From: Ehretia macrophylla
Taxonomy: Eukaryota; Streptophyta; Magnoliopsida; Boraginales; Ehretiaceae
DNA length: 64,000 nt
Assembly: GCA_037974665.1 (NCBI GenBank)
Contig: CM075771.1
Span: 34,952,425 to 35,016,424 of the forward strand
Direction: 5' to 3'
Shown: piece by piece, positions 1-64,000 of the stretch
How the letters are laid out: each line of letters starts with the position of its first letter
How positions within the stretch are numbered: the first letter of the stretch is position 1
Translations under genes and position numbers: made by a program
Notes under the pieces: generated by a model
Databases searched by the model: none
Told to the model about the DNA's origin: nothing
What the model saw: the letters and a program-made list of their open reading frames with translations, nothing else

Positions 1-825
1 CATTGTCTCGTGAATTTATTAGGTGGTGATGTTTTCCAAATTAGTTAAAAAGAAAGTGCATCACTATTTATTTTTATTACAAATTGTCAGTTTATCTCCT
101 TTTATATTATTTCAATGTTTTTGTTACGACAGTATCTAAAATTACGGTTTGAACTCAAAATATTAAATTGTAATTGTCATTCTTTATTTTTTTAAAAAAA
201 CTTAAACTGCACACATATTAAAAAATTCATTTATAAAAATTAATCATGCAACCTCTGTGCTCATAACAAACTACATACTGCTAGATCAAGGGCTGTTAGG
301 AAAAGAATAGAAGAGTTCCCTTCGTTTCTTTTCCCTCCATTAAAACAAATAGAAAGGTTTATTTGCTTTCCCTCCATTCATTTCCTCTACTCATAACCCC
401 CGTTTTAGCAAAACACAAAGGTGCATTTCCTTTCCTCCCATTTCTTTTCCTTCGAAATTTATTGAATTTAAATCAAGAATTCAGTCAACACCACCACAAA
501 GGAAAAGTTGATAAAAATAAAAACACTCAAAAAAAGATTTGAGATTTTTTCTTTCTTACGAAACTTGTTCGCAATTTCTTTCTTTCTTCTCGCTAAACGA
601 TGTCGTTAATATCATCATCACCGTATATCTTCACCTTAAGCTTGTATAAATATGTATGTATAATGAACGTGATCAATTGTCTACTGGATATTCGTGAATC
701 GTATATTACTACTGTACACTCTTTCCGTATTTTTTTCTTTTCTTTCTGAATTGAGATTTTTTCTTTGAGTGCGTATACGTATACGTATAATTGTGTGGTG
801 CATACGCCGACCTGAGGCTAATACC
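1..825 (+). promoter_or_regulatory. Upstream region and 5' leader of the Ca2+-ATPase-like gene
   Basis: No gene is seen here. The stretch is AT-rich, and a TATAAATA match at 645-652 lies about 175 bases before the chosen start codon, so it is a plausible core promoter. The alternating stretch gcgtatacgtatacgtata at 771-789 would fall in the leader. The TATA assignment is an inference from position and consensus only. Confidence 0.4.
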
Positions 826-3800
826 ATGAGCAGCGGCGCTGCCGGCTTCATAAGCGCGTCGTATCGGCGGCACACAAAGGCCGGAACATCGAGTCGCCAT
901 GGCTCCGGTGACGACGAGGATAAAGACGGTTCCGGGCCCTTCGATAATCTTCAGACTGAGAGCGTTCGCATTGACGGCTGGAGAGTAAGTTTTTTTTTTT
1001 TTTTTTGGGTTTTGGTTTTTGAATCTATTTGTTTAATGTATTTTTTTTTTTTGCCTTCATTTCTTTGGAGAGTATTATATGGAGTAAGTTTCGTGTGTTT
1101 ATTTAATTTTATTATTTATAATGATAGTTGAGGCTTTTAATTTATTTTTTATGAATATAAATGTTTCTGGAAAGATTTTCGATGTAGTTTAGTTAAAATT
1201 TTGAAGTGACCTTGGCAAAATGTTTAAGTTGTTGTTGTTGTGTAACTTGGAAGTTATGATCACGGGATTGATTAGTGGAAGTAGGCCCTTGCAAGAATGC
1301 AAAGGCCCGTGTAGTGCGTAGACCCCAAAAGTGGATCTAACACTTCTCGGAAACTTTCTTATGGCTGGAGTTTCGTGCATCGGTTTTCCCTCTAGTTTAC
1401 TTATTATGTCACCGCTAAACTATATTTTTAGGAAGTACAAATGAATTTCAAGTTGAATTTTGATTTTATTACAGCTTGTGTATGTGTGGAACTGTTTCAT
1501 GGGGTAAGTACCCTGATATATAATACAACTTCTCGAATTTTCTGGGAGGCTGCTAGAGCAGAAGTGCCATTTGTGTATCTCAATATCCCTTTAACTTTGA
1601 TCTTACCAGGGTACAGCCTTCATATTGATACTAAATGATTTCATTCTTCTTTAGCTAGCTGCATTTGTGCTCAATGCTTGCCGTAGATTCCTGTATTTGA
1701 AAAAAGAAAAAGACAGGAAGCAACTGATAACAAAGTTCAGAGCGTATGCAGTAGCCATTTGGGTAATGTTATTTCTCATCCTCGATGTGCTTACAAAACT
1801 TCAGTCTTTCTGTCAAACTCTTAACACATGATGCTTTATCAGGCGGCTGAAGTTTTCCAAGCAGCTGCACCAGGAGTTAGTGGTATGTCTTTTTCGTTTT
1901 TTATGTTGTATAACTAGCTGATTCCAAAGCTTTACTGAACAATATAAGCACTAATTTGTTAGAAAAGAATGAAGAGAACTTCTCTACATTATATAATGAT
2001 TCATAAGTGGCATCACTTATTTACATGGTTCTTCTGCATTTTGTTCTTGATTTGGTTTCGGAAGATATCACACTAAAAGTTGTAGAGCTGGTCGTCTTAT
2101 TTTACCTCAGATTCATAGTTACAGTCCCATTGTTCCCAAGAGGAAGAAATACAATGTAAAAGTTAGCAAATAACTGCTGATTGAGTGAATTGTTTCGTAT
2201 GAGTTGCAATTATCCTGGGATACGCAGTTCTGTCTGAAGACAGGAAAATGCAGACCTATCTGTAGTTTTAGATTCTTGTGGAAGTGTGAAGTTATTCTTA
2301 TGAATTGCAATCATCTTGGCATATGGAGTTCTTTCTGAAGAAATTGGACAAGAAAATGCAGGGTATCTGTGATCTTAGATTTATGGAAATGTTTTTTTTT
2401 AATTTTTTTTTATGGACATTTTTGGAGTTTTCTAAAGCATTCATGCTGTTACTAGATTTTTTGACTTTGCAACCATATTTTGTTAAAAGTGCTTCATCTA
2501 GTCTTTGAAGTGGTCTTTGTAAATTTCATAACTTTTCTCTTTATTTTCCTTTCTGCAAACTTGTCCCCATTCATGGGATTTCTCTATACTCCAAATACTA
2601 GTGTTCTGGTGCCATGCCTTTGGATGTTGAGCTTTGGAAGACTTGTAAGTAGAGTGGCATGTTCACATCTGATATACTAATATTGCATAGCTCTATTTAG
2701 GTTGATAAAAACTTGTTTGTTTATGTCATGGAAAAATGATCAAGTTTCAAGTTATGTTAGTTTCTATTGCATTTTTTAATTCGATTGACAACTTTATGTT
2801 CTCTAGGAGACAAATCACCCTTAGAATCTATGTGATGTTAAATTAGTTATTTTCCATAATAGAAGTTATGGGTTTTAGATGAACTAGACTGTAGCCTGCC
2901 TAGCAAGGTAGCGATGCACTTGGTGAAATAAATAGTTTTATAAGTTGGAATATAGTCTTCAATTAATTGGTTGCAATAGATATTATGTATTCAATTGTAT
3001 TTCATTTTGCTGGTCTTTGGAGTAAAAGTTTTGAGTATCTACTAGTCTTGGTTGGAATTGTGCACCGAACTGCAAATAACATTTTATTAGATATCCAAGG
3101 CTGAAATTGAAGTCAGCAAGATCTTATGGTAAGCCTTCTGGTTGATGTTCTTATTATATATTCTTGTTCTTCTTCTAGCAATATTTTTTTTCTTCATTTA
3201 TTTACCAGTATTACAAATAACTTAAGGCTCTTTCGTGCCTCTTCTTCTTCTTCTTCTTCTTTTTTTTTTTTTTTTTTGGTACAGCAACTATATGTACAAA
3301 TGGTGAATAATATAATCTGCATCTTAGTTTCAGGAACTCCAACAGAGTTGCCTGCTACTCCAACCGACAGTAATGAGTTTGAGATCAGCCAAGAGGTTCT
3401 TGCTTTGATTTCGCAGAAGCAAGATTTTCCTATTCTACAACAGTATGGAGGGGCAAGTCTTTTGCAACCACCTTAATTTTCCCTTTTCATTTTTTTTCCT
3501 AAAGCCAGATTTTTATTTCATTGATGCCTTACTTTTTTTCTTGTTAACAAAAATCAGGTTGAGGGCGTGGCTGATAAACTAAAAACGAATTTGGAAGAAG
3601 GAATTCATGGCGATGGGACTGACATATTAAAGCGGAAGAATGCATTTGGCTCCAATACATACCCACATGACAAGGGTCGGAGTTTCTGGGTATGCTATGC
3701 CTGAATTTCAATATTGATCACTCTTCTTGTTTTATAGAAGTACGCTAGTTGTCGGAGCCTTGTACACTAGGTACGACCTATATTAATGACTTCAGGAATA

Positions 3801-6800
3801 TAGTCCTTGGTTTTCTTTTCATTGTAGAAATTTCTCTGGGATGCTTGTGGAAATAAAACACTTATCACCTTAATGGTAGTTGCAGCTGTTTCTTCGGCAC
3901 TTGGTATACTGAAGGTGAGTGTTTTGTGACTAACATGCGATTATAAACAGGTAATCGAGGTAGTGGACTTTTTTCTTATTTTTTAAAAATTATTTTCTGT
4001 GAAGTTTTTAGTGGACCGTGCACTTTTCCTGAGATTAGCATTGAGTTTCCAACTTGGACGAGATTTCATTAACACTGTGATTGCAGATTGAGCAGTAGGG
4101 TCGATGGGTTTTATTATGTCTTTGTATAAATATAACTGCATGTTTCCTGAAGTAGTAAGAGCTCAATATTGTTTTGTTGACTATTGAACTACTTGTATTT
4201 GTCCGCTCTTATTTCCCTTCTTATCCAAGATTCAAGAGTATTTGTCCCCTCATATCTCCCTTCTTATCCAAGATTCAAGAGGGTGATAAGGAAATGATAA
4301 CTATTAACTTATTACCTCATCTAAAAGTTTAAGCTGTTAGAGATGAGTTTATTTATTTATTTATTGTTTTCATCATGTCGACTCTTGTGTAGGTGGGATT
4401 CTTTTTGATTGAGCTGTACTTGGACATTTTCATTTTAAACGGGTGGCGGGGACACTTGAACCCATGACCTTTTGGTTACTGGGCCTGATACTATGTTAAC
4501 TTACCACATCATTTAAAAACCTAAGCTGTTGGAGGGGGGGTTTATTTTATTTATTTGTTATCTTTCAACAAATAGTGGGAGCTTCATGCAACAGGCTGCC
4601 CTTTATTGTCTTCAATAATACAAACTGAATTATGTAAGCTGTCCATTGTCTATGAAACATTCTAGTTGACTTTTTCTTGCAAGGAGTCAAGTTGTGGGAA
4701 TTCACACTAAGAATGACGTTTAACATGGTAACATGACAATTATTTGTAATGTGTTTTCATGTGTGCATAATATTGTTTTTTCCCTATCTGCTCATTTTTG
4801 TTTAGGTTGGTATCAAAGAAGGATGGTATGATAGTGGTAGCATCATGTTGGCAGTCATCATTGTTACAGTCGTCAGAGGTATGTTTCTCTGCCTCTACGT
4901 GTAAATATATATGCAACTGTTAGCTTCCCACGTATATAGATCGGTTAAATTTCAATTTTGACTGGTGTGATACCAGTCTATGGATTTTGTTCTTCACTTA
5001 GGTGGCAGTGATCTAGTTCACAACTTTGTCTCATGCCTATAGTAACTAAAGATTAAATCAAGGATGTAATTCTTTATGAGTATCAAAATAGTGTGTCAAT
5101 CTTTGCTATTGTCATTACTTTCTTAACTTGTATGTACTCTTAATTATGCAAGTTCAGTTTTTAATTTGTTGCATTGATCTCGCTTTTTATCTACTTAGTA
5201 AAGCATTGATACATGAAAATGGAAACTTGCTTTGTTGCAAGGCTGAGATCTTTTTCTTATCACTTTCCTTTATAGTTACTGCAGACCGGAATCTTAGAGA
5301 ATTTAGTGATTGATATATAAGTCTGCTGTTTGATACTGGCTTGTCATTCTATTAATGTTGGCACTTCTTTAATTCAGCGGCATGTTTGCTTGATGAAGAT
5401 GCATATTTGTTTTCTATCTTAATTATAGTTCTATACTGAGCAAAATTGCTCAAAAAGAAGAAGCAACTAATTCATGTATTCCTTAAGATTATTCTACTTG
5501 GATAGAATTTCAGTTATTCATCTTGTCAGATCATTGGTAAGTTAGTGTAAAACATGCAATGACCCCATTTTAAGGCATATAAATTATACTTTCTTGAGGA
5601 TTATCATATGAACTGACATTAGCATTTATGCCCTCTCTTATCGCACTGTCTATTTTGTGCTGTTATGAAGTGTGCAACATTTTCTTGATTTTTCAGCTAT
5701 AAGTGCTTATAAACTGTCGCTCCAGTTCCAATGTCTGAATGAGGAGAAGCGAAACATACACCTGGAGGTTTGCCTGTTAGTTTCTTTTACACATAGTTTC
5801 TAGCCCACTTTTCTCATATTTCCATGCATGCACGTACAGGTAATGAGGGGTGGAAGAAGAGTTTCAGTTTCAATATTTGATATTGTTGTTGGTGATGTTG
5901 TACCTCTCAAAGTTGGTGATCAGGTGAGTGCACAAATTTCCTTCTTTTTCTTTTCTCTATCAAAATGTTTATGTTGTTTATGTAATTTTCACTTCCTTAC
6001 TACTAGCTTTATCACAGGTACCAGCTGATGGACTTTTGATCCCTGGTTACTCTCTTACAATTGATGAATCAAGTATGGCGGGGGAGAGCAAGAATGTATG
6101 TAACCAAAGGCAGCATTCTTCTCCCGCAAAGTAAATATTGTTTTGAACAGTTGTTCACTAGTTACTTATGATATTTCAGACAAGTAAAGATTCAGAGGCA
6201 CCATTTCTAATTTCTGGAACCAAAGTAGCAGATGGTAACGGCACCATGCTGGTATAACTCTGAACTCTTCCCTTCTGAGTTTATAGTATGCTTGAGTGGA
6301 TTCAAAAGTGGAAGTATAGATAGAGTGGAAGTAAAAGTGGATGTGGGGTTCCTCTTTACGGTTTGGTCAGGAAATAAAGTGTAGGGGTACCTAACATCCA
6401 CATCAACCTTTCATTTCCTCCCTGTCTCTTGGTATTGGATCTATACTTCCATCCCAGCTACAACCAGACAACACAAGGTAATGATGTGTATCCTCCCCCT
6501 CCTACAAGGGTGTACCTTCCCCTTCCATTTTCCTTTGAAACCAAAAATCAGTCTTGATCTATTTTTTGGCTTCCTTAGATGCGGGGATAGTTATGGATTC
6601 TCCAAAGTGCTGTTTGCATGTCTCTGTTTTGTTTCCCCTTCTGCAATGGTGATAAATTTAGGTCTAGACTTGAGTCAACATGCTATTTTGGCTGGCTTTA
6701 TATGGTTACAAGCATATTCAAAGTCATAAACCACCTTCTTATGAATTTTGTTGTCAATAAGTTTTAGAAGTGTTACTCTCTGTTTATTTTATCTTACTAT

Positions 6801-9800
6801 GATTTACTGATAGCTCAGTAATGATTCACTGTTCTTTTGTGGTAGCTTACGTGAGTTACTCTCTTACCTGATTTAAGGTTACGAGTCTTGGGATAAATAC
6901 AAGGTGGAGATTGTTAAGGACCAGCACTTTGGAGGACAATGGTGAAGAAACACCGCTGCAGGTGACTTAAGAGACATTTTCCGACTCTCGCTTGAATATT
7001 CGTGGTATGGAATCTGACATAGAACAATTTTGTTTATTAGGAACGATTGATCACGGTTCAGAGATTTATTGGTATTGTTGGGGTGGTTGATGCCTCAGCA
7101 GCTCTGATTGTTCTCATGGCCAGGTAGGTTTTTGTACACAGTATTAACTATTTTTTTATCTTATAGATGATTTTTAACCTGTGGTATTTACGAACTTTAG
7201 CATGTCATTTACAGATATTTCGCTGGGCTTACCAAAAATCCTGATGGAAGTGTCCAATTTAAAGCTGGACAGACTAGTGTTCGTGATGCTATTGATGGCG
7301 CTATAAAAATTGTTACTGTTGCTGTATGTACTCATATCGGTGTAAATTAATTTTCACCAATGCCCACTTACTATATATTTTGTTGTCTAATTTTGTAATA
7401 ATCTTTAGGTCGCCAATATATTTGTTGCTGTTCCAGAAGAGCTTCCCTTGGTTGTTACCTTAATGTACGAGCAAGTATCTCACCTCATTATCTTCTCTGA
7501 CCAAGTTTTCTCCCATCTAGCATTATTGGTTGTTACTTATTGACTTAAATCCACATTTAGCATTATTGATTGCACTTGGTCCTTTCCCCACTGATTTATG
7601 CAGAGGCTTCTTGAAATATGCAGTAATTCTTCTTTAAGTTTTGGTTCTCTTTTGATTTATTTATTGTCTTCAACATACCACGCACTTGCTGGTGAATTTC
7701 TTTGTGGTTGAATCTTGCACGTGGAAATATTCTTTTTTAAATTGGTGGCTGCAAGACTCAAGCCTAGAACATTTTTGATAACTCGCACTGATGTCATATT
7801 AAAGTGATTACCTCATCTTTAGCTTTTAGTGTCGGGTTTATTTTATTTATTTATTATCTTCTACAAGTTTTTTCTTTGTCACACCTGTGCTGCTTTCTTT
7901 CTGAATACTTTGTACACTGGAGAGCGTGGTGCTTTCTTTTATGTAATATTTTGTATTTCCAGCTAGAGTGTCCTAAATCTGTATTTACTAAGGGCATTTC
8001 TTCCCTTTTCTGTCTGATATTTGATTGTACGATTTTCTTGAGTTACTTGAGTGGATTTTGTCTTGTAGGTTTGCATATTCAATGAGAAAGATGATGGAAG
8101 ACAAGGCCTTGGTACGTATGAATAAATATTTCTATTTGGACCTCCTTTCTTTTTACATTCTTTGGTGAATTCATTTGACTCAACAAACAAGAAATTATTT
8201 CCATTCTAAGCTGAGATTGTACTACCTGTAATATTTGTATTGTTTTCCTCCTTTATCTGCTGTTATTTAGGTCCTAATTGTTCAGAGATTGTTTCCTCAC
8301 TTTATGTAGAATTAGTTTCCTAACATAGAGTCTTGTGTACTCTATTTATTTTGTACCTTTTCCTTTAGTGAATAACAAGAAAGAATCGTCTTATGGGATA
8401 TCAAGGACTTAAGTTTCAATTTTTATTTTTTTGGGCTCTTGTTTCTTCTTCTATACTGGGATTTTTTTTTTCTTTCTAATTACAGAATGTCTCTTGGCCT
8501 TCGTTGCCTTTAATCCTGGCCTTTTATTGCCTCTCTTCAATCCCTACATAAAAAAATCTCTAAATGTCTGTCACGATTGAAACTACTACTCCAACCAACA
8601 CCGAGTCTAACCAACCTGTCTAGATCTCATATGGTAATATCATAACCTACAACCATCATATTAAGAAATGAAGAAATTATCCAGTCTGGTCTTAAAGGGT
8701 AAGGTTGTTATTGAAGGGTAAAGGAAAACTCAACCACCTGATTGGTCCTGTGCCTATTGAAGATATTCAAAGTTTGAGGCTTGGGACATGGAAGACACTT
8801 CAATTATTATCAATTGCCTTTAGGAAAGGATCACAGAAGTGCACTCTCACCCCATAACAACTTTACTTCCTTTGATAGACTTTCTCTATTGCATAAAGCA
8901 TTTCTTTATAGATTTATACACCGATAAAATTCCACAAATAGTCAAAGAGGCATTTAGGAATGAGAAATGAAAGAGAAGCCATGAGTGCGGAAATGAGAAC
9001 ATTAGAAAAGAATGAGGGGATATAGTTGGGTCGCCAAAAAGGGAACAAAGTGGTAGGGTGTAAATGGGTGTTCGTTGTGAAGTATAGAGGTGATGGAACC
9101 TTGGAGAGATATCAAGCTAGGCTTGCAGTCAAAGGCTTCTTGAACTTAAGTAGGCTATCAAGAGATGTTGCAAAAAAATTGAGTAGGCTATCAAGAGACA
9201 TTGCAAAAATGAACACTACTAAAGTACTATTGTCTAATGTTGATTGGTCCTTGGAGCAGTAGTTTTGATGTTAAGAATGCGTTTTTGCATGGTGATGGTG
9301 ATGGTGATTTAGAGGCAGAAGTCTACATCAAGGCACTGTCGGGTTTTACTGAAAACTTTAGGAACAACAATTTGTGTAGGTGAAGAGGCCCTATACGGGT
9401 TAATGCAGTTTCCTAGAGCATGATTTGAGAATTGTTTCTTGTGTAATAAAGAATACGGATTTTAAATTGAGCCAGGGTAACCACATACTCTTCATTAAAC
9501 AGTAAAAAATTGGTAAAAGTTGCAATTTGGATTGTTTATGTTGATGGCATTATTGTAACTGGAAATGACTTCGAAGAAACTGAGAAACTTAGGAAGCAGT
9601 TGGCCAACTAATTTGAGATAAAAGAACTAGTAAAAGTGAAATCTTTCTTGGAAATTGAAGTAGCATACTCTAGAAATATATTTTTATTTTCCAACAAAAA
9701 TATATACTTGATCCCTTTAGGAGATATGTATCCTCGGATGCAAGCCCACACACGTTCCTACCGAATAGAATCACTAACTAGAACAAGTTAATGATATGAT

Positions 9801-12800
9801 GGTAGATAGGGGGAAATATCAAAACGTTAGTTGGGGAACTGATTTACTTGTCTCACACGAGACTTGGTATTGCCTATGTCGTGAATGTTGTTAGCCAATT
9901 CATGCACTCTTCGAAATATTCCTTTGGGCAATGTGGAGAACATGTGGGATCTTGTCAATGTGCTTGGGTGTAAGGTGGGATTGCTCCCTTTGAATTACCT
10001 TGGCCTTCCTTTAGGGGCTAAATACAAAGAGCACAGTGTTTGGGATTCTGTTGTGTTGAAATTTGAGAAAATGTTGTCGGGGTGGAAAATGAAATTTCTT
10101 TCTAAAAGCTGCCTTTTATTAAAAGTACTCTCTCTAACCTTCCGGTGTACTTCATGTCATTATTTCCCGTTCCGAGCTCTATAGTGAAGAAACTAGAAGA
10201 TATCCAAAAACTTTTTTTGTGGGCTCGTATAGGAGATGGATTTAAATATCATCTTGTAAGATGGGGGTGGTCAAACAACCAATTGAAAAGGGTGGGCTTG
10301 GTATCAAATCGCTTCTTATGTTTAACAAAGCCTTTCTTGGAAAATGGTTGTGGAGATTTATGACGGAGAGGGAAAGTCTTTGGAAAGATGTCATTGTGGC
10401 AAAGTTTGGGGAGGCTCATAATGGGTGGATGTCGGATAAGAGAAGAATATCTCATGGAGTAGGCCTTTGGAAGAACATTGCTAAGGGATGGTACTCCTTT
10501 ATGAATCACATTTCTTTTGATGTGGGAAATGGGGAGAGGATCTTGCTTTGGAAAGACAAATGGAATGTGTCTCCTAATACCCCGCTAAAGGCTCTTTTTC
10601 TTAATCTCTTTTCTTTGGCTCGAGAGAAAAATGCTATTATTAGCTCGTGTGTACATGAGGTGGATGGTAATTTTGGGTGGGATGTGACTTTTATTAGGCA
10701 GGCTAATAATTGAGAGGTAGAGGAGTTTGTCAATTTCTTTGGATATTTAAACAATGGTGCTCTTAGCCAAGAAAGGGAGGAAAAAGCGAGATGGAATTTG
10801 GGTAAAAAGGGGACATTCAAGATGAAATCTTTTTATAGAGCACTTGTTGGAGATAATGATTCAAACATGTTTGAGAAATTCCTGTGGAAAGATATTTGGA
10901 AGTCTTGTGCTCCAACATGAGTAGCATTTTTTGCTTGGGAAGCGGCTTGGGGTAGAATTCTTACGTTGGACAATCTCCAAAAAAGAGGACATATTGTGGT
11001 CAATCGATGTTTTCTTTGCAAAAATGATATGGAATTAGTGGAACATCTACTTCTAAGATGCTGTTGGGCTAGAAGCCTTTGGGAGATGGCCTTTCTAATT
11101 ATGGGGGTTCAATGGGTTGTGTTCAATTATATACACATAGAGACATTGCACAGAAAATTTTGTTTGTATTAGCAAGAATAAGCTCTTACTTATAGGGCAA
11201 AGATGCAAATAAAGTAGAAATAAACAAATAGCACTCAACATATAATATTCTCACAAACATATAATACTCTTAACACTCCCCCTCAAGTTGAAGCATATAT
11301 ATCATATGTGCCCAGCTTGTTACAAATATATTCAACCCGAGGACCCCTTAAAGATTTAGTAAAAAGATCAGCTAATTGATCATTTGAACTGACATGTGAA
11401 GTAACAATTTCTTTAGCTAACATTTTACTTCTCACAAAATGACAGTCAATCTCAATGTGTTTTGTCCGCTCATGAAACAACTGGGTTTGATGCAATGTGC
11501 ATTGCCGCCTCATTATCACAAATTAATGTCATTGGCTGAGAGCAGTCAATCCTAATTTCTTTAACCAAGTGCTTGACCCATATCAATTCACATGTGGCTA
11601 CACCCATGGCTTGGTATTCAGACTTTGCGCTAGAACGAGCAACAATAGTTTGCTTCTTACTTTTCCATGATATAAGATTTCCTCCAATGAAAACACAATA
11701 TCTAGAAGTGGATCGTCTATCTTCAGGATTTCTAGCCCAATCTGCATAAGAATAAGCAATAATTTTTGTGTCATTTGTTCTTATATAGTATTCCTTTTCC
11801 TGGGGCATTCTTGATATACCGAAGAATACGAATCACTACATTCCAGTGACTTTCTTGAGGTGAATTCAGAAATTGGTTGACTATACTGACAGCAAATGAA
11901 ATATCAAGACGAGTCACAGTGAGGTAATTGAGGTTGCCAACTAATCTTCTGTATTGTCCTGGGTCTGATATTAGTTCTCCCTCATTAGGTATGAGCTTTA
12001 CATTCGGATCCATTGGCGAGTCACAAGGTCTTGAACCAAGCATCCCAGCTTCTTCCATCATATCAAGAGTATACTTGCGTTGAGAGATAAAGATGCCTTG
12101 ATTAGAGCGTGCAACCTCAATGTCGAGGAAATAGTGTAACTCTCCCAAGTCTTTTGTTTGAAACTGTTTATGCAAAAAGGATTTTAGATCCTGTATACCT
12201 GCTGTGTCATCTGCAGTTATAATGATATCGTCAACATAGACGATTAATAACAGACGTTTCCCAGCATAATGTCTATAAAAGACTGAGTGGTCAACTCCAC
12301 ACCGTTTAAGTCCAAACTCAATGACGACTTCACTAAAACGGCCAAACCATGCTCGAGGGGATTGTTTCAATCCATATAAAGACTTTTTCAGTCGACAAAC
12401 CTTATGACTCCCCCTGAGCAACAAACCCTGGTGGTTGTTCCATATATACTTCTTCCTCAAGTTCACCATTTAGAAAGGCATTTTTAATGTCTAGTTGTTG
12501 AAGCGGCCATTGAAATATCGCTGCAAGGGCCAAAAAGATACGAACAGAAGGCATCTTAGCAACTGGAGAAAAAGTATCATCATAGTCAACCCCATAGACC
12601 TGAGTGTAGTGTATCCTTTGGCAACTAAACGAGCCTTCAGCCTATCCATTGGACCATCAGGAGAACATTTAACCGTGTAGATCCAACGACAACCCACAAC
12701 AGATTTATCTTCAGGTAGATCAACCAATTCCCAGGTGCCATTCAATTATAAGGCAGACATTTCCTCAATCATAGCCACATGCCAACCAGAATGAACAAGT

Positions 12801-14209
12801 GCTTCTGAGACAGTATGAGGAACAGAGACAGAGGAAAAAGAAACAAGAAAGGATGCATAGGATGGAGATATAGCATGATATGAGACAAAATTAGAGATGG
12901 GGTATTTAGTGGTACAAGTACGCTTACCTTTCCGAAGAGCAATAAGGACATCTAAATCAGAGACTAAGGAATCAAGCACCGGATCTGGAGCAGGCGAAAC
13001 AGATGGTACATAATCTTCAACAATTGGTGGTTGTCGAGGACATCGTTGATATGTCTTTAGATCCAGACGATCCAGATGAGAGAGGAGATGATCTGGTGAC
13101 GGTGGGCAAATAGACGATAGAGGATCTGTAGGAGGATCAAAAAATGGAATAGGGATAGGTAAATCATCCATGATGGTGTTAGATGGATGGGATGGAAAAG
13201 CAAAATATGAATTCGATTCAAAAAATGTTACATCAGCACACACAAAAAATTTATCTAACTCTGGTGAGTAGCAACGATAGCATTTTTGGTGTCGAGCATA
13301 CCCAAGGAAGATACACTTGATTAAGCGAAGGCTAAATTTGTCTGCGCCAGGAGCAAGATTATGAACAAAACACACGCATCTAAAGACGCGTAAGGGTAAA
13401 AGGTAGATGGATTGATGAGGAAAAAGGACAGAGAAAGGGATTTTGTCATTGAGGATAGAAGACGGCATGCGATTGATAAGATAGCAGGCAGTGAGGACAG
13501 CATCGTCCCAAAAACGAATTGGAACATAAATATGAAGAAGAAGTGTGCGAGCAGTCTCAATTAGATGGCGATTCTTACGTTCAGCAACCCCATTCTATTG
13601 TGGAGTATAAACGCAAGAAGATTGATGAATGATACCTTTAGAGGACAAGAATGTGGAAAAGGCAGAAGAGAAATACTCTTTGGCATTATCACTGCGTAAG
13701 ATGCAAATAGTGGTACCAAATTGATTTTGAATTTCAGCACAAAAGTTTTGAAAAATGGAGAAAATCTCAGAACGATCTTTCATTAAAAACAACTAAGTGA
13801 CACGAGAGAAATCATCAATGAAGGTAACAAAATATCGACAACGAAACTTTGATACATGACGGTTGGGTCCCCAAATATCTGAGTGAATTAACTCAAATGG
13901 GGCATGAGCTCATTTATTGAGACGTGTAGGAAAGGAACTACGGGAGTGCTTTCCTAATTGACAAGACTCTCACAAAACATTACTAACATTATTTAAGCTA
14001 GGAACCATCATTTTGAGACTTAACCAACCGGGGGATGGCTTCAAGCCGCATAGTGCTTGGATCACCACGACATTGAAGCATCAACTATCGTCTCATCGCA
14101 ACGCTCGCGTCGTTGCTTAACGAAAGTGAATGCCACATGTGCTAGGCGATTCGCGCATCACGCATGCCCCCCACCGTCCCCCTGTATGCATTTGTATTCA
14201 CGGAACGGG

Positions 14210-14261
<52 letters not shown>

Positions 14262-17200
14262 GGAAGGATGACCTAGTCTACTATGGATAAGTTCAGCAGT
14301 GGAAACAGCAGTGCACGCAAGTGACTTTTGGGTATCAAGGTGGTAAAGACCATTAGCTTCATGTCCTGTACTAATTCGAGCGCCCGTCTGCAGATCCTGA
14401 ATAAGAACAGAATCATATGTGAAGGTAACAGTACAATTAAAGAGTTTAGTTAACTTGCTAATGGATAATAAGTTACAAGGAAAAGTGGGAAGGTACAAGA
14501 CAAATGATACTTTAAGAGAAGATGTAGGAGTTGCTGTGCCTATGCCACATAGAGAAGAAAATGAACCATCAGCAAGGGAAATGGGTGGAAAGGAAGTAGA
14601 ACGGAGATGAGTGAGTAAGGAGGAGTTACCGCTCATGTGATCGAAAGCACAAGAGTCAAGAATCCACTTACCAGAATGAGAAGACTGTGATAAGAAAGCA
14701 GTAGCAGTGGTGCCATGTGCAAGAGAGGCAGCGGGTGACTGAGACGCCTGTTGTGAGGTCGGAACTGAAGAAACTGTGAGTATACAACATCAGTAAGAGT
14801 ATATGTAGGCTGCTTATTAGGTGGAACTGTGGTTGAATTTGCATAAGCAACATCAAGTTGAACAGTATTAGCAGTACCAGGTGGTTTACTATGCAAAATC
14901 CAACATCTGTTGCGAGTATGACCCATTCTGTTACAATGCGTACACTTTGGTCTGGACGATGAGTCCGACCGTCTACCCCCCGACCACGACCTCGTCCTCG
15001 GTCTCCACGAGTTGTGCCATCTTGACGTCCAACTGTCTGTGTGAGAAGGGTAGTTGTATCATCATTGTGATGGGAGTCAGGAGCAATGGATGCACGATTG
15101 AGGGCAGCATACACTTCAGGCATTGATGGAAGTGAAGAACCAGACAATATTTGTGAGCGAACTGAATGATAAGGAGGTGGAAGGCCCCAAAACATAAGGA
15201 CAATAAATAGTTGCTCATGTTGTCGGCGATTAATATCGGTATTAGGAGGGAATATCTCATTGTATTCTGCCATAGCACGTTAATACAGGCCAAAATAAAT
15301 AGGGAGACCACCTTCATTTAGTTGAATATTCCAGAGATCATTAATCACATCATAAATTCGACTGACGTTACTAGTGTACATCTGTTGTGCCATTGTCCAA
15401 AGACATTTGCAAGATTGGACGTTAGCAAAGATGAAATGCAATTCTGGTTCAATGGATTGAAGTAACAGACTAATGAGTTGGGCATCTACTTGATCCCATA
15501 GTTCCAACTTCGCTGGTGTGGTCTGAGGTGGATTTTTAGTCAAGTATCATGCTAGTCCTTGCCCTCGAAACCATAATTTTATAAAAAAGACCCATTTAGT
15601 GTAATTACGACCGTTGAGTTTGGTCGTAGTAATAACTGGGGTACCAGAAAAAGTAAGAATAACAACCCGAATGTCGGATGTGGGGTCATTTGAGGTATTC
15701 CCGGTTTCAGGTAAAGATAGGCTTGTGGTGGTTTCAGTTGTAGATGAGTCTATGTTAATAAACAATTAACAAAAGAGGTCAAGGCAAGGGAGCAAAGAAA
15801 GAATAATGTTATAAAGGATAGACACAGGAACTACATATTCTTATATTCGTCCATTTTTATTTTGTTTTTTTTTGTTTTGTTTTTTTTTTGAATCCGTTTT
15901 TTTTTTTAAATAGATATATATATAGGAAAACATTTTTTATGTAAAGCTTTTAGATCTGATAGAAAGCAAGCAGATCAAAACACAAAAACAAATTGCAGAA
16001 ATAGGAAGTAGAAAATGGGCCGAGCATGATGGTGGTGATTTCCGGTGAATCTGAAAGTTGTTGGTGGTGCGTAAGATGTACACACCTAGGGTGATGGCGT
16101 GTGGGGTTTCAGCAGGTGATTTCCGGCAACGGGAAATGGGCTTTTGGGGTCGGATTTTCATGCTGAGTTCAGTAATAGTGATAGATTTGTGTTTTGATGT
16201 GCGTAGATGGGTGGATTTGAGAAGTCCAGTTAGGGTTTAGTGTGTTCTCTCATTTTCGGTAATGGCAAGCGACAGCGGCGAGAGATTGGTGATCGTGGGG
16301 TGGCGGCGAGGCTGGTGTTGTGGTTTAGTGGTGGAAACAGTGCGTGTGTGTGTATATATATATATATATATATTTATTTATTTTATTTTATTTTTGGTGC
16401 CTGAAGGGTGGTGGGCGAGTTTAAAGATGAGTGCAATGCCTTAGCTCTGATACCATGTTCAATGGTATAGATATAGAGACATTGCACAGAAAAGGTTGAT
16501 TGTATTAGCAAGAATGTTTCGCCCTTACTTATAGGGCAAAGATACAAATAAAGTAGAAATAAACAAATAGCACTCAACATATAATATTCTCACACACATA
16601 TAATACTCTCAACAGGTTGCTTCTAAGTCTTTCTGGGAAGAAGTTAGTACTTGGAGTGGGATCCAAGCATCCAAACACGAGAAAAATCATTCGAACGGTC
16701 ACTATTGCCATCATTTGGAATTTATGGAAGGAACGAAATCGTAAAGCATTTGAAGGGATGAGTCAACTCTAGTGTCCTTAAAAAGCCATTGTATTTATGA
16801 TATTTGTTTTTGGACAAAAGGTTCTTGTAAGGTGGATGTTGGAAAACTGAGACATTATTCAGCCAGAATTGTGGGCATATTATTAGGGATATGATAGCTG
16901 TAAATGCGATATGACAGATTGTGTAGATTAGTCAACACTATAGAATAGGAAAGTATAATATGTAATTAATTAGTTTCCTTTTTGTGCCTCGTATTTTACC
17001 TATTTATATTGGTATTGTGTACACTTAGAGATAGTACAGAGAATTAAAATTAATTCTCCTCTTCTTTATGGTATCAGAGAAGGGATTTATTCTCTGACCC
17101 TTCGGAAAAAAAGAAAAAAAACCCTAGAACTAGTATTGCTCCACCATGTCAGAAACTACATCTGAATCTACTCCTTCAAGAACAACCCCATTGAAGACCA

Positions 17201-20200
17201 CAAAAACCCATGGTTCTAATTCTTATTCTGACTCTCACTTTACTTAAATCACCAATATCAAACTGAATGGTGATAATTTCCTGCATTGGTCCCAATTTGT
17301 CCGGATGTACATTCGGGTTCGAGGAAAGATGGGATATTTGACTGGAGATAAGGAAGAACCAGCGAAAGAAGGCCATCTTATGCAACTTGGGATATGGAAA
17401 ACTCTATGGTGATGACGTGGCTGGTAAATTCCATGGAGGAAGATATCAGCTCCAATTACATGTGTTACCTAACAGCCAAAGAACTTTGGGATAATGTAAA
17501 CCAGATGTATTCAGATTTGGGAAATCAGTCCCAAATATATGAGTTGATAATAAAGCTTGGAGAACTTTGCCAAGGAGAGGACAACGTCACCAAGTATTTC
17601 AATTCTTTGAAGATGCTGTGGCAAGATCTAGATCTATTTAATGACGACGAATGGAAATCAATAGAGGACTGCAAACACAACAAAAAGATGGTAGAAGATC
17701 ATTGTATTTACAAATTCTTGGCTAGATTAAATGTAGATTTTGATGAGGTCAGGGGGAGGATTATTGGTCGCCAACCTTTACCTACTATTGGTGAGGTCTT
17801 TGCGGAAGTTAGAAGGGAGGAGAGTTGCAGGAACGTGATGCTTGCAAAGAAAGGGGTTGCTGCACCTATCGAAAATTCAGCCATGGTTGCATCAGAAGCA
17901 ATTGCAAACAAGGTCTTTAATCAGCGAAGGCAGGATGAAAAACCTCGGATATGGTGCGATTTTTGTAATAAACCACGCCATACTCGAGACAACTGTTGGA
18001 AGATCCATGGGAAACCTGCTAATTGGAAGAGCAACAGGCCAAGTAGCAAACCAAATCAAACAACCTTCTATGCAAATGAAGTCGAGACGAGTCCATTCAG
18101 CAAGGAGCAAATGGATCATCTTCTTAAAATGCTAAAGTCCAACTCTTTATCTGGTACTCCTTGTAGTGCTCTTGTACACACAGGTGGCAATCCTAATGCT
18201 CTATCTTGTAGTAAAAATCCTGCTCCTTGGATCATTGATTCAGGGGGCATCTGATCACATGACTTCTCTAGACATTAAAAATCAGCCAGAACAACGAGAT
18301 GATCAAGATGTGGAGAACGAAAGAAATCCTAGCCAAACTTTACCAAACATAGTTGATTCACAAGCAGGGGGAGAAACACTACAGAAGGACAAAAATGTTC
18401 CTGAACCTGAGTATTTGGTTTATACTCGGAAGAGGACTAAGCAGAAGAATAAAGATCAGCCAACCATTTTTCCACAAAGTCAATCAGAATCTCTGGTAAA
18501 AGGTCCAAGTGATTCAGGTAACAATCTCAGTCCAGTTCCTTCTAATCCTAATCCTATTTCTGTTCTGCCTTCATCTTTATCTCCTTTAATTGTTGAACCA
18601 AAAGATCATGATATTCCTATAGCCATTAGAAAAGGAGTCCGAAAGTGTTCCCAACATCCCATTGCAAAGTATTTATCCTATGATAGACTGTCCAATAATT
18701 ATAGAGCATTTACTTCGAATGTGTCTAACCTGTTTGTTCCAAGGACTATCAAGGAAGCCTTGGGTGATCTGAGTTGGAAATTAGCAGTTATAGAAGAGAT
18801 GAATGCTTTGGAAAGGAAGGGTTCTTGGGAGTTGGTAAACCTACCGAAGGACAAAAAGATCGTAGGGTGCAAATGGGTGTTTACGGTGAAATGTAAAGCT
18901 GATGGCAGTGTTGAGAGGAACAAGGCAAGACTTGTAGCAAAAGGGTTTACACAAACCCTTGGGATTGACTACCAAGAAACATTTGCTCCTGTCGCCAAGA
19001 TGAATTCTATCCGGGTGCTTTTATCATTAGTCGAAAATCACAGTTGGCCCTTACATCAATTAGATGTAAAAAATGCTTTCTTGAATGGAGATCTTGAAGA
19101 AGAAGTATATATGAGCCTCCCTCAAGGTTTTGAGAAGAAATTTGGTGAAGGAAAAGTATGCAAACTAAAAAAGTCTCTGTACGACCTCAAACAATCGCCA
19201 ACGACATTGTTTGAATGCTTTGGGAAAGTTGTAAAAAGTCATGGCTACTGTCAAAGTCAAGCAGACCATACCATCTTTTATAAACTCTCAAGGGAAGGAA
19301 AAATGGCTATTTTAATTGTTTATGTAGATGACGTAATCTTAACAAGTGATAATAGTTGCGAGTTGGAGAGATTGAAGAAGGGACTTGCTAGAGATTTCGA
19401 GATAAATGACCTTGGAGCTTTGAAATATAATATTTCCTTGGCATGGAGATTGCAAGGTCCAAGGAGGGTATATTTGTTACTCAACGAAAATACACTCTTG
19501 ATTTGCTTAGTGAGACGGGTTTGCTTGGATGTAGAGCAACTGAAACCCCAACGGAGCCCAATTTGAAGCTTCAACATGGTAAAGCCGAGGAAGTGGGGAA
19601 CATAGAACAATTTCAAAGACTTGTTGGAAGGCTGATCTATTTATCCCATACGCGACCTGATATAGCGTTTGCAGTAAGTAGAGTAAGCCAATTCATGCAT
19701 TCACCAGGACAAGAACACTTTGAAGCTGCATTCAGAATCCTAAGATATCTGAAAGGAACTACTGGTAAAGGTCTATTGTTTAAAAAACAGGGACATCTTC
19801 AGGTTGAAGTATACACGGATGCAGACTGGGCTGGGAGCATTACTGATCAAAAATCCACCTCTGGTTATTGTATGTTTGTTGGTGGGAATTTGGTTACTTG
19901 GAGAAGTAAAAAACAGAATGTAGTGGCAAGAAGTAGTGCTGAGGCCGAATTCAGGTCAGTTGCTCATGGAATTTGTGAAGCTTAGTGGATTAAGAGGTTA
20001 CTAGAAGACTTACAAGTTCAAAGTACTTTACCAATGAAAGTGCACTGTGACAACAAGGCTGGAATTGCAATTGCTCATAATCCAGTTCTTTACGATAGGA
20101 CTAAACACGTGGAAGTTGACAAACACTTCATCAAAGAGAAGATTGAAGAAGGTGTGATCTGCATGTCTTATATACCCACTGCGGAGCATATTGCAGATGT

Positions 20201-23200
20201 TCTCACAAAGGGTCTGTACAGAAGGCAATTCGATTACTTGATTGGCAAGCTATCTATGGAAGATATATTTAAGCCAGCTTGAGGGGGAGTGTTGGAAAAC
20301 TGAGACATTATTCAGCCATAATTGTGGGCATATTATTAGGGATATGATAGCTGTAAATGCGATATGACAAATTGTGTAGATTAGTCAACGCTATAGAATA
20401 GGAAAGTATAATATGTAATTAATTAGTTTCCTTTTTGTGCCTTGTATTTTACCTATTTATATTGGTATTGTGTACACTTAGAGATAGTGCAGAGAATTAA
20501 AATTAATTCTCCTCTTCTTTAGCGGATGTAGATAGTATTCAAAATTGTATAGATACTTTACGATATTGATGTAAATAGCTTTTAAGATGCACTCCCTTGG
20601 TGCTTATTAATAAAATTTATTCATTTCTTGAAAAAAAAAATACTTGAAATCTTCTCCTGCGAAAGTTGTCCTCAAGAATAATTGAAACATAGTATTGAAG
20701 CTTACAATGATGCAGACTGGGTTAGATCAATAGTGGACCGTCGGTCAATATCTGGTTATTTTACCTTCTTTGAAGGATATTTGGTGTTAGGCCCCGAATT
20801 TCCACCATTAAGACAGTCTCAATACATGACAGGCCATGTGCCAAAGAGGCAAGGCCTTTTAAGCACGCAAGGCAACATTCTATATTATCCACCGTTCTTA
20901 AGTTAGAGCATTAATACCTTATTTCGTTCAAACTCGTAAAGTCATCAATCACAAGAAAATGACTCCCAGATAAAATGATACATTGTCGACATCAAAATAG
21001 AAATACTCGATACAATCACAAATCTCAAACCATAGTGTCTAGAATTATTGTAATCCTATTCTCACTAGTCATTGTAGAGGATGGTCTACCCCATTCCTGC
21101 ACTGTTTGTACTAACTCTTTGTTATCTGTAAAGAAAACAGTTCGGAGAACAAAAGGGTGACAAAATCAAATGCTCGCCATGAATAATATATTTGTTTGAC
21201 GATCACAAGAAAATAATAATATGAATAAATGAAATAACACGCAAGATAATTTGTGGCTACAGTACAACATAATAATCACAATTGCGACATGTTGTGGGTA
21301 TAAGGCCCCCATAGGCACAAACATTTAAGGGATCCCAATCACGACAGGCGAGTATTTGTTAAACATGTCACGTAATGTTTACAGCTCGAGAAAAATAATA
21401 TATCATGCGTTACAATAAATTTATAGTAATAATTCAAGATTTACTAAAGAAACAAGTACGAGAGTGGTTGCACTAAATAAGCATAGGAGCGTACGAAATT
21501 AGGTCATGATTGAGCAATAAACACGAGGCAAGTTGCTAACAAAGGAAAATAATTATTGCTCAATTAGTTCAGGAGAACAATAGGGCGATTGAAAACAAGG
21601 GTGTCGCACACAAGTAATATGGGGCAACGAAAACCCCATGTGTGCCGAAGAAAAGGTGCTTGAATATAAAAGAATATAAAATGAACTAATCATTATAATT
21701 TATTGGTAATGTTCAATATCAGAAAGTGAAGAATATTATAATACTATGGTTATGGTCAAATGAACTCAGAATACGAGATCTTAATAGAAGCATTAAAAAA
21801 TATGAGATATAGTAATAGGATTAGGCCAAATGAATAGACGGGTGTAATAGAATAATAAGATTACTAACTTGTATATAATCCCATAATATAACTATGTGGC
21901 ATGACAAATAGAAGTTCTTTTTATAGGATGCAACGATTTTAGAGATTATGATGCACGACGGGAAAGGTACAACAAAGATCAAGTTTAAAGAAACTCTAAT
22001 ATGTCATGTGCGGGGAACATGCAGGAGCAATATAAGTTAGATACAACGGATAACATATGACACACATGAAAGGAACTAAGAAATATAACAGGCAAACAAG
22101 GATTGATGATAGCGCAAAAAGAATTAATAAATGGCAAATGCATCACTGTATAAATGGAATAAGGATACAAATAAAATGTGATGTAGTTTCAAAAGTCGAG
22201 TATATTGTAAATCAAATAGAATCAAATACGGGATACACTATTATATACACAAGTTCATGAAAACACACTGGGAAAAAATAAAAGAGATGAGAAACCCCAC
22301 TTACCTCACTTCCAGGCTAAATAATATAAAGACTTAAATTTGCAGGTTGTGAAGACCTTTAATATCAACACTCACAGTCCTACATCAAGACATGTAATTA
22401 AGCATGATTATTACAAATCATATTTGTTCTATTTATAACCAGATTTATGGTCTCTGTACAACTTTCCTAATCAAGGTAGCAACTTAACAGTGAAGGAAGA
22501 TCTCTAGTAAAACCCTACACAAGCACTTGTTCTTTGTCGGAATTTGTTGTAGAATATTTTGGTATGAATGTAGAGAGAAACTAGTCAATTGCTTATGTCG
22601 CCAAATTGTAACAAATGTGTTCTTGAAGGTCATACTTACAGTCATACATTGGCATAAGACTCTTGTTGATAAAATATAAAGAAAAGAAAAGCTGAGATTT
22701 GAACGTGCTTATTACAACTTGCCCACATGCTCCTTTGATGTAAAGTTGGCATATATACCAACATGGTGTTATGTGGAAAGCTGAAAAGGGAAACTTTTTC
22801 CCATACTTCTATATGTGATCCCATGCTCCATATGTGGAAAGTTGAAGAAAAGTTGTTGCCAGCCATGTAAGGGTCTTACATTTGGTGACCTGGAAAACCT
22901 GAAAACCGGCAGTGGTTGCTAGATCAAGTGCTATAGCAGAATTCGGAGCTATGGTACATGGTATTCGTGAACTCTTGTGCCTAAAGATTATCTTGGACTA
23001 CTTGGAGACAAGGGAAGGAAGGGTGACCTGTACTGGGATAAAAAGTCAGCAATTGATATTGCTCACAATCTAGTACAACACGATTGCACAAGATGTGTGG
23101 AAGTAAATAGACACTTAATCTAGGAGAAGTGGATAGTGGCTTAAATTGTACCCCTATGTCTCAACTAATGGCAAACTTGCGAATATTTTTGCCAAAGGAC

Positions 23201-26200
23201 TTCTCACTCATTTTAACATATTATAAGCATGCTGGGATTGGACATCCATTCAGCAGCTTGAGGGGGAGTGTTAACAAATTCATTGGTAGTTTATTCCCCT
23301 TTAAAGCTGAGATTGTACAACCTGTAAAATTTTTAGTATTTTCCTCTTTTATTTGCTATTGATTAGGCCCTACATTTTAGGGATTTTTTCTTGACTTTGT
23401 GTAGAATCAGGTTCCTGAAATAGTAGCATGTGTATTTTGTATATTTCTAGCTTTAACTTCTGTGACTAACAAGAAAGATCTGTTCGTAACATTAATGTTC
23501 ATATTTTATTGTTGTTTTTGACTGGTCACTTTATAAGGTTTATAAATTCAAATTTCAGGTGAGGAGGCTTTCTGCCTGTGAAACCATGGGTTCCGCAACT
23601 ACCATTTGCACTGATGAAAGTGGAGTCTTGACGTTAAATCAGGTGGACAAGTGTGACCTTCCCTGTTTGCTTTTCTCTGTGTTCCTTATTCCATTTCCCT
23701 ATTCTTTTTTCTCGTTTGGCAATATCTTCTTTTTTCTACAGGATCACAATTTGTTTTTTACTTCCTACAGATGACTGTTGTTGAAGCCTATGTTTGTGGG
23801 AAAAAAATTGATCCACGAGATAATAAGTCATCTGTGCCTGCTAGGTTTACGTCTCTACCACAGAACACAACTGCTGGTGTTTTTATGCCTGAGGTAGGTT
23901 TGAGGAGATTGTGTTAATTCATCTAGCAAAAGTTTCTCTCGCTGCCTTCGCATCTCTGTACTAAAGTTTCTTGCATAAAATGGGTATATCACAGGTAATC
24001 CTATTTAATGTCTTTTAAGATCAATTCATGTTAATAGATCTCAGGAAAAAAAATGTAGATTGAAAACGAGATCATTGAGCGTCTGTGAAATTTGTTGTTC
24101 CCTCAGATATGCGCATGTATGTATTGTTGTCCTTAAAGAAAGTGCAGTGCAATTATGTCTGTTTTATTTGTAGATCTTTTATATTCCTGCATACACAATC
24201 GGGGAGTTGTTTGAGAACGTAAGTAGATATTTCAGCACTTTTATACCCTCTAAGCTATTTATAATTTAATGTGCCTCTAGCATGTAGCAGAAAGAGTATT
24301 AGCTTTTTGACATATCTGTTAAATGCGATAATGTGAACAAAATCTGTGATGATTCTATGGTTTAAATTTGTTGGTTACAGCAGCTAGCATAACTTATTTC
24401 TGGCAACTGAAACTGTATCATACACTTTGATTTTCAAGTTTTATTATGTTTATTAAGGCTCAATCTATTTTTAGTATTTATGTCAAGTGCAATATGTGAA
24501 GTGACTTTCCGTACTTTCTTATTCAATTTGGGTAGATAAGTGCTTGATTGTTTGTTCCATTGAGTAATGTGATCCACTCTCCTTCCCCCTCCTCCCCATC
24601 CTCCCCCTCCTCCTCCCTTTGGAATTGAGGAGAAACTTTGTTTGCCTGCCTGTTTGTTATTTTCTTTGGGCAACCTTGCTTGGTTTTGTGAGAATAATAA
24701 AAGATCATTGTCACCATTTGTTGAAAAAGTTGATTAGCGGCTGCATGAAAAATATTAAGACTTTGTTAATGCAAATGTGTTTAGGTAGGGTAAATAGAGA
24801 AGAGAGAATGGTAATTGTCTGATTACCAAAGAGGAGAATTGAAACTACAGATTATGTTTTTTAAATAGTTAAATGGCTAGCCTTATTTTTGGACCGGGTA
24901 GTGTGATAGCATCATCATATGAAATAACCATATATCACTCCTACTTATCTTAGAAAATATAAACAATATAAAGCCTTTTGTAGCGAAGAAAGTAAAATAA
25001 AATAAAAATGGACAAACACAACTTAAGAAAATGGGTAGGAAAAAGAGAACTAAAAGTAGAAGGTTAAAGAAAGGGGAAAAAACTGGTACTCTTCCACAAA
25101 CTATAGGCAAAGAATGAAGCAACTTGTCAGATTGAAGTATCTGGTTTGTTCTATGTAATGGATAATTAACTCAGCTGTATTATTCTGAATTGGCTTATTT
25201 TGTTCATATTTTAGCTTTACTAAGTTGAAGTTCTTACTTGATGGAGTTTGGGTTTAAGTTGAAATATGTCCACATACATTCCCTAATTACTTTCCGAAAA
25301 TCTCTACTTTGATAGGGGCTAGATTAGCTCTAGAAGTTATTCAGTTTTATTCATCATCATAAGCTATATATATTGTAGCTATCGTAATCTTGGTTTATAC
25401 AATATTGAATGTGAAGTTTTTTCTTCTTCGTTTCATCACACACATACTTACTGAAGCTTGTCTGTGATAGGGTGGGACAGTTGCAGAGGCTTCTGGATCA
25501 CCAATAGATAAGGCCATTCTCCAGTGGGGTGTCAATGTATTTCACTATTTTTCTCATCTAATCATTGATTTTTGTTATTTTCTCCAGCATCATATGACTA
25601 ATTATTAGATTTTCTGTAGCTTTCCATGGACTTTGATGCGATTCAACCAAATGCATCAATTACCCATGTATTCCCGTTCAATTTAGAGAAAAAGCGAGGC
25701 GGTGTTGCGGTAAAATTGGTAATTGCTGATTCATTACAAATTTAGCTTTTTTCTTCTTGATTTACTATATTTTGTTGCAATTGTTTGCCTTCAAGCTGTA
25801 TCTCATATCAGGTTCTATGCAAGTTACGCTTAAGGCAAATGAATGAGGGAGGGGAAAGTGGAGAGGGGTGGGTTGGGGTGGGGTGGGGGGTGGCAAGTGC
25901 GGTGGGGAGGGAGATGGAGAGGGTGTGAAGGTGCAAGGGGGAGACAGAGTGAGTGGAGTGGGAGAGTGGCGAAAAAGAGAGAAAGAGAGCAAGCAAGAGA
26001 GGGAGGCAGTGAGACAGTGAGAGAGGGATGTGGGGAGATGGGGAGAGAGGAAGTGGGGGGAGAGAAATATTGAAATGGCGAGGGTAAGCAAGAGAGTTTG
26101 GGAGAGAGGGAGAGCAAAAGGGAAGGGGGAAGGGGAAAGAGAGATTTTTCCATAAAGATATTAAGTAAAACCCCTAGAGAACTAATATGAGTGATTTGGC

Positions 26201-29200
26201 ATCTAATTTTATCACTCTTCAATAGTCAATGTATCTTTCCCTCCATTTGCAGCCAGATTCTGGAGTTCATATATATTGGAAAGGAGCTGCAGAAATTATA
26301 CTGGCTTCTTGCACAAGTTACATCGATGAAGATGATAATGTGGTACCAATGGACGAAGATATGGTCTGAGACAGTAATCCTTTCTTGAAGTAAACTGTCT
26401 ATTTTCGTTTTACCTAAAATCAGCTTCTAATTCTATTGACTATGAATTTAATATATATTAGATCGTCTCTAGGGCAGCACCCCTCTTTTTCTTTGCTTTG
26501 GTGCCACTGGATACCAATTTGTTTGAGGGATTGGATGGGTATGTGCTTTGGACTTGTTATAGTTTTCATTACAAATTTTATAGAATGTATATCAGTTGGC
26601 TTAATTCATATCTGCTGAAGATAATAAATAATATAATAAACCCATCTATAACAGGTTACAACTTAAGTTTTTAAATGAGGTGGTAACTTAACATGGTATC
26701 AAAACATAGGTACCAAAAGGTCCTGGACTCCTAGGTTCAAAACTCATTGCCACCCATTTAAAAACATTAAAACTGTCTAAGTTCAAGGCTCAAAAACTAG
26801 CTCCACCTGCACTTGCGGGAGCGTGTTGAAGATAATAAATAATATAATAAACTTCTCTCTAACAACTTAAGCTTTTAGATGAGGTGGTAACTTAACAATA
26901 TCCTTTTAGACTTGTTACCTTTTTCATTTCAATTGGTATTGTGCACCTCAAAGTTCAAAGCACCGCAAAGAGAACAGGTAGCTTATTTCTTAAATCAACG
27001 ATATCTTGTTGCCTGTTTAGTTGTGGTTGTTAGTAAATTTGTTTTGGTCTTCAGGTGTCACTCTTCAATAAAGCAATTGAAGATATGGTTGCTGGAAGGT
27101 TGCGCTGTGTTGCTATTGCATATAGGTCATATGAATGCGAGAATGTTCCAATTAATCAGGACGCACTGGATAAGGGGCAATTGCCTGAGGAGGACCTTGT
27201 TTTGATAGCAATTGTTGGTATCAAGGTATAGAATTATGATGTTCCTTGATGAAATAAGCGGTTATGATAATTGATTCTAATCTGGTATAGGGAGTATGAG
27301 AGTTTTTGATTGCTTTTGGTATTTTTATTTATATATGTATGTATATGTTTGTATGTCTGTCTGTATGTATGTAATATCGTTTAGAACAAGTATACTTCTG
27401 ATTTGAGTTATGTATATGACAAGGTTCGTTACTCAAGGTCTTAATTTTACATTTTCAGTACCCATTTAGCAAATCATATACCAAATGATTATGTTAATTT
27501 GTTCATGAATAGTCAGGTTTATAGCATCCTTTTTTCCATTTTATGTTCTTAACCTTTATTCAGAGCATCTACCTTCCTGGGGTTAGCAGTACCTTTTGCC
27601 CGAAGTTTTTCTTTTTTTGAAAATCCGTGGATATCTGAGCTTTGCCCGATTAATTCCATGGAGCCCTAAAGTTAACAGCTAGGGAAACCTCCAATGGCCC
27701 TGAGGGCATTCTAACTGACCAGTTGAGCTGCCCCTAGTGGTAACCGGGCTTGTGTCTGAAAATATAACTTTTCTCCCTCAACCCATGATTTTTCTTTATA
27801 CTTCTTGGTGGCACTTCATTAATTTTTGATTGTGACCCTATTGTTCTTGATTTTCTGTTTATGTCAACCTATGATAATATTTAGATGGTGTTGAGCAGGC
27901 CTTCACATCCATGATTAATTTTATTCTCCACTTCTATCCTTTCTTCTCTCTTCTGTATTATTCTTAGCAACAACTGAGCCGGGGAAGGAATTGTTTTTGA
28001 TATACATGATATTCTTGTCTTTGTGCTATCATTTTGGTATCTTTACAGTTTTCTTGGTACAGTTGTTTGGTCATGTAAAGATCAGAATTCTGAATTTCTG
28101 ATTCTTTTCCTCTTTTTTCGCTTCTGTTATTAGTTTTTTCTTCTATGTCTTGTCTTGCTTTTAGTTATTGCATTTGTATCCATTTCTTTTCTCATCTTAC
28201 ATATGGACCACTAGTAAGTTTTTAATCTTCAATGAGTATTTGTCAACAGTTATCTACGTCCTGTCTTAATGTAAACATCTCACTAATTTTAAATGTCTGC
28301 TATGTAGGATCCTTGTCGACCTGGCGTGAGAGATGCAATTCAGTTGTGCGTTAAGGCTGGTATTAAGGTGTTTATTTACACTATATGTGATTGTGCTTTT
28401 TCTGCATTTATTTGCTTCTATTAGCTCTTGTACTGTTCTGCACAAGTCAAGCTTGGTTGTCTTAGATTCAGCTTCATAAAGATTTTCAGAATCACCGCAA
28501 AGTAAAATATGCCTGTTGTAGTAGGGTATTTATTCTTTTTTCCCTCTCAAATGTCGTAGGTACGGATGGTCACTGGCGAGGATTTGCAGACTGCTAAAGC
28601 AATAGCTTTGGAGTGCGGCATATTACAGTCAGATTCAGATGCTATTGAGCCCAATCTTATTGAAGGAAAGAGATTTCGTGACTTCTCTGAATTAGAAAGA
28701 CAAGAAGTGGCTAAAAATATCTCTGTACGAATCCCAAAAATTAGTTGGATAAAGTGTGTTTCTAATATATAACATTTGTCCAGTATTGTCTTTTTAACAT
28801 TCAATATATAGGTAATGGGAGGATCGTCTCCAAATGACAAACTCCTGCTTGTGCAAGCATTAAAAAAGGGGGAAGAAGTTGTTGCAGTAATTGGAGATGG
28901 CACTAATGACGCGTCTGCACTGTGTGAGGTGTGGTTTTGACCACGACGTTCCTTTTCTCTTTTTGTGATTTTATTAACCAGTTATGATGATTGAGGTTTA
29001 CCTGAAACTGATCTGTCTCTTAGATAAGGTAGATTTAGCTATCCTAGGGGGTTTTACAAGACCTCAGGACAATTGATCTATCATCCTTTATTTTTGGGTT
29101 TCGAAGGGAAGTGAGGGAGGGAGTGTATTATTTGGTACGTAATCCTCAAAAATACAGATTGAACTTTTGACTAGACGAACATGGAGTGAGGGTTTTTACT

Positions 29201-32200
29201 CCTTTGCCCCTCGTCTCCTCCGTCTCATCCCTCCGCAACCCCCAAAAATGGAAAACATATATAACTGGTGTTGACAGCAATTTCCAAACACATAATTGGT
29301 TTGTTGTTGTGCCAGCTTGTTTTAGTCTTGTTCTTTTTGTTTGCTCTTGTGGTGTTTTGTTTGAATTTCCCTGATTATTAGAATGGCATCTAGTTCTGTC
29401 TGCTTATCTGATCTGGTTTCTGACTTTTGGAAGTGTAGGCTGATGTTCGCCTTGTCATGGGTATTGCGGGAAAAGAGGTGGTGAAAGTTAGCTCAGACAT
29501 CATAATATTGGATGGGAATTTTGCTTCAGTTGTGAAGGTTAGAGTATGCCAATGCTGATGCTTGTTGTTTTAGCCATAATATTGATAAGGATTTCTAGTT
29601 AACAGACAAAATAATTGGTTTTTCTTCTAGCATAGATTAGGTAACTAGGCAGTGGGAATCGGGACCTTGATTGATGTTGCAATTTTCTTAAGTTGTGAGT
29701 AATATGAACCTTCACCTTGATTGATGTGCAATTTTCTTTAGTTGTGACTAATATGAACCTGAATCCTAGTTTTTTTTCAGGAACATGCTTCCACCAGTTT
29801 TGTTTATGTAAACGTTTTTAATCAACTTTTTATCTCCGTTGTGCATTTTTGTTTTTAATCAACTTTTTATCTCCGTTGTGCATTTTTGTTCTTTTACCAT
29901 CTATGATTTGGTTAACCATTTTCATATACACATTTATGCCTGCAGAAACATGGCAAATCGTTTAGCTATAGCTGCTTATGTTATGATGTAAAGTGGGTGA
30001 AAGTTCTCACGTCTGGGAGTAATATGAACCTGAATCCTAGATGATTTGTTGAAACTTGGTCAGAAGTTTTTTCAAGAACATGCTTCCACCAATTTTGTTC
30101 ATGTAGACGTTTTTAATCAACTTTTTATCTCCGTTGTGCATTTTTGTTCTTTTACCATCTATGATTTGGTTAACCATTTTCATATACACATTTATGCCTG
30201 CAGAAACATGGCAAATCGTTTAGCCATAGCTGCTTATGTTATGATGTAAAGTGGGTGAAAGTTCTCACGTCTGGGAGTAATATGAACCTGAATCCTAGAT
30301 GATTTGTTGAAACTTGGTCAGAAGTATAATCAAATTTTTATCTGCGTTGTGCATTTTTGTTCTTTTACCAACTATGATTTGGTCAATTTTTTTTATATAC
30401 ACCTTTATGCCTGCAGAAACATGGCAAATCGTTTAGCCGTAAAATGGGTGAAAGTTCTCACATCTGGGATTGAATTGCAGAATGCCGCAGTATTCATTAT
30501 GTTTTTGTTTGTTAACTGCAGGTCGTTAGATGGGGCAGATCTGTTTATGCCAATTGTCAAAAAGTTATACAATTTCTGTTGACAGCCTATTTTGCAGATC
30601 TCATTATGAACTTGGTTTCTGCATGTTCCTCTGTTGATGTTTCATTAAATGCAGTGCAGGTATTTGGAGACTCTCTCCCTTTCTTTCTCTTGCGAGGGTA
30701 CACATGCAAGCACCTGTACTTTTTGCTCTATGCTTTTAAGTGGATTGGTATATTAGTTGGTGTTTCTTTCTTTATGCAGCTTCTCTGGGTAAGTCTTATT
30801 ATGGATACGCTTGGAGCACTTGCTCTGGCTACTGAACCACCTATAGATCGTCTGATGCACAGACCTCTAGTTGGTAGAAGGTTAGCTCTTACTTTGGAGA
30901 GTTTTAATGTATGTTGGTAGTCTGTGGTTCTTTAGTTGGACAGGGTTATCTCATCTAAATTTGGAGATGCACCACCTTTCAAGCTCATCATCTGTGTGCT
31001 ATAAGGTGTTATATTTCATGCTGAGGCTCTGGTTTGACTTTCTACTGTAGAAATGTGCATGTCCTCAAGTTTACTTCGTAATTTACTGCTAAACCTGACA
31101 ATTTACAGCTGCCTGCTGAACCTACTCGCTGCATAAATATGCCCCATTCCACCTCCCCTCAGTGTAGTTATGTCTTGTAAACATAAAAAATTAGTTTTTC
31201 TGTCATATGGTTGTAGCTAATGTATAGCCTGTGGCTTGTTGAACATGCGTTCATAATTATCCATCCGACAATTCTTATGATTTTTCAAATAGTAATTATT
31301 GTGCTGCATTACAATTTTCACATAAATAACAATTGCATATAACATAATTTGAAGTTACCATAACCCAATAGTGCAAGGATGGTGTTATATGTTTTCCTTC
31401 AGATTTTGAATCTTCTTATCTCACTGTTGGTTCCTTCATCAGTGTCTATATGTTAGTAGAAAGATGTGGGACACTGCTGATGAGTTTCTCTTGATGCTGT
31501 TCCAGGGAATTTCTTATTACTAATGTCATGTGGAGGAACTCAATTATCCAGGTACCCCAAAATCTTATTCCTCTAGTGTCAAACTCTATGATCAGGAAAA
31601 AATTTGAAAAAACAGCAACTTAACTAATTTAATATGGGAAATTCTAACTGATGGGCTACTACAGGCTCTATATCAGGTGACTGTTCTCCTTGTCCTCAAT
31701 ATTCGAGGTAAAAGCATCCTTGAGGGTGACACGCTTGAGCACGTGAACAAAGTCAAGAGCGCATTGACATTTAATGCCTTTGTCCTTTTTCAGGTATGTT
31801 GCAAAAAGATAGAGAAGTACTACGTTGTGATATGTTTAGACCTCATTATCCTTCTTCTTTGCTGAACTATAGAGCAACGCTGTAATAGGTACTGGTATTT
31901 GGTAGAGGTGTATTCTCGATACTTGTTAAATAATGTTGCTAAAGAAGGGTCTTTTTCTTGTGACATAGTAAACTTGATTGATTAGGTGACTTGCTTTATC
32001 TATACACCTATTGAACAATCCCAAACTCTTATATATCTGTTGTTAGATTCTATTTTTCAGTGTTTGGTTACCACTGTAGGAAATATTTTTTCAATGAGAG
32101 ATTTTTATAAATTCACACACAAACACTGACGTGTGTGTATATACATATATAAACACACAGACACATGTATTTATTGGCATGATAGGTAGGGGGTAGGGGG

Positions 32201-35200
32201 TAAGGGGTGGATGGGAGTGACTGAGGGGGTGAAGGTAACTGTGGGGTGGGTGGGGGTGACTGGGAGGGGTGGGGTAAAGTATGGATCGTAAAATATTTTA
32301 CGGACCTAAAGCAGATGAAAACATTTTAACACTCCTTATAGCTAGTTTTGTTATATTGACCAAAAATATTTGTTCAGTTGACTTATTTTACGGGATTACC
32401 AAATACCGGAAGATGAGGAAAATATTTTCTAGGAAAATTTTTTATGGCAAACAGACGGAGCCTAAGTATGAAGTTCTTTTCTACTATTGTTTCTATTCAA
32501 TGGCTAAGGGATAGGTGTAAGATTGGGAAAATTGCTCGATGATTCTTCAAGCTATTGCATTCATTTATATAGTGTTATAAAACAATGATTGTACATGAAA
32601 TCTTATAAGATATACATCAATATTAACAACAGACTATTATATGAAGAAGTTGTTATGATAAGCTTTAAAGATAAGATTATGTTGGAGGAGGTAAGTCCGA
32701 AGCAGTTGATGGTGTTAACACCTCCGCAAGCTTAGGGAAGTGAAAGGACCTGAAGCTTGTGTTGAAGAAACTCGAAACGTGGACGATACAAGGGCTTTGT
32801 TAAAATGTCAGCTAGCTGGTCCTGAGTACTAATGTACTGCAAGCGAAAGACATTATCTCGAACCTTTTCTCGTACGAAATGAAAGTCGATCTTGATATGC
32901 TTGCTACGAGTATGGACAATTGGATTCATCACCATATAAATGGAGCTTACATTGTCACAATAGAGTACTGGAGTCGCCACTTGTGGTATATGAAGAAAGT
33001 GAAGAAGATGTAAGACCCATTGAAACTCTGAGACAAGAGAGGCGAGAGCACGGTATTCGGCCTCCGAGCTAGATTTGGATGCCGTTGCTTGCTTTTTGGA
33101 GCTCCAAGCAATGAGATTTAGACCTATGCGAATAGCATACCCAGAGGTAGAACGATGAGTGCTTGGGCAGCCTGCCCATTCGGCATCGCTATAGCCATGA
33201 AGAGACAGATCAGTAGAGGAAGTGAAAACTAGGCCATGTCGAATTGTGCCTTTTATGTAATGCAAAACCTGTTTCGCAGCAACAAGATGTGACTGGCGAG
33301 GTGAATGCATGAATTGGAAAATTGAATTTACTGCGTAAGAGATGTCGGGATGCGTCATTGCGAGGTATTGCAGGGCCCCAACCAATTGACGAAATTTAGT
33401 AGGAGCGTGTAATAGCTTGGCAATAGTCTTTTAGTCGTTCACCAGAGAGGTATGGAAACGGGTTTGGCACCTTGTATCCCAAATTGATGTAAAAGTTGAG
33501 CACAATACTTAGATTGAGTAAAAATAATTCCTTTATCATATGAAGACACCTCCATACCCAGAAAGAAACTAAGTGGACGTAAGTCTTTCATAGCGAATTC
33601 TTGAGACAGTGTTGTAATAAACATGGAAATGTGTTGCAAGCAATCCCCTGTAATAATAATGTCGTCGACATAGATTAACATTATGATTGTATGAGTGGAT
33701 GAATGTCGAACAAACAAGGAGGCATCATGGTGTGAATTAACAAACTCACAAGATAGAAGAAAATTGTTGAACCTTTGGTACCATGCACGAGGGGCCTGTT
33801 TAAAGATTTGTGAAGGCGGCACACATAATTTGGATGAGCGGGATCCATGACTCTTTGTGGTTGTTGCATAAAAACTGTTTCCGAAAGATCTGCGTGAAAA
33901 AAAAGCACTCTTCACATCCAATTGGCACAAGGGCCAATTTTTAGAGATAGCTAAGGCAAGAATGAGTCTAATTGTTCCCGGTCGCACAACAGGACTGAAG
34001 GTGTCACCATAATCTTTGCCTAGCTGTTGAGAATAGCCTTTGGCTACCAATTGTGCCTTATACCTTTCCAATGAACCATCAGAATTTTGCTTAATTCGAT
34101 AGACCCATTTGCAGCCTATCACATTCATATCAGATGTAGGAGGAACAAGAGACCAAGTTCTATTCTTCAAGAGAGAATTGAATTCGTCCGTCATACCAAG
34201 CTGCCAATTTGAGTCTTTGTTAGCCTGTGTAAAACAAGTGGGTTCTTTCGGCAGCGTATGAAGTGTAGAAATAAGACACTGTGGAAGCGGGTATTTAGTA
34301 GAGAGAAGAACCTTTGGTTTTCTGGTTCCGTCCATGGACCGAGTCGTCATATGGTGAACTATCCGTGCCTGGCATATGAGATGTGGTGATATCGTGAGGA
34401 TTAGGCAAAGAATTGAACTGCTCGTTGAGAGTCACTGCCAAGTCACGTGAAGGAATAAATGATTGTTCAAGCCTCGAGTCATTCTCTATAGTAGGAGATG
34501 GAAGACATAGGCAGCTCATGTACTGGGGAAGAAGCAGGCGACATTAAAGTAGTCGAAGCTGAATCAGATGTTGCATTAGTTGGTGAGATGGGAGCATTAT
34601 GAGACTGAGATGGTAATGCCGAGCTAACCGGTGTCAATTGATTGCGCAATAATTCAGTAGGTAATTGACGCAATCGAAACAGTAAAGAAGCAGAATGGTG
34701 TGTAGTGAAGAGAAATGAATCACAAAATTGTTCTTCATCAAAAATAACATGTCGAGAGAGAATGATCTTGCCACTCAACGGGTTATAGCATTTGAACCCT
34801 TTGTGATCAGTGCTATAGCCAAGAAAAACACATTGACAGTTCTTGAAATCAAGTTTATTCCTGCCAAAAGGACGGTGACAAAGGTAACATAAAGATCCAA
34901 AAACACAGAGAGTAGAATAGTCTGGTACAGTGCCATATAATAATTCATAGAGAGACTTATAATCAAGCATTGGCGTGGACATCCTATTGATAAGATAACC
35001 AGCAGTCGAAAAAGCGTAAGCCCAGAATGTGGAAGAAAGACCACTGTGAGCCAAGAGAGTAAGCCTTGTTTCCACAATGTGGTGATGCTTTTGCTAAGCC
35101 ACACCAATTTGTTCCGGTGTGCTAGGGCATGTGAGGCGATGAAGAATGCCATGTTGCTGAAAAAGATGTTTGATATTGTGATTGATAAATTCCCCACCTG

Positions 35201-38200
35201 CATCTGATTGAATATAAGTAATTTTCTAATTACAAAGATTTTGAACCATTTGGATAAAAATGGGAAAAATTGTAGCCACATCAAATTTTCTCATTAAAGG
35301 ATAAAACCAACAAAATCGACTAAAGTCGCCAATTAGTACAATATAAAATCGAAAGCCATTAGAAGAAGTTGTGGGGACAGGGCCTCATACATCACAGTGT
35401 GAAGTAATCGAGAAGATTTCTGTTGGCGAACTTCAAATGGAAGGCGATTGACTTTTTCCGAGTTGGCAACTGCGACAAACTCTTTTGTCTGATGCGTCAT
35501 GAGAAATTGAAAGAACTGGACGAAGAAACTGCATAGTTCGGGTTGATGGATGTCCCAGGCGAGCATGCCAAATATTGGAATCCATTTTATTATAAACTCT
35601 TATTTGGTTGACTGTAGAGGCCATTGTCAATTGTCCCTTGATGAAGGAGTTTCCCTGTCTTTGTGTCCTTTATGCAGTAGCCAGAGGAGGTAAAAATAAA
35701 ATAACAATCATTATCACGAGTAAATTGTGCAATTGAAATACGACGCTTTGCCAAAGAAGGAACAATTGAAACTTTGCAAGGTAAAGTAGAGCCATGTGAT
35801 AAAGCGAAAATAGTAATACCAGTATGAGAGATGGGCAAGGCTTGACTATTACCAACCATTACCATATCATTGCCAGAGTATGAAGTCTTACCAACAACAG
35901 GAGTAGTATCCGGTGTCATGCTATGAGTAACACCAGTGTCAAGGTACCAGGCAGGATCAGAAGGATCAAAGATTTGTATAGCATTCATAGCTTTGGCGGT
36001 ATTGTCAATTGCATTGTCGGGGGCCCAACAATTGTTGGCCTTATGATATGGGTGACCTCAACAGCAACACACAATTGGTGAAGTTGAGTTACCACGTCCA
36101 CGACCTCTAGAGAAGCTGCGACCTCCACGACCACGACCACGACCACGACCACCACCATTGAAATTACGATCCGATTGAGCATCTTGTTTAGATTGATTTT
36201 TGTGTGGAGAAGATGACCAAAAATTAGAAGATTGGTTACCCTGCGTGCCGAGAAAAGCCATTGATTTGTTTATGGAAGAAGAGGCAGAAAGACGCAACTC
36301 AAAATCCATGAGTAAGAGTGGAAGGGTCGTCGCTCAACGAATAAAAGTCCGCATAGGTGGGACTGACTGGGCGAGAGTTGATGGCCGCAACAATAGGATC
36401 AAACTCAGAACCTAAGCCACGAAATGTCCAGAGAATGAGATCATCCTCATCAACGGGTTTACCAGCACTTGCTAGTGCCAAAGAAAGACTCTTGACTTGC
36501 TGGACATAGGCGTGAATGGCCATGGTGCCTTTGTTAATGGACTGAAGCTCGGTCTTCAGTTGTTGGATGCGAGAATAGGACTGGGTAACATATAATGTCT
36601 CCATAGTAAGCCATACATCACGAGAAGTGTTTTTATCAACAACTTGGGATAGAATCGTATCTGATAAAGATGTCAAAAGCCACCCGAGAACGAGTTGATC
36701 AATACGAGTCCATTGAGCAATTTGTTCTGGCGGTACAGATGGCTTTGGGGTAGTGCCGTCGACAAACCCCAAAAGATTGTGATAGCGGAGGATTGGATAC
36801 ACTTGTGTCTTCCATAAAAGGTAGTTGTCGTGAGTAAGCTCAAGGGAAATCTCTTGATAAATGTGGTCAATTTTGGGGAAGGTGGATTCATTAGAAGCAG
36901 TAGCAGCGACAATAGATTGCGTAGAAGTTCTTGAGGCAACCATGAGAAAGGAGCACAAGAGAGTGGATAACGTGCTTGTTAAAAAAAAAAAGCTAGGCTC
37001 GTGATACCATGTAAGATTGGGAAAATTGCTCGATGATTGTTCGAGCTATTGCATTCATTTATATAGTTTTATACAACAATGATTGTACATGAAATCGGAT
37101 AAGATATACATCAATATTAACAACAGACTATTATGTGAAGAAGTTGTTATGATAAGCTTCAAAGATAAGATTCTGTTGGAGGAGATAAGTCCGAAGCAGT
37201 TGATGGTGTTCCGAAGCAATTGATGGTGTTGACAATAGGAAAATAACCAAGATTTTTTTATCTCTGATAAGCCCACAATATGCTATGCCTAAGTGAGCTG
37301 ATGTCAAAAATCATGGTTGCTTAGATATTTGGCTTTTTGTAAATGTGTGGAAAAGACAAACATTGAAATCATTAATGAGGAGATAAAATTTTAAATTTAT
37401 CATTGCTTCTGTACATCTGCAAATTAACATGGATAAAGTCGCCTTCGGATGTAAGAAGAAACTAGCATCACGCATATCTCTTCACGAAAGAATCATTATC
37501 TAACACCTTGTGGCCGAAGGCATCTCCACTAATCTTGTAGGTGTTAGTATAATCTACTACTTATTGAGAGCAATCAAATATTTTACGAGCGAACCAATTA
37601 AAAACAGAGAATAATATATGGAATTGGTTGAATTGTATTGCTATGTGAATGTGCAACGGTATATAAAGGCTCCTTCTAGGAGGAAAACTAGGAAACTAAC
37701 CTCCCTAATAAAGAGGAAAATAAAAACTGATTCCTAAAATCTCTCTACCAGCTAACTAACGAAATATAGCACATAATTAAATATGGTACATAAACAAATG
37801 ATATTCTAGGAGATCTTTCAACACTCCTCTTCAAGCTGGCATGAAGATATCACTCATGGCAAGCTTGCCAACCAAATTCTCATATTGTGCCTTAGGAAGT
37901 CCTTTGGTGAGTATGTCAGCTACTTGACTTGTGGTAGGTATATAGGACATGCATATCACACCACTGTCTCTTTTCCTTGATGAAATGCTTATCCACTTCT
38001 ACATGCTTTGTTCTGTCGTATAGAACTGGATTATTGGCTATAGAAATTGCAGCTTTGTTGTCACAATAGACTTTAGTGGGTGTTGGTGTAGGAATCTTCA
38101 ACTCTCCTAGAAGTCTTTTGATCCATAACACTTCACAAAATCCATGTGCAACAAACCGAAATTTTGCTTCAGCACTACTCCTTGCAGCTACACTTTGTTT

Positions 38201-41200
38201 TTTGCTTCTTCAAGTAAGCAAATTACCTCCTACAAAGGTGCAATATCCTGAGGTAGATCTTCTATCATTGATATCACCTGCCCAATCTGCATCTGTATAG
38301 GCCTCCACCTGAAGATGGCCTCTATTTTTAAACAAAAGTCCTTTCCCTGGAGTCCCTTTGAGGTATCTCAAGATTCTGAATACAGCTTCAAAGTGAGTAG
38401 GTCCAGGTGAATGCATGAACTCGCTTACTACACTTACTGCAAAAGCTATGTCTGGTCTAGTATGTGCCAAATAGATTAATCTTCCAACTAATCTTTGATA
38501 GCGTTCTCGGTCCACCACTTCATTAACTGTTGATGCTTTCAACTTTACATTTGGTTCGGTTGGAGTATTTGCTGCCTTACAACCAATCATTCTTGTTTCT
38601 TTGAGTAAATCAAGAATATACTTGCATTGGTTGATAAAAATTCCCTCCTTGGATCTGGCAAACTCCATTCCGAGAAAATACTTTAGCTTCCCTAGGTCCT
38701 TGATATCAAATTTGACCTCAAGCTTTTTCTTCAAGTTATTGATCTCAAGATAATTATCTCCAGTTATGATTATATCATCAACGTAAACTATCAGAATGGT
38801 TATTTTACCTTCGGTGGAATGCTTGAAAAATAGAATGCGATCAGCTTGACTCTTTGAGAACCCATGTCTCCTAACAATATTTCCAAAACACTCAAACCAG
38901 GCTCTAGGAGACTGCTTTAGTCCATATAGAGCTTTCTTCAACTTGCAAACTTTCCCTCTTCCAAGACTTTCTTCAAATCTGGGAGGCAGGTCCATATATA
39001 CTTCTTCTTGCAAATCTCCATTTAGAAACGCATTCTTAACATCAAACTGATGAAGTGGCCAGTTAGAGTTAACTGCAAGAGAAATAAGTATTCTAATAGA
39101 GTTAATTTTAGCAACAGGAGCAAAAGTCTCTTGGTAGTCTATACCATGAGTTTGAGTAAATCCTTTTGCTATGAGCCTCACTTGGTATCTTTCCACACTT
39201 CCGTCAGCTTTACAATTCACAGTAAACACCCATTTGCACCCAACTGTCTTCTTGTCTTCTGGTAGATCAATAACACTCCAAGTGTTATTCTTCCTGAGAG
39301 CATTCATTTCTTCCATCACAGCTAATCTCCAATTCAGATCACTTAATGCTTCCTGAACAGTTCTTGGAACAGACAGATTAGAAATCCTAGACACAAATGC
39401 TCTATGAGTGTTTGACAATTTTTCATATGACAAGTATTTTGCAATGGGATGTTTAGTACATGCTCAGATTCTTTTCCTAAATGCAATTGGAAGATCAAGA
39501 TCAGAAGAAGGTATATCAAGAGATGAAGAAGGATTGTTACTCTGAGTTGTAGGACCATCACTCGGCAAATTGGATTGAACATCTGCTGGGAAAATAATTG
39601 AAGCATTAGCACGTTGGTGAAACTTTTTCCTGATATAAACCTGAAGCTCTGGCTGAGGATTGTGATCCATTGGAATTACTTCTCCCCCTGTCTTTGATAA
39701 AGACATCTAACAAAGATGTATTGATAGTATTATTCCTAGTTTCCATACTTCCAACAGGTTTTTCCAAAAATTGTTTATCAGAATTAATCAAGGGAATAGA
39801 CACTTCTGGTATAAGCTCTGGAATAGGTAAAGTTTCCCAAAAATTATCTTCCTCAACTATGTTCTCCCCCTGAAGATAATTTTTTTGAAAGAAAGGTTGA
39901 TCCTCAACAAAACTGACATCCATACTTTCATAAAAAAAATTTGTGATAGGGTTAAAATATTTGTACCCTCTTTTATTAGATGCATAACCAAGGAAAACAC
40001 ATTTTTCAGCCTTTGGATCAAGTTTTGAATGGAAAACATTCGGTATATATACATAACAAACGCAGCCAAAATTTTTTAGAGGGAGATCTGTAGTTATCCG
40101 AGATATAAGGAAAAACTTTTTTAAAACCTGTAAAGGTGTTTCAAATTTCAAAACTCGAGATGGCATTCTGTTTTTTAAGTAACAAGCGGTCAAAAGTGCA
40201 TTACCCCCGAGATATTTTGGAACATTCATTGAAAACATAATGGCTCGAGCAACTTCAAGTAAATGTCTATTTTTTTTCTTTCAGCAATGCCATTTTGTTA
40301 TGGTGTGTCACGACAAGTTGATTGGTGAATAACACCTTTTTCTAAAAGGAATGTTCCCAAATATTGATTAAAATACTCAGCTCCATTATCAGTTCTTAGA
40401 ATGCCAATTTTTGTTTGGAATTGATTTTCAATCATGAGAAAAAATTCTTTAAACCGTTGCTCAACTTCAAATTTCTTTTCCAACAAATAAACCCAACATA
40501 TTCTTGTGTGATCATCAATAAAAGTCACAAACCATTTTTTGCCAGAAAGTGTTTTAACCTTTGATGGGCCCCAAACATCACTATGACACAAGTAAAATGG
40601 TTTTGAAGCAGAATAAGACTATTGGAAAAAAAACATGATGATCTTTAGCTAAATGACAAGCTTCACAATGAAAATTTGAACAATCGACTCCTTTAAGCAA
40701 TTCAATAAAAGCAATTCAGGAAACAAATGTTTGAGATATGGAAAGCTAGGATATCCTAATCTCCTATGCAATAACATTACTTGATCATCGACAAAGATTG
40801 AACTACTACTACCTAATCCATGAGCTTTTTTATTCCAGGAAGCTGTTTCATCAGTGTAGTACAGCCCATTTATTTCTCTAGCAGTTCCAATCATCTTCCT
40901 CGAGTTCTGGTCCTGAAAAACACAAATGGAAGGAAGGAAGAAAACTGAACAGTTAGAATCCTTAGACAATTTGCTGGCAGAAAGAAGATTGCAGACAAGT
41001 TTTGGCACATGTAAAACAGATTTTAGAGAGATTTTTTCGGAAATTCTAATATGTCCTTTGCCTGCAATTAATGAAAAACTACCATCAACTATTCTAACCT
41101 TTTCAGGACCAGAACACGGACAATAGGAACTAAACAAATGAGAACAACTGATCATATGATCGGAAGCCCCTGAATCTATGATCCAAGGACTGCTTTTTTC

Positions 41201-44200
41201 AAGAACAGAAAGTGCCAAAGGATTGCTACCTGTTTGTGCCATAGAACCGATAGGAACATTAGGTGATTAATAGGATTTTAGCAATTTAAGAAGATGATCT
41301 AACTGCTCTTTACTAATTGGAGATGACTCGGCCTCATTCGCTATAGGTGTACTCTGTTCACCAGGTTTGTTTGCCCTGCCATTGAGTGGTCTGCCATGCA
41401 GCTTGTAGCAAGTCTCTCGAGTATGGCGTGGTTTTCCACAGTAGTCACAGCGCAGGTTATTTTTGTCTCTTGTATGTTGGTTTTGAGACGTTCTACGGCT
41501 GACTTGGGCTTCAGGAATGGCTAAGGCTGGTCCTTCTACAGACCCAGTTGCACCTGCAGCCTTTTTTCCAAGCATCACTTGCCTGCAACTCTCTTCTCTC
41601 CATACCTCTGCAAATACTTCTCCAATTGGAGGAAGGGGGTTTCTCCCAGCAATTCGACCATGGGCTTCATCATATTCAATGTTTAAACCTGCAAGGAAGT
41701 TGAAGAAGACCAACATCGACCATCTTTTTATAGTGATTGTAGTCCTCGGGTGATTTCCACTCATAATCATTGAATAAGTCCAGGTCTTGCCAAATTCTTT
41801 TAAGAGAATTGAAATATTTAGTCACAGAATCCTCACCTTGGCTAATTTCCCCAAGTCGTAGGGTTAACTCAAACACTTGGGATTGATTCCCTAAATCTGA
41901 GTACATCTGTGAAACATTGTCCCACAACTCTTGGTTGTTGAATAGCAGAGATAATTTGCACTTATCTCTTCGGCCATGGAATTGACCAACCATGTCATTA
42001 CCATTGAGTTTTCGGCATCCCAAGTGGCATAGGCTGGATCCTTCACGTCGGGCTTCTTTGTATCTCCAGTAATATAGCCGATCTTGCCTCTCCCCCTGAT
42101 GTACATACGAACATATTTTGACCATCGAAGGAAATTGTCGCCATTTAGTCGGATTGTAGTAATCTGAGTGGGGTGATTTTCAGATAAACTCCGGACGATT
42201 TGAGGCTCGGATTAAGATGGCAGAGAAGTCTCGGACGTGACCTTGGACATTTTGGGAACAAGAAAGTAAATTCAAACCCTAGGATTCTATTCTCCTCTCT
42301 AATACCATAAAAACAAGAATAATATATGGAATTGGTTGAATTGTATTGATATGTGAATGTACATCGGTATATAAAGGCTCCTTCTAGGAGGAAAACTAGG
42401 AAACTAATCTCCCTAATAAAAAGGAAAATAAAAACTGATTCCTAAAATCTCTCTACCAGCTAACTAACAAAATATAGCACATAGTTGAATATGGTACATA
42501 AATAAACGATATTCTAGAAGATCTTTTAACACCAATCCCAATCATATTGAGGTTGACTCAGTGTATAAAAAGGCGTAAGGCGCACTAAGGCGATAGGGGG
42601 TCCTAGTGCCTAGGCGCAAGGCGCAAGGCGAAGGCGCGCGCCTTAGCGAAGTGAGGCGCATTTCTTATACTATGAAATCAAAAAATTATGCAAGATACTA
42701 AAATAGAAATTTTAATTAGATAATACTTTAACTAAAAAACATCTAAAAGATATATATATATATATATTCGTCAAAAAGTGCACATATCAGATCTGTCCTT
42801 CCTCTTTTTGTCTTCTTTTTCTTCTTTTAGGGTTTCTTTGAAATATCTAAAAGTCAAGGGTAAAATAGTACTTTGCACATATATTAAAAAAAAAATATTG
42901 ACAGAAATAAAAAATTTTAAAGAGGCGCAGCGAGGCGCGCCTCAGCGCCTTGTGCGCCTTGCTGCGCCTTGCTGCGCCTTGATCAAAACGCCTTGCCTTA
43001 GCTTGTTAAGGCGCTGATGGTGCGCCTCGCCTCTAAGGCACGCCTAGGCGCGCCTTTTTTGCGCCTTTTTAAACACTGGGTTGACTGTCACTTTGTGGGA
43101 AATAAAGTGTTGACGAATGACATATTCTTATGTCTGTTCCAGCGATAAAATAGTCGGCCTGTTCACCAAAAATTATTAAATGGTCCCCAGATTGAGGATA
43201 TCTGTAACTTATTGGGTATATTTAACATAAATGCCAGCTTGAGCGGTGATATCTTTAACTTGTTGGGTACATGTAACGTATATGTACCAGCTTGAGGCGG
43301 ATCATTGCTAATAAAAGGGTATTTGTGTAATTGTGTTTACCCATGATATAAATGCGGATTAGTGCTCATTTAGAGCACTAAGCCATGCTTTCCCATTCTC
43401 AGACTTTTTCCTTATCTTCTACAACTAGGTTGTCAAATCTAGTTTGCAGAAATAACAGAAAACAACTATAACATAAAATAAATAAAGTACAAACCTAAAA
43501 TATCTGATAAAATTTCAGGGACTTAAAAAGACTAAAAGAGGTAGATGTTCCTATATTAATCTTTGATATTATAAAGGGCGAGGGAGGGTTTAGCCTGCTA
43601 GTTGTTTTTCATTTTCCTGATACATTTACTTAGAGTTTATCATTGGAAGTTGCAGATATTAGTGCTCACTTAGAGCACTAAGCCATTCTTTCCCATTCTC
43701 AGACTTTTTCCTTATCTTCTACAACTAGGTTGTCAAATCTAGTTTGCAGAAATAACAGAAAACAGCTATAACATAGAATAAATAAAGTATGAACCTAAAA
43801 TATCTGATAAAAGTTGACAGGGACTTAAAAGACTAAAAGAGGTAGATGTTCCTATGTTAATCTTTGATATTATAAAGGGCGAGGGAGGGTTTAGACTGCA
43901 AGTTGTTTTTCATTTTCCTGATACATTTACTTAAGAGTTTATCACTGGAAGTTGCAGATATTAGTGCTCACTTAGAGCACTAAGCCATTCTTTCCCATTC
44001 TCTGACTTTTTCCTTATCTTCTACAACTAGGTTGTCAAATCTAGTTTGCAGAAATAATAGAAAACAGCTATAACATAAAATAGAAAAAGTATGAATCTGA
44101 AATATCTCATAAAAGTTGATAGGGACTTAAAAGACAAAGAGATAGATGTTGCTATATAAATCTTTTGATATTATAAAGGGCAAGGGAGGATTTAGTCTGC

Positions 44201-45022
44201 AAATTGTTTTTCATTTTCTTAACACATTTACTTAGATTTTATCATTCGAAATTGCAGATATTCAACGAATTCAATGCTCGAAACCCTGATGAAATTAATG
44301 TGTTCAAAGGAGTCCACAAAAACCATGTCTTCATGAGTGTAGTTGGGCTTACTTCATTACTCCAGGTATCTGCGTTTTTGCTACTTTTGGTTCAAATTCA
44401 CATTAAATATGTCTGCCACCCTTTTCTTCACACCTTCCCCTCAATTCAGTCCCACGAGCCTCTTATCCATTCTCATTGAATCACTCATTATTATTATTTT
44501 TTTTTCTAATGATGTTTTTGAAAACTAATTTCATTGATCCCTTGTTCAAAGATGCTTATTTTTATATGTATCGTACATATCTCACAAGACTTGTAATAAT
44601 CTCAGGTGATTATAGTCATGTTTCTTGGTAAGTTCACTTCTACAGTGAGACTCAGTTGGAAGTTATGGCTTGTCTCCATTGCTATTGGCTTTATTAGGTC
44701 AGTTTATCATCTTCTTGCATTCCATATTATTTCTTTTAATCTTTTGTATTATGGTACAAGGCGATATCTTTGTAATGGTTCGTATTTGATAAGAACTTTT
44801 TTTTCGCCCTTTCTCTGACAGTTGGCCACTTGCCATTATTGGTAAACTGATACCTGTTCCAAAGACACCATTTGTTCATATTTTCCCAAGGCATGATCAG
44901 AGAAATCAGAGAGGTAAATGAGGCATCAGTCTCATTGTTTGCTGTCATAGAAACAATGATTTGTTTGCTCATTGCATTAATGTTTCTTTATTCTAGGTTT
45001 CTCAATTGGAGACTACTGCTGA
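826..45022 (+). CDS. Autoinhibited Ca2+-ATPase-like protein (ACA8/9/10 type), 34 exons, catalytic motifs degenerate
   Basis: Exons: 826-984, 1655-1762, 1843-1882, 3334-3452, 3558-3689, 3828-3914, 4806-4878, 5697-5767, 5840-5923, 6018-6095, 6180-6251, 6878-6961, 7041-7123, 7215-7323, 7409-7464, 8069-8111, 23559-23642, 23771-23893, 25471-25536, 25620-25718, 26253-26363, 27055-27225, 28308-28367, 28560-28724, 28812-28928, 29439-29537, 30522-30659, 30780-30880, 31506-31551, 31665-31793, 44258-44365, 44606-44697, 44822-44913, 44997-45022. Together they make 1074 codons plus TGA with no stop or frameshift, the usual length for plant plasma-membrane Ca2+ pumps. Seen: calmodulin-type segment [14 protein letters not shown] (52-65), KGAAE (600-604) and ten hydrophobic segments. 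The family pumps Ca2+ out of the cytosol. Here key residues differ: AGES (312-315), PEEL (442-445), DESGV (485-489), TGED (709-712), GSSP (763-766), DGTNDASA (788-795), Tyr854 and Ser882. Transport activity is therefore doubtful. The many-intron layout fits ACA8/9/10 rather than ACA1/2/4/11. The final exon and C-terminal tail are less certain than the rest. Confidence 0.9.
2200..2395. repeat. Tandem duplication (about 100 bp x 2) in intron 3
   Basis: Two diverged direct copies lie at about 2200-2295 and 2300-2395. Each runs from an ATGARTTGCAATYATC motif through GTTCTNTCTGAAGA to a final TTAGATT block. They sit wholly inside intron 3 of the ATPase-like gene and have no coding role. The rest of this 1.45-kb intron shows only a short T-rich and CTT-repeat stretch near 3240-3280. 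Confidence 0.6.
3453..3557 (+). other. Non-canonical GC-AG intron (intron 4)
   Basis: The exon ends in TATGGAGGG and the intron starts GCAAGT, which fits the known strong GC-donor consensus. It ends in TCAG before GTTGAG. The reading frame and the family sequence QQYGG-V join exactly only with this GC donor, and no GT lies at a position that keeps the frame. Length is 105 bp. Confidence 0.8.
4302..4570 (-). mobile_element. TRIM element copy A (intron 6)
   Basis: A miniature LTR retrotransposon in reverse orientation. Two imperfect terminal repeats (about 4302-4362 and 4497-4570) share the block CATCTAAAAGTTTAAGCTGTTA and an AT-rich TTTATTTATT tail ending near CAACA. A degenerate reverse-complement primer site (TGATACTATG, about 4486) abuts the right-hand repeat. 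The internal part holds the GGGTGGCGGGG and ACCTTTTGGTT blocks shared with the clean copy at 26613-26897. No clear target duplication is seen. Confidence 0.6.
7650..7865 (-). mobile_element. TRIM element copy B (intron 15), decayed
   Basis: The same family as the element at 26613-26897, reversed. A remnant terminal repeat ends TTATTGTCTTCAACA at about 7675. The internal block GGTGGCTGCAAGACTC follows, then a second terminal repeat with ACCTCATCTTTAGCTTTTAG that ends TTATTATCTTCTACA at 7865. It lies inside intron 15 of the ATPase-like gene. The boundaries are approximate because the copy is decayed. Confidence 0.5.
8960..9905 (+). pseudogene. Copia reverse transcriptase remnant of the old host element
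   Basis: Translation in broken frames shows the family landmarks [20 protein letters not shown] (about 9050-9108), [11 protein letters not shown] (about 9265-9297), [13 protein letters not shown] (YVDD changed to YVDG, about 9535) and SQFMHSS (9893). Several stops and frameshifts are present. A 17-bp unit with AGTAGGCTATCAAGAGA is duplicated at 9149-9201. The segment stops abruptly at about 9910, where the LINE begins. Confidence 0.75.
11283..15765 (-). pseudogene. Copia gag-pol of element 11120-16614, broken
   Basis: Domains read in the order expected for copia on the minus strand. Gag is at 15765-14950, then a CCHC knuckle ([14 protein letters not shown], 14944-14903), a protease site altered to DSCA (about 14650), pre-integrase GHPSL (about 14270), an integrase core around 13850-13580, reverse transcriptase with YVDD (about 12227-12238) and RNase H (11810-11290). 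RNase H has YAD where a catalytic Asp is usual. Stops fall at about 15540, 15278, 13600 and 12745. Frame shifts occur before the knuckle, near 12610, near 11790 and near 11500. It cannot encode a full polyprotein. Confidence 0.8.
14023..14261 (+). other. Foreign insert in copia, ending in the 5' part of 25S/26S rRNA
   Basis: Between the copia codons for GHPSL (minus strand, ends 14262) and SLKMMVP (starts near 14022) lie about 240 bp that do not fit copia. Positions 14210-14261 match the conserved 5' region of plant 25S rRNA (ATCAATAAGCGGAGGAAAAG, then AAACTTACAAGGATTCC and TAGTAACGGCGAG). The other 187 bp are GC- and CpG-rich and unidentified. The insert breaks the integrase frame. It could come from template switching onto rRNA during reverse transcription, or from filler DNA at a repaired break. 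Confidence 0.75.
16837..20521 (+). mobile_element. Young, internally deleted Ty1/copia element
   Basis: The LTRs at 16837-17068 and 20290-20521 are both 232 bp and differ at 5 sites. They start TGTTGG and end TTTA rather than the usual CA. The primer site TGGTATCAGAG starts at 17069 directly after the LTR. A polypurine tract (TTGAGGGGGAG) ends at 20289. The flanks GTGGA (16832-16836) and GCGGA (20522-20526) fit a target duplication with one change, inside the LINE. Total length is only 3.7 kb, because protease remainder and integrase are missing. It is the youngest insertion in the window by LTR identity. Confidence 0.9.
17146..20283 (+). pseudogene. Deleted copia gag-RT-RNase H of element 16837-20521
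   Basis: Gag starts ATGTCAGAAACTAC at 17146 and has an early stop near 17246 and a shift near 17390. A knuckle [14 protein letters not shown] lies at about 17956-18000. The frame reaches protease DSGG at 18238 and joins directly to the linker before reverse transcriptase (about 18260), so the pre-integrase and integrase are deleted. Reverse transcriptase has YVDD at 19321-19332, a frame shift near 19435, and RNase H with YTDADWAG (about 19810). A TAG stop lies at 19983-19985. The end is MEDIFKPA at about 20280. The protein family resembles that of the element at 37599-42533. Confidence 0.8.
20785..22880. mobile_element. Solo LTR, about 2.1 kb, probably Gypsy type
   Basis: This segment interrupts the old copia RNase H between GYLV and TW. 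It starts TGTTAGGCCCCGAATTTCC, ends GTCTTACA (TGT...ACA ends) and is flanked by perfect TTTGG repeats (20780-20784 and 22881-22885). It has no long frame, primer site or second LTR, so a solo LTR left by recombination is the simplest reading. The TGTNAxGCCCCG-like start is common in Gypsy chromovirus LTRs, but the superfamily call is an inference. A short non-coding element is the alternative. Confidence 0.7.
23269..23491 (+). repeat. 3' LTR of the old host copia, 68 bp before exon 17
   Basis: It begins TGTTAACA after the polypurine tract and ends GTTCGTAACA. It aligns with 8180-8392 through shared blocks but with many changes and gaps. The end lies 68 bases upstream of exon 17 (23559), so the branch point and polypyrimidine region of the 15.4-kb intron border directly on transposon DNA. 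Confidence 0.7.
24174..24218 (+). other. Possible 45-nt cassette exon in intron 18
   Basis: A T-rich tract and TTTGTAG precede 24174, and GTAAGT follows at 24219. The 45 bases between are a multiple of three and in the phase of the flanking exons. They read [15 protein letters not shown] with no stop. It would fall between residues 535 and 536 in the nucleotide-binding domain. Known ACA proteins have no such insert to my knowledge, so it may be chance. Confidence 0.25.
25839..26145 (+). repeat. Purine-rich tract with G-quadruplex motif in intron 20
   Basis: About 300 bases are almost all G and A on the coding strand, based on GAGAGG and GAGGGA units. At 25865-25890 five runs of three or more Gs are separated by one or two bases (GGGGTGGGTTGGGG, then GTGGGG and TGGGGGG), a strong quadruplex pattern. 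As intron RNA it would also carry the motif. The tract opens long frames by composition only, and none is a gene. Confidence 0.8.
26613..26897 (+). mobile_element. Complete TRIM retrotransposon (285 bp), type copy C
   Basis: The terminal repeats at 26613-26693 and 26824-26897 start TGYTGAAGATAATAAATA and end GGTGGTAACTTAACA. A primer site, TGGTATCAAAACATAGG, begins at 26694 directly after the left repeat and resembles the initiator-methionine tRNA complement. A purine block GCGGGAGCG precedes the right repeat. The flanks ATATC (26608-26612 and 26898-26902) are a perfect target duplication. It has no coding capacity, so it depends on proteins from other elements. It sits in intron 21 of the ATPase-like gene. 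Confidence 0.88.
27640..27760 (-). repeat. Possible degenerate tRNA-derived SINE in intron 22
   Basis: On the minus strand, GGGGCAGCTCAACTGGTCAG resembles a tRNA A-box region. The downstream GGAGGTTTCCCTAG is only a weak B-box candidate. No tail or target duplication was found. The call rests on the A-box look alone. The rest of this 1.1-kb intron (27226-28307) shows nothing recognisable. Confidence 0.25.
29671..30480. repeat. Tandem repeats (about 259-273 bp x 3) in intron 26
   Basis: The phrase TAATATGAACCTGAATCCTA recurs at about 29750, 30021 and 30280. Each time it is followed by CTCCGTTGTGCATTTTTGTT, TATGCCTGCAG and AAACATGGCAAATCGTTTAG. The third copy is truncated. Copy 1 holds a further 37-bp internal duplication near 29812-29885, and a short duplication lies at 29671-29760. 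Each unit carries an acceptor-like TGCCTGCAG (AG at about 29945, 30203 and 30417), ahead of the true acceptor at 30521. Confidence 0.8.
32186..32276 (+). repeat. G-rich quadruplex-prone tract in intron 30
   Basis: Two clusters of G-runs on the coding strand lie at about 32190-32213 (GGGGGTAGGGGGTAAGGGG, then GGATGGG) and 32243-32275 (GGGGTGGGTGGGGGTGACTG, then GGAGGGG). Both satisfy a four-run G-quadruplex pattern. Just upstream (32130-32165) is an AC/TA-rich simple repeat. No gene is present. Confidence 0.7.
32516..37234 (-). mobile_element. Ty1/copia retrotransposon in intron 30
   Basis: The left LTR (32516-32720) and right LTR (37010-37234) start TGTAAGATTGGG and end TTRACA. They differ at about 11 sites, and the right copy has a 20-bp internal duplication (CCGAAGCARTTGATGGTGTT). 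The flanks ATAGG (32511-32515 and 37235-37239) are a perfect target duplication. Next to the right LTR, the minus strand reads TGGTATCACGAGC, a variant initiator-methionine tRNA primer site. At 4.7 kb it is complete in layout. Confidence 0.92.
32732..36943 (-). pseudogene. Copia gag-pol of element 32516-37234, broken
   Basis: On the minus strand, gag starts near 36943 ([10 protein letters not shown]) and ends with an [14 protein letters not shown] tail near 36100. The zinc knuckle after it is disrupted by a stop (36060). Protease reads DTGVTHSM (about 35935), with Val where Ala is usual. Integrase pieces span 35630-34480. Reverse transcriptase (34350-33439) has YVDD at about 33661-33674 and a frame shift around 33890. 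RNase H (33385-32732) has GYSDAEWAG and ends near LQVLSLP. Stops and shifts prevent one polyprotein. Confidence 0.8.
37599..42533 (-). mobile_element. Ty1/copia retrotransposon inside the copia relic
   Basis: The left LTR is 37599-37823 and the right LTR 42308-42533. Read on the minus strand they start TGTTRAAAGAT and end TTTTTA, so like the element at 16837 they do not end in CA. They differ at about 12 sites plus a single-base gap. The flanks CCAAT (37594-37598 and 42534-42538) are a perfect target duplication. The minus strand after the right LTR reads TGGTATTAGAG, a one-base variant of the initiator-methionine tRNA primer site. Length is 4.9 kb. Confidence 0.92.
37850..42260 (-). pseudogene. 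Copia gag-pol of element 37599-42533, broken
   Basis: On the minus strand, gag (about 42250-41267) is split by several frame changes and ends with knuckle [14 protein letters not shown] (about 41455-41410). Protease keeps DSGASDHM (about 41160). Integrase pieces lie at 40591-40298 and 40238-39606. Reverse transcriptase (39433-38210) is nearly uninterrupted, with [11 protein letters not shown] and YVDD (about 38778-38790). RNase H has YTDADWAGD and continues in a shifted frame to about 37916. Gag and RNase H resemble the element at 16837-20521, so the two belong to one family. Confidence 0.8.
42559..43078. mobile_element. hAT-type MITE (520 bp) rich in AAGGCGC
   Basis: The ends are CAGTGTATAAAAAGGCG and CGCCTTTTTAAACACTG, an inverted repeat with CAGTG/CACTG termini as in hAT elements. 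The flanking GGTTGACT (42551-42558 and 43079-43086) is a perfect 8-bp target duplication. Both ends are packed with AAGGCGC/GCGCCTT units, while the middle is AT-rich with a TA run near 42752-42768. No transposase is encoded. It interrupts the copia RNase H relic. Confidence 0.9.
43361..44262 (+). repeat. Triplicated 300-bp unit containing the exon-31 acceptor
   Basis: Copies lie at 43361-43660, 43661-43962 and 43963-44262. Each starts with a short palindrome (AGTGCTC, 5-base loop, GAGCACT) and ends TTGCAGATATT. In the last copy that end is the real splice acceptor (AG 44256-44257) plus the first bases of exon 31. The other two make perfect decoy acceptors (AG at 43654-43655 and 43956-43957). 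Splicing there would read five codons and then TAG. The copies are very similar, with copy 3 the most changed. Confidence 0.92.
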
Positions 45023-45714
45023 AGATTCTCATTTTGAAGGTTCTGTAATATGTATATTATAGGTTTCTATCAGGCAAATGGCTGGTCCTGCCTAGACACG
45101 TGTCATGTGGGTCTCACTACGTGTGAGTGTGCCGCATAGCCGTTGGCCTGATAGAAGTTTTTCCCTTCACCGAATTAAAGAATCAGATATACATCCTGTA
45201 GATTATAATAGATTGGCTATCCTAGGGGGTGTTCGAAGCTCTCTCTTCTCGTTTTCTCAAACTGTGTTAGCTGTGAATTAAAACAACTTAAAACTAAGAG
45301 CACATAAATAAACTGTCTGAGATTGTGGAGAGGGTCCAAATTTTTCTGGAAAAAAACCCTATAAAGAGAGAGCTTGAAATAATGCCGTACTATTTTATTA
45401 GATTAGTGACAATCCAGCCGCAGGTGTACTTACGGCTATCTTGTTACAACTTCATCCTAGTTGAAGACTTGTTATTCTATTCAGGATAATAAATGAAGCG
45501 TTCGTCTCGAATCATGTATTGAGAAGATGCTGAGCGAAAAGGGCATTCAATCAGGAGATACACAAATGAATGGGTCTCAATAAAACTTGCATATATAAAC
45601 ACTTGCAACAGCTTCATTATTTCTCCGAAAATATTACATTACACTTTTTGGACATCTTATTTAATATTTTGGGGACTAATGCAGCAACATCAGAATAATG
45701 TCTCCTTTAAGGAT
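45023..45714. other. Spacer between convergent genes, with hairpin at 45060-45166
   Basis: This is the 3' flank of the ATPase-like gene and of the convergent pseudogene. At 45060-45166, GGTTTCTATCAGGCAAATGGCT pairs with AGCCGTTGGCCTGATAGAAGTT. The pairing is near complete over about 20 bases, around an inner ACACGTGT-rich section. It could be a short MITE or an RNA foldback in the transcript's 3' region. Nothing else is recognised. Confidence 0.5.
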
Positions 45715-48017
45715 TCAGCAGTGACATGGATAAACCATATGATTTTTCTTTGATATGAAAGGAGAAATATAGTCATTGGCAGAGGTTGATGTTTTTTCAG
45801 CTGGGACTAGAATCTGTGTCTTGCCAGATACAATTCTGTTCCCAGCAACACTGGCATAGAAGAGGCTGATGTAGGCAGGTATGAATACATCACTTTGTGT
45901 GTATATGGTAGTCTATCACCTTTTGAACTTGTGAACTCTCTGGATCAAGGTACCTTGCCTTTCCATCTACTGGCACATCCTGTCACAGTTTTGGAAGTAC
46001 ATGGAGGTCAAAATTGAGCATAAATATAACTAAGTTGATGTGAGAACATGAACTTAATAAGGTATTCGTGATTCTGTCTGTTACGCCTTAGATTTAGAAC
46101 TTCAAGCTCGCTAATGAGATTAGTGTTATAGGCTTAAAAAGTAATTGTGGTTCAGAACCTCGGACTCACAAGTAAGATTAGTGTTGTAGATTTAAAAAGT
46201 AACTACTTGGGTGCTGTCTATTGATTATGATTAACTTAAATTATTACTTAAACTTACAATACTCATTTATAAAATATTTACGTAACATGTCCCCTATCGA
46301 TATGGAACATTACACTATTCTAATTGGGAACGGAATGATCAAATCGTGAAATCAGACTATGATTCTACTTTCTTTGAAAGTGGAAAAGGAAGGGAAGGTA
46401 GAAAACTTAATAGAAATTTTTCCAATGTTTTAAAAAGTCATTTTGATTTAGTAGAATTCATCATCCATATAAAAAGCCTAAAGTTTTGCTAGAAGTAATT
46501 CTCAAATTGGCAGCTCCATTGCATAATTCCAAGAACTTCCAAATCTTCAGATTCAATTCCGAAAACAAGAAACAAGTAACAAATCGAAATAATAGATTAT
46601 AGATTCATTTCATATATCTAACGAAAGAAATTAAATCCATTAGATTTAAAAGTTACTTTTTGTCAGGCATTGATAAATAAATAACAAGTGGGATGTTACC
46701 TTTGTAAAGGTGTAAGGAAACATATCCCTCAATGCATTGAGACTCTTATCCCATCCAGATTGAGTCAAATAAATTGTTGTGTCTCTCTCAAAACCAATCC
46801 TCTTCAAGAACTGACCAATCTCTTCTGCATTGTGACATTTTTCACTCCCAGAAGCATTATTCTCTTGGCAACTAATCTTTCCCAACATTTCAACACTTAA
46901 TCAACAGCAATAAACTGGCCCTCTGTTTTTTGGCTCAAACTCCTCAATATTCCAATAATCGAATTAGCCAACTGCTTCAATTCTTGTTGCAATTCAAGAG
47001 CCTGAAACATCGCCAAGCACTCGTATGGATTCACATTTTTCTTCGTCTCTTTTGCGTTCGCGACAGCTGCAGAGCGGGGGTGGTATGTGGCAAGCCTCAA
47101 GTTTCTACCTGTCCCTGAATAGAGGTTCAATTTGGAAAGCAATGTAGTCTTCAGAGACCCTGTTTTGAACCTTCACATTTGTGATCTTCCTCATTTGCAC
47201 TTCAGCTGGTTGGTTCTTTGCTACTTGGACAATTCCATTGAGGCTTGTTATGAATTTGTTGACATCATATACTTCTCCGAAGTGCCTGAAAGTTTCTCAA
47301 AATTGTGTGTTAGAATGTTCATTACTTTTGTTTTCTGAGAGACGCAGGATGACACAAAAAAATCGGATTTAGAAATGTTTTCCCGACAGGGGCTATAACA
47401 TATAATTCCGCAACTATATGAATACATTCTTTTTTTCCAAAAATTTTCTTAATCCTGATACTTTCTATTTCGTCGAGCCCCAAGCTTGTCGTCCTTCCTT
47501 GAGTGTGGTTGAAATTGGATGAACCCATTAAATCAAGCAAAACGTACATAGCAGCAAGGATGGTGGATCAACTATTTCTCGTTCTCCCCGGAAGCCAAAA
47601 CGAATATACCCCTGCAGCCTTTATTGGGGCCCAATAAGCTACATCCCCCATGCTGTCTTGTATATATTAGTGCAGAATGCTAACATAAAATCGGAAGAAC
47701 GATAAGTATATTCATAGAGAAAGGAGAAGAAATCTATTGGGGAAATATATATATGTTAATTATAAATATAAAATGCAATATATCTGATACATATATATAG
47801 AACATTGTTTGATTGAAGAAAAGGGAAAGGCTGCGGACCTCTTCTCCCCTAGTGTGCTTCCTCTGATGTCAGGAAGCACCAGTGTGGCTCCAAGATGTCT
47901 AGCCACTACCACTGCATTAGCAACCTGAGACGCAAAGATATATATAACGTCAATCACTCATATTATTGTATAATGCATATAACTGTAACACATGCAAGAA
48001 GCTAAGAACGTACGTGA

Positions 48018-48095
48018 TGTTGAAGATAATAAATAAATAAATATAAAAAATCTCTTTTTAATAATTTAAACTTTTAGATAAAGTGGTAATTGAAG
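48018..48095 (+). repeat. TRIM solo LTR (copy D)
   Basis: TGTTGAAGATAATAAATAAA, followed by a CTCTTTTTAATAATTTAAAC block and TTTTAGATAAAGTGGTAA, matches one terminal repeat of the element at 26613-26897. No primer site or second repeat is present. It lies in the intron between exons 3 and 4 of the broken O-fucosyltransferase-type gene. Confidence 0.6.
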
Positions 48096-49252
48096 ACGTG
48101 GAAAGCAAATTACCTGTGAGACGTGATATTCAGGGCCATTGGTCAATGAAAAGAAGATATAACCTTTCGACGATTGCTCTCTCCCTCCTGTGAAGACCAA
48201 TAAATATGAATGAGGAAAAAAACAAGAAAAGGAGAACGTATTAGTCCTGGAAAACTCCTAACCGGCGTATTTTTTTTAAACGAGGTCCTCGGTAACGTGA
48301 CATGAAGACCCTTTGTTTAGAACAAATTGAATTCTTAATCCAAGTAGACTTACTCAATGACGATGGCTTCTTCCAACAGGGTTTTAGTGCATGGGTTTGT
48401 TCTGTCAAGAGACCAGTAGCAGCACCAACAAGGCTTTGTTTTGAGACTTTCATCACATCATATTGCACACTTGTTGATGCCCCTATATTTTCCTTTATGT
48501 ATAAATGGAAAAAAAAAAAACGTTCTTAGCAAAACACTAGGTAAAAATATTGGCCAATACTTGCTATAAACTGTCGCTAGAGGTCATAATAACATTATGT
48601 TCTTTTGGGTATAATATGCTTAGAAGAAATCTACTAAACCCCACTGTGATACTCGTCGTGTACTTGAGAAGAAAGAAAGATTGTCTGACTTGGTCCTACG
48701 AAAATGTTGAAAATTTTCACCTCTTTCTCCTTTTGAAAAAATTAATTATTAAATTATTAATTTAGAATAATAAACGTGTTTTAATATGGTCAAATATTTT
48801 AACGGCATTTATAAAAATAAATTACTAAATAAATAAAAATATAAAAAGTAACAGCAAAGAGCCACTTGAGACTTGCATACACATTGAAAGTGAAATTAGG
48901 CATAAGGTTTCATTAGGTAATTAGACAGATTGATACAATTGTAGCATTCTCAAGAGAGTTTTAGACAATCAATTTTCTTTTTAAGGAGATAAAATGAATT
49001 CTTTTGGTATTTCTCCCATCTCTAATCTTAGGTGATTCAGCCACAACATTTCCTGGTTTAATAGTATAATAAACAGTATTGTCAAATTCATTAACCATTA
49101 GTATTTTAAACTTTTTTTCTTGCCTTTCAAAAAAATTCTTTTTTTGTACAAACTTCTACACATATATATATAATAAGTTTTTGTCGAACTAGCTAAGTTT
49201 TACTTTGCTTCTTCCAAAACATCACCCTTTAAATCCTAAAAGGGTTTGTCAA

Positions 49253-49322
49253 AGACCCTTTGGTCTAGCGGCATGACACTCGCAATGTTTACGAAATATT
49301 GGGAGTTCGAGTCTCACTTATT
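49253..49322 (+). repeat. tRNA-Pro-like sequence, probably SINE or tRNA relic
   Basis: CCTTTGGTCTAGCGGCATGA followed by CACTCGC closely resembles the 5' half and A-box of plant tRNA-Pro. GGGAGTTCGAGTCTC 20 bases on is a good B-box. The anticodon arm and the acceptor-stem partner are not conserved, so it is not a working tRNA gene. It lies in intron 1 of the broken gene, on the opposite strand. No clear tail or target duplication was seen. Confidence 0.5.
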
Positions 49323-49835
49323 ACATCTATATATATGTATGACCTGCCAAAATTCAAGGTCACTATTCCTATATTATTATCAAAATCATTATTGAAATTA
49401 CTCCATCTTAAATTTTACTACTATTAAGCCTAGCACGTTGAGTCTAATCAATATAAGTTTAGTAGTTGACTCTCTACCATGATCACTAGGCTATTATCAT
49501 ACATAAAAATTCTGGATTTTGGAAGATAAATTGCTTTACATGAAGCATCATAGAAAGCATTATATTTTATACAATTTGAACTATACTTGAATGAAATAAA
49601 CATCTTTTTCCTCAATTATATATCTAGATTGAGATGACAAGCTCTAAAAAAGTTATACTATAAATTTTATAATCATAATAATAAACTAAAATTAACAAAT
49701 AAACAATAAAACTTGTGAATATAAATAACTTACAAAAAGTGGATCAATGTGGTCTCTTTTGATCATATTACCAAGCATTAGAAACATAGAGGCTGTAAGA
49801 AAAGCTGCCATCACATGCCTCAAGTCTATTGTCAT

Positions 49836-52800
49836 ACTTTCTTCCACCTCTAGCACACTTTCTCTTTTACTTAGTATGTAGCATATATAGTCAGGCAAAA
49901 CGATACAGGCTCTGTTTGCTTACAAATTGGGTTAAATAATTCTGTTTATCCTCGTGGGTTGAGTTAGGTTAGATGTTTCCTTGTTAGTAAACCAAAAAAA
50001 AAAACGCATATATAGTGTATTTTCTTTTCTTTCTCCTTTTCTCTCTCTTCATACGCAATGAACGACAACGTAATACCGACTGAAGAAGTAAGTAGAAAAG
50101 AAAACACTAAAACAGCTTAAATTGAGAAGATGACAATGAAGACAGCTTGCACATTGCATGAACACGCTTTGAGAGAAAATCCAAGAAGAATATCAGACTT
50201 TTCTCCATAAAAGCTTCCAGCTTTTTATACGTAACGCTAAGTGTGGTATTGTTTATTGGAAGATTCATAGTTGTCAGGGAAATGATAGTATCACCCGGCA
50301 AGTCAATCCAATTTCTAGTTGTCCATAGAGAGTCAATCCAATCTCTGCTTTCATATGTATGACGTATGGGACTCTTCAATCAATCCGAACTGATGAACTT
50401 ATATGTGTAAGTTTTACCTATTATGTGAGAGACTAATTTATCAGTTTGAACTGATTGAAGTTTCCATGTCGTATAACCTTAGGACTAAGAGAAGAGTAAT
50501 AAAAGGAAAACACAATAAATAATAGATTGATAAAAAAAAAAACAAAAATTACACTGAAAAATTAACTTTGTGGTTGTTTTGAATGATGATTTTTTTTTTT
50601 TTTGAAAGATATTAAATTCTAGTTTAGACAAATGTCTTGTAAAAATTAAAAGCAAAGTAAGTATGTTTTAAATGATTAAATCTCTAGCAAGGTTGAAGAT
50701 TATATATTCAACACTCGCATAGAGTTGTTGCGTCTTTATTTATCTTATGAGTGTATGACTCCAATGCAATTGTTCATCTATTTGCTAAAAAAAAGATTAT
50801 TTGAGAAACACAATATTTTTTCCATTTGCTGAGATTTTCTCAGAATAAATTGAATTGAATTTTTACACTTAACTCTCATTTTCCAAGAATTTCTCAATAA
50901 AAATTCTACTAGATTCTTTTTCTAAAAATATGTTTACTATTAGTGTAGAACTTTTAAAGTTTCTCACTACGTCATTGCATTACTTGGAGATCTCTAGCAA
51001 TGCCCTCGAGTTATAGTTGACAAGATGACGCTTGCCACCTCTTCGATTTCTTTTTTCCTTTTATTACGGGACACCTTGTTTTCGTACAAAATCAAGGGAC
51101 CTTCACAAGGGTGTGATTCATAGTGAGAAACAATAGTTTTAGTTTTTTTCAATTTGATGTGAAGCAGAAAATGTATATACAAAACAAATTTTGGGAAAAA
51201 CATTAATTTTGAATAAAGCCATCTATAATGAATGGAATGTAGATGACTGTATTCTAGTCTAGATCACTACTATTATCTTTGTTTTGGTCTTTAACTTGTG
51301 TACATGTCTTGAATATTAATGAAACGCTTGCTTACTTAACAAAAAGAAAAAGGTTTTCTAATCTCCTTCCTTTGTTAATTCAATGAAAGTTAACCACGTT
51401 ATTGGACTTAGTGTTAGCTGAAAGAAAAATCACATTATTTTTCCTAAATCCTTGAGTCAATAACAATATGTTTTTAGCATAAGATTACCTAGTAGTTGTC
51501 ATTGAGATTATTCCATAACATGAAAACTTCAAATTGTCAAAACAATAAATATCATGTTGCTCATATTTATAGCTCATTCATTATATACTTAGTCTCATAT
51601 AACTTATTGAATTGTTTGGTGACCGTAGACGTTGTTGCATATTTCACTTGTGAGTCTATACACTTGAGGCCCATGATTATTTGATACACACATGCACCAT
51701 GATTAATTGATTAACATGATTATTAATGTTAATTGTTGAAAGCACAATTAATTAATGATGTGATGTAAGAGTAATGAATTTAAAAACTGCGTACCAAATT
51801 CAATGCGCAAGAAGTTAACGTGCAATAAGCCACAAATAAGTCGTACGTGGATGGATAACATACGACAAAAGGCATAACTCTGATACCATATTAAATAGTC
51901 TGAGGTTTCATCTTAAAATCAATTGGTGTTAATTAGGTAGAATAACTCATGATCTTATATATTAATTTTGAATATCCTAATTTATTTATGTAGGACAATT
52001 GACTTCTTCAACCAAACATATGCATTCTAAGATCTTCTAAATTTTAGAGCATGAATAGTAATTGAAAATAATATCAGTAAAATGATTTATTTAAGTTTAA
52101 AAAAAAAAAAAAAAAAAAAAGGAAACAGATAAGTATGAGCTCCGTTGACTTGGACATCTTATATTACCATTCTCGACAAAGAGATCTAGTAGTGTTGGGC
52201 TACGATATACTTGGACTAGTCCTTTTAGCTAATTATAAGGGCTTGGGTATGAGTCAAACAATGAGGCCTAATGTATCTGGGAAAAAATGATTAATTTCTA
52301 TCGATGGACACATATATTACGATAATTCTTATTCAAAAATTTAAATTACTAATATAAAATCTCACTTGGGCTTTACTACTAAGGAAGCCATTTCACTCCA
52401 TTAGATTTTTATCCAAATTCGATCAATCAATGCAATTATATTTGGTAATCTACTAATTAGATGACCCAACAGTGAGTGTCCGATTATAAGACTTGAATAT
52501 GATCATATATGGATTAAATATGATGTGTTCTATATATAATCTAATTAGATTTGAGTTGTTTAATTATAATTTCAATAAATTTGCATATAAATGTGTATAT
52601 ATATATATATATATATGAACCATAGATTTTTTTCTCATGCCTCATACTATTAAATTCCAACTACTTCAAGAATTTTCAAGTGTAAGAACAAAAATTTTTC
52701 GTGCTAGAATAAGAAGATGTTTATCTGATGAAATATTGTGAAAACAATTAATACCTTTTTCTTTGAATCCCTGGGATTTTTTGCAATTCATTTATTGTAT

Positions 52801-54099
52801 CAAATTAAATGTTATCTTTAGCATTTGAAGTCTAATAATTTGTTGCCCGCAATTATTATTACTCTAGTCTTAGATTTCTTGGGCTATTGACTAGTGAAAC
52901 TACTGTGTTTTGCAAGCATCAACTAGCCATTATTCACTAGATACATATTTCAAACTTGGCACCTTTTATTAAACTCATATAAACGTGTTTAATTTGAAAA
53001 GGTTAATATACTACAAAAAGGTATTTAAGATTGCTATAAATTTTGCCCAAAAGTTTTGGCTAGTGGTCAAAACCAAGGCTTGAGAATATGAAGTCTCAAA
53101 TTAAATCATTCTCTCCATGATTTCTCGTTCATTCAATTGTATATTAGGTTCTCACACTAAACGTGAGAGGGAAGAGAGGAGAGGCGAGTTCTAAGAGAAA
53201 TCTGAAGCTACACACCCCAATCCAAAACGTGAGTTGTTTTATGATATTTAGTAATTGAATTTTTTACTTGTAAACGTTCTTTCCCACTATATGTGAGTTA
53301 TTGTACAAATTATCACTTCTCTAAAAATGAAAGGTTGGTACAAGTTTTAATATTTCTCATGCTTTAATTATATGTGCTCTAACTACTATATTCTGCTCCA
53401 AATATATTTGGAGGGTAATTTTGCTTCATACTTCTTCACTTTTGATAAGTGTGACTCAGACCCAATTACTTTTCAAAACTTGAGTGTTACAATCCTTTTG
53501 TTAATGATATGCTAGCTTTTTTGTTAATCTTAAAGAGTATAACAGCTATTCAGAAAATTATAGCAGGAAAAAGAAAAAAGAAATGGATGAAAAGAAACCA
53601 AACAAAAGATATTTGCATATTTTTTCTTGTATTCACGATTCATCATCATCTCTCTCCAAGATTACTTCATCTTTCTCAAACAACAATGATTAGTTCTTTC
53701 ATCTCCCTATATCTCTCTCTCGCTCTCGCTTTTATTCTTTTCTTCTATATCTAGCTATGAAATACATTGCCCCAATCATAAACTCTCAAAGCAATAAATA
53801 TGCTTTATACATTAATTGGTACTTCATCATTATTTCTGAAGAATCAGTGTTTTTTTTAAAAGAAAAAGGTAAAGTAAATTCACAACATTGAATAAATCCA
53901 ATAAACAAGAGAATTTGAAAGACACAGAAAGATGATAAGAAGGCAAAAATGAATATTCACATATAAGAACTTTTGGTATTCATTAATTGTCTAGATAGTA
54001 AGGGTACAAATATCTTTTATCAATTTTCTAAATAAAGAACCAATGGATTACAAAAGAAAGGAGTGTAAAAATCATATTTTGCAAAATATGGGATCTGAG

Positions 54100-54130
<31 letters not shown>

Positions 54131-54694
54131 GTGTAAGGGGTTAAAGCAAAAGGGCCAATTTTTCGAATATAACTTATAAATGGACTTCAAATTTGCAAAT
54201 TAATAGAACTCCAAGTTAATTTCATATTCAATTTGTCTCAGGCCATCTATGAAATTCTTCACCTCAAAGGCAACAAACTATCACCTTACTGCATTTAATT
54301 AATATATATTACGGCAACAGTATTCAAAGTTTTTCGACAAACATATATATAAATTTTTTCGTAGCAAAAAAAATATATATATAAATTTTTATAAGACTCA
54401 AATATTCTACCCCCAGGGTAAATTTATAATGATTTTGTATCTAGCCTTTGCCCAATATCATCACACTTTTATGATGTAGAAGTAATTTAGGCTAATACAT
54501 GATTCAACCACATAAATGACACATTTATTTGAGTTATTATAATTGGAAGTTAGAGAAAATAACGTTTGTGACCACAACTCTAAAATGGAATCAGATTAAA
54601 ATTCTTTATCACTTTATAAATTTTTGAATTCGACATATTTCACTTTTATGTTTCACATAAAAATATCAAAAAATATAGTCACTAACATAATAGG
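49836..54694. other. AT-rich intergenic DNA without recognisable genes
   Basis: Only short frames without family resemblance occur. Simple runs include poly(A) near 52099-52121, a TA run near 52596-52614 and a TA run near 54101-54125. A TRIM-like block lies at 51875-52010 and is listed separately. Nothing else is supported. Confidence 0.6.
51875..52010 (-). repeat. LTR-type remnant with primer site, reverse orientation
   Basis: The plus strand reads ACTCTGATACCATATTAAAT, the reverse complement of an LTR end joined to TGGTATCAGAGT, the copia/TRIM-type initiator-methionine tRNA primer site. Downstream, CATCTTAAAATCAATTGGTG is a phrase I recognise as recurrent in plant LTR-like repeats. The second terminal repeat was not found, so this is a fragment. 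The outer boundary is approximate. Confidence 0.4.
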
Positions 54695-55020
54695 TAGGGG
54701 TGTGTATGGGTCGGTTTGGACAGTTTAAACCATATTTTTTGATCTGAACCTATACATTTGGTGGTTTAAAAAAATTAAAATCATAGTCAACCCATACACC
54801 TCTCAGAACCACTCAAATCAAACCAATACATTTGAAAAAACCAAATCATTCAAACCAAGTCAAATCATACATTCGGTTTAACTTATATATAGTTGCATTT
54901 GAATAAAGTAATTGTATTGTAAAAATCTAAAATATAGAGGAGTTACTCATGGTTTCTTTTGATTTTTTTAATGAAAGGGGAGATAGATTGAAAAATATGG
55001 AGGAAAGTGAAAACTTCTTT

Positions 55021-55090
<70 letters not shown>

Positions 55091-55279
55091 GTATATATAT
55101 ATACAAGTCGGTCTGGGTTTATGATTTTGATAGTCAAAACCATAAACCAAACTATGTGGTTAGTTATTATGAAAATTTAAATCATAACCAACCAAACTTT
55201 TAAGAAACCGCCAAAAATGAGTTAATTTGGGTTGAATTAGACGGTTTGAACAGATTAACAGTTTCGCTGCACACCCCTA
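54695..55279. mobile_element. hAT-type MITE (585 bp) with central TA repeat
   Basis: The termini are TAGGGGTGTG and CACACCCCTA, flanked by a perfect 8-bp duplication ATAATAGG (54687-54694 and 55280-55287). The halves form a long imperfect foldback (GGTCGGTTTGGACAGTTTAAA against the GACGGTTTGAACAGATTAAC side). The centre has a TA/TG microsatellite at about 55023-55104. No coding capacity. Termini and an 8-bp duplication of this kind are typical of hAT MITEs. Confidence 0.88.
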
Positions 55280-55420
55280 ATAATAGGGTTCGAATACTCC
55301 AATAAGCTAAGTCCCAACCCTCAAACTCTAGCGGGTAATTTGTCCCTTCAATTTGACGAGGTCATATTAGCAAAAACTTTATAAGCCCTAGTAATTTTTG
55401 CACTAGCTACCCAATAAAAG

Positions 55421-55650
55421 TAGGGATGACAACGGGTCGGTTATCCGCGATTTTTGGCAAAACCGAAACCGAAACCGTTTAGTAAACCGGTTTTTTTAAA
55501 TATCAAAAATCAAAACATATCGGTTTATCCATCGGTTTTGCTTTATAAAATCCAAAACCTAACGGTTTCTCCATCGATTTTTATTATCAATTTTTTATCG
55601 AGCAATTATCCATCGATTTAGAATACAACGGGTACCCGTTGCCATCCCTA
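55421..55650. mobile_element. hAT-type MITE (230 bp)
   Basis: The ends TAGGGATGACAACGGGT and ACCCGTTGCCATCCCTA form an inverted repeat. The flanks AATAAAAG (55413-55420 and 55651-55658) are a perfect 8-bp target duplication. Internally, ACCGAAACCG and CGGTTT repeats give secondary pairing. It sits 141 bp after the previous MITE. No coding capacity. Confidence 0.88.
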
Positions 55651-55865
55651 AATAAAAGAGTACCTGCTACCATCCATAACAAGGTTTTAATTTCTTAAGC
55701 AATAAAGAAAGGGCCACAAACATGCAAACACCTTTACACTATTACTTAGGGTCATTCCTGCAAATATCAATCTTAAGCAATGAAGGGCCCTCGAGGAGTT
55801 GTCTTATAATTAGTAGTTTTTTTTTTTAATCTAAAAGGGTTTCTAGGGGTTGTTTCACCCCTTAA

Positions 55866-56511
55866 GGGCAAGTCCAATAAATTTCCTATTTTTTTCTCCA
55901 TAATAGAAAGTGAAATTAGTGACTATTTATTTTTATAAACTCTCTATTTCAGTTTTATTCTAACAATACTCTCTATTCAAACTCTCTATTTTTGAATTTA
56001 TCATTTACAAATAAAAATAAAATATGATAAATAAATTTAGACTATTTATTTCTGAATTAATTTACAAATAAAAATAAAATATCATAAATGAATTTAGACT
56101 TTCTATTTTTGAATTCATCTACAAATAAGAATAAAATATCATAAATAAATTAAAAATAAAATATCATAAATCCTTATACAATATTCTCATATCACTCCAA
56201 CAATCTTTGAAAGCAATTTTTTATATTTTTGAGAGTAACGAAATAATGACAATACCATTCTTTTGATTTTGACCACAAAAAAAAAAAAGCAAAACAAAAC
56301 AAAAGAAGTGCACCTCCATGGGATCAAGTGGGTCTGTCTACCCACAAAGCGTTTTACGTTTTAGTGAGTCCAGTTTGCTGGCCTGTTGTACAGAGTTGGC
56401 GAGCTATTCAATTTAGCAAAATAAAATAGCTAACTTGTTGGAGCAAGTTTTTTTTGTTTAATTCTCTACTTTGGCTAAAAAGTTAAAGTAATTAATTTGT
56501 TGGACTTGCTC
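55866..56511. mobile_element. Harbinger-like MITE (about 646 bp)
   Basis: The ends GGGCAAGTCCAA and TTGGACTTGCTC are inverted with one mismatch in 12. They are flanked by TAA on both sides (55863-55865 and 56512-56514), as expected for PIF/Harbinger 3-bp duplications. Inside are tandem units of a TTTAGACT...GAATT...ACAAATAAAAATAAAATAT type (55960-56170). No transposase frame. A 3-bp duplication is weak evidence, so confidence is moderate. Confidence 0.6.
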
Positions 56512-56843
56512 TAAATCTCTTTCAATTAACGCTCTGAAGTGTCATGGAGGGTCCGTAATTAATAGCTTTCCTTGTTGCAAAATTTGGCCAGATTCTCACC
56601 AAGTCTATTGAGATATCCGTTAAATACAGACCAATCGAGCTAAAACTAAGTCACACAAATGGGTCCAAAGTCTTTATCATCAATCGTAACATTAAGAAAA
56701 ATTTGGTAAAAGGATTCTATGCATTCAAAGTATAATATGTTTCGCAATTGTCAAAATGGCGGCTCTCATTCATCCAATTCCATTCAAACAAGATAGAAAA
56801 AACTAAGAATGTGTGGTTGAATGAAAATTCGACAAAACATTGT

Positions 56844-57075
56844 GGTCCTAGACTAAAACCGTGGCTCCATCCTGACACGTGGGTTCATGTACTAAATTAA
56901 GGGCGTGGGGTCTACAGATATTTTAAAATATTTTTTTATTATTAAACTTAACTAAAAATTTTACAAAACGTTTAAAACGTTCAATGTCTCAAATTAAAAC
57001 TGTGAGTCCCACCATGTCATGTGGGTTCACGCTCCATATTAATGGTCTGGGGCCCATGGATTTTTTAAACATTTC
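56844..57075. repeat. Diverged direct repeat (about 85 bp x 2)
   Basis: CGTGGCTCCATCCTGACACG at 56870 and GTGAGTCCCACCATGTCATG at 57001 begin related blocks. Both continue with TGGGTTCA, TTAA, a GGGC-TGGGG core and TTTTAAA. They are separated by an AT-rich spacer. Origin unknown; possibly the two ends of a small element. Confidence 0.45.
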
Positions 57076-58862
57076 CCAGATAAAGATTTCAACAAAAAAA
57101 AAAAAAAACTATATAAAGATCCGCTAAGATTTTCTTCTCACATAAAATATCTCTAATATAATTACATTTTCGATGATAAAGCAAGGGTTTTGCTCTCATA
57201 TGAGGAAAAAAGGAATAGAGAAAATTTTCCACATTGACATAATGAATGAGAGTAGCCTCCATGGCGAATGACCGTACCTATCTTCGTCCACCCATTAAAG
57301 AAAAGAAATTTGATGCAACTCGAGTTTGTCGCACCTTTTGAAAAATTGATACGGTTTGTTACTTTGTCCTTTTCTACTTGATAGATCCATTATTTCATTT
57401 CTCTTATAAATGCATCGAGACATTACCCACTAGGGAGGCTGCACGTGGTGCGCATATTGGTTGAAATTAAGTACCTAAATAATTATTATTAATTTTTAGA
57501 CTGTAGAGGTTTTTAAATTATTAAGAGCATAATATACAGCTAGTACAATCAAGTTGTATTTTTTCTTTCTTTTAATTGATGTTGTTTTACTTTGATCTTT
57601 ATAGAATTGCTTGTAATGATCCTAAATTAATCATGGTGCTTGTTATACCAAATCACAAATTACATGTTTTCAATGATGAGAAAAGAAAAAAAAAATAACC
57701 AAGTGTAATTTAATATAAAGTCAAAGAAAGTGGAGATTTGAGCGACGACCTTGAAGTTAGCACGTTTTTATAATTGGCTTTGATATCCACAAATTTGGTT
57801 TTCCCGTTAGATGTTTACTTTGGATTTCTTGGAAATTCAATGGTGACTAATGTCCAACACCATTGGCAGCTCATTCATATCCAATTCACGTATTAAAAAA
57901 GAGTATTCTGTGTGTGTTAGGGTACGGAAAATGTTTGCCATCCAACCAAAACCGCTCTTACATTGTGCAACGTCTCATATCACATCAAATTTGTAAAATT
58001 ATGCTAATGTAACATCTCGTATCACATCAAATTTATAAAAATATATGTTTAGTTTATAATGAATTGAGTTCACTTTTATTGTCAACACAGACTTAAACAT
58101 TTTGATCAAATTGATTAAGTTCAATGTATTTAGCTTGAGTCATTACAAGTGGTAATAAAGGAGGCTACCAAATGAAAGTGTGGGCTCACTCCACTACATG
58201 GTGATCCTAGCAACAATCGTTAGTACGTACATGAGCATTTTGACTACTTATCATTCTCACTCGAAAGCCAAAACGAACACACTTGCTACCCACAATACTA
58301 GATTCAATATCAGACATACTAATAGTTTGCCCTGAGTTATTACACATAGTAAGTTTCATATGCATATTGAGCCCACCAATATAATACGATCTGACAGGTC
58401 CAATTGCGGGACCCAAGTGTTCCGTATTAGGATAGCAATATACGATTCATACTTTTATCATTCTTCAATATTGTAATGAATGGAACAAAAAGCAAATGGG
58501 CTTAATCCAACACTAAATTATAACCAGGTCGACCACCATTCACGGACAACCTTGTCTGGCAGCTGAAAAACCGAGGGGTTGACTTTGGAGATAGTGGGTA
58601 ATGTCAGTACGCAATATACGGCTATATGTACTTACTTGCCTCGTCGTCATGCCCCCTCAGTACTCATCCGTACATCAACATATATTTTGTGGTCTTTCTT
58701 CTCTTCTTCACAACACACAAACCAAAACTTTTTTTTACATAACAACCTCAACTCAAAACTCCTCCCTTCTCTCTTCACCTTCCTTAAACGCACGAACCAT
58801 ATTGTCTCTGCAAATCTTTGTATTTACGTGATTTTTTTTATTTTTTTTTTGTGTGTGTAAAG
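57076..58862 (+). promoter_or_regulatory. Upstream region of the PIRL gene
   Basis: No gene seen. The last 200 bases before the start codon are C/T-rich (CTTCTCTTCTTCACAACACA), as is common in plant 5' leaders. GTGTGTGTAAAG leads directly into the start codon at 58863. A direct repeat lies at about 57968-58042 (GTCTCATATCACATCAAATT and CTCGTATCACATCAAATT). No clear TATA box could be fixed. Confidence 0.4.
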
Positions 58863-61800
58863 ATGATGTATGAACAGCAACATGTGAGGATGGAGATGAG
58901 GAAGCGGCAAGATCATAGGAGATCGAAGCCGCTTATACAAGAAGAAAAGGTTGAGATTGTGGATCTGAGTGGGATGTCTTTGGAGTCTCTTCCTAATCCT
59001 CCTTTGAATTTGGGGTCCATCTCCAAATTAGACCTCTCAAACAATAATTTGCAGGTAATATTTCACGAGTAATATTGATGTTACTACTTTTGTTTTGTTT
59101 TTTTGTTTTCGGTATAATAGATGTTAAAGTCGTAATTTGAATTTAAATTTTTTAATTATAATAAATCGTTATTCAATCATTTTACTCAACTTTAATAGGC
59201 TTTAAACTCGTACAAATGCGTTATAAGATGTCTTTTCTTGGAGAATTGCCACAAGAAGTGTTTAGTTTCTTCTTTATTTCAAGAGCTCACTCCCTTCTTT
59301 CATTTTGTTTGAACCAATGATATAAAATATTACTTTTTAAAAAGATTAAGCGTGGAAGTTAAAACTTGTAGTCTTGGTTTTTCAGCTTTAATTACGCTCA
59401 AAAGCGACAACTTATTCTTTCTTGTTTCTTTGTCATTTTCTTTCTCCTCGAGAACTTCAATCACTTATTTTTTTGTGGTCTATTATTTCGGTTCACTGAG
59501 GGTATCTCTAATAGTAATAATTATTCATAAAAATTTATTATTTTTAATAATTTTTAGAGACTCAGTCTCTATTTTAACTCAAATCTCCCATAGGACTCAC
59601 CACTTTTTAGAGATTTATACTAAATTAAAGATCCAATAACTTTTTGGATCTCTAAATTTGATATAAAAAAAATAAATTGAGTCTCTATTTTGGTGAAAAT
59701 TTTTAAAAAGTGGTGGGTCTCATTGGAGATTTGAGTTAAAATAGATACACAGGTCACTAAAACTTACCAAAATAATAAATTTTTGTGAATAGTACACTAT
59801 TTTTCTTGCCATTGGAGATACCTTAATATATTTTCTTTCCCAGCTTTCTAGTTAAAATTCAAATAATGTTTCTTATGTCAAAATATACTGTATAGTCGGA
59901 CTAGCTATGACAAGAATTCTCAATGATGAAAGTGTCATAATTTTTAGCGATTAGAGAAACCTCAGCATATGCAAGTTTTTATTAACGTGAAAATTTATCG
60001 TGTAGAATTCGACTATCGATTAGATTCGAGGGAACCAACCACCAACTTAGCATGTGTCAAGTTGGAGTGGCTGTTGAGAACTTAAAAAGAATAGGCTGAA
60101 TATACGATTTCAATCATTATTATATATATCACCCGTGAAGGGTGGGATGTATTCTTATTTTATGGTGTATGCTACTCATTATAGAATATTTCAATGCTCT
60201 AGCATATTCGTTGATCATGCCAACAAGAAACATCACCAAAATGCAATATAATGCATTTGTAAGATCAAAGGCCTTCAAGTTTATACCTTGAGATGAAAAG
60301 TTTAAATTGTTAAAAAGGCGTTTATTATGTCTTTATTAAGTGAAATATTTATTATATTATTTATTATCTTCAGTATACCTTTCACGTGGAAGCGTGATTC
60401 GTTTTCGAACTTTGTGCGTGGATAGTTTTAGTGTTTTAATGGGTGGCAGCAAGACTTCAACCTAATATCGTTTCGTCACCTGAATTGTGATACTACTACT
60501 TTATCTAAAATCTTAAAATGTTAGGGAGAAGTATATTATATTTTTAATTAATTATCTTCAACAGTATGAGGCAAAAGTCCTTGGATTTTCCATAATAATG
60601 CAATGAAGTCCGGTTTGCTTCTTAAGCAACATGGCTCATAATTTCCTCTAACATCAACCCATGTTTCAAATCCACTCTATTCTCATGTTCTTCATCTCTT
60701 AGATTATGCCTTAAATATAATTAACTTATTTGGTTTATTAATCATAATTTTTTGTTATATTTTCTCACATTTGACAGAGTATACCAGAGTCTTTGACAGC
60801 CAGACTACTAAATGTGCTAGTGCTAGACGTGCACTCAAATCAGCTCAAATCACTTCCAAATTCAATTGGATGCTTGTCAAAGCTTAGGGTTTTGAATGTA
60901 TCTGGCAACCTTCTTCAGTCTCTTCCTAAGACTATTGAGAATTGCAGGTTAGTCATACGGCCTCGGATAACTTTACTGATATTCCATTCCTAATTTGACG
61001 TAAATCAAACTTTATACAACTAGATGGGATCGGCTACATAAATTTGATAATACTACTTATTCCTACCCCGAGGCATCTTCTTAGCTCAGCACTGTATATT
61101 GAAAGTTATTAAGTGCAAAAATGTTTTATAGCTTTCGCCTGCCCGTTCAGAAGCAGCGCCCTTCCATATTATTTTGCTAGAATAACAATTCATCTCGCAT
61201 GAAAAAATTATAAACTCTAAGACCATCTTATAATACGCTACTCATAGACCACCGTGGTTCTTAACATGGTATCAATATTAGATTTTTGGTCCAGTCATAT
61301 TTATTCATTATGTGTTACCCATCTTCTTTCAAAAGATCGGGTCACACGTGAGAAGGGTGTGTTAAAATATACAATTTCTTTTACATTAGAAAAATTATAA
61401 ACTCCAACACCATCTTATAATTATAAGATACTTGACTACGTACTCTTTCTTGTACCAATTAATTTTAAGATAAAACCCTATAATTCTTAGGTAGCGATTG
61501 GTACATTGGAATGAATTTGGATATGAATGGAATGAACTAAGGAATGGAATGAAATTGAGAATGAATAAACTTGGGAATGAGAATGACATGTTTGGTATAC
61601 TCTAGAAATTAAGAGTAGTAATGTGAATGACCTGTATAATATGACATAATTGCCCTTTTATTATTGTAGTATTAAAAATAAGAATAAATATAAACATAAT
61701 AGTAAACAATATAAACATAAATAATAATAATAATAATAATAATAACAACAACAATAAATAATAATAATAATAATAATAAAAATAATAATAATTATTATTA

Positions 61801-64000
61801 TTAATAAAAAAAATTATTATATTTTTAATAATTATTATTATTATTCTTTAATCACTATTATTATTTATTTATTTTTATTTTTATTATTTTATTTATTTAT
61901 TTATTATTATTATTATTATCATTTTTTTATTATAATAATAATTATTATTATTATTTTCATAATAATATTATAATAATAATTATTATTATTATTATTTAAT
62001 CACTATTATTATTTTTATTTTTATTTTTATTTTTATTTTTATTTTTATTATAATTTTCATAATAATAATAATTATTATTATTATTGTAAAACAAATTATT
62101 TATAAAGGGTATAGGTAGTCAAGTTGATTCCCAAATACATGAGAATGGGCCATTCCTATATATTTGGTCTAGAATGGCTATTCCCATGTATGTGGGAATG
62201 AGATTCCCTTGAGAATGACATTCCCAAGTTCATTCCCTCGTACTAAACATGGGAATTAAAATAGAATTGAGAATGTCATTCAATTCCCAACTCATTTCCA
62301 CATACCAATCAATGTCTTAATATATTTAGCCGGCAGTCTATTATGTTGGCTCACTGAGTCATAAATTTAGCGCTGTGCAGATATTTCTGCATCATGATAA
62401 TTTTAGCATAAGCTCAACTTTATATTTTATTACAAAAAAATCAATCACTTATCATTTCTTGTTGATTCATATATGAGTGACACACATCTTATAATAAATT
62501 AAGCAGATAAGTTATCAGATACATGACTTTTCATGATCTTTATCTGGAGCAAGTATCACAAATGTCTAAATTATCTCTTGTTTTTTAAAGCCAAGTGAGA
62601 TCACCAAGAAAGTAAAATATCTCAACTTGCCATCTAGCATGGCTTTTTTTTTTTTTGTCAAATCTAGTATGGGATCAATAACAAGTACTTTTATACTTCT
62701 CTCTTGTTATTCAATAACCAAACCTTGACCAAGCTGTAGGCAAGAGATAATAATTTTTTCTTTTTTTTTGTTGATGGTATATTCGTTAAAAATCTACAGC
62801 ACGATTAATTTTATTCGTATAGGGACAAAAATTTCATAGTCAGATTGCGAAAAAGTTATCCACAGCTGCAAAAAAGTAGGAGGTTGTCTCGTTTCAATTC
62901 AACAGGAACCATGGATGAAAATTTCTAAGTTTACATATGGGTGAAAAGCATACATGCAGCGACAGAGCCAGGACCCTAAGGTCAAAGTGTGCAATTGATA
63001 TAAGGTCAGAGTGTGAACTCATATAATGAGAGAGGTCAGAGGTATACTCATATAGTGAGAAGATTTCAATATAGTGGCTTTTTTGAATTAAAAAAAAAAT
63101 AGAAAATTTTCTAGTTGAGGCAAACCTTGATCATATCAATGTAGCTTCGCCACTATGATAGAGAAAGATCAGCAGGAAGATCAGATAAGATTGAGGATTG
63201 TATTTAAGAACAAAAGGACACAGTTTATAGTTATCAGATTATCATGATCGATCAATTTTGTCCGTTGATGTTGCTCTAGTGTTTTAGCCAATCCTACCTA
63301 ATGAAATAAGGTTTAGTTCAATTTGTTTAGACTTATGTAGCTCTAAGTCAAAATTCGAACACAAAACGTCTAAATACAATAGGTCACTATTTGACCGTTC
63401 CACCCTAACTCTTGGGTATCAGTTGATCATAAGTTTTTCAAAAGTATATTTTTGTTGTTCTTATTGATGCAATACTCCCATTGACTAACAATCTGATATC
63501 ATTTGCAGATCCCTGGAAGAGTTGAATGCAAACTTCAATCAGTTAACTCAACTGCCAGAAACCATTGGATTTGAGCTCATCAACCTCAAGAAGCTTTCAG
63601 TCAATTCCAACAAGCTCGCTTTCCTCCCTTACTCCACCTCCCACCTAACCAACCTCCGCACCTTAGATGCGCGCCTAAATTGCCTTCGTTCCCTTCCTGA
63701 AGATCTCGAGAACCTTATCAACCTCGAAGTCCTCAATATTAGCCAAAACTTCCAGTACCTCACAGCCCTACCGTACGCCATTGGCCTACTTATCTCTCTT
63801 GTTGAATTGGACGTAAGTTACAACAAGATCAGAACCTTGCCCGAGTCCATAGGGTGTCTGAAGAAGATCCAGAAACTCAAAGTTGAAGGCAATCCGCTCA
63901 TTTCACCCCCAACAGATGTGGTAGAACAGGGCATATATAAGGTCAAACAATATTTGTGCGAGAAGATGAACGGCTTACATAAAAATTCTCCCAAGAAGAA
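58863..64000 (+). CDS. Plant intracellular Ras-group LRR protein (PIRL), 3' end outside window
   Basis: Exons: 58863-59054, 60778-60947 and 63509 to beyond 64000. They join in frame (64 codons, then 56 plus two bases, then 164). The first ATG of a MMYEQQ start was chosen because it opens the exon frame after the leader. Seen: a basic, coil-prone start, then leucine-rich repeats of about 23 residues: [117 protein letters not shown] and [12 protein letters not shown]. This matches the cytosolic PIRL family (SHOC2-like LRRs, roles in gametophyte and growth). It is closest in my memory to PIRL6, but the member is not certain. No stop or shift is seen up to the window edge. Confidence 0.9.
59500..59822. 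mobile_element. Foldback MITE in PIRL intron 1
   Basis: GGGTATCTCTAATAG at the left pairs with CATTGGAGATACC at the right. The arms continue as a long imperfect inverted repeat: GAGTCTCTATTTTAACTC-like blocks, CACCACTTTTTAGAG against AAAAAGTGGTGGG, and GATCC near the centre at about 59631-59660. About 320 bp, no coding capacity. GGNATCTCCAATGG-type ends recur in plant MITEs. No target duplication was confirmed. Confidence 0.65.
60308..60563 (-). mobile_element. TRIM element copy E (PIRL intron 1)
   Basis: Reverse orientation. The left terminal repeat ends TTTATTATCTTCAGTA at about 60375. An internal block GGGTGGCAGCAAGACTTCAA follows (about 60440), then a decayed primer site GTGATACTAC (about 60488). 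The second terminal repeat ends TTATCTTCAACA at 60563. It matches the layout of the complete element at 26613-26897. No target duplication is recognisable, so it is an older copy. Confidence 0.6.
61182..61450 (+). mobile_element. TRIM-like element of a second family (PIRL intron 2)
   Basis: Two related blocks at about 61182-61266 and 61360-61445 share AAAAATTATAAACTCYAAGA and ACCATCTTATAAT. TGGTATCAATATTAG begins at 61267 directly after TTAACA, as a primer site would. The purine run GAGAAGGG lies just before the second block. The internal part is about 93 bp and non-coding. The layout is that of a miniature LTR element. Termini are approximate. Confidence 0.5.
61496..62310. mobile_element. 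AT-rich foldback element (about 815 bp) in PIRL intron 2
   Basis: The termini GATTGGTACATTGGAATGA and TCATTTCCACATACCAATC are an imperfect inverted repeat. GGAATGA/CATTCC motifs recur near both ends. The central 400 bases (about 61660-62095) are almost only A and T in AAT/ATT units that are themselves self-complementary. No target duplication was confirmed. The rest of the intron (62311-63508) shows only T-runs and nothing recognisable. Confidence 0.55.

What the first reader, a model, noticed from the sequence alone, without database searches (positions are those of the whole stretch)
826..45022. Full-length Ca2+-ATPase-like gene with nearly every catalytic signature altered: a candidate plant pseudo-pump
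Across 34 exons the frame is intact (1074 codons). The P-type signatures read AGES (for TGES, 6078-6089), PEEL (for PEGL, 7433-7444), DESGV (for DKTGT, 23613-23627), TGED (for TGDN, 28572-28583), GSSP (for RSSP, from 28821) and [10 protein letters not shown] (for TGDGTNDAPA, from 28890). The phosphorylated Asp remains, but the adjacent Lys and both Thr are lost. Structural motifs (KGAAE, FPFN, DPCRPGV, ATEPP, calmodulin-type N-terminus) remain. Loss concentrated on catalysis without a single frame break suggests a retained non-transport role, for example a calmodulin or phosphoinositide decoy, or a partner of an active pump. Relaxed selection since very recently is the alternative.
Basis: partly seen in the sequence, partly recalled or inferred. 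Interest (0 to 1): 0.88.

Follow-up and report, generated by a model that had tools for sequence, protein, structure and literature searches.

The report
Dead calcium pump, frame still open
A plant calcium-pump gene (an ACA10 orthologue) has lost the residues that make the pump work, along with much of what its relatives keep, yet its 34-exon reading frame is unbroken; it looks like a dead or dying gene, and the open frame is still unexplained.

Summary
The motifs, coordinates, 34 exons and 1074 open codons are real. By descent the gene is a plant PMCA-type (P2B) Ca2+-ATPase, an ACA10 orthologue about 14 kb from a PIRL6-like gene, in an asterid of the lamiid group. It is almost certainly not a working pump.

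Loss is not concentrated on catalysis: near-invariant columns are changed at 12 of 59 in motifs and 80 of 445 elsewhere (Fisher P 0.72). Replacements largely look like unselected mutation in chemistry, spread over exons and effect on membrane helices. The calmodulin-type N-terminus scores below Pfam's cut-off. No listed relative shares the signature set.

Plain neutral decay does not fit either. Calibrated to the 92 changes, it predicts about 9 stop codons and 12 damaged splice-site bases. I see 0 stops and 1 altered donor (GT to GC). A conservative calibration weakens this to P about 0.02 each.

My reading: a redundant ACA10 copy that is dead and losing constraint along its length (0.5). The main rival is a full-length non-pumping protein whose frame is under selection (0.35). 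dN/dS, RNA and a paralogue search, which I could not get, would decide.

The parts
826..45022 (+). Whole gene: ACA10-type (PMCA, P2B) Ca2+-ATPase orthologue, 34 exons, 1074 codons
   Evidence: Rebuilt spliced model; TIGR01517 PMCA-type 851.9 bits, cut-off 507
826..8111 (+). Exons 1-16: 826-984, 1655-1762, 1843-1882, 3334-3452, 3558-3689, 3828-3914, 4806-4878, 5697-5767, 5840-5923, 6018-6095, 6180-6251, 6878-6961, 7041-7123, 7215-7323, 7409-7464, 8069-8111
23559..31793 (+). Exons 17-30: 23559-23642, 23771-23893, 25471-25536, 25620-25718, 26253-26363, 27055-27225, 28308-28367, 28560-28724, 28812-28928, 29439-29537, 30522-30659, 30780-30880, 31506-31551, 31665-31793
44258..45022 (+). Exons 31-34: 44258-44365, 44606-44697, 44822-44913, 44997-45022 (last one uncertain; reading through exon 33 stops after ...RNQRGK)
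1655..1762 (+). Degraded N-terminal autoinhibitory, calmodulin-binding domain (exon 2), 3-residue gap against relatives
   Evidence: PF12515 12.8 bits, cut-off 25; aligns to 4aqr at E 2.5e-7
3453..3458 (+). GC splice donor of intron 4 (GCAAGT)
   Evidence: sequence
6078..6089 (+). AGES for TGES (T312A)
7433..7444 (+). PEEL for PEGL (G444E)
23613..23627 (+). DESGV for DKTGT (K486E, T487S, T489V); the Asp remains
28572..28583 (+). TGED for TGDN (D711E, N712D)
28821..28832 (+). GSSP for RSSP (R763G)
28890..28919 (+). [10 protein letters not shown] for TGDGTNDAPA (T786I, P794S)
30792..30794 (+). N882S in M6 (WVSLIMD for WVNLIMD)
   Evidence: aligned to SERCA (its numbering, Asn796, is recalled)
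8112..23558 (+). Intron 16, 15.4 kb, holding broken Ty1/copia-like elements (recognised by eye from ORFs, no family search run)
   Evidence: ORFs; repeat pairs
31794..44257 (+). Intron 30, 12.5 kb, copia-like elements (by eye) plus a ~300-base tandem repeat that duplicates the acceptor region of exon 31
58863..64000 (+). Neighbouring PIRL6-like LRR gene (runs off the window): marker of the ancestral ACA10 neighbourhood
   Evidence: exons read; 84% identical to an Olea PIRL6; same-contig pairs

Best explanation
This is the ACA10 orthologue of a lamiid asterid in its ancestral neighbourhood, no longer a Ca2+ pump. Shown from sequence: the phosphorylation, dephosphorylation, nucleotide/Mg and Ca2+-site motifs are altered, the autoinhibitory domain is degraded, and near-invariant residues have changed along the whole protein at a roughly even rate with neutral-looking chemistry. 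Inferred: an active ACA8/ACA10 copy elsewhere in the genome took over the Ca2+ export, selection on this copy lapsed, and it is decaying. The frame and splice sites are still whole either because the decay is younger than the missense load suggests, or because stops and mis-spliced forms are still weeded out.
For: 92 of 502 near-invariant columns changed. Changes are even over exons (permutation P 0.25) and unclustered (P 0.51). Motif columns are no worse than others, 12 of 59 against 80 of 445. One-step changes have mean BLOSUM62 -0.32 at conserved, lamiid-fixed columns (neutral expectation -0.33, n 72) and -0.28 at columns conserved in 98% (n 82); relatives' own changes average +0.94 to +1.04. 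In columns of hydropathy-predicted membrane segments 34 of 139 changed with 5 new charges, neutral expectation 5.0; relatives have 0 new charges in 105 changes. End branch 0.63 against a median 0.098 in 98 rows. No listed relative carries the set. Arabidopsis plasma-membrane ACAs have overlapping roles (PMC5920303, listing and passages), which makes redundancy plausible.
Against: Neutral simulation tuned to the 92 changes gives a mean of 8.5-9.1 stops, and none of 3000 runs at each of two settings was stop-free. About 12.6 hits are expected in 132 splice-site bases and 1 is seen. No frameshift is seen. Some constraint shows: soluble A, P and N regions 35 of 247 against 57 of 257 elsewhere (Fisher P 0.02, compared after the fact); W, C, Y and F changed 4 times against 9.3 expected, residue types overall P 0.026; outside the membrane the replacements are more hydrophobic than the neutral model in all 3000 draws. 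At variable columns the change rate (0.356) is no higher than in relatives (median 0.363, slowest 0.266), though even decay should add to it. An active paralogue was not seen, because the genome search did not complete.
Confidence: 0.5

Rival explanations
1. Retained pseudo-pump: a full-length, non-pumping membrane protein is made and its frame is under selection, for example as a partner of an active ACA or as a protein whose truncation would be harmful. Residue identity matters little.
For: 0 stops against about 9 expected, 1 of 132 splice bases hit against about 12.6, 0 frameshifts over 34 exons. The internal gaps against relatives are whole codons. 21 of 33 donors keep G at +5. Slightly better kept soluble domains and aromatic residues.
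Against: Conserved membrane, calmodulin-binding and catalytic positions are changed alike and harshly. PF12515 is below its cut-off. No listed homologue shares the set. If calibrated on a hand-picked, recalled set of universally conserved P-type positions (6 of 28 changed, lower bound 8%), the shortfall of stops and of splice hits has P about 0.02 each.
Confidence: 0.35
2. It still pumps, perhaps with altered ion choice: the Asp phosphorylation site, the TGES Glu, the M4 Glu and the M6 Asp remain, and a new Asp (857) sits where SERCA has a Glu in M5.
For: Remaining residues; Asp857 aligns with a SERCA Glu in M5 (its role and number recalled). The P-type-like ERMA works with DKQGI and without TGES (PMC13322241, passages only).
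Against: Lys next to the Asp, both Thr of DKTGT, the TGD Asp, the TGDG Thr and the M6 Asn are all changed. A single Thr-to-Ile change at the last DKTGT Thr in ATP7A causes Menkes disease with probable partial loss of function (PMC3489546, passages only).
Confidence: 0.05
3. The sequence does not represent one real allele (base-level error, chimera or other assembly fault).
For: Neutral-looking missense with an unbroken frame is an odd combination, and only one assembly was seen.
Against: Errors would also make stops and hit splice sites. The changes show transitions 41 to transversions 33, 14 changes needing two or more steps, and whole-codon gaps.
Confidence: 0.1

Closest known systems
Plant ACA8/ACA10 plasma-membrane Ca2+-ATPases (P2B), e.g. 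AtACA8 (PDB 8qmp)
   Same: Length, domain order, TIGR01517 match, PIRL6-like gene nearby; 69% identity at most among the 120 listed homologues.
   Different: Six catalytic signatures altered; autoinhibitory domain below its Pfam cut-off; end branch about six times the median.
ERMA, a P-type-like ER Mg2+ ATPase (PMC13322241, passages read)
   Same: P-type fold keeping the Asp while the DKTGT surroundings and the TGES motif are altered.
   Different: ERMA is reported as an active transporter; here no conserved new motif can be shown, since no listed relative shares the changes.
Decaying duplicate or unitary pseudogenes of plants (general knowledge)
   Same: Loss of constraint at residues, harsh replacements, no relative found sharing them.
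   Different: No stop, no frameshift, splice sites nearly whole.

Membership tests
PMCA-type (P2B) Ca2+-ATPase by descent | Full-length match to the family model | tested here: met
   TIGR01517 851.9 bits, cut-off 507; best solved relative AtACA8, 8qmp
ACA10 orthologue | Tree position and shared neighbourhood | tested here: met
   Groups with lamiid ACA8/10 proteins (bootstrap label 94, read after re-rooting; SH-aLRT 99 with fewer rows; place within lamiids open). At least 11 plants have an ACA8/10 and a PIRL6-like protein on a contig of the same length; near-consecutive locus tags in three: Penstemon, Buddleja, Daucus. Distance apart was not checked in the other eight
Working P-type pump | TGES, PEGL, DKTGT, TGDN and TGDGTNDAPA motifs | tested here: not met
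   All altered; 119-120 of 120 homologues contain each of these five strings, RSSP 118
Autoinhibited (calmodulin-regulated) ACA | N-terminal autoinhibitory domain PF12515 | tested here: not met
   12.8 bits, cut-off 25; listed for the 120 homologues
Pseudogene | Broken frame or splice sites | tested here: not met
   (one GC donor)
Pseudogene | Residue-level constraint lost | tested here: met
   Largely; weak remaining constraint
Retained pseudoenzyme | Conserved non-catalytic parts and orthologues sharing the dead motifs | tested here: not met
   homologue set is limited to the 120 + 120 listed proteins
Retained pseudoenzyme | Expressed, with dN/dS below 1 | not testable with these tools
   No plant DNA or RNA-seq collection; own-genome search not answered

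The most novel reading that the evidence does not exclude
A 34-exon plant Ca2+-pump gene kept open by selection on frame and splicing alone, while its residues evolve almost freely: a full-length, non-pumping ACA10 product (or its intact mRNA) has a use that hardly depends on its sequence.
Probability: 0.3. Interest if true: 0.75.

Novelty: new variant of a known kind. Interest (0 to 1): 0.42.

Why it matters
If the frame is truly held open while residues drift, it would be a clean example of selection on an open frame and splicing without residue-level function, and possibly a pseudoenzyme of the plant Ca2+-pump family, which I did not find in print (searches; open-access library only). If it is a dying gene, it shows an ancestral ACA10 locus being lost in one lamiid lineage, and warns that altered motifs alone do not show a pseudo-pump.

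Tried and rejected
Calmodulin or phosphoinositide decoy: rejected as the leading idea because the calmodulin-binding domain is as degraded as the rest. Catalysis-specific loss: rejected. Dispersed copy or retrocopy: rejected by 33 introns and the PIRL6-like neighbour.

Fast lineage as a whole: only partly excluded. The neighbour PIRL gene has 3 of 80 near-invariant columns changed, far less than the ACA gene, but that is itself at the high end (3 of 120 relatives have 3 or more). Its end branch is 0.24 against a median 0.19, or 0.145 against 0.086.

Closest species: not resolved. Rare shared states scatter over several plants, an Olea protein among the top two. Holding the gene with one Forsythia copy was rejected (AU p 0.00015), as was holding it with Cornales (0.008). 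Holding it with the coffee-family rows was not rejected (0.19); the nightshade-order rows join it in the quick tree with support 76.

Literature: searches gave no paper; others (10 of 13 shown; 9) gave only loosely related ones, seen as listings (passages of two were then read).

Indel rate: BLAST pairs and my re-alignment with wider edges disagree (gap to substitution ratios of about 0.12 and 0.02), so frameshift expectations are given only as a range.

The change rate at variable columns (0.356) is no higher than in typical relatives (median 0.363; slowest 0.266). That is compatible with even hits on a slow background, but it is not the excess that plain decay of a typical lineage would give; it is a loose end.

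Full report
What is there. All six motif changes are at the stated coordinates. With a recalled AtACA8 protein as a guide I rebuilt the gene: 34 exons, 826-45022, 1074 codons and a stop, no internal stop, 33 of 33 AG acceptors, 32 of 33 GT donors; intron 4 has a GC donor, GCAAGT. The final small exon is uncertain. Two introns of 15.4 and 12.5 kb hold broken copia-like elements, recognised by eye.

Identity. The protein matches TIGR01517 (PMCA-type) at 851.9 bits, cut-off 507, and AtACA8 best among solved structures. The best of the 120 listed full-length homologues are ACA8/10 proteins, those with names from asterids, at 67-69% identity. It groups with lamiid asterids (bootstrap label 94; SH-aLRT 99), with its exact place open. 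About 14 kb downstream lies a PIRL6-like gene. At least 11 plants have an ACA8/10 and a PIRL6-like protein on contigs of the same length in the two hit lists, three of them with near-consecutive locus tags (Penstemon, Buddleja, Daucus). So the gene most likely sits in the ancestral ACA10 neighbourhood.

How far it has changed. Of 502 columns kept in at least 98% of 120 homologues, 92 differ here; the next rows have 50 (P0066, an outlier model dropped from later counts), 16 (P0064, also dropped from the homologue rows) and 9. The end branch is 0.63 against a median of 0.098 (98 rows). On the 504 columns found with 119 homologues, motif columns are changed at 12 of 59, others at 80 of 445 (Fisher P 0.72; motif set mine, partly recalled). 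By domain the rates run from 12% (A) to 30% (M3-M4); over exons they are even (P 0.25). Soluble A, P and N regions are changed at 35 of 247, the rest at 57 of 257 (P 0.02, picked after seeing the table). The loss is therefore general, and if anything lighter on the catalytic domains.

What kind of changes. At conserved, lamiid-fixed columns (33 lamiid rows) the one-step changes have mean BLOSUM62 -0.32, neutral expectation -0.33 with s.d. 0.17 (n 72). Relatives' own changes at conserved columns average +0.94 (n 937) or +1.04 (n 132). In columns of membrane segments predicted by a simple hydropathy scan, which may miss helices, there are 5 new charges in 34 changes, neutral expectation 5.0; relatives show 0 in 105. 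Signs of remaining constraint: W, C, Y and F 4 changes against 9.3 expected, overall residue-type P 0.026; outside the membrane the changes are more hydrophobic than in all 3000 neutral draws, which may be mutation bias or selection. The N-terminal autoinhibitory domain scores 12.8 bits against a cut-off of 25, homologues 63-67 (4 of 4 scanned).

The open frame. Starting from the window's own exons, random mutation until 92 near-invariant codons differ gives 8.5-9.1 stops on average, with no stop-free run in 3000 at either transition bias. The same load should hit 12.6 of 132 splice-site bases; one is hit, P about 5e-5. At gap to substitution ratios between 0.02 and 0.12 from repeats in the introns, some 7 to 35 indels would be expected, most of them frame-breaking; only whole-codon gaps are seen, in a model whose splice sites were chosen to keep frame. 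If the neutral load is instead set by the lower bound of change at universally conserved P-type positions (6 of 28, set picked by me from memory), the stop and splice shortfalls have P about 0.02 each. A young decay is thus unlikely but not excluded.

Is it a pump? Lys and both Thr of DKTGT, the TGD Asp, the TGDG Thr, the PEGL Gly and the M6 Asn are all changed. For the last Thr of DKTGT, a Thr-to-Ile change in ATP7A causes Menkes disease, judged probably a partial loss (PMC3489546, passages). ERMA shows that a P-type-like protein can work with altered motifs if its Asp is kept (PMC13322241, passages), so a changed motif alone is not proof. The whole set, with changed membrane positions, makes pumping very unlikely. 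The new Asp857 aligns with the M5 Glu of SERCA, but the residues at two SERCA Asn positions became Tyr and Ser (SERCA residue roles recalled).

Orthologues. Of the 120 full-length and 120 partial homologues listed, none contains [39 protein letters not shown] or WVSLIMD; VMGGSSP occurs in one partial one. No close transcript-derived piece was listed (best about 77% over 73% of the query). Whether the genome holds an active paralogue is unknown: the tool did not answer in six requests.

Verdict. By descent an ACA10 pump; by residues a dead one with constraint largely gone along its length; by frame and splicing still whole. I put a dying redundant copy at 0.5, a retained full-length non-pump at 0.35, sequence artefact at 0.1, altered pump at 0.05. 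The tests that separate them need congener DNA, RNA and population data.

Noticed in passing
window 58863-64000 (+): PIRL6-like LRR gene, open in the three exons seen, with mildly raised divergence; a PIRL6-like protein sits on the same contig as an ACA8/10 gene in at least 11 other plants.
   Followed up: yes
window 46646-47960 (-): Remnant of a GDP-fucose protein O-fucosyltransferase-like gene in pieces with frame changes between the ACA and PIRL genes (two of four pieces match PF10250 weakly, below its cut-off).
   Followed up: partly
window 43332-44262: A ~300-base tandem repeat in intron 30 duplicates the 3' splice acceptor region of exon 31, giving two upstream look-alike acceptors (TTGCAG then ATATT).
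   Followed up: partly
window 16830-20521: Copia-like element with 97% identical ends whose reading frame is already in several pieces, inside an intron of a gene whose own frame is whole.
   Followed up: no
window 30597-30599: Asp857 in M5 aligns with the position of a SERCA Ca2+-site Glu (role recalled) where the aligned ACA8 and PMCA chains have no acidic residue; likely chance, but worth a look if the protein proves active.
   Followed up: partly
window 29851-30469: Imperfect direct repeat within intron 26.
   Followed up: no
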